Shown here: one piece after another, positions 1 through 64,000 of the stretch | How the letters are laid out: the number at the start of each line of letters is the position of its first letter | How positions within the stretch are numbered: the first letter of the stretch is position 1 | Origin: Bactericera cockerelli | Taxonomy: Eukaryota > Arthropoda > Insecta > Hemiptera > Triozidae | Assembly (NCBI GenBank): GCA_024516035.1 | Contig: CM044964.1 | Span: 25,204,867 to 25,268,866, forward strand | DNA length: 64,000 bases | Direction of reading: 5' to 3' | Position numbers and translations under genes: made by a program | The notes under the pieces: generated by a model | Told to the model about the DNA's origin: nothing | Database searches by the model: none | The model's input: only the letters and a program-made list of their open reading frames with translations

Positions 1-519
1 TCAGGAAAGGTGTGTTTTTGGTGGGTGGAAATCTCACACCCCAGGCTAAGACCTGGGTGTTTTTAAAAGATTTTTCCCCGCCCTTTCTTTAAAAAAATAA
101 TAATAATTATCATCTCATCATTGGTAGGTTTTTGTGGAAGAGATCACACTATGAGAATCCTGCTGTTGAAAAATCGTTGAAAAAAAGAAGACATTCTTGT
201 TCACATTGTATTCGTACTCTAAAAAGTCATGACTCCAGATGTGGGTCAGGCTCTGACCTTGTTCGTGCAAAAAGTTTTTTTGACTTGGGCAGAAGCCTTA
301 TTGAATAAATTGATCTAGCTACTGAGGTTGCTAGACTTACCAGTTAGATACTTACCTACCTATGTAAACTCCTACTTAGTTTATATAGTTCAAATACATT
401 AAATAGATATCATTCCATTAAGGTTTATATTAAGTAGAAATTCATAAAAAAAATATTATCTGACCTGGTTGCAGGGTTTTCCATGAAACACTTATTTTGA
501 GTAATATCACGATTCTGAT
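1..519. other. no gene seen; AT-rich with repeat fragments
   Basis: No supported coding region. Bases 120-180 resemble (on this strand) the segment 30985-31025 and its inverse at 58028-58060, so a dispersed repeat fragment is present. The rest is AT-rich unique-looking sequence. Confidence 0.5.
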
Positions 520-760
520 TACCTGTGATTTTTATTTCTTATCCTATAATAAGGAAAGTATTGTATTCGTCGACCTATCCCATTAAATTTGACCTACCCA
601 GTTTTTCACATTTCTGGACGAATCATGCCTTAGGATACCAAAAACATTGTTTTCGGCCATTGGTCCATGCGTTCGTCCGTCCGTGTGTCCGTCGACACGA
701 TATCTCGAGAACGGTAAGAGCTAGAGTTTACCTTGATTCCCTTGAATCTTACTCACATGA
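520..760 (+). repeat. dispersed repeat R1 (gtccgtccgt / ctcgagaacgg motif)
   Basis: The stretch from the cctataataaggaaagt motif through a gtccgtccgt tract to tctcgagaacggtaagag recurs in reverse orientation at 22190-22360. It looks like the end of an interspersed element. The 123-codon open frame here is not supported as a gene. Confidence 0.55.
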
Positions 761-1073
761 GCAGCTGAATCAATTTATTCATAACTTTACTATTTCAATG
801 CCCTTTCCTGATTATTCTTTTTCTCTGTATCTTAAGAACAATTATTTTGTAGTAGTTATAAGTTATAATCTTCCACAACAGGAAACTATTTTATAATCTA
901 GCTGGTGTATTTAAAATAATGAATAATCGTGTGTAAAATCTTTAGTCTTCCATAAAAAATATCATCTTTTTCTCTGAGTTTTATAAGAAACAATTGTCCA
1001 TTGTCTTCCTGGGTATTTTGAAACATGTTTTGTTTTAATTATGAATCATCTATACAGGGTGTAGTTTTCTGCT

Positions 1074-1074
1074 T

Positions 1075-1108
<34 letters not shown>

Positions 1109-1128
1109 CTTCTTCTTCTTCTTCTTTT
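1074..1128. repeat. poly-T / TTC low-complexity tract
   Basis: About 35 T residues are followed by five ttc triplets. It may be the tail of a retroposon on the opposite strand. Confidence 0.8.
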
Positions 1129-1179
1129 TCATTTTAATCATCCATTAAAACGAAAATCACTTTAAAAAATAAAATTCAT

Positions 1180-1320
1180 AGACACTACCACCTAACCATC
1201 AGAGTGCTAGTATTAGGCGGTTATTACTTGGTCATAATTATACTCATATAAAAAATCATGTTTTAGGTGGGATTCGAACCAACGCATCCCTACGCTAACT
1301 GGATTACCTAATAGGTGGCC
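1180..1320 (-). mobile_element. SINE family A, diverged copy
   Basis: Read on the - strand it has the family-A tRNA-like head (B-box ggttcgaatccc, here mutated) followed by the ctctgagggttaggtgg region. It is more diverged than most copies and lies back to back with the + copy at 1343-1552. Confidence 0.6.
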
Positions 1321-1342
1321 TTCTGCCTTCTAAATAAAGCAT

Positions 1343-1552
1343 AGTCATTGGTAGTCAAGTGGTTAAGGTGCTAGTCTGGTGATCCAGGTAGCGTAGGGAT
1401 CCGTTGGTTCGAATCCCACTCAGTGTATGATTTTTTCCTCATTAATTTTTAGTATAGGACCACGTAATACTAGCACTCTGTGTGTTAGGTGGTTAGACAT
1501 TGATTTTAGCATTAGCTTCACCTGGTGGTTACCTTACACGAAAGTGTATTAT
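1343..1552 (+). mobile_element. SINE family A
   Basis: The tRNA-like head (ggtagtcaagtggttaag, then ggttcgaatccc) leads into the family body (cctcattaatt, accacgtaata, gttaggtgg, agcttcacctggtggttacc). The same structure recurs at least a dozen times in the window. Confidence 0.75.
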
Positions 1553-1825
1553 ATTTTTTTTTTACATGAATGTATCTGTGTGAATAAGAGATTCAGACTT
1601 ATATCTCTGTATTCATCTCATATCACGATTATACTAAAAGATCACCAGAGAGATCTTCGTACACAGGTTCGATAAGGTATTGTCTTCCCTTTTCAATATG
1701 GAATTGTTAACAGAATCATCTGCTAAAAGTACAAAAGCACTTGAAGAAGGACTTGCAAAAATAACACGTATTTCTAATAACAAACATTAATATAATCATC
1801 TGAGACCTACATAAATACGTTATAT

Positions 1826-2163
1826 CAGGCGCGGCCGGTGGGAAAATGTTCTGGGGGTGCTGCCACATAAACCGGACTAAAATGGGACTTATAGAGTCGC
1901 TCTTTCAGTATCTATGAAGATTTTGAGTTTGTTTACCATGCCAATCTTAATAATTATGCATTATTTTTTTCTAGAAATTGAACAATTAATTGATATTGAA
2001 GTAGATTATTAGTTCAAGTTGCTATTTTAGCAAATATATTTTTAAAAAAAATCAACATAGAAATGAGTGATAATTTTCATTGTGTACGAGGCTAGGACTT
2101 GAGAAAATTCTCTCTTTTTCTTTTGTGTCTGGGGGTGCTGCAGTTCCGCAGCTCCTTAGCACC
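1826..2163 (-). mobile_element. hAT-like non-autonomous element, truncated copy
   Basis: It begins with caggcgcggccggtg and is the inverse of the complete copy at 16034-16410, sharing gggggtgctgc and the ctctctttttcttt segment. The far end stops at gctccttagcacc, so the second terminal repeat is missing. Confidence 0.65.
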
Positions 2164-2304
2164 TACTTTGTCTGTTACCTATACTATTCTTCTTACTTTA
2201 TCTAAATACAATAATAGTTATCTGCAGAGGAACTTAAAAAAAGAAAAAGAAAAATCAATCACATATTTGTAAGAATAAACATAATTATTATCAACATAAT
2301 ATCC

Positions 2305-2548
2305 TTAGTCTGGCTGACGGACTATAAACAGGGAGTAGACCAGCATTGGCCTGGTTCTGGGGTCCCTTAATTAGCACAAAATACTCATGTAAAAAAAAAA
2401 ACATAACATTTTAATGGTGGTGGTGCTGGCGAAATAGACTTCGTCCCTTGTCAATTATTAGCCTCCTTGGTAGAAGTGCATAGTCATTCCTCCACTGTCT
2501 GGCTACCATCGTTCACGATGACGCCACCCTATGATGATGATGATGATA
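2305..2548 (+). mobile_element. interspersed family H, with an 85-bp insertion
   Basis: It begins with ggactataaacagggagtag and ends with tcattcctccactgtctgg, ccatcgttcacgatgacg and a gat-repeat tail. Compared with the copies at 6305, 20648 and 43970 it carries an extra internal segment of about 85 bp after ggtccctt. Confidence 0.65.
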
Positions 2549-2924
2549 ATATCCTTCTATTGTATCCAAATGTATTCGCATTCTAAAAAGTCATGACTCC
2601 AAATGTCGGTCAGGAGCTTCTTCGTGCAAAAAGTTTTTTGACTTGGACAGAATCACAGGTAGGTAACAAAGGAAAAGATTCGCTTCATCGGCAGATTTTT
2701 GGGATAAGATTAAAAAAAGTGCATAATCATTATCTTAAACTTGTTACTTTCTATTATCTATACAATAAGGTATAGAAAGTATTGTTTTTTTTTCTTTGCT
2801 TCAGGTTCTATTTTTTTTCGAAATCACATAAGTTTCGTGTGTATTTGTTAAATAATAATAATAATTGTTTATATTCCAACAAAGAGAATCATATTTTTTT
2901 TTAAATATGAGTGTTTTTCACAGC

Positions 2925-3205
2925 CTTTTTCATTTCGTAGCCATGAAACAGGAGCTACTGTAGACGCTTGTGGTCTGTGTTGTAGCCTGCCCATCCCGTA
3001 GTATGCCTCCCCTCTGATGGGCGAGAAGTGACACAATACTTCCCATTTAGGTGCTGGTCAACACGAGCCCACTGGAAGGTATCCCTTACAAACAAATATA
3101 ACCAAATTTTGAATACACTTTTTGTCGGCGCGAGGGTTCGAACCCGGGACCTTCCGCATGGCAAGCGAGTGCTTAACCACTGAGCTATTCGACACATTGG
3201 TTTGT
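2925..3205 (-). mobile_element. SINE family F (tRNA-like head)
   Basis: On the - strand a tRNA-like head (agctcagtggttaagcactc, then gggttcgaacccgc in reverse sense) leads to a body ending in gctactgtagacgcttgtgg. A near-identical copy is at 26575-26865 and a body-only copy at 61822-62010. Confidence 0.7.
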
Positions 3206-3414
3206 GACTGTCTGTTATCATTCTTGTTAAAGACCCAGATACATTAGATACCCTCTATTAGCTGGAAAAACTTGAACCACGCAGCTATTACCTCACGCAG
3301 CCTGGTTTGGGCCGGGAATAGGGTTTGTTCGTCCGGTTTGGGCAGAAATAGAGCCAGCATCACGAGGGTTCAAATTTCAGTTCTGAGGGATCCTTTAACG
3401 AGATAAAAGCGTTC

Positions 3415-3515
3415 AAATAAAAAGTTAGAGGTCAGGCGCATGGTCTCTATCACCAAGAACCACTAGTGCGAAGTTGATGAATTTAAAATAGGCCCATCTA
3501 CAATACGTCTTCTTT
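3415..3515 (+). repeat. dispersed 100-bp repeat (ggtcaggcgcatggtctct)
   Basis: About 100 bp matches 21535-21640 closely, including gtgcgaagttgatgaattt. The function and family are unknown. Confidence 0.6.
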
Positions 3516-3639
3516 ACCTATCTAATATGTGAACAAAATTTGTTCAGTAGTTTCTGAGATTTGCGCGTTAAATAAAATGTACTTAATCGACAGACTCAAA
3601 ACCAAAGTTGCTCAGGAGGTTATGAAACGTCCAGATATA

Positions 3640-3856
3640 TATATCTGGTTGGAGGGGGTGTTACCCTCCATTTGCTGGGAATCGTACCAGCTACCCACAT
3701 TAACCTCACCCAGCCTGGGTATAGGGCAGGAAATACCAGCTTCACGTGTTTGGAGGGAACAGAATTTTCTTCGAAAAGTCTGCTCCAACCGGGGATCGAA
3801 CTCGGGATCTTTGGACTACGGGCAGTAGTCACAACCGTTACGCCACGGAGGCTGAT
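3640..3856 (-). mobile_element. SINE family G (tRNA-like head, shared body)
   Basis: The head on the - strand starts at ctccgtggcgtaacggttg and includes a gttcgatcccc B-box. The body (ggctgggtgaggttaatgtg) is the same as that of the 5S-derived SINEs in this window. The overlapping open frames arise from the SINE. Confidence 0.75.
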
Positions 3857-4356
3857 GAAACGTCCAGATATATGGAAAAAAATTAAAATCGGAGGAAAAA
3901 TTGGTTTTTCTTACTAGAAACAATCACAATACTCCCGATATCCAAAATTAACACATGAGCAAGTTTCTAACTGAAGAACCTACTCTGAACCACTACCTAG
4001 ATAATAAACAAGTAAGTATTACCTATTATATCATTATGTAAAAGATAAATTACAACCTCGTAGTTCAAGTATTCGTACATCAACTATGAATAGTAAATTT
4101 TATTATTTAATCATTTTTTATAAGATACCTAGGTAATTTATGCACTTTAATTAGGTCATTAGGTAAACGAGTTTTCATGTGAATTGTATGATATATACCG
4201 AACTTTCATTATCTTAATCAAATAAATAGATTAACAGAGTTAAAGCACTTTATTAGAATTTTTTATTGATTAGCACACAATTAGCTCAGTGGTAATCAAG
4301 CAAAACGCTAGTTTTGCAACGCCAAGAAAAACAAAACGAGCGTGTATATACTACTA

Positions 4357-4698
4357 CCGTGCACTGGTAGTCAAGTGGTTAACGCGCTAGTCTGGTGATC
4401 CAGGTAGCGTAGGGATCCGTTGGTTCGAATCCCACCCAGTGCATGAATTTTTCCTCATTAATTAGAGTTTGATAAAGTCCATGGCACAAAATCGGATCCG
4501 ATCCGTTGGAAAGCTTTTGTTGAGGCCCTAATACGTCCCCCTGGGGATTACAGGACAAAAGTCAAGAAGTCAATTTGAGTTTGTGACCACATAATAATAA
4601 GACTCTGAGGGTTAGGTGGTAGAAAATGCTTTGAGCATTAACCTCGCCTGGTGGTTACCTTCCACTAAAGAATATTATTATTATTATTATTATTATTA
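4357..4698 (+). mobile_element. SINE family A with internal insertion
   Basis: A complete family-A head and tail are interrupted after cctcattaatt by about 100 extra bp, after which the body resumes at gagtttgtgaccacataata. It ends in an (att)n tail. Confidence 0.75.
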
Positions 4699-4734
4699 TA
4701 CTACTGTGTAGCAGGTGAGTTCCCAGAAAAACAA

Positions 4735-4830
4735 CTGAAACATTTTTAACCAAATTTTGTCGGCTCTGTGAATCGAACCCTGGATCTTCCGCATGGGTAG
4801 GTCATCGTGGAACTTACCATCGAGCTATTT
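4735..4830 (-). mobile_element. SINE family F head fragment
   Basis: The segment ttttgtcggc, cgaaccctgga, cttccgcatgg matches the tRNA-like head of family F on the - strand. The body is absent. Confidence 0.5.
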
Positions 4831-5300
4831 TTAAATATTGAATGGGTTTCGTACTCTTATAAGTCTGGATGCCAGAGACGGAGATCCATTTTTTAATGAC
4901 CACCTGATGGTTCTACAGAATCTGAATTTAGACCACTAAGACCTGGTTTGAATTGTTTTGATCTTTCACCTTCCCATTGCCCCTATTCCCTATTGGCCGA
5001 TTGGCCCTATTCCCTGTTAGGCCTATTGTTTTATTTCTCTGTTCGGTCTCATTGTTTCACAGAGGTCAGAGATGGCAAGTGATTGCTGACTTCATAAATT
5101 GTTGGCTCTGAAATTTACATCTCAAAGTTATGTATGTCAGCATGTATTTACTACCACTTTTTTTCGATTCTTGATAGCTTGGGAGTCACGCGACAAAAAT
5201 ATGAATTCAATTTCAAAACTTTGCAGCATTAAGATTAAACTAAGCTGAAATGAAGTAGAAAGAAGACCTTTATATCTAAAAGAAAATATTTATTAGTCAG
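4831..5300. other. no gene seen
   Basis: There is no convincing open frame or recognised repeat. A run of imperfect ccctattccctgttgg-like repeats lies around 4975-5035. Confidence 0.5.
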
Positions 5301-5451
5301 TCCTGATTTAACCATCCATTTGCTGGAAACTCACAAACGAGCAACTCAAAATTAACCTCACCCTGCCTGAGTGGGGCTGGCTATATCTGTTTAACGTTAG
5401 CCAGACAGGCGACTTGAATATCTCTCTAAGCCGAAAAAGCTGACCACTATG

Positions 5452-5630
5452 CTGACCTCCGTGGCTCAGTGGTTAACAGCATTGGTTACTGACCCGGAGG
5501 TTGCAGGTTCGAATTCCGGCCGGAGCGGAAATTTCTGACCGAAATTTTCCGTTTACGGAATGGCATGGATGTAAAGGCAAAGTGCCCTGAGTGAATGCGA
5601 AATCGGTTCCGGGGGGGGGCACACTTACCT
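5452..5630 (+). mobile_element. SINE family E (tRNA-like head)
   Basis: The head ctccgtggctcagtggttaa plus ggttcgaattcc is followed by ttttccgtttacgg and gaatggcatggatg. Related copies are at 7385-7505 (+) and 17460-17610 (-). Confidence 0.65.
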
Positions 5631-6300
5631 TTAAAAAGGCATAAAAAAAAACTGACAAGCAGATCATAATAATACATGTAGTTTGTTCTGTTTTGACCGA
5701 ACCTCCAGAGATCACAACAAATAATAATGTTACTTACTCATGTTACGTTCATAAACATTATAATTATAAACATACAACTACATACATGAATGCTAACCAT
5801 TATTATGTTATTATAAGATACCTACAAACCCATGTTTACATTACAGTTATTACGAAATTGTACAATTTACAAACTTAATTAAATAATTACATTATTATAG
5901 AATGGAATATACCCTACACTGCCCTATAGAGAGTCTCATCTGAATATACAAGTCCTGCTTATTACATGGAAAATGAGGTTTAACCACAGCGGGTTATGTA
6001 AATGTGAAGGTTTATTGACATATCGCGCAGAGATGGTAATCTGAGAATCATGTCAAGTACTGTAGGTAAGTTTGAACCTAAATAAGACCATGCACTCATA
6101 AATAGACCCTAATATTCTTTTGTAGATCCTATTGCTCTGAAGGGTGGAAACTGTTAGTTCATATCTCGTAAACAGTAAAACAATATAAATGAACTTTCCT
6201 GACTGAAATGGCTGCTCGGAACGTAACAAGAATCCAGAGAAAAAATAGTAAATTTCGATTAAAAAAAAAAAAAATCGGGGATTAATGTGTTAATGTACCT
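5631..6300. other. no gene seen
   Basis: AT-rich sequence with only a short open frame of low complexity. No recognised repeat apart from a poly-A run near 6260-6275. Confidence 0.5.
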
Positions 6301-6304
6301 ATTT

Positions 6305-6445
6305 ATAAACAGGGAGTAGACCAGCATTGGCTTGGTTGGGGGGGCCCTTGTCAAGCCTCCTAGTAAAGACAGTGGTAGAAGTGCTGAGTCATTCCTCCAC
6401 TGTCTGGCTACCATCGTTCACGATGATGACACCCTATGATGATAT
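6305..6445 (+). mobile_element. interspersed family H
   Basis: A complete short copy runs from ataaacagggagtagacc to ccctatgatgat. It matches the copies at 2305, 20648 and 43970. Confidence 0.65.
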
Positions 6446-6464
6446 GTATCTATTTAGAAGTATT

Positions 6465-6655
6465 GTCGCCGTGGACGAGTGAGTTAGCACGCTATTAGCC
6501 ACTGCACGCACGGTGACCTGGGTTCGATCCCTAGTGAGGCAGGAATTTTTCTGCTCTGTACTTGGATGTTCGGGGTTCACTCATACCTCGTGAAGAAAAA
6601 TGAGTAGCTGCTTTAATGTAACCAGTGGCGTAATTCGAGGCAATAATAAGATATT
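6465..6655 (+). mobile_element. SINE family D (tRNA-like head)
   Basis: The head gacgagtgagttagcacgc with B-box gggttcgatccc is followed by tttttctgctctgtacttgg and cctcgtgaagaaaaatgag. Other copies are at 27745 (-), 60515 (+) and 62055 (+). Confidence 0.7.
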
Positions 6656-6756
6656 AAAAATGTGGAAAAGTATTGCGTTGGTAAGTCCTACGAAAAATTC
6701 TGCGTTTAGTTGGTAGGACCGAAAAAAATTCTGCGCTACCAACTAAAATTGTTATA

Positions 6757-6999
6757 TGAAGGGTTGTCTGGAAGAACCACCTATGTTACTTATGGTACTT
6801 TTCAGGAAAGAGGTTTAAAGTAAAAATTTCTGTCCACAGCACGCAAGTTACCTACCTACCTTTTTTCCCAATTTTGAACGACTGAGACCGATTTTTTCCG
6901 ACTTCACTACGCTCTAAAAGACAACACATAGGTTGTTGTTATGTAAAAAAAAAAAAAATCGAAGAAGTAACATAGGTGATTCTTCCAGACAGCCCTTCA
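6757..6999. mobile_element. MITE, TA-flanked terminal inverted repeats
   Basis: 243 bp are bounded by inverted repeats (tgaagggttgtctggaag on the left; its near complement on the right) and flanked by TA on both sides. This is the pattern expected for a Tc1/mariner-type MITE. A related but longer element is at 15561-15900. Confidence 0.7.
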
Positions 7000-7169
7000 T
7001 ATATTAACACAAAGAAACAGATTTATTATGTATACCTATTTATTAAGTATATCTATAACAGAGGAATAAGGAATAGATCATGTGAAGAGCTTCCATTATG
7101 TGAGATAGTTCTAACATTTAAAGCTCTGGTATTTGTTCCAAGTACATACCTACTCTTACCTCTGTGAAA

Positions 7170-7290
7170 GTGTATCTAATACAGTAACCAAGTATCTAAT
7201 ATGTATCTAATACAATACCAAGTATCTAATATGTATCTAATACAATACCAAGTATCTATAATATGTATATCTAATTCAATACCAAGAATA
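7170..7290. repeat. tandem repeat, about 35-bp unit, 3 copies
   Basis: The unit contains ccaagtatctaatatg and ctaatacaata and is repeated about three times with small changes. Confidence 0.75.
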
Positions 7291-7384
7291 AATAACTGAG
7301 AATAGATAGCTGTAATATAAAGATAGCTGTACTTAGTTATACGAATTTACTTAACGCTACATACCTACCTGCAAGTAAATATAA

Positions 7385-7505
7385 CTCCGTGGTTCCTGAC
7401 CCGGAGGTTGCGGGTTCGGATCCCGGCCGAAGTGGAAAGTTCTGACCGAGTTTTTTCGCTTCCGGAATGGAAATTTGACCTGGAAATGGGAGAGAAACCT
7501 GGTTA
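7385..7505 (+). mobile_element. SINE family E, 5' truncated
   Basis: It starts inside the tRNA-like head (gacccggaggttgcgggttc) and continues into ttttttcgcttccggaatgg. It is shorter than the copy at 5452. Confidence 0.55.
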
Positions 7506-7549
7506 TAAGAGAGAGCGCGTTCTGTTATAGGTTATATCCAGGATCTACT

Positions 7550-8035
7550 GTAGGGTTCTGTGGAAGAGATTGCCATAGGCAATAACCCCGCCCTTTAGTT
7601 AAGACATAGGTATGTTTATATATTTTTTTCGATTCTTTTTCCCTTTTATTGTATATTTATATTGTTTCTATTTTTTTTTTTTTTTTTTTTTTTAATTTTA
7701 AGTGGGGTTTAACGTCGCTTTCAACTGCCATGGTCATATCACGACGGGGGTTTTACCCTCCATTCGCAGGAAACTCACAAACCTGCTACTCACATTGACC
7801 TCACCCAGCCTGAGTGGGGCCGGGAAAAGCCAGCGTCACGAGAATTAGAATTTGAATGGTCACCCATCCAAGTCTTAACGTCGCTGGATGTCGCTTAACT
7901 TCGGTGTTCTGAAGGGAACCGGTGTATTCAACATGCAATCGACGCTGGCTAAGTCTATTTTTTTAATTGTTATAATAATTTTTTGTACTGTATATATGTC
8001 TTTTTATATCTTATAAATGTTTAATAATAACTGTA
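7550..8035 (+). mobile_element. retroposon family K, split by a nested 5S-SINE
   Basis: The family-K end (gagattgccataggcaata, then ccccgccctttag) runs to a T-rich stretch, is interrupted at about 7697-7965, and resumes to end in a taataata tail. Elsewhere family K shows 10-bp target duplications (51398, 63558), so it is a 5'-truncated retroposon, probably a LINE 3' end. Confidence 0.65.
7697..7965 (-). mobile_element. 5S-rRNA-derived SINE (SINE3 type)
   Basis: On the - strand the head resembles the 5' half of 5S rRNA (accggttc, then a degenerate ccgaagttaagc), followed by the shared body (caggctgggtgaggt, gaatggagggtaaaacc). It sits inside a family-K copy with tctattttttt-like flanks on both sides. 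Confidence 0.7.
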
Positions 8036-8379
8036 ATAGGCAAGTATACAATACATTAGGACCATTAGGTAGATTGGTAAGTTGGTAACTTTAAGTCACT
8101 TAAAGTATAATTATATTCTTATGCTGATGAGTACCTATTTATACAAATAATAGGTACTTTATGAAATGCATATATTGGTAAGTCACGTCAACGTCAAGTA
8201 CATATCTACGTATTTATATATTTATGTAATATAAAAAAAAATCTAGGAATACAATAGACAGGTATGTATGAAGATGGTCTTGAGTCTTGATAATGTCGTG
8301 ACGAAACTCAATGAAGTACAAAATACAAAACAGAGCCTGGTACAAATTACATAATCTAGGATGAGTATGTTCAAATGGA

Positions 8380-8445
8380 CTCCGTGATGTTGTCACTCTG
8401 GCCCAACCCGGGCTGGGTGAGGTCAATGTGGGATACCCAGCTATT
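8380..8445 (+). mobile_element. fragment of the 5S-SINE / family-G shared body
   Basis: ctctggcccaacccgggctgggtgaggtc matches the common body of the 5S-SINE and family G. Neither head is present. Confidence 0.5.
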
Positions 8446-8514
8446 GAAAGGGACGTAAAACGCAAGAAAATAAATAAAATCTCTTTAAAAATATCAATTT
8501 CAAGTATGTATGGG

Positions 8515-8790
8515 TTGATGGTGAGATGGTCGAATGGGTTAAGGCGCTGGGCTGGTAATCCAGATAGCATGTCGGTCCATTGGTTCGAATCCCACCCAAT
8601 GCATGGATTTATCCTGCTTTAATAAAAAATTTGACCACATAATATTGGCTCTACCACATAATATTGGTAAGGCAAACATAATATCAGTGGTTAAGGCGTC
8701 GCCCGTTGATCTGGTAATCCAGAGTTTCCTGGTTCTAAACCCATATATGGGGATAAATTATCTCCCCATTTGAGAATTCGATCACATCAT
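8515..8790 (+). mobile_element. two tRNA-like SINE copies in tandem
   Basis: Bases 8515-8605 form a tRNA-like head (gatggtcgaatgggttaag, ggttcgaatccc). A second, mutated head at 8690-8760 (gtggttaaggcgtc, ctggtaatccag) leads into the accacat-type body. I read them as SINEs because each continues into a family body. Confidence 0.55.
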
Positions 8791-8796
8791 AATAAT

Positions 8797-9000
8797 AACA
8801 ATACTTTTTAGTGGAAACTACCAGGCAAGGTTAATGCTTAAAGCATTTTCTAATACCTAACCCTCAGAATCTTATTATTCTGTGGTCACACACTCAAATT
8901 AATGAGGAAAAATTCATAGGGTGGAATTCGAACCAACGGATCCCTACGCTACCTCTGGATTACCAGACTAGCGCGTTAACCATTTGATTATACCAGTGCA
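8797..9000 (-). mobile_element. SINE family A
   Basis: The reversed body (accaggcaaggttaatgc, cattttctaatacc, taaccctcagaatctt) is followed by the reversed head with cgaaccaacggatccctacg. It is a complete copy. Confidence 0.75.
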
Positions 9001-9250
9001 CTTGACATACTCAAAACCAATGCTGAACAAGCGACGATGGCACAATGAAGAATAAACCAGTTCTCGTTCAGTCACTGAAGTTAAGCAACGTCCAGCGACG
9101 ATATGACTTGGATGAGTGATCATTCCAATCCGACCCCTAATGACGGTAGCTGTTCCCGGCCCCACTCAGGCTGAGTGAGGTTAATTTGCTGTGGTTTGTG
9201 AGTTTCCAGCGAATGGAGCGTAAAACCCCCTTGTGATTTGACTATCCATG
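9001..9250 (+). mobile_element. 5S-derived SINE, diverged
   Basis: The 5S-like part (ccagttctcgttcag, actgaagttaagcaacg) is followed by cattccaatccgacccctaa and the shared body ending gaatggagcgtaaaaccc. Confidence 0.65.
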
Positions 9251-9910
9251 TAAGCTGACAAAAGAATTTTCTCTTTGGTTTTTTTTCTCAAGCTGTCAAG
9301 TACCTATTTTTTCTTCTTCTTTAACGACTTTGCCTTTTTCCTACTTAAGGACGCCATTTTGTCTTAAACACGTTGTTTATCTTATGCAGTTCCACTAGTC
9401 ACTAGCCAGACTACTGGTCTACTCCCTCTTCATAATTCATAAACTTGATTTTTTTTAAGGTCGGCGGTATTAAAGCTCTATTGATGCATGCTGGTTTTCT
9501 GGTATCAAATGTATTTTAAACAATGGGCATCAGTGCCCTTATCCGATAAATACCGCAGGATTAACAAGGGTTAAACTCGGCCATATTTCATTCATACATC
9601 GTGAACCGAGTATTGTCATAATTTATTGATGTTAATAATTTATGTATTCTAATGAGGTTTATGCATTTCCCGAGGATATGTAGTGATGCACGTTTTTTTT
9701 ACCATTAATGGTAAGACCAAAAGAGTGTCTTCTAGTATCTATTGGCTATTGCCATCAGATGGTGGATTTTTTACTATATTTTTTATTTATTTATATTAAT
9801 AAAAGTACTTATGTCTCTGATAGACACTCTGGTTGTATCCGATTTGTATTTAACTATTATACTCACACATAAGCAATAATTATTAGATTTATTAGCATAC
9901 GTATTAAGAA
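9251..9910. other. no gene seen
   Basis: AT-rich sequence. A fragment of family H (agactactggtctactccctc) lies at about 9405-9430. No coding signal. Confidence 0.5.
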
Positions 9911-9949
9911 AGAATAATAATAATTCTGAAGACATAAGAAGTTAATCCT

Positions 9950-10070
9950 GGCATTTGGGATTTTGATCACATAATAATACATCTTGGCATTACTGCTGGA
10001 ATAATGGGACTAAGTATTAATCGGACAGTAGATATAAATAAGGCTATACAAGTATTATTATATTTTTATT
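9950..10070 (+). mobile_element. SINE family B, 3' part only
   Basis: The body catttgggattttgatcaca, ataatacatcttgg, ctgctggaataatgggac and an ataaataaggc end match family B. The tRNA-like head is missing. Confidence 0.55.
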
Positions 10071-10309
10071 ATCTATACTGAAAAAACTGAAAAAGAATAA
10101 ACAGGTTGTTTTTTTTTTTCTTTTGCTAGCGTCATCACAGATAGGACTATAATTTGTTATGATGGCAGATGTTAAGCAACGCCAAGTCACGCATCTCTGG
10201 TGTGTGTTTGCTGCAAAGGTCAGGTGCTTGTTTGGATAGGTCAAATATAGGTCAAAATCTCGGGCCTTGGCCTATTCATTTCTCAAGTCAAACACAATAG
10301 TTATTGATA

Positions 10310-10640
10310 ATAATAACATTAATAACACTCTTTAGTAGAAGGTAACCACCAGGCGAGGATGATGCTCAGAGCATTTTCTACCACCTAACCCTCAGAGTCT
10401 TATTAAGGATAGAAATCCATGCTCTTTTCATTGTTTTGTTTTTATGTTTTTTCATTATAGTGATATGTATTTATGTTTTATTTTACACTGGGCTATATAC
10501 AATTACAAAATAATGTGGTCACAAACTTATAATAATGAGGAAAAATTCATGCACTGGGTGGAATTCGAACCAACGGATCCCTACGTTACCTGGATTACCA
10601 GAAGAGTGCAGCGTTAACCACATGACTACCAGTTATTGAT
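10310..10640 (-). mobile_element. SINE family A, long variant
   Basis: A complete reversed copy has an extra internal segment (tatgtattttatgtttta-like, then acactgggct) that also occurs in the copy at 48185-48512. The two define a sub-family. Confidence 0.7.
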
Positions 10641-10745
10641 TGTAAAGAAGTCTTTGTGGGAAAGCAAGATCCTCTACACGATTTGTGTGGGTAGCGCAGC
10701 ATTACGAAGAGCCTGCGATGAGGATGTTAAATCCGGAACTGAATC

Positions 10746-10918
10746 ATGGGATTCATTGGTATTGACATAAATTGATAGCATAATGGGACTCCATTCATTG
10801 GGATTGACATAAATTGATAGCATAATGGGACTCTATTCATTGGGATTGACATAAATTGATAGCATAATGGGACTCCATTCAATGGTATTGACATAAATTG
10901 ATAGCATGATAGGACTCC
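10746..10918. repeat. minisatellite, 42-bp unit, 4 copies
   Basis: The motif gacataaattgatagca starts at 10764, 10806, 10848 and 10890, exactly 42 bp apart. The 14-codon period keeps a frame open on the - strand, but no gene context is visible. Confidence 0.9.
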
Positions 10919-11059
10919 TTGGGACTCCATGTCTCTGATTGGATTATTTGGGATAAAGACACTTCTGATTAGGTTGCAATTGCGAGTTTTGAAAATTTTG
11001 AGAGTGAAATTGCTTTCTGGAATGAAGCCATAGGTTCTAGTATAGGTCATTGGGTATCA

Positions 11060-11200
11060 GCCGGGGTCGATGGGTCGTTGAATACACCGGTTCTCGTCGG
11101 ATCACCGAAGTTAAGCAACGCCCAGCGAGTTTCCTATGAATGGAGGGTAACACCTGCATTGTCGTATGACCATTCAGTTGAATGGGACGTAAATCCCCAG
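11060..11200 (+). mobile_element. 5S-derived SINE, internally deleted
   Basis: gaatacaccggttctcgtcg and atcaccgaagttaagcaacg closely match the 5S rRNA 5' half. After cagcgag it jumps directly to the body end (tgaatggagggtaacacc). Confidence 0.75.
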
Positions 11201-11869
11201 TTAACCCCACTTTCGTTTGTTTGTCTGTCTGTTTGTTGCGCGATAACTTTTTTTTAGGATTCTCACACTGTGAGCTCTTCCACCCAACCGAATCATGACT
11301 GGATACTTCAAACTTGTTGAAGTTCAGTATTGTCCTGGTCCCGTGTGAGAATCTGTGTGAGCTTTACAGTTCACAGAACTACTAGTAATTGAATATCAAC
11401 TATCAACCAAACGGTGTTGAATTTCTTCTTCACAAAATATGTTTGTGTCTGTTGATACTGATTTACTGATACTTCTTGTATCAACTGTATCGAATATCGT
11501 CTTCACATTAGATACTTGTATTTACATTCTCATATATTTGTATTTACCTTCTCATATACTTCTATCTACATTCTCATGAATAATATAGGTCATGTTCATT
11601 GATAGGATCCGACAGTTTCTATATTGGCCTACATTTACTTTGTCCTATCCAATGTCCAAGTGATTTGTGCAAGTATACGAAGACATACGAGTATCTATGT
11701 ACCAGTGTACCTACATAATAAGTAGGTGCATAATTATTTACATATAAGTATATGAGTACGATCTAATAGTAGATGCTTACATATATTATGTAAATCTTCT
11801 TCTTTTACTGATGCCCAATTGCATAGTTGCTAATGGATGGATTTAATCATGAACTTAACAAACAACTCT
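11201..11869. other. no gene seen; dispersed repeat fragment
   Basis: aggattctcacactgtgagc at 11256 resembles 58028 and the inverse of 31000, so a dispersed repeat passes through here. The remainder is AT-rich with gtttgtttgtctgtctg-like simple sequence. Confidence 0.45.
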
Positions 11870-12080
11870 TTTTATTAATTTGGGTTTAACATCGCTTTCA
11901 ACTGAATGGTTATATCACTCAGGACACTCATAATCCCGCTACACATATTAACCTCACCCACCCTGGGTTGGTCTGGAATGCCAGCATCACGAAGTCTTCA
12001 CCTCGCTGCACGTTGATTAACTTCGGTGATCCTGCGAGAACCGGTGCATTCAACGCGCCACCGACGCTGGCCAAACGACA
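11870..12080 (-). mobile_element. 5S-derived SINE
   Basis: The reversed body (acctcacccaccctgggttg) is followed by the 5S-like head in reverse (ttaacttcggtgatcctgcg, ccggtgcattcaac). An almost complete copy on the + strand is at 18615-18840. Confidence 0.75.
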
Positions 12081-12424
12081 GTTCAGGAAATAAATCATTC
12101 TTTTAGTTTGAGTAATTGTGATATCACATCGTGATCCTAACACAAATATGATAACTGTTTTTATTACTTTAGTCACACCCTGTACGTAGGTTTTTGGTTG
12201 ATAATCATAACTCAGTCACAGATAAATGGTTTCATATTTCACACAAACCTGATGGTTTCAGAGGCGGTGAGCATTGTTATTATTATTTTATAGATGGAAC
12301 CGAACACTGTCTTTGGTCTTTGGTTTCTGTCATTTGGCCCTTGTTCCACAAACACTCTTCACTCTCACAATATCCAAATCTCCCTTTCAACTGTCTTACA
12401 ACGCACTCTGATTGATGAATTTGA

Positions 12425-12655
12425 ACATATCAGTATAATGAGTATATCAGTATAAACAGAAAAGTGAGAAGTTGTAGGTATTAGATGTACATTGTACATG
12501 AATATCAGAACATACCAGAACATATAATAATAATAGTCTTAATATTATAATAATAATAGTAAAAAGAAAAGATTATAATTACTTAGTAGTTATAACGATG
12601 GATATGCACTTCATTATAAACAGAAAAGTGAGAAGTTGTACTAGATGCACATGCT
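12425..12655. repeat. dispersed motif M (aacagaaaagtgagaagttg), two copies
   Basis: The motif and the following tagatgtacatgaatatc segment occur at about 12450-12500 and 12615-12650, and again at 46685-46860 and 47215-47290. The element type is not clear. Confidence 0.55.
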
Positions 12656-12694
12656 TGCAAGGATGACATAGAGTCTCTTATGTCATCCTTGCAA
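12655..12694. repeat. perfect 16-bp hairpin with 8-nt loop
   Basis: The left arm ttgcaaggatgacata and its exact reverse complement tatgtcatccttgcaa are separated by gagtctct. It lies just after a motif-M copy. Confidence 0.9.
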
Positions 12695-12839
12695 TGGAAC
12701 CAGAACGCATTCAAGACAAAAACAATGACAGATGAGAAGAAAACAATTGTTGACACAATTAGAGGACCAACAGATGAACTGAACAACGACATATTTAGGA
12801 CACTGAGACCAACCAACAGCTAGCAGTCCCCGTGGCCGA

Positions 12840-13250
12840 GATAATAATAATGTTGTTGTTGTTGTTATTGTTGTTGTTGTTGTTCTAGCCAGCTTGGCTA
12901 CAGCTTGAGGGGGGAGTGATGGTCTCCAGCCAACTTTATTTCAAAGTTGGCTCGTCCTGAACCACATATGTCTATGTGCGATCAACCTGTCCCGGTAGCT
13001 CAGTGGTAAAGGCGGCACTCTGTGAATCCAGAGATTCCAGAGGTCGCGGGTTTGAAACCCAGCCGGGACATGACAAGTTATCCTCCCATTTGGGATTTTT
13101 ACCACATAATAATACGTCTTGGGCTTACTGCTGGAATAATGGGACATAATAGTTCTAATTGGGCACTATAAATAAGGCGATATTATTATTAACCATCATA
13201 AGGATACGGACATTTCTTTATAAGCCATTAAACCCTTAGGAAACTGCAAG
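12840..13250 (+). mobile_element. interspersed family L, split by a SINE
   Basis: It begins in a gttgtt tract, passes through agccagcttggctacagc and ctccagccaactttatttc, is interrupted at 12988-13193, and resumes with cggacatttctttataagcc. The uninterrupted copy is at 14490-14665. Confidence 0.65.
12988..13193 (+). mobile_element. SINE family B with complete tRNA-like head
   Basis: The head can fold like a tRNA: tgtcccgg at its 5' end pairs perfectly with ccgggaca after the T-arm (gggtttgaaaccc). The body is cccatttgggatttttacc, ataatacgtcttgggc, ctgctggaataatggg. It is inserted in family L with aacc on both sides. Confidence 0.8.
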
Positions 13251-13344
13251 CTAGCCTGGCTTGTAAGGATTGGCTAGTCTGTTCTCTGTTGAAAGTCCTC
13301 TAGCGAGACACTGGTCTTCTCCCTGTTTAACGTCCTCAGCCAGA

Positions 13345-13490
13345 TAATAATAATAGTTCTCCTTAGTGGAAGTTAATCACCAGTCCAGGTTAATACTTAA
13401 AGCATTTTCTACCACCCAAACCTCAGAGTCTTATTATTATGTGGTCATATTCTCAAAATAATGAGGAAAAAACTGGGTAGGTCAAATTTT
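13345..13490 (-). mobile_element. SINE family A, 3' part
   Basis: The reversed body (agtccaggttaatactta, cattttctaccaccca) is present and the tRNA-like head is absent. Confidence 0.6.
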
Positions 13491-13514
13491 CAATTTGTAT
13501 TCTTAATTTGGTTA

Positions 13515-13630
13515 CAATTGTTTGTAAGGGATACCTTCCGGTGCGCTCGTGTTGACCCAGCACCTAATTAGGAAGTATTGTGTCACTTCTCGCCCATCAG
13601 AAGGGAGGCATACTACGGGATATGCCTTTA
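13515..13630 (+). mobile_element. SINE family F body fragment
   Basis: gtaagggataccttccggtg, cgctcgtgttgaccc and cttctcgcccatcag match the family-F body. Another fragment lies at about 13850-13930. Confidence 0.6.
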
Positions 13631-13964
13631 TTGTTTGAAATATTATTTCAAGCAACTTTATTGCTTGAAATAATATGTATTAATTCGCACATGAATCCTG
13701 TTTGAAATGTATAACCGTTATATAGCATTAATACACACAGACCTAAGAATATATTCATAACGACATTTCCAAGAATGTCCTATGAATTGCAAGAATGATT
13801 TGCAATTAGAAAATTCATTGCTAAATTTAGCAATGAATTTTGGAGCTACTGTGGACCACAAGCGTCCACAGTAGCTCCTGTTTCATGGCTACGAAATAAA
13901 AACGGCTGTGAAACACTCATCTTTTTTTAAAAAAAAAAAAAAAAAATAGGATAAAGAAAGTAAA

Positions 13965-14055
13965 AATTTATGCCCTGGGTGGGATTCGAACCAACGGATC
14001 CCTACGCTACGTGGATTACCAGACTAGCATCTTAACCACTTGGATACCAATGCAC
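13965..14055 (-). mobile_element. SINE family A head
   Basis: gggattcgaaccaacggatc and gattaccagactagc match the reversed family-A head. The body is missing or replaced by poly-A. Confidence 0.6.
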
Positions 14056-14059
14056 AAGA

Positions 14060-14275
14060 TGGTGTGAGAGCTTGGTTTGCATTCGGGTAACCCGAGTTCG
14101 ATTCCCAACGTGTTGAGATTTTTACTTCCGATTAAATCTAATATTAGATTTGGAAATTATATTGGGTGCCGGTGCTTGGATGTTTCGTGGCCCTCTCGTA
14201 CCTCGATTACCTCGTGAGGAAAAATGAGGAGCTGCATTGAGTGACTAGTGGCGAAATCACGGGCAAGAAGTAGAT
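14060..14275 (+). mobile_element. SINE family D variant
   Basis: A tRNA-like B-box (cgagttcgattccc) is followed by ggtgcttggatgtttcg and cctcgtgaggaaaaatgagg, the typical family-D body. Confidence 0.6.
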
Positions 14276-14310
14276 TACGAGGTTGTGAATTTTTACTTTC
14301 CTTATCCTAC

Positions 14311-14480
14311 CGACCTCAGTAGCTTGATCGATAAGGCGGCGGACTGGTAACCTGGAGGTCGGTGGTTCAAGTCCCGGTTTCAGCGTTGATTTAGTAAAGC
14401 TAGTTTGAATACTTGTGATATCACGAAATTGATTAACACAAGTATGTTAACTTTAACTTTACTTTCCTTGATAATGTCTT
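14311..14480 (+). mobile_element. SINE family C
   Basis: The head ccgacctcagtagcttgatc with aggtcggtggttcaagtccc is followed by tttagtaaagc, ttgtgatatcacg and gattaacacaagtatg. It occurs at least ten times in the window. Confidence 0.75.
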
Positions 14481-14489
14481 GTACAATTT

Positions 14490-14665
14490 TGGTTGTTGTT
14501 GTTGTAGCCAGCTTGGCTACAGCTGGAGGGGTGAGTGATGGTCTCCAGCCAACTTTATTTCAAAGTTGGCCCGTCCTGAACCACATATTTCTATGTGCGA
14601 TCAACCATCGCGCATCGTGAGGACTTGGACTTTTCTTTATAAGCTATTAAACCCTTAGGATACAA
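14490..14665 (+). mobile_element. interspersed family L, uninterrupted copy
   Basis: It runs from the gttgttgttg tract through agccagcttggctacagc and caaagttggcccgtcc to ttataagctattaaaccc, and gives the intact form of the copy split at 12840-13250. Confidence 0.65.
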
Positions 14666-15477
14666 TTTTGGTGATATTGCTTGGTGCAAGAGTTGCTTGG
14701 CTAGATACTAGGTAGAGATGCGTATTTTACACTTTGTGTAGTTATATTGGCATTACACCGGATATTCTCGTAATAATTGTGCGCTATGGCTCATCTCTTT
14801 ATTTACCTACGGGAAGATGGCAAATCAATGAGGAGAGGTGTAGGATTGATGAGTCATTTGGTTTGACAAGTCAGTGCACGACTTGTCGTCTGATGGGGAA
14901 AGTAAAGTTCTGCTCAAGTGTGACGGATTGACAGTCCTAGCAGAGAAAATTACTACGTATTATTTATTAAAAAAAAAAAAAAATCAAGAAAATATTACGC
15001 CTGCCTCCGTGGCGTAACGGTTGTGACTACTGTCCTTAGCCAAGAGATCCTATACAATAGTTAAAAAAAAAAACTAATATAAATTCAGTGTGTCCACACA
15101 GTTTTGTGTTTGTTTTTTTATTTATGTGATCTCGTTTAGCATCGTGCAAGAATCTCTCATTTTCTCTCGTGATCTGTTTGACATTTGAAGTTCAACTCCA
15201 TTTGTTAGTCCATACTCCATTCCTGACACTCTTCTCACTCTGATGAGTGCTCGTGAAATGTCCAGGTCCTCACGATTGTTTTTGTGTTTTTTTTTTTTTT
15301 TTTTTTTTTTTTTTTCACTCATCAAGAACTGTTTGTTACAGAGACCTTGATTTCCAGTGACTTGGAAAAAAAAAAAAAATACAAATACTATTATGTAAAA
15401 AAAAGGGTTTCAGACGAAACTCTATACAATTAACACTGCGACCTAGTGAGATCTGTTGTGCCCAGATAAAATCGTTG
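14666..15477. other. no gene seen; SINE-G head fragment and poly-T
   Basis: A family-G head fragment (ctccgtggcgtaacggttg) lies at 15003-15035 (+). A poly-T of about 30 nt is at 15286-15315. Neighbouring open frames are short and not supported. Confidence 0.5.
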
Positions 15478-15560
15478 AAAAAAAATCACTTAAATCCTGA
15501 GTTTCGAACCCAGCTCCTTGCGCATGGGAAGCGAGTGCCTTACCACTGAGCTAATAAAAT
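15478..15560 (-). mobile_element. SINE family F head fragment
   Basis: gagtttcgaacccagctcc, gcgcatgggaagcgagtgcc and accactgagcta match the reversed family-F tRNA-like head. Confidence 0.55.
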
Positions 15561-15900
15561 GAATAGTTGTCTAGAACTCTAGAAGAACCACCTATGTGTT
15601 TTAGGGCACTTTTCAGTAGGGTACTTTTAGTAATACCATCACGCGCAACTACCTTCTTATCCTATGCCCCAACGTGGCGAGACTGATTTTAGTTCAACAA
15701 GTGCACATAGGTGGTTTTACATGAGATTTCTTCTGCTCTGTTTTGACGAAAAAATACAAATAAAAACGAGAAGGAACAAAAATTTTGTATGCTGACTTCT
15801 CTAGTGATTCAAGACTTACACATAGGTTCCATTTTTGAAATAAAAAAAAAATCGAAATTTTCACATAGGTGGTTCTTCTAGACAATCTAGACAACTATTC
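15561..15900. mobile_element. MITE with about 40-bp inverted ends
   Basis: The left end gaatagttgtctagaa and agaagaaccacctatgtg are mirrored at the right end (cacataggtggttcttc, ctagacaactattc). It is related to the shorter MITE at 6757-6999 through the gaagaaccacctatg motif. Confidence 0.7.
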
Positions 15901-16033
15901 AAATAGTGCGCTCTGATTTCTTTTTTTTATTATAATCTCGATATACCCATTTTTACTTAGAATTCCTTTTCTTAGATTAACTGATGATGGGGTTATTAGT
16001 AATAGCGCTAATAGCTAATATCAATCATGATAA

Positions 16034-16410
16034 CAGGCGCGGCCGGTGCTATTAAGGAGCTGCGGAACTGCAGCACCCCCAGACATAAAAGAAAAAGAGA
16101 GATATTTTTTTTCAATTCCTCGCTCGTACATAATGAAAATCATCACACATTTCTAGATTAATTAATCCATAATTATTACGATTGGCATGGTAAACAAACT
16201 CAAACTCTTTATAGATACTGAAATATCGACTGTATAAATGCCATTTTTTTTAAGTTTTCATGTACTTATATTTCACAAATAAACATAATTCAACAAATAA
16301 TGAGGGTATACCCACTTTCAAAAGATAAAAAATCTTGTGCTGAAGGTCGGAACTTTTAGTACAGTTTATGTAGCAGCACCCCCGAATATTTTTCTCACCG
16401 ACCGCGCCTG
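16034..16410 (+). mobile_element. hAT-like non-autonomous element
   Basis: 377 bp are bounded by caggcgcggccggtg and its near complement (caccgaccgcgcctg). The flanks catgataa / cataataa match at 7 of 8 positions, as expected for an 8-bp target duplication. No transposase is encoded. A truncated inverse copy is at 1826-2163. Confidence 0.75.
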
Positions 16411-17459
16411 CATAATAATACTAATATAAAAAAAAAGAATGACTACTGGTGAAAATAATGACTACGTTTGTCACTGTGTGGGAGACTCAGGACTGAATGC
16501 CTGATTAGGAATTCAATTAAACCACCACCAACACGACCAGCGCCATCAATGCCACTATTGGCAGGCGACATCAACAATGCCAAAATAGATGAGAACCACG
16601 CTTCCAAATGACTGGTTGTGGCAACTCTGTCACGAATTATGTCACCGTCACTCACAGAGGTCCTAAAAAGAGAGTCATCTGTGTTGCTTTTTTTTTAATT
16701 CCTGTTATCTGTCTGTAAGGTATTTTTTTTTTTTTTTTATGGAGAGGAGGTAAATTTTATAAGCAATTCAAAACGATGTGCGGCAGAAATCTGTGCCCAA
16801 TACACACTAAAATCCTCCTCTCTCCCTCCTATAACTAAAGTACCCGGAACCGTATAAAATACATTACTTCAGGTACATTATTGTTACTTGCTTTCTCTAT
16901 TGTTGAGAAGCACTTCCCTTTCTCCTTCTCTCATCCTTTTCCTTGATGTTTATAACTCTTTTCACCATCTTTTCTATGTTAATCCAACTGTAAGGTATAG
17001 AGAGAATCTTAGAAGCGAAATAAAAATGGCTTTGGATGGGTCCTCTGTATACAAAAAAAAATAAAACAAATGACATATGCATTATTATTATTATTATCAT
17101 AGTCGGGGTTAGGTGGCAGAGAATGCCTAAGAAGTAACTTCACCCTGGATTACAAATTAATTGGAATGTTAATTAATAATATTGTTATTGAATACTTTAT
17201 TCGAAGGACAAATACAAAAAAATAACGAAAACAAATCAATTACAAAATGAATAATAGGTAATAAAAACAAGAAAATACATTAATACAATGTTTGTACACA
17301 TATACAATATGAAAACTTTACGAGAGAAAAAAAAACACAAACCAAATGGACTGAAAAACTTTACATGCCTATGGTCCGAATTATGAAACAGGATTAGATT
17401 AATTTAGTACAGAACAGGATAAATCTAATCCTTTTTTTTTAGAAGGTAATTGTGCCACA
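16411..17459. other. no gene seen
   Basis: A 70-codon open frame on the - strand at 16443-16655 is less AT-rich than its surroundings but has no recognisable domain. Poly-T runs and a family-A tail fragment (about 17100-17150) are present. Confidence 0.45.
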
Positions 17460-17610
17460 GAACCGCTTTCGCATTACTTTAGGGCACTTTACCTTTACAT
17501 CCATGCCATTCCGGAAACGGAAAACTCGGTTAGAATTTGGCCGGTATTCGAACCCGTGACCTCCCGGTCAGCAACCAATGCTTTTAACCACTGAGCCACG
17601 GTTTAATCCT
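17460..17610 (-). mobile_element. SINE family E
   Basis: The reversed body (tttacatccatgccattcc, ggaaacggaaaactcgg) and the reversed tRNA-like head ending in ccactgagccacgg are both present. Confidence 0.65.
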
Positions 17611-18139
17611 GTTTCGGCCCTAAGTGCTAACATTGAGCTAGTCCTCGCTCAAAGTTTGGTGACCGCTCAGATTCTCCATTGCTCTATTTTAGTCCAGTCT
17701 CGAGCACTCTATTAGTCCAGTCATTTATCATGTTGTGATGCCTTGTCACTTACTTTTAATTTCATGTGAGCAAGGTAAGTAACTCTACCATTATTTACTT
17801 TCACGTATGACCTAGTAGGTACTTTCGACCAAGTGCCAAAACATAGGCATTCTCGACTACATTTTGTTAATGGTGTTTTAATTGGGTGTTTTTAATGTTG
17901 TTTCAATTTAGTTTTAGGTGTTTATATTGAGCAGAAACGTCATAAACCTAAATTGTGGTGTGTGACCTAAATTGTGTTTTATGAAGGTCTAAGATCCATC
18001 AATTACTGTGTTATTTTAATTGAGGAGGGTTGTCACTGGAACAATTTATAGGTAAAGGTAATGTACTATACAATATAGCTTTATATAGCTCCGTTAAGTT
18101 GGCTTTTAGTTAAGTTAACCTGGGTTTATATTGCTTCTG

Positions 18140-18310
18140 TAGGCATTACTATTACTATGGGCTCTGTCCCATTTTAGGAGGTAATGACTGCGTATAGCTA
18201 TTACTGTCTAGTGGGCTCTGTCCCACTTCAAGCAATGGTTTCTATTGGCTGTTTAGTGGGCACTGTCCCATTACAAGCAATAGTTTACACGGTCTGCCTA
18301 GTGGGCGAAG
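18140..18310. repeat. degenerate tandem repeat, about 60 bp
   Basis: The motif gtgggctctgtcccac recurs three to four times with drift. The surrounding 17611-18320 shows no gene. Confidence 0.65.
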
Positions 18311-18329
18311 GTCCTCGGCTCTATATGTA

Positions 18330-18507
18330 CAGGTTGGTCAAAAAGTAACTTGCCTATGAAAAAAAAAAAAAAAAAAAAATTCACACCCGACGTAAAAAAT
18401 CTCCATAAAAACTATACTGTCTGTTGCAATTTATTTTAATGTTTTCTGTCCTGTTGATCAAAAGTTATTGAATATCTACATAGGAAAGGTTCTTTTTGAC
18501 CACCCTG
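18330..18507. mobile_element. MITE with TA target duplication
   Basis: 178 bp have terminal inverted repeats caggttggtcaaaaag / ctttttgaccaccctg and TA on both sides, consistent with a Tc1/mariner-derived MITE. Relatives lie in clarin intron 2 (ending 28767; and 59327-59741). Confidence 0.75.
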
Positions 18508-18614
18508 TATATACAAATATACATACATACATACATACAGTCAGCTTGTCCGCACTTTGCATAGACCCTGGCTTTACAATGAGTCTACAACATTCCACCG
18601 AGCCAAACAATAAA

Positions 18615-18840
18615 ATTAAGCAGCCAGCGTCGATGACGCGTTGAATGCACCGCTTCTCGTAAGATCACCAAACTCAAGCAACGTCCAGCGAGGTGAAGAC
18701 TTCGTGATGCTGGCATTCCGGCCCAACCCAGGCTGGGTGAGGTTAAAGTGGGTAGCAGGTTTGTGAGTTTCCTGCGAATGGAGGGTAACACCTCCGTCCT
18801 GATATGACCATGCAGTTGAAAGCGACGTCAAACCACAAAA
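18615..18840 (+). mobile_element. 5S-derived SINE, near-complete
   Basis: The head includes ttgaatgcaccgcttctcgt and gatcaccaaactcaagcaac, which follow the conserved 5' half of 5S rRNA. The body is caacccaggctgggtgaggt and gaatggagggtaacacctcc. Confidence 0.8.
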
Positions 18841-19427
18841 AAAACGTGTCCGCACTTTGTAAAAAGCCTGATGGCTTTACAATGAGCCTACAATATTTCA
18901 CCGAGCCAGACAATTAAGCCGAGATAGAATCATTCTAGCCTAGAGTCAACTCAGAATGAACTTTGTTCCCTTGTCTGAAGTTCATCTATGTTATGGTCTG
19001 TTGATCATAACGATCTGAGCGGTAGATGTGCAAGGTGGTTGATCGCAACACTATCGGTGGTATTACTCTATTTTCTATTAGATTAAGAATTATAAGAATA
19101 GTCAAAAACTAATTTTGTACTATGGGAGGATCATCAAAGACGGAGGAAATATTTTATATTTTGTCCTAGAAAATGTTAAAAAAAAAATTGATAATGTTTG
19201 GTTGTTCTCCTTTAGATAAGCCAAAATTTGTAGATACTATTTACAATATTATAATCTGATGTAATAGTATGTGGCTAAAGAACTGACAATTTTGGCGATC
19301 AGACAATCACTGCCATTAGCTTTCCTGATAAAATTTATTACTCACTTTGAGATGTGTAATAAAGCCGTACGATAAATAAATAAAAAATATACCTACCACG
19401 GCTACCACCACAGTTATACGTTATACC

Positions 19428-20211
19428 TAGGGTGACCAGATTTTTTTGGGGTAAAAGCGGGACGTGGCCCATTTTTGCGTTACCGGAGCGGGAGGGGGGT
19501 TTCTGGTGTGAAAAGTTATAAAGAGTCTATTTAACAGTGTAGACTAGCTCCCTTCGCTTAATGGTCACTGCACTACTCTTGTACGCGGGAGACCCGGGTT
19601 CAAATCCTGGCGCGGGCAATAACTTGTCACCGTGGTTTGGATGTTTTCAGGGCTCGCTCAGCCTCGTGAGGACAACGAGTAGCTATATAGAGGCTATGGC
19701 GACCCAGTGTCAGCATGTAGGTAAAAATGGGATTCACCACCCATATTTGCGTTTTTTCAAAACGGTCGAAAAGTACGCTTTTTTGCGGCGCTCCTGGCGG
19801 CGCACTGGTTACTCCCACAAAACACGCATGGAATCAATAATGTAGTAAGTTTTATTGGCTACAACTTTGCGCAAAACAATTTTTCAATTTAAACAAACCC
19901 TTCATTTGTTAGGAGGGCAACTTTTTTTAAAAAAATGGCCAGAAAGCGCCGGATTTTGGCTGCTCCTGGAGTTAGCTCACGGAAATTTTGGTCTTAAACT
20001 TCAGGTTCGGAATCAGCGGGTCAAAATACATAGAACCGTCGAAAAAAACTTCTATAATTCTTTCATGGAAAACCACTTGTTGACAGGACATTTTAATGAT
20101 TTTGGTCCAAAGCGGGACATTTTAGCGTCCCGAAGGGATCGCTTGGGACAGCGGGACAAACAGCTCCAAAGCGGGACCGTCCCGCCGAAAGCGGGACGTA
20201 TGGTCACCCTA
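19428..20211. mobile_element. hAT-type non-autonomous transposon, perfect 8-bp TSD
   Basis: The element starts tagggtgacc and ends ggtcacccta. It is flanked on both sides by the identical octamer gttatacc (19420-19427 and 20212-20219). The 8-bp duplication and the YARNG-like terminus (TAGGG) are hAT hallmarks. The interior has repeated gcgggac motifs and no transposase; the 94- and 158-codon open frames are incidental. Confidence 0.85.
19545..19705 (+). mobile_element. SINE (family-D type) nested in the hAT element
   Basis: A tRNA-like head (ttcgcttaatggtcactg, B-box gggttcaaatcc) is followed by ggtttggatgttttcagg and cctcgtgaggacaacgag, similar to the family-D body. Confidence 0.6.
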
Positions 20212-20647
20212 GTTATACCTCACTATACTACTACTGTAGTAGCTATTAAGTACTATCTACCACAAACACAACAACTTCTTGCATTTCAAATACATATTTC
20301 AACAATAACAACAGAACGCTTCCTCGAATAAAATTCTCTAGCTTCTGGGTAGAGTTCGTGAGATCCATAAATAATTATTGCTCGTTGTAAAACAAAGAAA
20401 TTGTTATGAAACAATTTGAATTTTTTCGTAATTATTTTTATTCTACCTTATTGTTTTGGCTGAGATTTACAAGAAAGAAAGATTAGATTTGAAATCTGAG
20501 AGCAAAAAAGAAAACTTCAAAGGTAACAATTACCAACTTACCCTTAAAATTGTAGATTTTGTGTGGATAGTATAGATACACACGTACTTCATAGAAAAGG
20601 AGAAAAAAAAATTCTAGATCTTTTCGAATTATATTATTGGTAAGCAA
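20212..20647. other. no gene seen
   Basis: AT-rich sequence after the hAT target duplication, with no recognised element. Confidence 0.5.
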
Positions 20648-20885
20648 AGTCTGACTGGGGGACTATAAACAGAGAGTGGACCAGCAGTTTGGCTGGGGGA
20701 CTATAAACAGGGAGTAGACCAGCAGTCTGGCTGGGGGACTATAAACAGGGAGTAGACCAGCATTGGCTTGGTTCTGGGGGCCCTTGTCAAAAATTAGCCT
20801 CCTTGTAAAGACAGTGGTAGAAGTGCTGAGTCATTCCTCCACTGTCTGGCTACCATCGTGTACGATGACGCCACCCTATGATGAT
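20648..20885 (+). mobile_element. interspersed family H with 38-bp 5' repeats
   Basis: Three tandem 38-bp units (gggggactataaacaggg) precede the family body, which ends in ccatcgtgtacgatgacg and ccctatgatgatg. The copy at 43970 has four such units. Confidence 0.75.
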
Positions 20886-21689
20886 GAAGCAAACAGGTCT
20901 TTGCTTGAATGGGTTTCATTAAAAATGGATTTCATAAAAAAAGGGATTTAGTATCTGGGATTCGAACCCAGGTACTGGACTCCGCCACGGTTACTACTCT
21001 GTAATTAAATAGTAACTGGTAAGATTCTCACATGAGATAACTTTAATAACTCACGAGTAACCAGTGAGGAACTGACCAGTAGCTTCTCAGTATAAAATGA
21101 TCCACCAACATTAAGTATCATAAAAAAATGTTACATAACATAATAATGTATAATAAAATACACTGCCAATTATGGACACAATACTTCCTCGTGAAAATCA
21201 AAATTTTCAACTTTTATCATCGCTAGAATCAGAGATTTTTTTACTGAATCACGTGTATTTACAAAAGCTTTCAACGGATTCACTTCAAATTTATTTAAAT
21301 GGTAGAATACCGTTTTTTTTACTCTCTAGATTCTACAAAAATTCTGTATCGGCAAGTCGTGAACCTTATTTTTTGACTTTTGCTGTCAAAAAATTCGGAT
21401 TTTCTTAAATATCAGAGCTCAATCAAACTGTATTTAAAAAACAAATATAAATGCACTATGTAAACAAATATGAATGCATACAACATTCCATCAAAATCAG
21501 GTGTACCGTTCACGAGATATAAGCGTATAAGTAAAAAGTTAGTGGTCAGGCGCATGGTCTCTTTCACCAAGAAGCGCTAGTGCGAAGTTGATGAATTTAA
21601 AATGGGACCATCTAAAGTGCGTCTCCTATTTTTTTTACAAGAACGAACACAATACTTCCGATTTCTAATATTTCAAATTTATTGGAAGT
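20886..21689. other. no supported gene; dispersed repeat at 21535-21640
   Basis: A 78-codon open frame at 21172-21408 has no recognisable motif and AT-rich composition. Bases 21535-21640 match the repeat at 3415-3515. Confidence 0.5.
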
Positions 21690-21917
21690 AATAATAATGA
21701 TAATATAATATCGCCTTATTTATACTGCCCCATAAAGACTAGTCAAGTCCCATTATTCCAGCAGTAAGCCCAAGACGTAATATTATATGGTATAAAAATT
21801 CCAAATGGGAGGATAACTTGTCATGTCCCGTTACTCCCGTTTGAGTTTCGAACCCACGACCTCTGGAAACTCTGGATTCACAGAGTGCCGTCTTTACCAC
21901 TTAGCTACCGGGACAGA
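21690..21917 (-). mobile_element. SINE family B
   Basis: The reversed body (ccattattccagcagtaagc, caagacgtaat) and reversed head ending in agctaccgggaca are complete. Confidence 0.75.
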
Positions 21918-22189
21918 CTATAATATTAACATTATTATAACAATTTTACTATAGTGGCAAACTACAACATAGACCACAAGCGTCTACGGTAGCCACTATT
22001 TCATGGCTACGAAATATACGGGTGTGAAAACACTCATCTTAAAAAATAATGTTATGGGTAATATTGTTATTATTCTTTCTAGTTATGAGCTTCTCTTGTT
22101 AAGACCGGATGTTAAGACCGGATGTGGGGTAGAGAACAGGTGGTCCTCCTGCGAGTCCCGTCTGTCTCCTGGGTTTTATATACTAGGTG

Positions 22190-22360
22190 GAAGACTAATA
22201 ATAATAAAAACTAGCTCTTACCGTTCTCGAGATATCCTGTTTACACACACACACACAGACAGACCGACGCACGGACCAATGGCTGAAAACAACTTTTTTG
22301 GTATCCTGAGGCTATTATTCGTCCAGACATGTGAAAAAGTGGGTAGGTCAAATTTTCGAC
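22190..22360 (-). repeat. dispersed repeat R1, inverse copy
   Basis: agctcttaccgttctcgaga and cagaccgacgcacggaccaa are the complement of the motif set at 520-760. An (ac)n microsatellite sits at about 22240-22255. Confidence 0.55.
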
Positions 22361-22373
22361 GAATAAAAATACT

Positions 22374-22650
22374 CTTTAGTGGAAGGTAACCACCAGACGG
22401 GGTTAATGTTCAAAACATTTTCTACCACCTAACCCTCAGAGTTCCATTATTATGTGGTCACAAACTGAAAATAATGAAGAAAAATTTATGCATGTAAGGA
22501 TTGGTTGGTTCGAATCCCATCTATTGCATGAATTTTTCCTCATTGATGTGAGTTTGTGACCACATAATAATAAGACTCTGAGAGTTAGGTCGTATAGAAA
22601 ATGATTTGAGCATTAACCTCGCCTGGTGGTTACGTTCCACTGAAGAGTTT
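22374..22650. mobile_element. head-to-head pair of family-A SINEs
   Basis: Bases 22374-22493 are a reversed family-A body. Bases 22500-22650 are a forward copy starting within its B-box (ggttcgaatccc). Together they form a large imperfect inverted repeat. Confidence 0.7.
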
Positions 22651-22654
22651 TTTT

Positions 22655-22805
22655 TTTTATAGTTATCACACATGTGTTAATCACTTTCGCGATGTCACAT
22701 CTACTCAAACTCGCTTGACTAAATATTTGCTGAAACCGGGACTTGAACCACCGACCTCCAGGTTACGAATTCATTGCCTTATCGATCCATCTACTGAGGT
22801 CGGTT
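22655..22805 (-). mobile_element. SINE family C
   Basis: A reversed copy: cacatgtgttaatcac, then cgggacttgaaccaccgacc, then atccatctactgaggtcgg. Confidence 0.7.
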
Positions 22806-23294
22806 TATTTTTACATTTTCTATAGATGTATATTATGTTGGTTTATTCTTACTTAATTTTATCATTCACATTGCTCCAAATAATTCCTAATACGTAATTA
22901 CTAGTTTTAAGCAATTATAAAGAGCACATGGTAGTACCTAGACACATTCTGGCAGACAGTTTCAGGTTGACTGCTCAAGAGGAAAGTTCAGCGGGCGAAA
23001 CTGACGAGACACGCGGTCTGAACTTGAAATTCAGGCTGTAATTGTACCAACAGTCAAAACACGTTTCACCAACAAAAAACCATGGATAGTTTACAAAATG
23101 ATTTGATTGTGGACAATCGGCGCGAACGACCTTTTATAACAGACAGTTAAAACGCCTAGTGAGAGATAGAAAATACATGCTTATGATTAGCAAAAAATAA
23201 AAAAAAAGCATCACGGTATGAACGAGACCTGTTTTGGCACAAAGTTAAATGAAAAAAATATAATTTGATAATGAAAACACACAGTTGTAAGTGC
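22806..23294. other. no gene seen
   Basis: No open frame or repeat recognised, apart from a poly-A run near 23200. Confidence 0.45.
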
Positions 23295-23385
23295 AGTGCT
23301 CGTACGAAGTTAAGCAGCGTCCTACGAGGTCAGGATTCAGCGGGTGACCACTCATATTTGAACCCTGTTTCCGTCCCATCAATAC
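23295..23385 (+). mobile_element. 5S-derived SINE fragment
   Basis: gctcgtacgaagttaagcag and gtcctacgaggtcaggattc match the 5S-like head only weakly. Confidence 0.45.
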
Positions 23386-23407
23386 AATACAATACTTCGT
23401 TTAAATA

Positions 23408-23560
23408 ATCGTCCTCAGTAGCTTGATTGATAAGGCGGCGGACTTGTAACCTGGAGGTCGGTGGTTCAAGTCCCGGTTTCAGCGTGGATTTAGTAAGGCG
23501 AGATTGAGTAGTTATGGTATCACAAAATTGATTTACACAGATATGATATTATGATAAACA
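23408..23560 (+). mobile_element. SINE family C
   Basis: A near-complete copy: cctcagtagcttgattgata, gtcggtggttcaagtccc, tttagtaaggcgag. Confidence 0.75.
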
Positions 23561-23849
23561 GGATACTCTGTTTATCCTGCAAAAATGAGACTACACAGTC
23601 CCTTTACATTTACACTCACAGTCTGCAAAGTCTCATTGGTATAGTTGTTGTACAGAGTATGTCTCTTTGTATAAGGCGTTCTTCACACCACGGTCGAGGT
23701 ATTTGATATTTATTTTTCAAAAGGTGACCACACACATACACTACTGACACAATGGAAGAAGTGGTCTAAAATTGCTTTTGGCGATCCAGAATTCACTGAG
23801 GTGTGAAGAAAATTGCGGCGAGATAAAAGAGTTGAAGATTGGTGGGAAC

Positions 23850-24090
23850 TAGCTTCGAGCTAAATCGATTGTCTACGACAAAATTTGTAATCGATTGTTT
23901 TTTTCTAAATTTGTTTGATCGTTCAATGTTCAAGACTTGATTTGTATTCGATTGTTTATGACTAAATTTGTTCGATTGTTCGAGACTTGATTTCTAATCG
24001 ATTGTTTATGACCACATTATTTTGTAAACGATTGTTCAAGACTTGATTTCTAATCGATTGTTTATAACTAAATTTGTATCTTTCTGTGTA
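23850..24090. repeat. degenerate tandem repeat, about 58 bp
   Basis: The motif set aatcgattgttt, actaaatttg, ttcaagacttgattt recurs four times with drift. It ends shortly before the candidate exon at 24277. Confidence 0.7.
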
Positions 24091-24276
24091 AAACACTCGA
24101 GTCAGGTTTTGCTAACCCGGTGTTTGGTAAGATCAGGGGTAAGTGATTGTTCAAGACGTGGTAGAAAATGCTTTGAGCATTAACCTCGTTTGGTGGTTAT
24201 CTTCCACTAAAGAGTGTCATTATTATTAAATTTTAGAGTTAAAGAGTAACAATTTTTCCCTCTTTTCTCTCCACAG

Positions 24277-24365
24277 ATGATGTGAACAAAGAAACTCGAC
24301 CAGCTGAATTCTTTTCGTCAAATCCATCGTTATCACTCCTAGAAGACCAGCTCCATCCCCAATAG
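24277..24365 (+). CDS. candidate exon of unknown gene, or 5'UTR exon of the clarin gene
   Basis: A strong acceptor (cctcttttctctccacag) ends at 24276. After two leading bases the frame stays open for 28 codons (DVNKETRPAEFF is near the start) and stops at TAG 24363-24365. It could be the terminal exon of an upstream gene whose other exons lie outside the window, or simply the 5'UTR of the clarin transcript, whose ATG lies 374 bp downstream. I recognise no domain. Confidence 0.3.
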
Positions 24366-24379
24366 TTCCTGAGATAATC

Positions 24380-24739
24380 ATGAATCACCCACCCTACCAT
24401 TTAGAGCTACCCCTCTTATCATAATCTTTCGATTCCGCATTGTACATTATGATCTACCCCTCCTCTCATGTTTAATTATTTCCCCTCTTATCACATATCT
24501 ACCACTCCCGTCAAATTAAATTAATTTTCCCTCTTATCACATGATCTACCTCTCCTCTCATGTTGAATAATGCCCCTCTATTCATAACAAGCCCCTACTC
24601 TCTTGTTTGCATTTCCCCTCTCATCATGATCGTCCCCTACCATAGTGTATCATGATCCTTTCCTATCATACCCCCCTCTTCGTAACATGATCTTCCCCTC
24701 CAATCATGAACCTGTTTCGAGTGGACTTCCCCTCCAATC
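24380..24739 (+). repeat. degenerate array of cccctc..atcatgatc motifs ending in a start-codon duplication
   Basis: At least nine cccctc/ccctc blocks are followed by atcatgatct-like words. The last step is clear: 24692-24720 and 24726-24754 are the same 29 bases, offset by 34 bp, and both contain atgaacctgtttcga. The first ATG (24706) is out of frame with the coding ATG (24740). Confidence 0.65.
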
Positions 24740-27700
24740 ATGAACCTGTTTCGACGCACCGCCATCTTCAGTACGTTCGTGGGAACCTGTCTGAGTTTAG
24801 CGCTCCTTGCGGCCGCTCTAGGAACGAAGCACTGGGTGACGGCCACGGCTAAGCGCGGCCAAAATCCGGCCGAGTCTGACGGGCGCGTCCATTTCGGCCT
24901 CTTCCAGGGGGAGAAGTCGCTCAATGTGGGGTACGGGTGGCGGCACTACCAGTTCAGTGGTGAGTTCAAAAATATTGCCAGTTCAAACATTTTGTGGTCT
25001 TAACACATTCGTTACCAAGCCAATTTTTTCAAGTTTTACGTAGGGACCAGGCGGTAAAGTCGCTGTTGCATCCTGGGGACCAAACTTTTTTTTTTGCATA
25101 TTTGGCATTGTATTTGTACAAGAATCGATCCTATATCTGTTCTAATACTAACAACGTACCTCAAAAAAGGCCATATATGGATGTCCGGTCCCTCGTTAAA
25201 ATTTTGATAACAACCACATGTGTGTTTTCGGTCCCAAAGAAAAACACAAAAACATCCACATATGGCCGTTCGGTAACGAACGTGTTAAATTTTGAAGGGA
25301 CCCTCAATTGTGGACCGTTTGATAGTTGGGATTTTGGGACCCATCGAGTGGGGTATTGAACGAGAGATCTCGGTGCCCCGATGTCTGATACGACATTTTC
25401 ATTTCGATTGCAGAATGTGTGTGACGTCTACAGTTCACAGTTTAAATTAAAATATGAAAGTAGTTTTTTTCGAGTTTAGGGTATAGTTTAAACTTTAAAC
25501 TATTAAACAAAACTGTTCTTAAGTGAAATAAGACAGACCAGAGGTGCCGATTTTGTGAGCAAAATTATTCTAGTCAGGTAGGGGAGGTGTGGGACGGTTG
25601 AGACACTGGGAGGGTTGAGACAATCCATTTTGAACCGGTATAATTCCTGATGTGCCCATGATGTGCTTTATTTCTGCAATTCTGCACTTGATGGAATAAA
25701 ATTATTACGTTAAGCTATCTACTTAATATCTCTTGGCCTTGTGAAATTTCAATATGTTATTGATCTTGTCAATCAAACCAATAACTAGTATTACCAGATC
25801 GGTAGATCCAATCAAGCCGAGACATGATTCTCAATGTAATAACCAATTTGACCACTAATCTTTCTAGTTAGCCAATTCTAATTATAATGCTAATGACCTT
25901 GCTCTGAGAAGGCCTTGATTACTTAACGAATGTTTAATCGATGTTAGATATCGATTAGTGTCAGATACCTATGTATTCTATTTATATAACCAGATGTAAT
26001 TGACTTCTGACTTGGTATTCTAGTGATACGCAACCGAACTAGGTTCATAGATTATCCCAATTTGTTATTGGTTGCAACAGTGCAACACAGATTCAAATTT
26101 GTGTAATTTTCTTTGCAGTAGGAAAAACTTTATAATAATAATAATAAAACAACACTCTTTAGTGGAAGGTAACCACCAGGCAAGGTTAATGCTCAAAGCA
26201 TTTTCTACGACCTAACCCTCAGAGTCTTATTATTAATTATGTGATCACAAACTCAAATTAGTGAGAAAAAATTCATGCACAAAAATTCATTCAAACAAAC
26301 GGATCCCTACGGCATCTGGATTACCAGACTAGCGCGTTAACCACTTGACTACAAGTGCACAGTTAATGGTTGCAACACGGTTGAAACTGAGATTTGAGGA
26401 TTTTGAGAGTGGAGAGTGTTTCAGAAACGGGCTACATTTACCTTTTTTTTTCTCTTTCTTTCTTTTTCTTTTTTTAATTGTAAGAATCCTCATAAGTTTG
26501 CGTAAGCTTAGGAGATAATATAAAGAAATATTATTATTGTACAAATAAAAAGAACCATTAAAAAAAAAAGATGAATGTTTCACAGCCTTTTTTATTTCGT
26601 AGCCATGAAACAGGAGCTACTGTAGACGCTTGTGGTCTGTGTTGTAGCCTGCCCATCCCGTAGTATGATGCCCCCCCTCTGATTGGCGAGAAGTGACACA
26701 ATACTTCCCACTTAGGTGCTGGGTCAACACGAGCGCACCGGAAGGTATCCCTTACAAACAATTGTAACCAAATTAAGTGTACAAATTTTTGTCGGCACGG
26801 GGGATTGAACCCGGGACCTTCCGCATGGCAAGCGAGTGCTTAAAAACTGAGCTAATCGCGCGCTCTATTGTAAGAATCCTCAGAAGTTTGCTTAAGCTTA
26901 GGAGATAACATAAAGAAATATTATTACTGTACAAATAAAGAGAACCATATTATTCAATTCAATTCATTTCTCCCCCCCAGTCCTGGACATCATCAAGAAC
27001 GAGCCCGAGTTCCTCTCCTATCCCCTGTGGACGAGTCTGGTGGCTCTTCTCCTCACCTCCATTCTGGTAGCCACTCTCACCGCCATCATCTCCCTCATCA
27101 ACACCTCCACCACGCCCATAGCCGCCCTCTCGGGGATTCCCGGCCTCTATGTATATAACTTTACCTGCGGTAAGTAATAATAATGAATTTAGCTTACCTC
27201 TAAATAAGTTAGAATTAGCTTTAGGGGTAATTATATTGTATCAATAATTTATTATTGTAAATCAAATTAAAAAAAAAATATTGTTTCTCAAATATACATT
27301 TAAATTTACCCTCTTAGTACTTAGAGTACTATGAGGATTATAATAATAATAATAATGCTTTTCTTTGTGTTATTATGTCACAATTTTAGTGGGTAGCGCA
27401 GAATCATAGAAGTTTACCACTTCAATATACAATACGTAAAACGGTAGGGTGGAAGAAATCGCCATAGGCAATAACCCCGCCCTTTAGTTAGGATTTATGT
27501 TTTTATATATTTTCTATTCTTTTTGCATTTTTATTGTACAGGTATATTGTTTCCATTTTTTTTTTCATTGTTAAAATAATTATTTGTATACTGTACATAA
27601 TGTCCATTTATACCTAATAAAGTGTTGTATAATAATAATAATAGCTACATGGAGGGCGACTATCTCATAGAAGGAGTGAGGAAATTTCCTGATTCTGTAC

Positions 27701-30700
27701 AATCACGGTGCGGGCATTGTGTTCTCCTTTTTTTATTATTTTTTTGCCTATGATTCTGCCACTGGTCGCTGCTTCACATCAAATCAGCTACTCATTTTTC
27801 CTCACGAGGTATGAATGGACCCCGAAAATCCCAAGTACAGAGCAGAAAAATTAATGCTCCCCTGGGGATCGAACCCAGGTCACCATGCGTGTAATGCCTA
27901 GCGCGCTAAACCACTCTGCCACGGTGACTGCCTGCGGAAAGTATAAATATCCCAAAAATAACTACCGTTGAGAAGTGGGCAAGGTTCCAGAGCTCCTACC
28001 CAAAAAAAATTGGTAGTGAATATCTTGTTTGTGACCAATTTACCTTGGTTCTAAACCATTTATTTTTATTAAAACCCATTTTCTGAGTTCCTCAGTTTCT
28101 GTTTTAAACTGCCAACTATCCTAAACGTGAAAACGGATATTTTTCATGTCTTTTATTCCACTCGAATATTGTTTTTGAGCTCCTCTGATGTTCACAGTTT
28201 ATTAATGTATATAGACTTTCTCTTTTAGGTAGCCACACAGGAAGAACTCAGGAGCTGATGGAACATTTTCAACATTTTCTTAAATCATAAAATGTCCGTT
28301 TTCACGTTGCTTTTGACATTTTCATGTCTTTGCTCTGGCACATAACCAAAATTATGTAACGAAATTATGTGACGAAATTATGTAACGAAATTATGTAACG
28401 AAATATTAAATTATAAAAAGAGAGAAGAGAAAAAGTATGTGTCATGCGCACAATAACGAAATATTAAATTATAAAAAGAGAGAAGAGAAAAAGTATGTGT
28501 CATGCGCACAATACGAAATTTGGTCAGTTAAGTTTTAGACCTTGAATAGTAAAGATGAAAATGTCCCAATGGTTGCAGACTCGAATGCAAGCGTTTTTTT
28601 ATATTTAAGTATGGTTTGGTAGTTTTCTCAAAATAATTCAAAATACGATTTATATAAAATCTCCAAGCCTTGTAACCTAAACCTTAAAATCAATTTTCAA
28701 TAACATTAATGTATAATAAATATATGATTTTTTTTACATAGGAAGCAAGTACTTTTTGACCACCCTGTACTCTTCTCCCTCCTCAGCGCTCCTGCAAAGC
28801 ATCAGCGTGTGTCTATGGAGTTACCAGTTCTCTCACTCTCTGCGAGGCAATGTGATGAGTGAGGAGGACAGACGCAACCACTGGAGCAGCCAGGACAGAG
28901 CCTCACTGGGGCACTCCTTCTGGTGAGTAGAAGAGAAGAGAAGAGAAGAGAAGAGAAAGGGAAAATAGAAAGAGGAAAAGGAAGAGGAAGAGGGAAAAAA
29001 AGAAGAGGAAGAGAATAACGTGATGAGTCAGGAAGACAGGCGCAACCACTGGAGCAGCCAGGACAGAGCCTCACTGGGGCACTCCTTCTGGTGAGTAGAA
29101 GAGAAGAGAAGAGAAGAGAAGAGAAGAGAAGAGAAGAGAAGAGAAGAGAAGAGAAGAGAAGAGAAGAGAAGAGAAGAGAAGAGAAGAGAAGAGAAGAGAC
29201 GAGAAGAGAAGAGAAGAGAAGAGAAGAGAAGAGAAGAGAAGAGAAGAGAAGAGAAGAGAAGAGAAGAGAAGAGAAGAGAAGAGAAGAGAAGAGAAGAGAG
29301 AGAAGAGAAGAGAAGAGAAGAGAAGAGAAGAGAAGAGAAGAGAAAGAGCAAAAGATAGAGAAAAAGGAAAGAGAAAGAGAAAAGAGGAACAGGAAGAGGA
29401 AGAGAATAACGTGATGAGTGAGGAGGACAGGAGCAACCACTGGAGCGGCCAGGACAGAGCCTCACTAGGCCACTCCTTCTGGTGAGTAAAGAGAAGAAGA
29501 GAAGAGAAGAGAAGAGAAGAGAAGAGAAGAGAAGAGAAGAGAAGAGAAGAGAAGAGAAGAGAAGAAGAGAAAGAAGAGAAGAGAAGAGAAGAGAAGAGAA
29601 GAGAAGAGGAAGAGGAATAGGAAGAGGAAGAGGAAGAGAAAGAGGAAGAGAAAGAGGAAGAGGAAGAGGAAGAGGAAGAGGAAGAGACGAGACGAGACGA
29701 GAAGAGAAGAAGAAAGAGCAAAAGATAGAGAAAAAGGAAAGAGAAAGAGAAAAGAGGAAAAGGAAGAGGAAGAGAATAACGTGATGAGTGAGGAGGACAG
29801 GAGCAACCACTGGCTCAGCCAGGACAGAGCCTCACTAGGTCACTCCTTCTGGTGAGTAGAAGAGAAGAGAAGAGAAGAGAAGAGAAGAGAAGAGAAGAGA
29901 AGAGACGAGACGAGAAGAGACGAGACGAGACGAGACGAGACGAGACGAGACGAGACGAGACGAGACGAGACGAGACGAGACGAGACGAGACGAGACGAGA
30001 CGAGACGAGACGAGACGAGACGAGACGAGACGAGACGAGACGAGACGAGACGAGACGAGACGAGACGAGACGAGACGAGACGAGACGAGACGACGAGACG
30101 AGACGAGACGAGACGAGACAGACGAGACGAGACGAGACGAGACGAGACGAGACGAGACGAGACGAGACGAGACGAGACGAGACGAGACGAGACGAGACGA
30201 GACGAGACGAGACGAGACGAGACGAGACGAGACGAGACGAGACGAGACGAGACGAGACGAGACGAGACGAGACGAGACGAGACGAGACGAGACGAGACGA
30301 GACGAGACGAGACGAGACGAGACGAGACGAGACGAGACGAGACGAGACGAGACGAGACGAGACGAGACGAGACGAGACGAGACGAGACGAGACGAGACGA
30401 GACGAGAAGAGAAGAGAAGAGAAGAGAAGAGAAGAGAAGAGAAGAGAAGAAAGAAAGAGAAGAAAGAAAAAAGAGAAGAGAAGAAAAAGAGAAGAGAAAG
30501 GGAAAATAGAAAGAGGAAAAGGAAGAGGAAGAGGGAAAAAAAAGAAGGAAGAGAATAACGTGATGAGTCAGGAAGACAGGCGCAACCACTGGAGTAGCCA
30601 GGACAGAGCCTCACTAGGCCACTCCTTCTGGTGAGTAGGAGAGAAGAGAAGAGGAAGAGGAAGAGGAAGAGGAAGAGGAAGAGGAAGGGGAAGAGGAAGA

Positions 30701-31407
30701 GGAAGAGGAAGAGGAAGAGGAAGAGGAAGAGGAAGAGGAAGAGGAAGAGGAAGAGGAAGAGGAAGAGGAAGAGGAAGAGGAAGAGGAAGAGGAAGAGGAA
30801 GAGGAAGAGGAGGAGGAAGAGGAAGAGGGAGAAAAGAGAAGAAGAGAAGAGAAGGAATAACGCGATGAGTCAGGAGGACAAGCGCAACCACTGGTGTAAC
30901 GAAGACAGAGAGAAGAAGAGAAAAGAGAGAAAATTTCCTGTCTGACCATCGGGCTTTGCATTGTGGAATGATTGAGGGGAAATCATCGGTTGGGTGGAAG
31001 AGCTCACAGTGTGAGAATCCTGCTGTTAAAGCCATAAAAAAAGAGAAAGAGGAGGGAAGAAGAGAAGAGCTTTTCCTCTTCCTCTTTTCTCTTCTCTTCA
31101 GTACAGCACCACTCCTTTTAGTTATGTGAAAAGAAGAGAGAAGAGAAAGAGGAGGGAAGAAGAGAAAAATAAGATCTGATTTACAGAGATGAAAAGAATA
31201 TTGATTTTTTTAAGGCATTATATTTATTATACTTGTAGTTAACAAAATAATAATAATGAACTTTCCATTTCCTCCACCAGGTTCGTAGTAGTGGCGGCGT
31301 GTCTGCACATCATCAACATGTGTATTCTCTACTACGGCACTGCAGACAGGAACAAGACTAAGTCCAGTGGCGACGAGAAACCCAATGGCGCCATTATGCT
31401 GTACTGA
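24740..31407 (+). CDS. clarin/claudin-like four-pass membrane protein, complete (copy 1)
   Basis: There are four exons: 24740-24959, 26981-27169, 28787-28922 and 31281-31407. All introns are GT-AG and the phases join cleanly into 223 codons plus TGA. Four hydrophobic segments are visible at about residues 8-29, 91-113, 129-149 and 183-201. An extracellular loop follows the first (HWVTATAKRG, GLFQGEKS, GYGWRHY), and GIPGLYVYNF lies just before the third. This layout and the loop motifs fit the clarin branch of the claudin/PMP22 superfamily, which acts at the plasma membrane; the clarin assignment is family inference. The short cytoplasmic tail ends NGAIMLY. Exon 3's end with its donor, exon 4's end with its stop, and the start codon are all tandemly duplicated. 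The ATG at 24740 was chosen because it opens directly into the first membrane segment. Confidence 0.82.
24960..26139. other. clarin intron 1, first part; nothing further seen
   Basis: Unique-looking intron sequence matches 62770-63825 in reverse. No further gene is visible. Confidence 0.6.
26140..26365 (-). mobile_element. SINE family A in clarin intron 1
   Basis: A reversed complete copy. The same insertion is in arm 2 (62540-62765), so it predates the split of the arms. Confidence 0.75.
26575..26865 (-). mobile_element. SINE family F in clarin intron 1
   Basis: Full head and body on the - strand. It is flanked by two similar segments of about 90 bp (26478-26560 and 26868-26960, both with taagaatcctca and cttaggagataa), so the neighbourhood is duplicated around it. 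Confidence 0.75.
27447..27640 (+). mobile_element. retroposon family K, arm 1 only
   Basis: It runs from gggtggaagaaatcgccata to a taataaagtg and aataata tail. The corresponding place in arm 2 (about 60985-61000) reads straight across the insertion point, so this is an arm-1-specific insertion in clarin intron 2. Confidence 0.7.
27745..27935 (-). mobile_element. SINE family D in clarin intron 2
   Basis: A reversed complete copy (cctcacgaggtatgaatgg, gggatcgaacccaggtcacc). It is also present in arm 2 at 60515-60720. Confidence 0.75.
28330..28520. repeat. short tandem repeats in clarin intron 2
   Basis: Four gaaattatgtaac units (28365-28405) are followed by a 60-65-bp direct duplication containing aaaagagagaagagaaaaag and catgcgcacaata. 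Confidence 0.8.
28600..28767. mobile_element. MITE end abutting the clarin exon 3 acceptor
   Basis: The terminus tttttgaccaccctg followed by TA (28768-28769) matches the MITE at 18330-18507. Only about 17 bp (cttctccctcctcag) separate it from exon 3. The outer end is not clear in this arm; arm 2 shows both ends (59327-59741). Confidence 0.55.
29905..30405 (+). repeat. (GAGAC)n array, about 100 units
   Basis: About 500 bp of nearly perfect gagac pentamers are bordered by gagaa pentamers on both sides. Only two short slips (about 30090 and 30118) break the pattern. Confidence 0.95.
30631..30860 (+). repeat. (GGAAGA)n array
   Basis: About 30 hexamers follow the donor copy at 30631. The same hexamer dominates the arm-2 array at 58290-59030. 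Confidence 0.92.
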
Positions 31408-31752
31408 ACCACCTTTGAAACCAAATGGCGCCATTATGCTGTAATGAATCACCTTTGTAACCAAATGGCGCCATTATGCTGTACTGAACCACCTTTGTAA
31501 CCAAATGGCGCCATTATGCTGTACTGAACCATCTTTGAAACCAAATGGGGCCATTATGCTGTACCTACTGAACCATCTTTGAAACCAAATGGCGCCATTA
31601 TGCTGTACTGAACCAAATTTCAAACCAAATGGCGCCATTATGCTCTACTGAACCATCTTTGAAACCAAATGGCGCCATTATGCTGTACTGAACCACTTTT
31701 GAAACCAAATGGGGCCATTATGCTGTACTGAAACACCTTTGAAACCAAATGG
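31372..31752 (+). repeat. 40-bp tandem repeat from the clarin C-terminal codons and stop, about 9 copies
   Basis: The unit contains aaatggcgccattatgctg, tactgaaccac and ctttgaaacc. The first copy is the real 3' coding end (NGAIMLY and TGA). The others form the start of the 3'UTR. Arm 2 has about 29 copies. Confidence 0.93.
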
Positions 31753-31782
31753 CAGTACAATATACTATAAATCTTTTTGTAA

Positions 31783-31788
31783 AATAAA
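31783..31788 (+). terminator. candidate polyadenylation signal of clarin
   Basis: An AATAAA hexamer lies 376 bp after the stop, just beyond the 40-bp array. A second possible signal is the aataaattatc at about 32090. Confidence 0.4.
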
Positions 31789-31859
31789 AATCAAAAACTT
31801 GATTGACAAAATATATGTACAATCAAATGGCTAATTTTACTATCGTTTAAGTTCATTTA

Positions 31860-32522
31860 ACTGAAGGGCGGGGTTATTGCCTATGCTATGGCAATCTCTT
31901 TTCATTTTAATTCAACAGCTCGAGACGGGGGGTTTCACCCTCCATTCCCAGGTAATTCACAAACTTGCTACCCACATTACCCTATTGTTTGTAGATAAGT
32001 GTTAGGTATTAAGTAGTCCTAATTAATAACAGATGTAATATTATTCTACTTGTATGACTGTGAATACAATAACTCAATATTTTTGTAATAAATTATCTTT
32101 GTAAATGAATATTGCGTTCTTTTCCTTTCTCTCTTCTCCTTATTTTACTGTTTACCGGTAATAAGATGGTTTTTCAGATACAAATATAATCTATCTATAC
32201 TAAACGTACCTATTATGTAAATAAAACTACAACTTTAGTTGTGATACTGTTCATAATAATAATCTATCTAGCTGAATAAACCTGGATACCTATAGGAGCA
32301 AGGACTCTGATTGTTAAGTCTTATCTGTAAATAAATATCATTTAAAAAAAACCTGGATATAATAAGAGAACTGGAGAGGTATAAGAGAAACCTGGATATA
32401 AGAGAAAATTTTCCAGGTCAAATTCAACTCTATTCAAGGGAAAATACCTAAACTTTTTATAAGAGAAACCTGCATAGTTATAAGAGAAAAACATCCGATC
32501 CCTAGAGTTCTCTTATAAGTTA
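31860..32522. other. intergenic; fragments of family K and 5S-SINE body
   Basis: A reversed family-K fragment (gggcggggttattgcctatg) is at 31865-31910 and a body fragment (ccctccattcccagg) at 31930-31985. The rest is AT-rich and matches arm 2 in reverse (55900-56400). Confidence 0.5.
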
Positions 32523-32690
32523 TCATATTTTTGTGACAGTTACTTTCGTGAATACCTAACCATTAAGGTGATGTCACATCTATTCAAACTCGCTTTACTA
32601 ATATATCTTTGCTGAACTTGGGACTTCAGCCACCGACCTCCAGGCCACAAGTTCGCCGAATTCTCGACCAAGCTAAGCTACTAAGGTGGG
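32523..32690 (-). mobile_element. SINE family C, diverged
   Basis: A reversed copy with cttgggacttcagccaccga. The arm-2 equivalent is at 55706-55885. Confidence 0.65.
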
Positions 32691-33277
32691 TATAAATAAT
32701 AATGTCAGCCCAAACTCTTAAATGGTAACACTTGGCGAAAAGTTGAAAAAAATCGACCCTACCTAAAATTGATCACGCTAGATACTAGAAGGGTGGTATG
32801 CAGAGTCCTCACTGTAGGGATGACTGGGTCATTTGTCCCTTCAGCTGATTTTGTTATGCAGAGACGTTTGTTTGAAGCGCCTGTGCGCATGCGCATTCAT
32901 ATGTTTCTTGAGAGAATAATTGTCAAGGTCGAAGTATTCCCTATAGCAAACTCGGGACCACCTTACAGTGAATCCTATAGGGATAAAAAAAAACATCTGT
33001 GCATACCAGCCTAAAAATAAATCATTTGATGTAAGGACTCTCAAGTGTTAGAGACCTCTCTTTACATTCATAAAATAATATTCATTAAAAAAAAAGAAAT
33101 CCAGACAAAAAGATTCGCCCGCATCCATCAGTCTGGCCATGCCTCAGCTAACTAGCACATCAGTAGTCGATTTATTTTTCGCTTATTTGGCCTGTACTAT
33201 ACCTCAATACCTAGTCAGATAGAGACACAGATTTGAGAGTGTCTATCTCTCTAGCTCTAGAGAAAGTTAAGGTTAGT

Positions 33278-33425
33278 TAAGTTATCATATTTGTGTTAAT
33301 CACTGTCGTGATATCACAACTACTCAAACTCGTTTTACTAAATCTACACTGAAATCGGGACTTGAACCACCGACCTCCAGGTTTCAAGTCCGCCGCCTTA
33401 TCCATCAAGGTACTGAGGTCGGTTA
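33278..33425 (-). mobile_element. SINE family C
   Basis: A reversed copy with atcgggacttgaaccaccga. The arm-2 equivalent is at 53668-53810. Confidence 0.7.
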
Positions 33426-34162
33426 GCTCTAGAGAGAGAAAGATCCCACTCACTGATTGCAACATTTGTCTCGATCCGTTGTGCAATATTCCATGCTCTA
33501 CTCTTATTGTATGATCAAATGAAGCCTGGATCCCACTATGCACAACATTTTGTTGCGCAACGTTTCATACTCCACTCTTTCTTCAGGATCAAATGAGATC
33601 GAACACCACTGACTTCGATACGCTCTGCAACACTTCCCATGTTTGCAGTTCAAGACAAAATGTTGCGCAAGGTTGCGAGACAAAATGGCCTATTTTCTCA
33701 TTGAATTTCTCTCCGTCTCCCGTGTGCTCTTTCCCATACCTACCTGTAATTATTATTTGATTACTTTTTCAAATAAAATTGGCGGTAAATAATACAGGAC
33801 TTCCTAATTTGAACTTTATTCGAAAGGGACTTTCTAAATTTGCGAATAAAGAGGCAGTTTAGAAAAGGCTCGTTTACAACAGTGGGGCGTTTGTGTATAT
33901 ATTACGAATTCAGAAAAAACTGAGAGATTTTATTCCTCTCTAGGTTTGCTAGAATATTATCTTGTTTTAAATAAATAATGCAAGTTTGAAGGTTCATTAT
34001 TCAAATTAAAATAAATCTTTACTTTGTAGCTAGCAAAATGCATTTCATTCTCCGAAACTGCTGAAAGAATTTTCCGGCAACACCGCAATATCTTTATCTT
34101 GCGTCTCTTTATCTCTTATCAGTGGTATGGTTTGTTTACAATCAAATTATCTTATCACTGGA
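33426..34162. other. intergenic / 5' flank of PLPBP
   Basis: Imperfect repeats of gcaacattttgttgcgcaac are present at about 33540-33680. No gene is seen. The corresponding arm-2 region holds a MITE that is absent here. Confidence 0.5.
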
Positions 34163-35340
34163 ATGATTTTACGGACGGTGGTCACAAGAGCTTTTAACAT
34201 GGAAGTGGCTGTCAAAGGAACCTTGGAGAGAATACAGCAAGCTTGTGCTAGAAGACCAAAGGTATGTTCTCTGGGATTTGATTGATTTGGGGTTATTGTT
34301 AAGGTCATATATTTTTCATCAGTACCTAATCCATTTAGGGTATCTAGTCGGTTTTGGACAGAGTTATCCATAATTGGGGATAAAACACCCCCCCCCCCCC
34401 CTTAATTTGAGTTTAGCGCCACTGCTAATCTTTGATTATTATTATTATTATACAAGAACCAAATATTAAAAGTGTCACATTCTTTAAAAAGATAAAGCAC
34501 AATTTTTAGTGGGTAGCATAGACATTACGAGAACTAATGCTAATGCATCATATCTCCAATCAACCATCACTGTCCAATATCAATCTCCCAATGCCACCAG
34601 TGGCTATTGCCTACATTACAAATAACACAAGTCAGGGATAAGATTAGACAAGGAACATATTAGGTACAGAGTGGGAAAAATTCTGACCCCACTGGGATTT
34701 GAACCTGGGTCACCTGGAGTGCAAGTCGAGCATGCTTCTACTAGTCAGAGGTGACTAAACTGTTGGCATAATGGGACTACCTGTCTTGCGCTGACAGTCT
34801 AAATAAAGCACTACTTATACTTATACTTATTATTGCTTGACTTTGATGATCATACATTAACTAGTATAATTATATATTATTATTAAATATGACCAACCTT
34901 GGTAGATTGATTGTAACCTGGAGGTTGGTGGTTCAAGTCCAATTTCAGCGTAGATTTTTAGAAAAGTGAGTTTGATTAATTGTGATATCACAAAAGTGAT
35001 TAACACAAATACAATAAATTTTCTTTTTTATTACATATGCCATGAATACTGGACATTCTTTATCAGTAACTGGAATCATTGTAATCACTTTTTACACTGA
35101 GACTTGTATTAAAAGTGTGCTTGTATTATCACTAAATTTATCAATTGTATTTTTTTTTTTAATTTCCATAAATTGTTTGATTATCCTGTATTTTAGGATT
35201 TACAATATTCACATCCAAGGCTTGTGGCTGTCAGTAAAACAAAACCTAAGGAAGCAATCTTACAGGCGTACAATGCTGGACAGAGACATTTTGGGGAGAA
35301 TTATGTGCAGGAGTTGCTGGAGAAAGGACATGATCCAGAG
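34163..35340 (+). CDS. PLPBP: PLPBP (PROSC/YggS family) exons 1-2, gene incomplete (copy 1)
   Basis: Exon 1 (34163-34261, 33 codons) and exon 2 (35197-35340, 48 codons) are joined by a phase-0 GT-AG intron. The protein reads [14 protein letters not shown], then [17 protein letters not shown] and [12 protein letters not shown]. These match the N-terminus of pyridoxal-phosphate homeostasis protein, which binds PLP as a Schiff base and helps supply and buffer the cofactor. The lysine in LVAVSK is the expected PLP-binding residue. The family has about 230-280 residues; here only 81 codons are present, although a good donor (gtaaga) follows exon 2. No later exon is visible before the oppositely oriented CoA-transferase gene begins. 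The start could also be the second ATG, at codon 13. Confidence 0.85.
34590..34770 (-). mobile_element. SINE, diverged family D, in the PLPBP intron
   Basis: The reversed head gggatttgaacctgggtcac and the body tgccaccagtggctattgcc are related to family D. The arm-2 equivalent is at 51195-51380. Confidence 0.6.
34893..35020 (+). mobile_element. SINE family C in the PLPBP intron
   Basis: Truncated copy: taacctggaggttggtggtt, ttgtgatatcacaaaagtg. The arm-2 equivalent is at 51025-51160. Confidence 0.65.
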
Positions 35341-35476
35341 GTAAGAACAAAATATGGTGCTGGAAACGGGTGCTATGTTTTTTCTTTCACCTAAAACCTA
35401 ATAAGAAAAATAGGTTTATTTTAAAAAGTCACAGAAGATGTTAACTTCCTTAAGGCTAGAGCCTAGTTGACTGTCA

Positions 35477-35638
35477 TGGGGTGATGGGTAAAAGACCGGA
35501 CAGAATTACAAATGTAGCTTGGGAAAGAGGTCGTTTTCTAGTTTGGGATGTGACATGTGTGAACTCAATGGCAAAACTGTCTTTAAATACTAGGTCAGTA
35601 CCAGGGTACCCAGTAGAAAGTACTAATATATGAAAAGA
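35477..35638 (+). pseudogene. non-LTR retrotransposon ORF fragment
   Basis: An open frame reads GKRPDRITNVAWERGRF, then LVWDVTCVNS, then TGA. It matches the same domain as 49715-49929 (GKRPDGITLVPW, LVWDCTCVDTLAPS). A related C-terminal piece at 61499-61777 carries a poly-A tail and target duplication, so the family is a LINE. The copy is shared with arm 2. Confidence 0.55.
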
Positions 35639-35979
35639 TTTAAAAAATATAGCAGTATCCCAAAACCATCACTTTTATTGCCCTTACAGTGGAGACCCTA
35701 GGGCCATGGTCTACTGACAATATAACAATTTTCTATATAAAAAAATGGGTGATTCTATTACTTTCCTTATTATAGGATAAGGAAAGTAAAAATTGCTTTG
35801 GCAACTCGGCAAGGAAATAGTGCAAGCCTGTTGGGATCTTTGCACTCCACCTCCTTTCTGGAGGAATTTTTGTTTATTTATAATTGAAATAGGTATGTAA
35901 ATAAAAAAAGCTCAAAACATAAATATAAAAAAGTCTGTCAATGAATTATTTTATTTTTTCCTCTTGACTATATTATGCT

Positions 35980-36330
35980 ATTTAAACTTTTGTAGAACCT
36001 AGGTATATTAAATCAGTTTACAAAGTCAAAAATAAAAAGTCATTGCTAGATGGAGTTTATCAATCCTTGTATTTCATACAGTTTCTCTTATTAGTTACTA
36101 CTTACTACCAGTATGAAGTTATATAAAAATTAAATCTAACTATGTATTGATTTAACAAATTGATTTAACCATGAACTTAAAAACATGAACATATATGTTT
36201 GATAGTGTCTAAATTTTAACACCCTTCCTCTTATACTCTTTGCTGTATGGAAAATTCCTTAATAAGGAATAACCAATGGCGGATAAACTATGTTCTGTAG
36301 CTGAAATGGGAAAGGCCTAGTGCTGCATCC
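35980..36330. other. junction region beyond arm 1; nothing recognised
   Basis: Arm homology ends at about 35990. AT-rich sequence follows, with no exon of PLPBP visible, up to the first decayed unit of the 138-bp array. Confidence 0.5.
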
Positions 36331-38134
36331 ACACATGTCAATTTTATCTCAAGCACAAGTCATCCAACAGTTCATAGACCTTATTTTATAATTTAATTAT
36401 TAAATTTATGTACATATTTTATAATAAACAATTACTCTATAGTTAACTATAGTAGAAAAAATGTGCAACGCGATACATCTCAACAAAAAAACAGTTCATA
36501 AACCTCTTTCACCAACCACTTTTTCCTTTGTTCAGAATGAGCTAGTCTAACACAACCCTCCGCTGACCACCCACAAACACATTCAAGTACCCACAGAGCT
36601 ACGCCCACACATCTCAATGGTATCTCAACTTTCTTGAGGAGATAATCCCCCCAAATTTTAAGAAAACCCTGAAAAAGTACGCAATTCAGCTCTCATTTGC
36701 GTCTAGCTACTAGAAAGCTAGCGTCTAGGAACCATCGACCTCCAGGTCACAAGTCGGGCATCTAATTGATCTAGGTACTGAGATCGGTCACGATGGCTAC
36801 TTTCTCAAGCACAACGTAATACGACAGACGCGACGTTCCCTTTGTTCAGGATGGGCGAGTTGTATCAACTCATAGAGACTGTATTCTTCTTCTTTTACTC
36901 TGTCTTATCCCACTTAAGCAGGGTCGACGTTGTTCAACCTCATGGTTGAATTTGGTTGGTTTTGGCACATTTTTACGGCTGGATGCCCTTCCTAACGCCA
37001 ACAATTCTACTTAAATTAACGTCCTAGATTCGGACGGGGGTTTTACCCTCCATTCGCTAGGAATCGTACCAGCTACCCACATTCACCTCACCCAGCCTGG
37101 GTAGGGCCGGAATTGCCAGCCTCACGTGTTCGGAGGGAACAGAATTTTCTGTGCGAAAAGTCTACTCCGACCGGGGATCGAACTCAGGATCTCTGGACTA
37201 CGGGCAGTAGTCACAACCGTTACGCCACGGAGGCTGGCATCATAAATACTGTATTAGCCGCCCAGAAACACATTCAAGTGCCCACAGGGCTATGTCCACA
37301 CATCTCTTAAGCACAAGGCATTACACCCAACAGTTCATACGCTTCTTTCTCCAGCTGTTCCCTGTGTTCAGGATGGGCGAGTTGTATCAACTCATAGAGG
37401 CTGTATTAGCCGCCCAAAAACACATTCAAGTGCCCACAGGCCACGCCGACAAATCTCTTAAGCACAAGGCATTACACCCAACAGGTCATACGCTTCTTTC
37501 TCTAGCTGTTCCCTATGCTCAGGATGGGCGAGTTTTATCAACTCATAGAGACTGTATTAGCCACCCAAAAACACATTCAAGCGCCCACACATCTCTTAAG
37601 CACAAGGCATTACACCCAACAGTTCATACGCTTCTTTCTCCAGCTGTTCCCTATGTTCAGGATAGGAGAGTTGTATCAACTCATAGAGCCTGTATTAGCC
37701 ACCCAAAAACACATTCAAGTGCCCACACATCTCTTACGCACAAGGCATTACACCCAACAGTTCATACGCTTCTTTCTCCAGCTGTTCTCTATGTTCAGGA
37801 TGGGCGAGTTTTATCAACTCATAGAGCCTGTATTAGCCACCCAAAAACACATTCAAGCGCCCACACATCTCTTAAGCACAAGGCATTACACCCAACAGGT
37901 CATACGCTTCTTTCTCCAGCTGTTCCCGATGCTCAGGATGGGCGAGTTTTATCAACTCATAGAGCCTGTATTAGCAACCCAAAAACACATTCAAGTACCC
38001 ACACATCTCTTAAGCACAAGGCATTACACCCAAAAGTTCATACGCTTCTTTCTCCAGCTGCTCCCTATGCTCAGGATGGGCGAGTCTGATCAACTCATAC
38101 GCCCTCTGCCGGGTGCTACGCCCAGACACATCTC
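36330..38134 (-). repeat. 138-bp tandem array from the CoA-transferase C-terminus, stop and 3'UTR
   Basis: The stop-codon block (tctcttaagcacaaggc) recurs at 37303, 37454, 37592, 37730, 37868, 38006 and 38131; four consecutive steps are exactly 138 bp. Most units keep, on the - strand, about 30 C-terminal codons (YELIKLAHPEHREQLEKE, LLGVMPCA) and the stop. More distant copies at about 36330, 36480 and 36790 are strongly decayed. A 265-codon + strand open frame is just the antisense of this 46-codon period. Confidence 0.9.
36885..37245 (-). mobile_element. SINE family G inserted in the 138-bp array
   Basis: The longest family-G copy in the window: a 3' part (cttaagcagggtcgacgttg, tttttacggctggatgccc), the shared body, and the tRNA-like head ending at ccgttacgccacggagg. 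Confidence 0.75.
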
Positions 38135-41100
38135 TTAAGCACAAGGCATTACACCCAACAGGTCATACGCTTCTTTCTCCAGCTGTTCCCTGTGCTCAGG
38201 ATGGGCGAGTCTGATCAACTCGTACGCCCTCTGCCGGGTGCTCCGCCCACAGAGTTCTGTGCGCCCATACTCGGTCACGAGGTGTTGCACGTGGGCACGC
38301 GTGCACACCACACCGGCTCCGGGCGTGAGGCGGCTCACTATCTTGCTGCGACCGGTGCGTTCATCACGCGAGGGAAGAGCCAGGATGGCTTTGCCTGGAC
38401 AAAGAAGAATAATAAAAAATTTTGGAACAGAACGCCCATGGAACAGAATTTTTGTCGAAAAGTCTGCCCCAACCGGGAGTTGAACTCGGAAACTCTGGAC
38501 TACGGGCAGTAGTAACAATTGCCTTGTTTATTATTTTTATTATCTGACCTGGTTGCAGCGTTTTAAGTGAAACCCTTACAGTGAACGTAATTAGATCTAT
38601 TGTGACCAGTTGATTCTATTTGGTTTTAACGTCCTGACTGGGATAGATAGTCAGGACGGGGGTTTTACCCTCCATTCGCTAGTAATCGTACCATTAACCT
38701 CACCCAGCCTCACATGTTTGGATGGAACAGAATTTTTGTCGAAAAGTCTGCCCCAACCGGGAGTTCCGAAAATAAATAAAGAGTCCCTTAGGATATTTTT
38801 TTTTTTTCAATACATGTTTTTATAAAAAAAAAAGTGCTAGATTAGACCCTTAGATTCCTTGAAACAGTTTCTAATATAAAAATATATATCCTACCAGCGA
38901 AATAATTCTTTAATCATTAAAATTGTGAACAAATATTGTCAATCCCGAAAATCCCGGGATTTGAAAATCCAAATCCCCGATCCCGAAATGAAAATTCAGT
39001 CCCGGGATCCCGAGATTGGATACCCTCCCTATACGTACCCTTTCCGTCCAGACTGGTCATGGCGCCGCGCATAATATTGTAATTCATACGTACCCTTTCC
39101 GTCCAAACTAGTCATGGCGCCGCGCATAATATTGTAATTCATACGTACCCTTTCCATCCAAACTAGTCATGGCGCCGCGCATAATATTGTAATTCATACG
39201 TACCCTTTCCGTCCAAACTAGTCATTACGCCGCCCATAATATTGTAATTCATACGTACCCTTTCCGTCCAAACTAGTCATGGCGCCGCGCATAATATTGT
39301 AATTCATACGTACCCTTTCCGTCCAAACTAGTCATGGCGCCGCGCATAATATTCTAATTCATACGTACCCTTTCCGTCCAGACTAGTCATGGCGCCGCGC
39401 ATAATATTCTAATTCATACGTACCCTTTCCGTCCAAACTAGTCATGGCGCCGCGCATAATATTGTAATTCATACGTACCCTTTCCGTCCAAACTAGTCAT
39501 GGCGCCGCGCATAATATTCTAATTCATACGTACCCTTTCCGTCCAGACTAGTCATGGCGCCGCGCATAATATTGTAATTCATACGTACCCTTTCCGTCCA
39601 AACTATCATGGCGCCGCGCATAATATTCTAATTCATACGTACCCTTTCCGTCCAGACTAGTCATGGCGCCGCGCATAAAATTGTAATTCATACGTACCCT
39701 TGTTCAGACTAGTCATGGCGCCGTGCATAATATTGTATTCATACGTACCCTTTCCGTCCAAACTAGTCATGGCGCCGCGCATAATATTGTAATTCTACGT
39801 ACCTTTTCCGTCCAGACTAGTCATGGCGCCGCGCATAATATTGTAATTCATACGTACCTTGTAACTAGTCATAGTAAGTTAATTCATACGTCTCGAAACT
39901 AGTCATGGCACCGGCATAATGATATGTAATAATCATAAAAATTCTGTACCAAACTGTCATGGCCACGCTAATCTTTCAATAACTGACTGGTTCGGACGTC
40001 ATCGCCGCGCATAATATTTTAATTCATAGTATTTCGTCCCTGTTGCGCGCGCTAAATTCTTAATTCATCATACCTTTGTAGACTAGTCATGGCCCGCCTA
40101 ATATCGTAATTCATACGTACCCTTTCCGTCCAAACTATCATGGCCGCGCAAATATTGTAATTCATACGTACCCTTTCCTCCAAACATCATGGCTCCCGCG
40201 CATAATATTTAATTCATACGTACCCTTTCCGTCCAAACTAGTCATGCGCCGCGCATAATATTGTAATTCATACGTACCCTTTTCCGTCCAAACTAGTCAT
40301 GGCGCCGCGCATAATATTGTAATTCATACGTACCCTTTCCGTCCAAACTAGTCATGGCGCCGCGCATAATATTCTAATTCATACGTACCCTTTCCGTCCA
40401 ACTAGTCATGGCGCCGCGCATAATATTCTAATTCATACGTACCCTTTCCGTCCAACTAGTCATGGCGCCGCGCATAATATTGTAATTCATACGTACCCTT
40501 TCCGTCCAAACTAGTCATGGCGCCGCGCATAATATTGTAATTCATACGTACCCTTTCCGTCCAAACTAGTCATGGCGCCGCGCATAATATTGTAATTCAT
40601 ACGTACCCTTTCCGTCCAAACTAGTCATGGCGCCGCGCATAATATTCTAATTCATACGTACCCTTTCCGTCCAGACTAGTCATGCGCCGCGCATAATATT
40701 GTAATTCATACGTACCCTTTTCAACTAGTCATGGCGCCGGCATAATATTGTAATTCATACGTACCCTTTCCGTCCAAACTAGTCATGGCGCCGCGCATAA
40801 TATTGTAATTCATACGTACCCTTTCCGTCCAAACTAGTCATGGCGCCGCGCATAATATTGTAATTCATACGTACCCTTTCCGTCCAAACTAGTCATGGCG
40901 CCGCGCTAATATTGTAATTCATACGTACCCTTTCCGTCCAAACTAGTCATGGCCCGCGCATAATATTGTAATTCATACGTACCCTTTCCGTCCAGACTAG
41001 TCATGGCGCCGCCATAATATTGTAATTCATACGTACCCTTTCCGTCCAAACTAGTCATGCGCCCGCATAATATTGTAATCATACGTACCCTTTCCGTCCA

Positions 41101-44100
41101 GACTAGTCATGGCGCCGCGCATAATATTGTTAATTCATACGTACCCTTTCCGTCCAAACTAGTCATGGCGCCGCGCATAATATTTAATTCATACGTACCC
41201 TTTCCGTCCAGACTAGTCATGGCGCCGCGCATAATATTGTAATCATACGTACCCTTTCCGTCCAAACTAGTCATGGCCCGCGCATAATATTGTAATTCAT
41301 ACGTACCCTTTCCGTCCAACTAGTCATGGCGCCGCGCATAATATTGTAATTCATACGTACCCTTTCCGTCCAAACTAGTCATGGCGCCGCGCATAATATT
41401 CTAAATCATACGTACCCTTTCCGTCCAACTAGTCATGGCGCCGCGCATAATATTTAATTCATACGTACCCTTTCCGTCCAAACTAGTCATGGCGCCGCGC
41501 ATAATATTTAAATCATACGTACCCTTTCCGTCCAGACTAGTCATGGCGCCGCGCATAATATTTAATTCATACGTACCCTTTCCGTCCAACTAGTCATGGC
41601 GCCGCGCATAATATTGTAATTCATACGTACCCTTTCCGTCCAAACTAGTCATGGCGCCGCGCATAATATTTAATTCATACGTACCCTTTCCGTCCAAACT
41701 AGTCATGGCGCCGCGCATAATATTCTAATTCATACGTACCCTTTCCGTCCAGACTAGTCATGGCGCCGCCATAATATTGTAATTCATACGTACCCTTTCC
41801 GTCCAAACTAGTCATGGCGCCGCGCATAATATTGTAAATCATACGTACCCTTTCCGTCCAGACTAGTCATGGCGCCGCGCATAATATTTTAATTCATACG
41901 TACCCTTTCCGTCCAAACTAGTCATGGCGCCGCGCATAATATTGTAATTCATACGTACCCTTTCCGTCCAAACTAGTCATGGCGCCGCGCATAATATTCT
42001 AAATCATACGTACCCTTTCCGTCCAGACTAGTCATGGCGCCGCGCATAATATTCTAATTCATACGTACCCTTTCCGTCCAAACTAGTCATGGCGCCGCGC
42101 ATAAAGTCCACTTGTCCCCCAAACCCAGAATAGATAGAGGATCCTATAGAGTCGGACACGACCTGACCTGTGAGGTCTATCTCCAGACAGGTGTTGATAG
42201 CGGTCATGCGGTGGTTCTGACGAATGATCTGGGTGACATAAATAAATAATTATAAGTAAAACCTCCCTTAACGGACACCTCCGAATAGCGGACACCTCCC
42301 AATAGCGGACAATTTTCAGGGAACCGGGACATTTTTCATCTGTTATTATATGAAAACCTCCGAATAGCGGACACTTTTTCCCTATAACTAGAATACAAAA
42401 TTGAAGATTTCGATGGATAAGTATAAAGTGTATAAGTATAAAGTCTGTCCCGGTAGCTCAGTGGTAAAGGCGGCACTCTGTGAATCCAGACATTTCAGAG
42501 GTCGTGGGTTCGAAACCCAGCCGGGACATGACAAGTTATCCTCCCATTTGGGATTTTTACCACATAATAATATGTCTTGGGCTTACTGCTGGAATAATAG
42601 GACTTTAATAGTCTCAATGGGGCAGTATAAATAAGGCGATATTATTATAAATAAGTCCACTGGTAGTATAAGTATATTTTATTTAGAGTGCAGTACAATA
42701 CAGGTGTTGGCTTTACAAAAGTTAGCCAGCACACAATTACATAGTATACACTATAGAAGAAGTGGTTAGTCAAGTGGTTAGTGGTAGTCAAGTGGTTAAG
42801 GCGCTAGTCTGGTAATCCAGGTAGCGTAGGGATCCGTTGGTTCGAATCCCACCTAGTGCATGATTTTTTTCTCATTAATTTAAGTTTTTGTGACCACATA
42901 ATAATAAGACTCTGAGGGTTAGGTGGTAGAAAATGCTTTGAGCATTAAGCTCGCCTGGTGGTTGGTTACCTTACACTAACGATTATTACTATAAATGAAG
43001 TCATTGTGCCAGAATAACAAAATATGATGATATCGCTTTATTTATACTGTCCGATTAGAACTAATGAGTACCGTTATTCCAGCAGTAAACCCAAGACGTA
43101 TTATTATGTGGTCAAAATCCCAAAAGGGACAAGAACTTGTCATATCCCGGCTAGGTTTTGAACCTGCGACCAATGGATTACCAGACAGACGCCTTGACTA
43201 CTGAGCTATCGGGACAGACATTTTTTCTTTTTTTTTTAATTTATCATGTTTGTGATAATCACAATCGTGATATCACTATTGCTCAAACTAGCTGTTTTTT
43301 CTCAACTTGAAACCTGAACCATTGACCTCAAGTTTACAAGTCGAGCGCCTTATCGATTTGAGCTACTGAAGTTTAAGTATAATATTAAAGTATTTTTAAA
43401 TGTAAACAATTTACGGCCTTTATCTATTCTGCCGATGTGATTTTTGTAACTCGTGCATTTTTTCAATAGAAATAATTACTCGTACCTTAAGAAATTAAAA
43501 AATACAGATGATTGAAATCTCAATAACTTACCGCTGACGCTGGGTCGTTGCTATAGAAACACAGTTTCATCTGTTTTGTGTCGATATTGTTTACATAATC
43601 ATAACGCCTTGTTGCCTAGCAACACGGTGAATATCCCCGTCGATACTTCTACTATAGTTCACCATAGAAACCTAATTAGTTCCATTACTCACCGCTGGGT
43701 CGTTGCTATAGGAACACGGTTTCATCTGCACTGTCTCGTTGTTGTCTACATAATCATACAGGGCCTGGTCGCCTAGCAACAGGGTGGCTGTGATGATATC
43801 CCTGTCGATACTCTTCTTACTATTGTTGATGATACCACCCTGTATGAGAGGCAGAATGCCGGTCGTCAGGAGTTCGGTGTGGACACCCAGGTTTTTTTGC
43901 TGACTGATTTGAGAGAGAATCGCCTCTGGAATTTTGCCTGTGGGATTGAATTTATTTGTATTTACAATTATAGACAGTCTGGCTGGGGGACTATGAATAG
44001 GGAGTAGACCAACAGTCTGGCTGCGGGACTATAAACAGAGAGTAGACTAACAGTCTGGCTGGGGGACTATAAACAGGGAGTAGACTAACAGTCTGGCTGG

Positions 44101-46319
44101 GGGACTATAAACAGGGAGTAGACCAGCATTGGCTTGGTTCTGGGCCCTTGTCAATTATTAGCCTCCTTGTAAAGACAGTGGTAAAAGTTCTGAGTCATTC
44201 CTCCACTGTCTGGCTACCATCGTTCACGATGACGCCACCAATGATGATGATTATTGACTTAAAAATAGAAAATAGTACACATTCGAGTTTGTATTTTCAT
44301 GACAAGAACTAAATACATTCTTCCCCAATGCTAAACTTTTCTAATCTTCTTCTTCTTTTACTCTGTCGTATCTCGCTTAAGCAGGGTCGACGTTGTTCAA
44401 CCTCATGGTTGAGGTTGGTTGGTTTCGGCACATTTTTACGGCTGGATGCCCTTCCTAACGCCAACGATTCTATTTGATTTAACGTTCTGAATCAGGACGG
44501 GGGTGTTACCCTCCATTCGCTGGGAATCGTACCAGCTACCCACATTAACCTCACCCAGCCTGGGTAGGGCCGGAAATTCCAGCCTCACTTTTCTAATGAT
44601 AATCATAAAATACGCCTGTTGTCCAGTAGTCTCACCATGTCCAAGTTATATTTCGGCGGGGTTTCGAACCCGCGACCTCTGTATTACCAGACCGACGCCA
44701 TCCCGACGCCTTGCCATCTGAGCTAGCGGATTCTCATTCCAGACAACTTTCTCACAATCCACAAATCTCCCCTCCAACTGCACTCTGACTGGGTTATTTG
44801 GGCAAACACCACTTCTGATTAGATTACTTTAACGAGATTTGACAGTTGAAAGGGAGATTTGGGGATTTTAAGAGTGGAGAGTACTTTCTGGAACGAGACT
44901 CGGTACTGATAATAATAATACCAACAACATCAACAACGACGACACTCTTCAGTGGAAGGTAACCACCAGGCGAGGCGAATGCTCAAAGCATTTTCTACTA
45001 CCTAACCCTCAAAGTCTTATTATTATGTGGTCAGACTATCAAATTAATGAGAAAAAATTCATGCACTGGGTGGTATTTGAACCAACGAAACCAAAGGCAA
45101 TAACCTTTAGTTAGGACATATATTATGTATATATTTATTTATTTTTTATCTGTGTTGTATATATAATCCCCCAAAATATATAATATGTCCAACTAATGAC
45201 TTGTTAAATAATAATAATCCTTACTCTACTTGGATTACCAGACCAGCGAGTTTACCACCTTCAGCACAATTTTTTTTTATCTTTTGAAGGTGGGTATACC
45301 CTCATTGTTTGTTGAAGATGTTATTGTGAAATATAAATACATGGAAACTTTAAAAAAAAAAAATAATAAGCTTACCCAGTCCTATCTGCAGGGTTGCTTC
45401 GTCTTCCACAAGCTCCTCACAGATCAGTTTTGCGATGGTTCTATCCAAGTCTGTCACAGGCTCACTCACTGTTGACATAGCACAGAAGAGTTTGTATCAA
45501 GCAATTAATTAATAGCTAACAGCCGTATTTATGAACAGAAAACGCAGTTTGAGCATGGTCTGAAGCATGATTTCCTTTAATATTATTGGCCAATACGTTG
45601 CTTGAGACAGTGCTCAGACAAAATTCGCTGTTCATAAATACGGGTGTGAGACACTCATACCTCGTGAGGAATATTGAGACAATATAGCCGCATTTTTCTT
45701 TCTAACCAAAGTGAACCAAACGGGAATAAAATGAACTAAACTGGAAGCAAGTCATTTTTCTTTTGGAAGAGGAAAAATTTCCTCTTCCAAAGTTAACCAA
45801 AATGGAAGTAGAAAAATCTTGCTTCCAGTTCTTTTATAGGTTAAATCCATTGTTTATTTTTAATAGTACCGAAACGCATTTTTCTTTCACGAATGTGGTG
45901 AAGTTGACCTTGGAAATAAATGGAAATATCGAACCTGGGATTTTTTTTTATCCAAAAGAAAATTAGGCCTTATGATAACTTATTTTGTGTTTTAATTTTT
46001 TTTTTTTTCGTAATGTTTGAGCACGCTTTTATTTTCTTGTCTCTGCATCACTATCGTTTTTTTTTTTTTTTTTTTTTTTTTTTTGCGTTATTAAGGTCAA
46101 GTTCACCGAGTTGCTATATGATAAGTGAAATGTTTGACGAGTAATTAGCACCTTACGATGCGGGCCCCATATAAGGGTTCAGGTTCATAAATTATGGGCT
46201 AGGGCCCCCCATATAAGGGCAATCAGTCTGGCACGTAAGTTACATGTTATCAGACAAGCTGAGGTGCAACAAACGATAATAATTTAATCTTGTTTGATGA
46301 TATATTTCCGTGCTAAATT

Positions 46320-46354
<35 letters not shown>

Positions 46355-49300
46355 ACGGAAACTAGATAAGATGTTTTTGACAAGTCAATACCTCTTAGTT
46401 AGTATATTAATTACTAGCATTTTCACCTGTGCTTCGTTACCGTTATTTCTACTGTTTCTATTCTGATTTTGATATGCCGATATCTTGAAAATGGTAATAG
46501 ATATTTTAATTTTGATAATTTTCTAGGTAGTTTGACGGTGGTTTAGGGGGGAGTCAACTCTCATGAAAATTTCAATATCTGTTACCGTTTGGGCAATGGT
46601 ATTGTAAACAGAGAACCCCTAAGAGGACATGGTTATTCAGTCAGATACGCACAGATTTGATTTTTTTTTATATCAGTGTGTGTGTAAACAGAAAAGTGAG
46701 AAGTTGTACTAGATGTACATGAATATTAGAACATACCTGGACAGCTGTTTCGAGCTTATTTGCTCTCATCAGCAGGTAATAGTTCTGAATATTCATGTCA
46801 TCAACTAACCTCTCTATTTTAATCAGTGTAAACAGAAAAGTGAGAAGTTGTACTTCTCACTTTTCTTGATTGATTATCAATGAAATTTCCGTGCCCGTGA
46901 GATAGGTGGGTAGGTATACCAATATCACGGTGGTGAAAGGATTATATAGACGCCCAGATCCAATTTCTAGACTCGTGCCCGGAGTTCATCAGATGGGCAA
47001 ACATGTAATTAAAAAAGGTTCTTTGGGGTCTTTCTTTGCTCATCTGATATGCAGCTCTCCTGTCATGTTCTATGATTCCATTTTGGAATTACAAAACATG
47101 GCAATCCACGCAATAGTTTAGTTTTTTGGACTAGTGCCTTTTTTATAACATATTTTATTAATTTTTTCATATAGTAAATTTCTCTTTTCATACAGAGGTT
47201 GTTCCTAGTATCAACATCAGTATAAATCAGTATAATCAGAAAAATGAGAAGTTGTATTAGATGTACATGAATATCAGAACATACCTGTGTTAATCTTTTA
47301 ACCAAGCATACTCGTACATTATAATACCTAGGTTATAAGGTCAAGTGCCTTGATCAATGGCTTGTTATGATTATTGATTTCACTACAAGGTCAAGGAAAT
47401 CAATGATTGGCAGTTAATGATGGGAATAACGACGTTTTTTTTTCAATGCACAGAGAAAATTTCTCTTTTCTTTCTCTTAATTTGTATCTTTGCCTTATCG
47501 TCTTGTCGTGTCTCTTCTCTTCTTTTTCCCTTTTCTTCTCATGATATTGATGAGAAGAAGTGAGATGCAATGAGAAGAAGAGAGGAGATGAATAAAGAAA
47601 AGACGTCTTTTTGTCTTCTTATCGTCTTTCTTTTCTTTTCTCTCTTTTCTATTCTTTTCTTTACTTTCATTTTTTTTTTTCTCTTTTCTTTTCTCTTTCT
47701 TTTCTATTCTTTTCTCTTCTTTTTTCTTCTTTTCTTTCTTTTCTTTTGTCTTCTCTTCTTCTTCTTTTCTTTTCTTTTCTTTGCTCTTCTTTTTCTTTCC
47801 TTTTCTCTTTTTTATCTCTCTCTTCCTTCTTTTCTCTTCTCTTCTGTATTTTTCCCTCCCCCTTCGCTTTTTTTTTATTCTTTACTTGTCTCGTCATCGC
47901 ATTTCTATCTTTCCGTCTTCATCTTTCTCTCTCTTCTCTTTTAGTCCCTCCCTTTCTTATCCTCTTTCTTCTCTCATACTTTATCACTGGCTTTTGAAAC
48001 TATTGGTCCCTGGAGTGCAGACACCAAACTCTTCATAAAAACCGTAAGCCAAAAAATTACAATTTTGTCCGGAGAAAAGAGGTCCTTGACTTTTTTTTGT
48101 CAAATACTGACAATGGCTATCCAACGGGGCAATGCTGCCTGTGTCAGAGACACACTGCCCCATCTACTTACTCTAGACGAGGTGTTAACAATAATAACAA
48201 CACTCTTTAGTGAAAATAACCACGAGGAGAAGTTAATGCTCAAAGCATTTTCTACCACCTAACCTTCAGAGTCTTATTATAATTATTAAATGTTTTATTG
48301 AATCTGTTTTGTTTATTGTACTTATATGTATTTATGTTTTATTTTACACTGGGCTTGACCCGTACATATACAATAACAAAATAATGTGAATAATGAAAAT
48401 AATGTGGTCACAAACTCGAATTAATGAGGAAAAATTCATGCACTGGGTGGGATTCGAACCAACGGATCCCTACGCTCCCTGGATTACCAGACTAGCGCCT
48501 TAACCACTTGACTTCTTTCTTTTCTCTTCTTTTTTTCTTTTCTTTCTTTCTTTTCTCTTCTTTTTCTTTTCTCTTCTGTTCTCTTTTTTTTCTTCTTTCC
48601 TCATATCATTGCATCTTTTTATCTCTCTCTTACTTCTCTTCTCTTCTCTATTTTTCCTTCCCCCTTGGCTTTTTTTATAAAATAAATATTCTTTACCTGG
48701 AGTGAACAAATCGTAGCTCACTTCCACGCCATAGTCAATCTGGTCCACATGGATGATAGCTGCTCCTTGACTACGCGGCATCTTGTCGTTCACCTAAAAT
48801 AGGATAAAATATCTTCAGGCGGGGTCATGTCGCGGTAGCTCAGTAGCTAAGGCGTCTGTCTGGTAATCCATAGGTCGCGGGTTCGAAACCCAGCCGGGGC
48901 ATGACAAGTTATAGTCCCATTTGGAATTTGTACCTCGTAATAATACGTTTTTCGTCTTACTGCTGTGGGATAATGGGACTCATTAATCCTAGTCGGGCAG
49001 TATAAATAAGGCGGCTTTATTATTATTATTATCATTAAACACTTTATTAGATGTAAAAGGACATATGTACAGTACAAATAATTATTATAACAATGAAAAA
49101 TGGAAACAATAAATACAATAAAAAGGAAACAGAATAGAAAAAAAATATATAAACATAATTATGTCCTCACTAAAGGGTGGGGATATTGCCTATGGCAATC
49201 TCTTCCACCCAATCCTTTTATTATTAGCAAGAAGAAATAAAAGGAAAAAAACGTACCATTGACGCTAGCTGATTTTGAATGTGTATCTACGTATTAGACT

Positions 49301-49647
49301 TATTAGAGACTTTGATTTTTACATATTTTTATTACAAAATATTCTACTAATAAAAAACATTAAAACAGTTTAATAGCGTCAAAAAAGAGGCAAATTTGGT
49401 TATGCGACGCAATATTTCTGTCGATAGAAAATCTGGCCGGGAAAATATACCGGGTGACTCACCTGTGCGATCACAAGTTTGCTGGCCGCTATCACCTCGA
49501 GTAGTTCGGTCACGTTCGTGCCTAGACTCACGAAGCCGGCGCCATCTGGCGGCGACACACTAATCAGAGCGACCTCTGGTGAGAAGTAGCGGCGAGAGAA
49601 CATGAGCGGCAGATCGTTCAGCATCAGAGGGATGTACTCTGCTTTGC
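38135..49647 (-). CDS. acetyl-CoA hydrolase / 4-hydroxybutyrate CoA-transferase-like, six C-terminal exons
   Basis: Six - strand exons: A 49463-49647, B 48697-48793, C 45376-45468, D 43693-43937, E 42069-42228, F 38135-38394. Donors and acceptors are GT-AG and all phases match, giving about 346 residues. Motifs in order are VALISVSPPDGAGFVSLG, IIHVDQIDYGVEVSYD, EELVEDEATLQIGLGKIPEA, LGVHTELLTTGILPL, GFGGQVDFMRGA, GKAILALPS, GAGVVCTRAHVQHLVTEYG and RQRAYELIRLAHPEHRE. These are typical of the acetyl-CoA hydrolase/transferase family, which moves CoA between acyl-CoA and a carboxylate. Substrate and compartment cannot be read here. Roughly 100-130 N-terminal residues are missing, lying in or beyond the gap at 49930. 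The intron after exon E holds about 55 extra copies of its own donor, and exons D and F also have duplicated ends. Confidence 0.87.
38410..38520 (-). mobile_element. SINE family G fragment
   Basis: ggaacagaatttttgtcgaa and the reversed head ending in tactacgggcagtagt match family G. It lies immediately upstream of exon F. Confidence 0.55.
38625..38775 (-). mobile_element. SINE family G fragment
   Basis: The shared body (ggggttttaccctccattcg, cctcacccagcctcac) and the first part of the head region are present. Its end shares gaatttttgtcgaaaagtct with the copy at 38410. Confidence 0.55.
39030..42068 (-). repeat. 55-bp minisatellite, about 55 copies, each with exon E end and 5' splice donor
   Basis: On the gene's sense (-) strand each unit has atgcgcggcgccatgact, agtttggacggaaagg, then the donor gtacgtatg and aattacaatatt. 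The first half is the last 38 bases of exon E (MRGAMTSLDGKG) and the second half is the start of its intron. The unit adjoining exon E carries the real donor. Length variants of 54-56 bp are common. The 62- and 70-codon open frames here are products of the repeat. Confidence 0.95.
39850..40210. repeat. disordered segment inside the 55-bp array
   Basis: Six or seven units are riddled with deletions and substitutions (for example accaaactgtcatggcca), while units on either side are nearly perfect. This looks like unpolished long-read consensus rather than natural decay. Confidence 0.6.
42252..42400. mobile_element. pogo/Tigger-like terminal fragment
   Basis: Repeated cctccgaatagcggacac words, preceded by agtaaaacctcccttaacgg, resemble the ends of pogo/Tigger-type DNA transposons. 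No transposase is present. Confidence 0.45.
42447..42655 (+). mobile_element. SINE family B
   Basis: Complete: head tgtcccggtagctcagtgg to ccgggaca, then the body and an attattataa tail. It lies antisense in the CoA-transferase intron between exons D and E. Confidence 0.8.
42768..42990 (+). mobile_element. SINE family A
   Basis: Complete head (tagtcaagtggttaaggcgc) and body. The start is duplicated (aagtggttagtggtagtcaa). Confidence 0.75.
43025..43217 (-). mobile_element. SINE family B
   Basis: A reversed copy in which part of the head is mutated (gaccaatggattaccagac). It ends agctatcgggaca. Confidence 0.7.
43232..43375 (-). mobile_element. SINE family C, diverged
   Basis: Reversed: tgataatcacaatcgtgata, acctgaaccattgacctcaa, cttatcgatttgagctactg. 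Confidence 0.6.
43531..43672 (-). pseudogene. decayed duplicate of the 3' end of CoA-transferase exon D with donor
   Basis: About 140 bp repeat the last part of exon D (gctgggtcgttgctata, acacagtttcatctg, ttgtttacataatcata, ttgcctagcaac) and its donor (cttaccgctgacgctggg). Indels break the frame. It lies directly downstream of the true exon end at 43693. Confidence 0.85.
43970..44250 (+). mobile_element. interspersed family H with four 38-bp 5' units
   Basis: Four units containing gactataaacagggagtag precede the body (ttggcttggttctgggcccttg, ccatcgttcacgatgacg). Confidence 0.75.
44340..44590 (-). mobile_element. SINE family G, head truncated
   Basis: Bases run from cttaagcagggtcgacgttg through the body (cctcacccagcctgggtagg) and stop at ggaaattccagcctcac. 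Confidence 0.7.
44600..44735 (-). mobile_element. tRNA-like SINE
   Basis: Reversed tRNA-like head: ggggtttcgaacccgcgacc, tattaccagaccgacgcc, ccatctgagctagcgga. It is similar to, but not clearly, family B. Confidence 0.5.
44930..45085 (-). mobile_element. SINE family A, head truncated
   Basis: The reversed body (cagtggaaggtaaccaccag, cattttctactacctaaccc) continues into ggtatttgaaccaacga, where a family-K fragment (caaaggcaataacc) takes over at about 45090-45220. Confidence 0.65.
45520..45645. mobile_element. small MITE with ccgtatttatgaacag ends
   Basis: ccgtatttatgaacag at the left and ctgttcataaatacgg at the right are exact inverse complements, about 95 bp apart. It is in the intron upstream of exon C. 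Confidence 0.7.
45687..45970 (+). mobile_element. MITE (gccgtatttttctttctaac family), right end lost
   Basis: Very similar to 53338-53622 (ttttcttttggaagagg, cttgcttccagttcttt) but the right inverted repeat is replaced by atccaaaagaaaatt. Confidence 0.65.
46100..47300. other. intron sequence with motif-M repeats and poly-T runs
   Basis: Poly-T runs occur at about 46060-46084 and 46321-46352. Motif M (aacagaaaagtgagaagttg) occurs at 46687, 46828 and, slightly changed, 47228. An inverted pair of cttctcactttt words lies at 46848-46865. No exon is recognised. Confidence 0.5.
47530..47992 (-). repeat. polypurine (sense) tract, probable duplicate of the exon B donor flank
   Basis: The + strand is almost all T and C. 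On the gene's sense strand it is GA-rich and begins with a donor-like word (gtaaagaat) followed by aaaaaaaagcgaaggggg, resembling the sequence just after exon B's donor (48696 downward). Confidence 0.6.
47993..48178 (+). pseudogene. non-LTR retrotransposon ORF C-terminal fragment
   Basis: The open frame reads FETIGPWSADTKLFIK, then LTMAIQRGNAACVRDTLP. It matches the same domain as the poly-A-tailed LINE piece at 61499-61777 (VETMGAWS, LAIQRENASCILGSLP). Confidence 0.55.
48185..48512 (-). mobile_element. SINE family A, long variant
   Basis: A reversed body and head with the extra acactgggctt-containing segment, as at 10310-10640. Confidence 0.7.
48513..48696 (-). repeat. polypurine (sense) tract just downstream of the exon B donor
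   Basis: On the sense strand the donor gtaaagaat is followed within 50 bp by gaagagaagagaag-type sequence. This resembles the arrangement after clarin exon 3. Confidence 0.75.
48828..49030 (+). mobile_element. SINE family B
   Basis: Complete: tgtcgcggtagctcagtagc, ggtcgcgggttcgaaaccc, body and a ttattatta tail. It is antisense in the intron between exons A and B. Confidence 0.75.
49031..49215 (-). mobile_element. retroposon family K
   Basis: Reversed: aaacactttattagatg, cactaaagggtggggatatt, gcctatggcaatctcttcc. Confidence 0.65.
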
Positions 49648-49714
49648 CTGCAAAGAAAAAAAATCGGTCAGTTTGTGTTATGAAGTTACGGTACTTGCGG
49701 CAATATTTTGTCAC

Positions 49715-49929
49715 GGAGTGATGGTAAGAGACCGGACGGAATCACACTTGTGCCGTGGAAAAATCGGAAAAGCCTGGTGTGGGATTGTACATGTGTGGAC
49801 ACGCTTGCTCCATCATATATCCAAAACAAGCCACACAAAAGGTTCTGCTGCGGAAGAGGCGAGCCAGAGAAAGAGAAGCAAGTACGGAAACACATGATGC
49901 AGAATTTCCTTTTCATTCCCCTGGCCTTC
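49715..49929 (+). pseudogene. non-LTR retrotransposon ORF fragment cut by the gap
   Basis: Reads GKRPDGITLVPWKNRKS, LVWDCTCVDTLAPS; then in another frame GSAAEEASQRKRSKY. One frameshift separates the two parts, so it is a dead copy. It runs into the run of N. Confidence 0.6.
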
Positions 49930-50029
49930 NNNNNNNNNNNNNNNNNNNNNNNNNNNNNNNNNNNNNNNNNNNNNNNNNNNNNNNNNNNNNNNNNNNNNNN
50001 NNNNNNNNNNNNNNNNNNNNNNNNNNNNN
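49930..50029. other. 100-base assembly gap
   Basis: Exactly 100 N, the usual placeholder for a scaffold gap of unknown size. The inverted arm 2 begins at the very next base. Confidence 0.99.
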
Positions 50030-50413
50030 AGCCAAATATAATAAAGAGGAAAAAATAAAATAATTCATTGACAGACTTCTTTATATTTGTGTTTTGAGCT
50101 ATTACTTATTAACATAGGTACCTATTTCAATTATAAATAAACAAAAATTCGTCCAAAAAGGAGGTGGAGTGCAAAGATCCCAACAAGCTCACACTATTTC
50201 CTTGCTGAGTTGCCAAAGTAATTTTTACTTTCCTTATCCTATAATAAGGAATAAGACTGTGGTTTATGACTTCCTTCATTCAATAGTCTCCCCAACTTAT
50301 TTAGAAAATTGTTATTGTCAGTAGACCATGGCCCTGGGGTCTCCACTGCAAGGGCAATAAAAGTGATGGTTTTGGAATACTGCTATATATTTTAAATCTT
50401 TTCATATATTAGT

Positions 50414-50578
50414 ACTTTCCACTGGGTACCCTGGTACTGACCTAGTATTTAAAGAGAGTTTTGCCATTGAGTTCACACATGTCACATCCCAAACTAGAAA
50501 ACGACCTCTTTCCCAAGCTACATTTGTAATTCTGTCCAGTCTTTTACCCATCACCCCATGACAGTCAACTAGGCTCTA
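50414..50578 (-). pseudogene. non-LTR retrotransposon ORF fragment (arm 2)
   Basis: The same fragment as 35477-35638, inherited by both arms. Confidence 0.5.
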
Positions 50579-50694
50579 GCCTTAAGGAAGTTAACATCTT
50601 CTGTGACTTTTTAAAATAAACCTATTTTTCTTATTAGGTTTTAGGTGAAAGAAAAAACATAGCACCCGTTTCCAGCACCATATTTTGTTCTTAC

Positions 50695-52400
50695 CTCTGG
50701 ATCATGTCCTTTCTCCAGCAACTCCTGCACATAATTCTCTCCAAAATGTCTCTGTCCAGCATTGTACGCCTCTAAGATTGCTTCCTTAGGTTTTGTTTTA
50801 CTGACAGCCACTAGCCTTGGATGTGAATATTGTAAATCCTAAAATACAGGATAATCAAAAACAATTTCTGGAGATTTTTAAAATAATAATAATAATAACA
50901 CAATTGATAAGTTGAGTGATAATACAAGCACACTATCAATACAAGTCTCAGTGTAAAAAGTGATTACAATGATCCCAGTTACTGATAAAGAATGCCCAGC
51001 ATTCGTGGCATATGTAATAAAAAAGAAAATTTATTGTATTTGTGTTAATCACTTTTGTGATATCACAATTAATCAAACTCGCTTTTCTAAAAATCTACAC
51101 TGAAACCGGGACTTGAACCACCAACCTCCAGGTTACAATCAATCTACCAAGGTTGGTCATATTTAATAATATGCATACTAGTTAATGTATGATCATCAAA
51201 GTTAAGCAAAACCTAATAGTCACCTTCGACTAGTAGAAGCATGCTAAACTTGCACTCTAGGTGACCCAGGTTCAAACCCCAGTGGGGTCAGAATTTTTCC
51301 CACTTTGTACCTATGTTCCTTGTCTAATATTATCCTTGACTTGGGATATTTGTAGTGTAGACTATAGCCACTGGCAGCATTAGGAGATTAATGTTGGGTG
51401 GAATAGATTGTCACAGGCAATAACCCCGCCCTTTAGGTAGGACATTTCTCTCTTTTTTTCCTTCTTGTATATTTGTTTAATTTTCTTTGTTTTTCTTTAT
51501 ATTTCATTGTGTTCTACTGTATATATTTTTTGTTCTACCTGATAAAGCTTAAAAAAAAAAAAAAAAAAAAAAAAATGTTAATGTTGGAATATGATGGTGG
51601 ATAGGAGATATGTTGCTTTAGCACTAGTTCTCTTAATGTTGATGCTACCCATTAAAAATTGTGCTTAATCTTTTAAAAGAATGACCAGCATTCATGACAA
51701 TCTTAATATCTGGTTCTTGTATTATTATCAAAGATAAGCAATACAATTCGCCTCTGACAACACAAAGAGGCATAAACAACATTTTTGAAATTTTACAGGA
51801 GAACCAAAATGAGTTTTCTTGTGCATAAATTTTCTGTTCACGGTAGGAACATTATGACTTCCCTGTACCCATGAATGACCATACGAGCTTTTTTTGTTGC
51901 CAAATTTGATTATTTAACTGTGACTATCGATTTACGCCTATTTGATTTGTCTGAAGAAGAGAAAATGAGGGATACGCCTGATTTCAATTTTTGTTGTATC
52001 TTTTTTTAGATTACGTCTATTTGTGAGAACAAAATATAGCACAAGTAGACTCAAAGCAATAAAACCGATTTCAAAAATTTGTGGTTTACGCCTCTTTGTG
52101 TTGTCAGAGGCAAATTGTGGGCTATTCCCGACCTAACCCAACCATCCAAATTGGGGGGGGGGGGGGGGTTGGGGGTGTTTTATCCCCAATTATGGATAAC
52201 TCTGTCCAAAACCGACTAGATACCCTAAATGGATTAGGTACTGATGAAAAATATATGACCTTAACAATAACCCCAAATCAATCAAATCCCAGAGAACATA
52301 CCTTTGGTCTTCTAGCACAAGCTTGCTGTATTCTCTCCAAGGTTCCTTTGACAGCCTCTTCCATGTTAAAAGCTCTTGTGACCACTGTCCGTAAAATCAT
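50695..52400 (-). CDS. PLPBP: PLPBP (PROSC/YggS family) exons 1-2, gene incomplete (copy 2)
   Basis: Exon 1 is 52302-52400 and exon 2 is 50695-50838, with the same splice sites and phase as copy 1. Compared with copy 1 there are five base differences in 243; two change the protein (MEVAV to MEEAV, and Q to E in AILQAY). The LVAVSK lysine and [12 protein letters not shown] are intact. The sequence beyond exon 2 runs only about 665 bp before the gap, so exons 3 onward are absent from the window, as in copy 1. Confidence 0.85.
51025..51160 (-). mobile_element. SINE family C in the PLPBP intron (arm 2)
   Basis: Counterpart of 34893-35020; complete on the - strand with ttgtgttaatcacttttgtg and gggacttgaaccaccaacc. 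Confidence 0.65.
51195..51387 (+). mobile_element. SINE, diverged family D (arm 2)
   Basis: Counterpart of 34590-34770: ctaggtgacccaggttcaaa and agaatttttcccactttgta. Confidence 0.6.
51398..51577 (+). mobile_element. retroposon family K with 10-bp TSD, arm 2 only
   Basis: ttaatgttgg occurs at both edges (51388-51397 and 51578-51587). The insert runs from gtggaatagattgtcac to a long poly-A. Arm 1 shows a single copy of the target at about 34570. Confidence 0.8.
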
Positions 52401-52609
52401 TCCAGTGATAAGATAATTTGATTGTAAACAAACCATGTTTTCCACTGATAAGAGATAAAGAGACGCAAGATAAAGATATTGCGGTGTTGCCGGAAAATTC
52501 TTTCAGCAGTTTCGGCGAATGAAATGCATTTTGCTAGCGACAAAGTAAAGATTTATTTAAATTTGAATAATGATTTTTTTTTTTCTCATAATTTATTTTA
52601 AAAGGGGCG

Positions 52610-53337
52610 CAACTATGGTGTTTTATGTGCCCCTTTTAAAATAAGTCACTTTATTTATTCATTTGAATAACAGGAAATACCGTAGGAACATTGAGGAATA
52701 TAAAGGAAAAATAAGGTTACAAAAAAGGATTATAAAGAGTGTATACAGGATTAAGCAGGATTGAATAATGAACCTTCAAACGTGCATTATTTATATAATA
52801 TATAAACAAATATTATTTATATATAAACAAATATAATATTCTATCAAACCTACAGAGGATCATCTCTCAGTTTTTTTCTGAATCCGTAATATATACACAA
52901 ACGCCATACTGTTGTAAACGAACCTTTTTTAAACTGCCTCTTTATTCGCAAATTTAGAAAGTCCCTTTCGAATAAAGTTCAAATTAGGAAGTCCTGTATT
53001 ATTTACCGCCAATTTTATTTGAAAAAGTAATCAAATAATAATTACAGGTTAACAGGTATGAGAAAGAGCACACTGGAGACGGAGAGAAATTCAATGAGAA
53101 AATAGGTCATTTTGTCTCGCAACCTTGCGCAACATTTTGTCTTGAACTGCAAAAATGGGAAGTGTTGCAAAGCGTATCGAAGTCAGTGGTGTTCGATCTC
53201 ATTATTTTGATCCTGAAGAAAGAGTGTGGAGTATGAAACGTTGCGCAACAAAATGTTGCGCACAGTAGGATCCAGACTTCATTTGATCATACAAGAAAAG
53301 TGGCGCATGAAATATTGCGCAACGTAGCGAGACAAAT
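52610..53337. other. intergenic, arm 2; nothing coding
   Basis: Includes a short inverted pair (aaaaggggcgcaac / tgccccttttaaaat) at 52595-52640 and the gcaacattttgttgcgc words also found in arm 1. Confidence 0.5.
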
Positions 53338-53622
53338 GCCGTATTTTTCTTTCTAACCAAAGTTAACCAAACGGGAATAAAATGAACCAAAGTGGAAGCA
53401 AGTCATTTTTCTTTTGGAAGAGGAAAAATTTCCACTTCCAAATTAACCAAAGTGGAAGTAGAAAATTCTTGCTTCCAGTTCTTTTATAGATTAAGTCCAT
53501 TGTTTATTTTTAGAAGTAACCAAACGCATTTTTCTTTCACGAATGACCTTGGAATAAAATGGAAATATTTGGAAAAAACCTAACCAGGAATTTTTTTTTT
53601 TGTTAGAAAGAAAAATACGACT
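53338..53622 (+). mobile_element. MITE, arm 2 only
   Basis: Ends are gccgtatttttctttctaac and gttagaaagaaaaatacgac. aaat flanks both sides. Arm 1 reads across the site without it (gcaacatttgtctcg at about 33460). A second copy is at 45687. Confidence 0.8.
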
Positions 53623-53667
53623 AAATGTTGCAATCAGTGAGACCTTTCTTTCTCTAGAGCTAACCGA

Positions 53668-53810
53668 CCTCAGTAGCTTGATCGATAAGGCGGCGGACTT
53701 GTAACCTGGAGGTCGGTGGATCAAGTCCCGGTTTCAGTGTAGATTTAGTAAAGCGAGTTTGAGTAGTTGTGATATCACGACAGTGATTAACACAAATATG
53801 ATAACTTAAC
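53668..53810 (+). mobile_element. SINE family C (arm 2)
   Basis: Counterpart of 33278-33425; complete with ccgacctcagtagcttgatc and gatatcacgacagtgattaa. Confidence 0.7.
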
Positions 53811-53961
53811 TAACCTTAACTTTCTCTAGAGCTAGAGAGATAGATACTCTCAAATCTATGTCTCTATCTGACTAGGTATTTAGATATAGTACAGGCCAAA
53901 TTAGAGAAAAAAGACCTTGAGATCGACTGCTGATGTGCTAGTTAGCTGAGGCATGGCCATA

Positions 53962-55264
53962 CGTAGGTAGATCAATAAGTACCCGTGTTTAGGGACATGT
54001 TACATCATTGGTGAAACTTGGTGAAACTTGTTGATACTTGTTGATGGAACGACATCTCAAATGACCACATCCAAAGTTTGAAACTGATTACTCTCTTAGT
54101 TTTCATTTATCGGTCACTTGAAGTTGTTGTGTTGCGTATAGTTGAGTGATATGGAAAAAGAACAGTACCGAGCAGTTATTCGATTCCTTTTTTTGGACGG
54201 GAAAAAATGTGATGAGATAAAATTAAAGTTAGATGCTGTGTACGGGAGCTCTTCACCTTCTATGACCACTGTTCGCTTTTGGTTTAATGAATTTAAACGA
54301 GGGCGCACAAGCATTTTTGACGAGGACCGCCCAGGACGCCCAGAAGACGTGTGTACCGAGGAAGTCGTGGAAAAAGTGCATGATATGATTCTCAAAGATC
54401 GCCGAACAAAAGTGCGTGAAGTAGCTGAGAGTGTGGGCATTTCATATGGAACTGTTTTTAAAATCCTTCATGATAAGCTGGGCATGAGAAAACTATCGGC
54501 GCGATGGGTGCCGCGATTGCTCACAATTGACAACAAACGAATTCGGCTGAATTGTTCAAAGGCTAGTTTAGAACTCTTCAATCGCAATCCAGATGATTTT
54601 TTGCGTCAAGTTGTGACCGTTGATGAAACCTGGATACATCACTATACCCCAGAAACCAAACAGCAGTCAAAAGAATGGACTTTGGTTGGAGAATCTGCCC
54701 CAAAGAAGGCGAAATCGGTCCAATCGACCGGAAAAGTCATGGCTACCGTTTTTTGGGATGCAAAGGGAATTATTCTTATTGACTTCTTGGAAAAAGGAAA
54801 AACAATAACTGCTGCATATTATAGTGAGTTATTGACACGATTTGATGCGAAATTGAAGGAGACACGCCCCCATTTGGCGAGAAAGAAAGTCTTGTTTCAC
54901 CATGACAATGCACCAGCTCACTCATCTGGAATTGTTACTGCTAAAATCCATCAACTTGGATACGAATTATTGCCACACCCACCTTACTCACCTGACCTAG
55001 CCCCCTGCGATTATTTTTTGTTTCCTAACTTGAAAGTTTGGCTCGGTGGAAAGAGGTTCAGCTCAAATGATGACGTCATAAGCCAGACAAAGGGCTATTT
55101 TGAGGAGTTCGAAGGGAGCTACTTTTTGGAAGGGCTAAAAAAGTGGCAGGATCGCTGGAAGAAGTATGTAGCCTTGAAAGGAGACTACGTCGAAAAATAG
55201 AACCCAAAAATGTAAGTATCTCGCACTCTTTTTTCAAACACGGGTACTTCTTGATCCGCCCTCG
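53962..55264 (+). mobile_element. full-length mariner transposon, arm 2 only
   Basis: 1303 bp lie between TA dinucleotides (53960-53961 and 55265-55266). The inverted repeats are about 29 bp and match at 24 positions, with atcaa.aagtacccgtgttt common to both. Arm 1 has an empty site (ggccagactgatgg in the same sense) at about 33130. Confidence 0.93.
54151..55200 (+). CDS. mariner transposase, intact, 349 aa
   Basis: Cut-and-paste transposase acting on the flanking inverted repeats. The N-terminal half holds two helix-turn-helix regions (about 1-50 and 85-112), and the WVPRLL linker is at about 119-124. The catalytic triad is D158 (VDETWIHHY), D252 (HHDNAPAH) and D287 (PDLAPCDYF). Thirty-four residues between the last two give the D,D34D signature of mariner. 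YSPDLAP is present. The length is normal for the family (about 345-350), and there is no stop or frameshift. Wording such as FWDAKG, LEKGKT and TPE..QS.EW looks like the irritans (Himar) group. The first ATG of the frame is 54151; an upstream in-frame TTG is unlikely to be used. Confidence 0.95.
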   Translation: MEKEQYRAVIRFLFLDGKKCDEIKLKLDAVYGSSSPSMTTVRFWFNEFKRGRTSIFDEDRPGRPEDVCTEEVVEKVHDMILKDRRTKVREVAESVGISYGTVFKILHDKLGMRKLSARWVPRLLTIDNKRIRLNCSKASLELFNRNPDDFLRQVVTVDETWIHHYTPETKQQSKEWTLVGESAPKKAKSVQSTGKVMATVFWDAKGIILIDFLEKGKTITAAYYSELLTRFDAKLKETRPHLARKKVLFHHDNAPAHSSGIVTAKIHQLGYELLPHPPYSPDLAPCDYFLFPNLKVWLGGKRFSSNDDVISQTKGYFEEFEGSYFLEGLKKWQDRWKKYVALKGDYVEK

Positions 55265-55705
55265 TACTGATGGATGCGGGTGAACCTTTTTGTCTGGATT
55301 TCTTTTTTTTTTAAATGAATATTTTATTCGCGTAAAAAGAGGTCTCTAACACTTGAGAGTCCTTGCATCAAATGATTTATTTTTAGGCTGGTATGCAGAG
55401 ATATTTTTTTTATCCCTATAGGGTTCACTGTAAGGTGGTCCCGAGTTTGCTATAGGGAATACTTCGACCTTGACAGTTACTCTCACAAGAGACATATGAA
55501 TGCGCATGCGCACAGGCGCTTCAAAAAAACGTCTCTGCATAACAAAATCAGCTGAAGGGACAAATGACCCAGGCATCCCTACAGTGAGGACTCTGCATAC
55601 CACCCTTCTAGTATCTAGCGTGATCAATTTTAGGTAGGGTCGATTTTTTTCAACTTTTCGCCAAGTGTTACCATTTAAGAGTTTGGGCTGACATTATTTT
55701 ATACC

Positions 55706-55885
55706 CACCTTAGTAGCTTAGCTTGGTCGAGAATGCGGCGAACTTGTGACCTGGAGGTCGGTGGTTCAAGTCCCAAGTTCAGCAAAGATATATTAGTAAA
55801 GTGAGTTTGAATAGATGTGACATAACCTTAATCGTTATTAGGTATCCACGAAAGTAATTGTCACAAAAATATGATAACTTATAAG
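55706..55885 (+). mobile_element. SINE family C, diverged (arm 2)
   Basis: Counterpart of 32523-32690: ccttagtagcttagcttggt, ggtcggtggttcaagtccc. Confidence 0.65.
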
Positions 55886-56499
55886 TGAACTCTAGGGACC
55901 GGATGTTTTTCTCTTATAACTATGCAGGTTTCTCTTATAAAAAGTTTAGGTATTTTCCTTTGAAGAGAGTTGAATTTGACCTGGAAATTTTTATTTCTAT
56001 TATACCTTTCCAGTTCTCTTATTATATCCAGGTTTATTCAGCTGTACCTATAGATATTATTTATATCTGAAAAACCATCTTTTTACCGGTTAACAGTAAA
56101 ATAAGGAGAAGAGAGAAAGAAAAAGAACGCAATATTCATTTACAAAGATAATTTATTACAAAAATATTGAGTTATTGTATTCACAGTCATACAAGTAGAA
56201 TAATATTACAACTGTTATTAATTAGGACTACTTAATACCTAACACTTATCTACAAACAATAGGGTAATGTGGGTAGCAAGTTTGTGAGTTACCTGGGAAT
56301 GGAGGGTGAATCCCCCCCCTCGCGCTGTTGTATTAAAATGAAAAAAGATTGCCATAGCATAGGCAATAACCCCGCCATTCAGTTAAATGAACTTAAATGA
56401 CAGTAACATTAGCCATTTGATTGTACATAATATTATATTTTGTCAATCAAGTTTTTGATTTTTATTTTACAAAAAGATACATAGTATAATGTACTGCCA

Positions 56500-57660
56500 T
56501 TTGGTTTCAAAGGTGGTTCAGTACAGCATAATGGCGCCATTTGGTTACAAAAGTGGTTCATTACAACATAATGGCCCTATTTGGTTACAAAAGTGGTTCA
56601 TTACAACATAATGGCCCTATTTGGTTACAAAGGTGGTTCAGTACAGCATAATGGTCCCATTTGGTTTCAAAGGTGGTTCAGTACAGCATAATGGCGCCAT
56701 TTGGTTTCAAAGGTGGTTTAGTACAGCATAATGGTCCCATTTGGTTACAAAGGTGGTTCAGTACAGCGTAATGGCCCCATTTGGTTTCAAAGTTGGTTCA
56801 GTACAGCATAATTACGCCATTTGGTTACAAAGGTGATTCATTACAGCATAATGGCGCCATTTGGTTTCAATGGTGGTTCAGTACAGCATAATGGCCCCAT
56901 TTGGTTACAAAGGTGGTTCAGAACAGCATAATGGCCCCATTTGGTTTCAAAAGTGGTTCAGTACAGCATAATGGCCCCATTTGGTTTCAAAGGTGGTTCA
57001 GTACAGCATGATGGCCCTATTTGGTTAAAAAGGTGGTTCAGTACAGCATAATGGCGCCATTTGGTTTCTAACGTGGTTCAGTAGAACATAATGGCGCCAT
57101 GAGGTTACAAAGGTGGTTCAGTACAGCATAATGGCGCCATTTGGTTACAAAGTTGGTTCAGTACAGCATAATGGCGCCATTTGGTTTCAAAGGTGGTTCA
57201 GTACAGCATAATGGCGCCATTTGGTCTCAAAGGTGGTTCAGTACAGCATAATGGCGCCATTTGGTCTCAAAGGTGGTTCAGTACAGCATAATGGCGCCAT
57301 TTGGTTACGAAGGTGGTTCAGTACAGCATAATGGCCCCATTTGGTTTCAAAGATGGTTCAGTACAGCATAATGGCGCCATTTGGTTTCAAAGATGGTTCA
57401 GTAGAATATAATGGCGCCATTAGGTTACAAAAGTGGTTCAGTAGAACATAATGGCGCCATTAGGTTACAAAGGTGGTTCAGTACAGCCTAATGCACCATT
57501 TGATTTCAAAAGTGGTTCAGTACAGCATAATGACGCCATTTGGTTTCAAAGGTGGTTCAGTACAGCATAATGTCGCCATTTGGTTACAAAGGTGATTCAG
57601 TACAGCATAATGGCGCCATTTCGTCTCAAAGGTGGTTCAGTACAGCATAATGGCGCCATT
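56500..57660 (-). repeat. 40-bp tandem repeat from the clarin C-terminus and stop, about 29 copies
   Basis: Same unit as 31372-31752 read in reverse (aaggtggttcagtacagc, ataatggcgccatttgg). Copies differ by single bases such as ggcgcc, ggcccc or ggtccc. It is about three times longer than in arm 1. Confidence 0.93.
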
Positions 57661-60600
57661 TGGTTTCTCATCGCCACTGGACTTTGTTTTGTTCCTGTCT
57701 GCAGTGCCGTAGTAGAGAATACACATGTTGATGATGTGCAGACACGCAGCGACTACTACGAACCTGGACGGAGGAAATGGAAAGTTCATTATTATTATTA
57801 TTTTGCTAACTACGAGTATAATGCCTTAAAAAAAACAATATCCTTTTCATCTCTGTTTAATCAAATCAGATCTTATTCTTCTCTTCTTCCCTTCTATTTC
57901 TCTTCTCTCTTCTTTTCACATAATAAAAGAAGTGGTGAGTTGAAGAGAAGAGAAACAAGGAAGAGGAAAAGCTCTTCTCTCTTCTCTTCTTCCCTCCTCT
58001 TTCTCTTTTTTTTATGGCTTTAACAGCAGGATTCTCACCCTGTGAGCTCTTCCACCCAACCGATGATTTCCCCTCAATCATTCCACAATGCAAAGCCCGA
58101 TGGTCAGACAGGAAATTTTCTCTCTTTTCTCTTCTTCTCTCTGTCTTCGTTACACCAGTGTTGCGCTTGTCTCCTACTCATCGCGTTATTCCTTCTCTTC
58201 TCTCTCTTCTTCTCTTCTCTTCTCTCTTCTCTTCTCTTCTCTTCTTCTCTTCTCTTCTCTTCTTCTCTTCTCTCCTCTTCTTCTCTTCTCTCTTCCTCTT
58301 TCCTCTTCCTCTCCTTCCTCTTCCTCTTCTCTTCTCTCCTCTTCCTCTTCCTCTTCCTCTTTCTCTCTTCCTCTTCCTCTTCCTCTTCCTCTTCCTCTTC
58401 CTCTTCCTCTTCCTCTTCCTCTTCCTCTTCCTCTTCCTCTTCCTCTTCCTCTTCCTCTTCCTCTTCTCTTCCTCTTCCTCTTCCTCTTCCTCTTCCTCTT
58501 CCTCTTTCCTCTTCCTCTTCCTCTTCCTCTTCCTCTTCCTCTTCCTCTTCCTCTTCCTCTTCCTCTTCCTCTTCCTCTTCCTCTTCCTCTTCTCTTCCTC
58601 TTCCTCTTCCTCTTCCTCTTCCTCTTCCTCTTCCTCTTCCTCTTCCTCTTCCTCTTCCTCTTCCTCTTCCTCTTCCTCTTTCCTCTTCCTCTTCCTCTTC
58701 CTCTTCCTCTTCCTCTTCCTCTTCCTCTTCCTCTTCCTCTTCCTCTTCTCTTCCTCTTCCTCTTCCTTTTCCCTCTTCCTCTTCCTCTTCCTCTTCCTCT
58801 TTCCTCTTCCTCTTCCTCTTCCTCTTCCTCTTCCTCTTCCTCTTCCTCTTCCTCTTCCTCTTCCTCTTCTTCTCTTCCTCTTCCTTCCCTTCTCTTCCTC
58901 TTCCTCTTCCTCTCCTCTCCTCTTCCTCTTCCTCTTCCTCTTCCTCTTCTCTTCCTCTTCCTCTTCTCTCTCTTCCTCTTCCTCTTCCTCTTCCTCTTCC
59001 TCTTCTCTTCTCTTCTCTTCTCTTCTACTCACCAGAAGGAGTGGCCTAGTGAGGCTGTGACCTGGCTGCTCCAGTGGTTGCTCCTGTCCTCTTCACTCAT
59101 TACATTATTCTCTTACTCTTTCTTTTCCTCTTTGTTATATCTCTTATTCTCTTCTCTTTTCTCTTACTCACCAGAAGGAGTGGCCTAGTGAGGCTCTATC
59201 CTGGCTGCTCCAGTGGTTGCGCCTGTCCTCTTGACTCATGACGTTACCTCGCAGAGAGTGAGAGAACTGGTAACTCCATAGACACACGCTGATGCTTTGC
59301 AGGAGCGCTGAGGAGGGAGAAGAGTACAGGGTGGTCAAAAAGTACTTTTCCTATGTAAAAAAAAATATATAGTTATTATACAATAATGTTATTGAAAATT
59401 GATTTTAAGCTTTAAGTTACAAGGCTTGGAGATTTTATATAAATCCTATTTTGAATTATTTTGAGAAAACTACCAAACCATACTTAAAAGGCAACGTGAA
59501 AACGGACATTTTATGATTTAAGAAAATGTTCCATCAGCTCCTGAGTTCTTCCTGTGTGGCTACCTAAAGGAGAAAGTCTATATTAATAAACTGCGAACAT
59601 CAGAGGACATAACTTTTCACACACTACGTAAAAAATCTCCATAAAAACTACTGTCTTTTGAAATTTAATTTAATGTTTTCTGTCATATTGATCAAAAGTT
59701 ATTAAATATTTACATAGGAAATGTACTTTTGGACCATCTTCTATTAGCTGTATAAGTAAAGAACAAAGAGTTTTAAGGTTCAAAAATATCTTCGAACTTG
59801 GCCAGTTTAGGGCTCTAGTTTGGTTGTCTGGAGAATTCTGGAAAAATGTGTATAAGTAGTGCTTTATTTTAACTGTCAGCGCAAGACAGGTAGTCCCATT
59901 ATGCCAACAGTTTAACAAAACACCTCTTTATTTATTTGAGTATAGATACAATTTGTTTTAGATTTGATAGAATTTGAGTGTATACACGCATGAACACAAA
60001 TTTAACCTCTAACTTAGCCAGTTTATGGCTCTAGTTTGGTTGTCTGGAATATTCTGGAAAAATATGGTATACGCATGAACACAAAATTAACCTCTAACTT
60101 GACCAATTTATGGCTCTACTTTGGTTGTCTGGAATATTTTGGAAAAATGTGTATACGCATGAACACAAATTTAACCTCTAACTTGACCAGTTTATGGCTC
60201 TAGTTTGGTTGTTTGGAATATTCTCGAAAAATGTGTAGGTATACATAAACAAAAATTCAACCACCAAAAGGAGTAAAACTAGACAAGTTAGAGAAACTCA
60301 GAAAATGGCAGTATAATACACAATACACAGTTGGCAGTATAATACACAAACTGAGAAACTCAGAAAATGGGTTTTAATCCAGAGAAATTGTTTAGAACCA
60401 AGGTAAATTGGCCGCAAACAAGATATCACTGCCTTCATTGGCGAAACATTTTGGATAGGAGCTCTAAAACTTCGCCCTCCTCTCAACAGTAATTATTTTT
60501 GGGATATTTATACTTTCCGCAGGTAGTCACCGTAGCAGAGTGAGTTAGCGCGCTAGGCATTGCACGCATGGTGACCTGGGTTCGATCCCCAGCGGAGCAG

Positions 60601-63600
60601 TAATTTTTCTGCTCTGTACTTGGGATTTTCGGGGTCCACTCATACCTTCTGAGGAAAAATGAGTAGCTGATTTGATGTGAAGCAGCGACCAGTGGCGGAA
60701 TCATAGGCAAAAAAATAATAAAAAAGGAGAACACACTGGCCGTAAAGAATCCGTGATCGTAAAGAATCGTACAGAATCAGGAAATTTCCTCACTTCTTCT
60801 ATCCTCTTCGCGCCCAACACTAATTTTTGTTTTGTAGTACAAAGTGACCGGTGGCCTCGCCCGAGGACAAACATTTTATGCTACTTGGTGGTATAAATTA
60901 TTAGCTTGGGCACTTAGGACTATAACATAAATGTCCTCTTACGAGGACATTGGGGGCGAAGAGGCTAATATAAGCTTCTCGCCCTCCATATAGCTATTGT
61001 ATATTGAAATGGTAAACTTCTATGATTCTGCGCTACACAGTAAAATTGTGACATAATAACACAAAGAAAAGTACTTAGAGGGAAAATTAGAATTTTAAAT
61101 GTATATTTGAGAAACAAATAAATTCATTATTATTATTATTATTTTATATTTAAATTTTCAACCGATTTAAATTGTTTACTATTGTTCTTTTAGAATTTAT
61201 TGTTTTTACGACATGTTTATTATTTGTATAAAGGTATTGTACCGTTAATAAATAATGTACCCGTACACCGGGCATTATTATTATTACTTACCGCAGGTAA
61301 AGTTATATACATAGAGGCCGGGAATCCCCGAGAGGGCGGCTATGGGCGTGGTGGAGGTGTTGATGAGGGAGATGATGGCGGTGAGAGTGGCTACCAGAGT
61401 GGAGGTGAGGAGAAGAGCCACCAGACTCGTCCACAGGGGATAGGAGAGGAACTCGGGCTCGTTCTTGATGATGTCCAGGACTGGGGGGGAGAAATGATTT
61501 TTTTTTTTATAATATTATGAAGGTTTTATTTATTTTTATTAAATATAAAAAAACTTGTCCCAGGGACCGTCCTTCTGGAAGGGAACCGAGGATGCAAGAA
61601 GCATTTTCTCTTTGAATGGCCAGACCAATTTTTTGGTAAAGAAAATGATTGGAACGGGGATCACCCGTAATTCCAATCAATTTCTTTCCCAAATGGTCTA
61701 ATCATTTTTTAGATTCGACGCTCCAAGCACCCATGGTTTCCACAGCAACAGGTTGTGTTGCTGTGGAAACCATGAGTAAATGATTAAAAAAGAAATGAAT
61801 TGAATTGAATAGTATAAAAGTTGTTTGTAAGGAATACCTTCCGGTGCGCTCGTGTTGACCCAGCACCTAAATGGGAAGTATTGTGTCACTTCTCGCCCAT
61901 CAGAGGGGAGGCATACTACGGGATGGGCAGGCTGCAACACAGACCACAAGCGTCTACAGTAGCTCCTGTTTCGTGGCTACGAAATAAAAAAGGCTGTGAA
62001 ACATTTATTAAAAAAAAAAAATGGTTCTGTACAATAATAATACGAGTATTTCTTTATAGTAGTCACTGTGGCAGAGCGAGTTAGTGCGCTAGGCATTGCA
62101 CACATGGTGACCTGGGTTCGATTCCCAGCGGGGGAGGATTTTTTCTGCTTTGTACTTGGATGTTCGGGGTCCACTCATACCTCGTGAGGAAAAATGAGTA
62201 GCTGCTTTAATGTGAAGCAGCAACCAGTGGCAGAATCTTGGGCAAAAAAATAATACAAGATATTGTAAATACTCGTATAAGTGGTAAAGTCCTATGATTC
62301 TGCGCTACCCACTAAAATTGTTACATAAAAACACAAAGAAAAAGCATTATTATATTATTATTATTATATGTAATATTTCTTCATATTATCTCCTAAGCTT
62401 ACGCAAACTTCTGAGGATTCTTACAATTAAAAAAAGAAAAGTAGAGAAAGAGAAAAAAAAATGGTAAATGGTAAAAGTAGCCCGTTCCAGAAACTCTCAA
62501 AATTCTCAAATCTCAGTTTCAACCGTGTTGCAATCATTAACTGTGCACTTGTAGTCAAGTGGTTAATACGCTAGTGGTTAATCCAGGTGCCGTAGGGATC
62601 CGTTGGTTTGAATCCCACCCAGTGCATGAATTTTTCCTCATTTTTGAGTTTGTGATCACATAATAATAAAGACTCTGAGGGTTAGGTGGTAGAAAATGCT
62701 TTGAGCATTAACCTTGCCTGGTGGTTACCTTCCACTGAAGAGTGCTGTATTATTATTATTATTAGGTATAAAGTTTTTCCTACTGCAAAGAAAATTACAC
62801 AAATCTATGAATCTAGTTCGGTTGCGTATCACTAGAAAACCAAGTCAGAAGTCAATTACATCTGGTAGTTTTAAATAGATACCTGACACTAATCAATATC
62901 TAACATCGATTAAACATTCGTTAAGTAATCAAGGCCTTCTCAGAGCAAGGTCATTAGCATTATAATTAGAATTGGCCAACTAGAAAGATTAGTGGTCAAA
63001 TTGGTTATTACATTGAGAATCATGTCTTGGTTTGATTGGATCTACCGCTCTGGTAATACTAGTTATTGGTTTGATTGACAAGATCAATAACATATTGAAA
63101 TTTCACAAGGCTAAGAAATATTAAGTAGATAGCTGAACGTGATAATTTTATTTTATCAGGTGCAGAATTGCAGAAATAATTTCCTAAAGCAGTGAGCTCA
63201 TGGGCACATTGGGAATGAATGGTACAGGTTCAAAATGGATTGTCTCAACCCTCCTATTGTCTCTATTGTCCCACACCTCCCCTACGTGACTAGAATAATT
63301 TTGCTCACAAAATCGGCACCTCTGGTCTGTCTTATTTCACTTAAGAACAGTTTTGTTTAATAGTTTAAAGTTTAAATTATACCCTAAACTCGAAAAAAAC
63401 TACTTTCACATTTTAATTTCAACTGTGAACTGTAGACGTCACACACATTCTGCAATCGAAATGAAAATGTCGTATCAGACATCGGGGCACCGGGATCTCT
63501 CGTTCAATACCCCACTCGATGGGTCCCAAAATCCCAACTATCAAACATTCCACAATTTTTTATTTTTTTTTACACTTTATTGATAGGGCATATTATATAG

Positions 63601-64000
63601 ATACAATACAAATAATTACAAATTAAAATACAATATAATAGAAGAAAAAAAAAATAAAGAAAAAATAAATAAATATATACATAATATATTATGTCCTAAC
63701 TAAAGGGCGGGGTTAATGCCTTAGGCAATCTCTTCCACCCAACCCTTTTTTTTCAATTCCACAATTGAGAGTCTCTTCAAAATTTAAGACCACAAAATGT
63801 TTGAACTGGTAATTTTTGAACTCACCACTGAACTGGTAGTGCCGCCACCCGTACCCCACATTGAGCGACTTCTCCCCCTGGAAGAGGCCGAAATGAACGC
63901 GCCCATCAGACTCGGCCGGATTTTGGCCGCGCTTAGCCGTGGCCGTCACCCAGTGCTTCGTTCCTAGAGCGGCCGCAAGGAGCGCTAAACTCAGACAGGT
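57637..64000 (-). CDS. clarin/claudin-like four-pass membrane protein (copy 2; 5' end beyond window)
   Basis: Exons on the - strand: 4 at 57637-57763, 3 at 59172-59307, 2 at 61292-61480, and 1 from 63826 to the window edge, lacking the first 15 codons. Splice sites and phases equal copy 1. About 17 codons differ over roughly 627 shared bases; only two change the protein (I101T in the second membrane segment, and E to Q in MSEED). The open frame is intact. One extra exon-3-end copy and a long TTCCTC array lie in intron 3. Function and topology are as described for copy 1. Confidence 0.85.
58190..59104 (-). repeat. purine (sense) array and one extra exon 3 end copy (arm 2)
   Basis: About 840 bp of (ttcctc)n with tcttc pentamers are followed by one exon-end copy with donor (59033-59104). 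A decayed copy lies at 58135-58185. The long S/L/F or R/E/K open frames across this stretch are artefacts. Confidence 0.93.
59327..59741. mobile_element. MITE in clarin intron 2 (arm 2)
   Basis: The left end cagggtggtcaaaaagta follows TA. The right end is decayed (aaatgtacttttggaccatc). It starts 17 bp upstream of exon 3, as in arm 1. Confidence 0.6.
59785..60240. repeat. 84-bp tandem repeat, 3-4 copies, arm 2 only
   Basis: ctctagtttggttgtctgg starts at 60029, 60114 and 60198 (84-85 bp steps), with one outlying copy at 59813. Arm 1 has no such array. Confidence 0.8.
60515..60720 (+). mobile_element. SINE family D (arm 2)
   Basis: Counterpart of 27745-27935; complete with gcatggtgacctgggttcga and gtagctgatttgatgtgaag. 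Confidence 0.75.
61499..61777 (-). mobile_element. 5'-truncated LINE 3' end with poly-A and TSD, arm 2 only
   Basis: aaatgat occurs at 61492-61498 and 61778-61784. The sense strand encodes VAVETMGAWS, then (in another frame) KKLIGITGDPRSNHF, LAIQRENASCILGSLP, and ends in poly-A. The insertion lies in clarin intron 1, about 20 bp from the exon 2 acceptor. Confidence 0.75.
61822..62010 (+). mobile_element. SINE family F body (arm 2)
   Basis: ttgtttgtaaggaatacctt to cgtggctacgaaataaaaaa; inverse of 26575-26860 without the tRNA-like head. Confidence 0.65.
62055..62260 (+). mobile_element. SINE family D, not seen in arm 1
   Basis: Complete: tgtggcagagcgagttagtg, ggtgacctgggttcgattcc, cctcgtgaggaaaaatgagt. 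I find no counterpart in arm 1 intron 1. Confidence 0.7.
62540..62765 (+). mobile_element. SINE family A (arm 2)
   Basis: Counterpart of 26140-26365, present in both arms. Confidence 0.75.
63558..63756 (-). mobile_element. retroposon family K with perfect 10-bp TSD, arm 2 only
   Basis: ttccacaatt occurs at 63548-63557 and 63757-63766. The sense strand starts gggttgggtggaagag and ends A-rich. Arm 1 has a single, slightly changed target (aattgtgga) at about 25307. Confidence 0.85.

Follow-up and report, generated by a model that had tools for sequence, protein, structure and literature searches.

Why should the ends of exons, together with their splice donor or stop codon, be repeated in tandem in two unrelated genes of the same region? 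The question is raised by a 64,000-nt window of the genome of the psyllid Bactericera cockerelli (GCA_024516035.1, contig CM044964.1, positions 25,204,867-25,268,866 of the forward strand), in which a clarin gene lies on the plus strand and a CoA-transferase gene on the minus strand (Table 1). Both gene models are open and backed by homology. The clarin model comprises 223 aa once acceptor 3 is moved from 28742 to 28787, a correction made because 15 residues were absent from relatives, and the CoA-transferase model comprises 345 aa up to the stop, with upstream exons missing from the model. The best named relatives are psyllids, namely Cacopsylla melanoneura (73%) and Cyamophila willieti (66%), with two unnamed proteins ranking above the latter species. 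The clarin locus is present a second time in the window, in inverted orientation, so that the range 56496-59307, as part of this copy, contributes no independent edge.

We scored the 26 coding-exon edges of the part annotated from 24277 onwards by a strict ungapped self-comparison with a cut-off score of at least 50 (the maximum was 47 in one locally composition-preserving shuffle). Tandem units cross five of these edges: the clarin start (29 bp repeated at offset 34), clarin donor 3 (unit of about 81-84 bp, first offset 168), the clarin stop, CoA-transferase donor E, where the consensus of the 55-bp array carries GTACGT, and stop F. The units span 2 of the 10 donors, 2 of the 3 stops, 1 of the 2 starts and none of the 11 acceptors; clarin acceptor 3 was scored at the uncorrected 28742, and no listed repeat locus extends to the corrected 28787. 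The same comparison found no edge repeats at CoA-transferase exons A, B and C. A BLAST-based scan, which found only 3-4 of the 26 edges, was replaced by the ungapped one, since it undercounts: exon 3 and the short cases are lost to extension and masking. The array of exon E is ragged at about 39850-40100.

Table 1. Positions, within the 64,000-nt window, of the exons, edge-associated repeats and duplicated locus
Feature	Positions	Strand	Remarks
Clarin exon 1 (coding)	24740-24959	+	
Clarin exon 2	26981-27169	+	
Clarin exon 3	28787-28922	+	final 77 bp within repeat unit
Clarin exon 4 with stop	31281-31407	+	
Duplicated clarin start	24706-24768	+	authentic ATG 24740; out-of-frame copy ATG 24706
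Array of exon-3 end and GTGAGTA donor	28846-30910	+	embedded in purine microsatellite; authentic copy 28846; full copies 29017, 29408, 29778, 30557; partial copy 30859
Clarin stop array	31377-31753	+	40-bp unit, 9.3 copies; final coding codons, stop and UTR
CoA-transferase exons A, B, C	45376-49647	-	A 49647-49463; B 48793-48697; C 45468-45376
CoA-transferase exon D	43693-43937	-	
CoA-transferase exon E	42069-42228	-	
CoA-transferase exon F with stop	38135-38394	-	
Single degenerate copy of exon D end	43511-43640	-	authentic counterpart 43664-43805
Exon E array	39031-42104	-	55-bp unit, 56.8 copies; exon E end and GTACGT donor
Exon F array	37296-38249	-	125/138-bp unit; exon F end, stop and downstream sequence
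Inverted second copy of 24785-35974 (clarin locus)	50035-64000	-	starts beside 100-N gap 49930-50029
40-bp array of inverted clarin copy	56496-57667	-	29.3 copies
Exon-3-end array of inverted clarin copy	58139-59248	-	authentic 59248-59165; full 59106-59026; partial 58187-58139

The original prediction, which holds for the most part, had listed six edge cases, and it is the sixth, exon D, that differs from the others. Gapped alignment recovers a real duplicate here, with 105 of 143 aligned columns matching and a single degenerate extra copy, in which GTAAGT is displaced by a few bases, but the ungapped match fails to cross the donor (score 0). This duplicate is old, and to call it 'amplified with its donor' is a weak description. 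The view that the cases are separate events is borne out, because the repeat units differ in length and in the exon from which they derive.

In each array a single copy is joined to the body of the exon. In exons 3, E and D, a reading frame continued beyond the first donor runs into a stop, and the authentic exons remain intact beside their arrays, with continuous frames that match insect relatives. The authentic ends agree with those of relatives: the conserved NGAIMLY-type clarin tail, encoded by the 40-bp unit, is shared by 7 of 8 aligned relatives, and the CoA-transferase ends agree in 5 of 5. Together these structural observations support the earlier proposal that a duplication crossing an exon edge leaves one working copy.

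Structures of this kind are already published, as lancelet 'mirages' and as the 31-bp VNTR of human CBS. In the cited parts of the lancelet reports, mirages are minisatellite-like repeats across exon-intron boundaries in several genes, including Adh3 and the globins BflGb6 and BflGb9 (PMC3087553) as well as PGBD5 and troponin C (PMC3902484), with units of 10-160 bp, many copies of splice signals and haplotype differences in copy number (PMC3087553). The psyllid units similarly span the exon-intron boundary at clarin donor 3 and CoA-transferase donor E (at exon D by gapped alignment only), leave the authentic exon intact and carry splice signals in their copies. Unlike the mirages as described there, however, the psyllid arrays also repeat start and stop/UTR edges, which extends the definition, reach up to about 57 copies and have a psyllid rather than a lancelet as host; and whereas mirages occur at both 5' and 3' boundaries, none of the 11 psyllid acceptors scored is hit, and the psyllid case is described from DNA.

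By its notation, the human VNTR, c.1444_1467+7(16_21), comprises the last 24 exon nt and first 7 intron nt in 16-21 copies (PMC2630376). The clarin exon 3 and exon E units resemble this polymorphic amplification of an exon end with its donor, although comparable copy-number variation is seen in the psyllid for clarin only, between locus copies, and the CBS repeat involves one gene and one shorter unit. A further CBS variant, 844_845ins68, differs in being a single duplicate at an acceptor-side edge, though the text of the cited report says 'donor' (PMC2630376). Variable internal tandem repeats at exon-intron boundaries are also described in human paralogues, where the cited part links them to new introns and alternative splicing (PMC2812944), a link of which the psyllid case gives no sign. 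Because lancelets and human CBS show the same structure, the 'splicing oddity of this genome' that had been suggested is unneeded.

We consider it very probable that the arrays are exon-edge minisatellites of the mirage kind, formed by duplication across an edge and subsequent expansion, and close to neutral. A short tandem duplication would span the edge, and slippage, unequal exchange and conversion could then expand and homogenise the duplicate into the intron or UTR. Given tandem geometry, only one copy would remain attached to the exon body, namely the first at a donor or stop and the last at a start codon. Presumably the usual edge continues to be used there, and the remaining copies would be removed by splicing or stay untranslated, which should make the change nearly neutral.

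It is very unlikely, on the other hand, that the repeats function in splicing or expression, with exon choice regulated by purine tracts and decoy donors. GAA-rich tracts can serve as splicing enhancers; in addition, all 7 full exon-3 copies of the two loci, the two authentic ones among them, retain GTGAGTA. Against this, substitutions per site in the 55-bp array (donor 0.017, exon part 0.016, intron part 0.032) do not set the donor apart, nor do deletions (0.017, 0.043 and 0.023, respectively) give it clear extra conservation. Copy numbers also vary widely, and the Adh3 and globin data, as given in the cited part of the lancelet report, suggest no interference with splicing (PMC3087553).

The two clarin locus copies, which are alleles or paralogues, allow the arrays to be compared directly. 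The forward locus has 6 exon-3 ends vs 3 in the inverted copy, and 9.3 of the 40-bp units vs 29.3, while a far partial exon-3 copy is common to both. This is reminiscent of lancelet BflGb6, for which the cited part describes two haplotypes with 6 and 3 units and boundary copies that escape homogenisation (PMC3087553). The presence of two arrays in both locus copies with unlike copy numbers, and the substitutions that the copies carry, make an assembly artefact hardly credible, even though the inverted copy adjoins a 100-N gap and the 55-bp array includes the ragged stretch mentioned above.

Between the locus copies, 9 of 77 sites of exon 3 differ within the repeat part and 0 of 59 elsewhere (p = 0.005). 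Exon 4 displays no such array-linked excess (1/31 inside vs 5/96 outside), and the pooled result (10/108 inside vs 8/519 outside, p = 0.0002, with sites treated as independent) is driven by exon 3. For 6 of the 8 tabulated exon-3 differences, the exon base of the inverted copy is also present in some array copy. The exon-3 end thus looks as if it had possibly been rewritten by the array, but the bases common to exon and array may reflect old polymorphism instead of conversion.

Are exon edges hit beyond chance? Raw array coverage gives no edge excess: 14.6% of unmasked positions score at least 50, which predicts about 3.8 of the 26 edges, against 5 observed. With arrays collapsed to one unit each and placed at random, the 5-6 observed edge-crossing loci compare with 0.47 expected for 17 loci and 0.83 for the 11 loci of the annotated part, with 0.57 (30 loci) and 0.93 (18 loci, annotated part) after small arrays were added, and with 0.62-1.27 when placement was weighted towards GC. 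Across these tests, which are post hoc in that the window was picked for this very feature and loci were listed by hand, P(≥5) ranged from 0/20000 to 0.005 and P(≥6) from 0/20000 to 0.0004. The randomisations left out microsatellite-like loci (47613, 48518 and purine tracts) and those whose copies are separated by more than about 250 bp, which we took to be dispersed repeats. Small TRF arrays under the ungapped threshold were dropped in the 17- and 11-locus tests, and adding them back slightly weakens the excess. A lean towards 3' edges (5 of 6 cases) is not significant (p = 0.22).

The neutral account offered earlier fits the structure with one working copy but leaves the excess in the placement tests unexplained, since selective removal of repeats from within exons cannot alone raise edges over the intronic background. 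Something further is required, be it a biased mutation process, a longer life of arrays that are tied to a selected master copy, or simply how the window was picked. A bias that makes exon edges of this lineage especially prone to tandem duplication, for example through transcription-linked breakage or repair, would agree with the placement tests of the annotated part, but it is improbable: the data come from a single selected window, raw coverage shows no excess, and the same outcome is predicted if arrays anchored on exons last longer. That random duplications happened to fall on edges in a window chosen for them is a tentative possibility, though one that we would not favour. An insect genome contains thousands of such windows, and a P(≥5) reaching 0.005 for a single window is not rare among so many; the raw-coverage comparison agrees. 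This would account for the excess only and is compatible with edge minisatellites; six cases within 35 kb sit less easily with it, as do the similar structures in several lancelet genes in the cited reports, by which a general tendency may exist. For minisatellites of the mirage kind, arrays seeded by an exon would keep a selected master copy and may outlast purely intronic ones and remain recognisable for longer, and such persistence combined with window choice may account for the apparent excess.

What is added here to the published cases is possibly the insect example and the exon-3 end, which diverges between the locus copies within the array but nowhere else in the exon. The findings suggest that exon-boundary minisatellites also occur in an insect, at start and stop edges besides donors and in up to about 57 copies. 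Should arrays indeed overwrite the exon end, they would locally generate rapid silent change in coding sequence, which calls for caution in rate-based tests of selection. The lancelet report proposes, in its cited part, that such arrays are raw material for new introns (PMC3087553), and both the intron-origin and the exon-overwriting ideas could become testable in a psyllid genome that carries them. It is doubtful, however, that exon edges are the genome-wide preferred seat of tandem amplification in this psyllid lineage, with array conversion continually rewriting exon ends so that coding sequence within an array changes at several times the rate of the remainder of its exon, chiefly at silent sites. 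At the protein level, exons D, E and F give no clear sign of faster divergence of the array-encoded parts from Cacopsylla, with identities in the repeat part and outside it of 24/38 and 31/44 for D, 9/12 and 38/41 for E, and 25/38 and 31/48 for F. Elsewhere in the window, Pfam gave 0 families for the 69 residues of 34199-35340, which we take to be of PROSC/YggS type, and for the region 1-24200 the last exon only (24277-24365) was recognised, by eye, from its frame and acceptor.

Tandem repeats whose unit spans an exon edge were found in two genes of the window, a clarin homologue (exons 1-4) and a CoA-transferase homologue (exons A-F). Downstream of clarin exon 3, its final 77 bp and the donor GTGAGTA reappear four times in full and once in part, embedded in a purine microsatellite, and in exon 4 a 40-bp unit holding the last codons, the stop and a short UTR stretch is present in 9.3 copies. 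In the 55-bp unit of CoA-transferase exon E (56.8 copies), the last 37 bp of the exon are followed by GTACGT and 12 intronic bp, and the unit of exon F, 138 bp long (125 bp adjoining the exon), carries the exon end and the stop (5.7 copies). At the clarin start, 29 bp including the ATG occur twice, offset by 34; the clarin frame begins at the second ATG and an unrelated short frame at the first. The original prediction had also counted exon D, which has one old duplicate, identical in 105 of 143 aligned columns, with no clean match across the donor.

Genes and neighbouring features of the window
Feature	Position	Strand	Description
Upstream gene, last exon	24277-24365	+	acceptor and open frame to stop; a 45-bp array begins 84 bp past the stop
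Clarin gene	24740-31407	+	four exons, 223 aa; Pfam Clarin-2
Microsatellite, clarin intron 3	28930-30860		long purine/pyrimidine; dominant motifs GAGAC and GAAGA
CoA-transferase gene	49647-38135	-	six exons, 345 aa; Pfam AcetylCoA_hyd_C
Part of the exon E 55-bp array	39850-40100		ragged, many deletions; resembles poor consensus sequence; local copy number unsure
Mos1-like mariner	53960-55265; ORF 54151-55200	+	open 349-aa transposase frame; inverted copy only
Microsatellite, inverted-copy counterpart	58195-59025		long purine/pyrimidine; dominant motif GAAGAG

The window is psyllid DNA: its CoA-transferase shares 73% identity with a Cacopsylla melanoneura protein. The upstream exons of the CoA-transferase gene are missing ahead of a 100-N gap (49930-50029). 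Its exon F (38135-38394, minus strand) reads TEYGRTELCGRS where the five aligned relatives show a GIA-x-LF(G/A)K-type motif, a change that straddles the beginning of the repeat part. Among named clarin relatives, that of the psyllid Cyamophila willieti ranks best (66%), below two other proteins; an exon 3 start at 28742 was dropped after comparison with relatives, and the acceptor was moved to 28787.

Local repeats cover 14.6% of unmasked positions, so that 3.8 of the 26 annotated exon edges would be expected to fall within them and 5 do, giving no excess over raw repeat coverage, a background that is itself inflated by the expanded copies. We then placed repeats at random, with arrays collapsed to one unit and never set entirely within an exon. 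The mean number of edge-crossing loci was 0.47 of 17 or 0.83 of 11, 0.93 of 18 or 0.57 of 30 with small arrays included, and 0.62, 1.12, 1.27 and 0.75 with GC-weighted placement; observed were 5 in the strict set (ungapped self-comparison, score at least 50), or 6 counting exon D. P(>=5) ranged from 0 of 20000 to 0.005 across versions of this post hoc test, which used hand-listed loci in a single window chosen for these repeats.

A tandem duplication over an edge leaves the exon body attached to a single copy, the first for donors and stops and the last for a start. In exons 3, E and D, translation continued beyond the first donor soon reaches a stop, so use of a later donor should be harmful, and from sequence the first is likely the one used. 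This agrees with the proposal that one working copy remains, the part of the predicted neutral account that the structure supports; selection against exon-internal repeats, its other part, cannot lift edges above introns, and an edge excess, if real, requires mutational bias or longer life of exon-anchored arrays. Arrays tied to a selected exon may last longer. The structures are real and the proposed mechanism is ordinary.

Blocks of 24785-35974 return inverted, from 64000 down to 50035, starting just past the 100-N gap. Coding differences are few (exon 1, 2/175; exon 2, 1/189), identity over long non-coding blocks is mostly 87-93%, and the forward copy has an empty mariner site near 33133. 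A neighbouring gene, which we take to be PROSC-like, is also present in the inverted locus. This copy is probably the other haplotype's contig set in reverse, a false duplication, the alternative being a genuine inverted (palindromic) duplication. Both clarin arrays recur in it at different copy numbers (3 exon-3 ends; 29.3 40-bp units); the inverted copy is thus evidence of array instability and adds no cases.

Between the two copies, exon 3 differs at 9/77 sites within the repeat part and 0/59 elsewhere (p = 0.005), with one protein change, E to Q, and the base of the inverted copy is found in an array copy at 6 of the 8 sites tabulated, a pattern compatible with array-to-exon conversion at the exon end. 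Array-linked divergence is absent from exon 4 (1/31 versus 5/96), and the pooled figure (10/108 versus 8/519) rests on exon 3.

This kind of structure is already known. Lancelet exon-intron boundary minisatellites ('mirages') are described for Adh3 and the globins BflGb6 and BflGb9 (PMC3087553), with PGBD5 and troponin C as additional cases (PMC3902484). Human CBS has a 31-bp VNTR, c.1444_1467+7(16_21), which by its notation comprises exon end and donor, and a 68-bp duplicate on the acceptor side that is taken out by splicing (PMC2630376). Our literature search found no insect example, which for titles and abstract openings is weak evidence of absence; as far as these go, insects are a new host group. 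Elsewhere in the window, one identical 38-bp minisatellite unit forms separate arrays at two places (20648-20762 and 43974-44125) and is therefore probably carried by a dispersed element.
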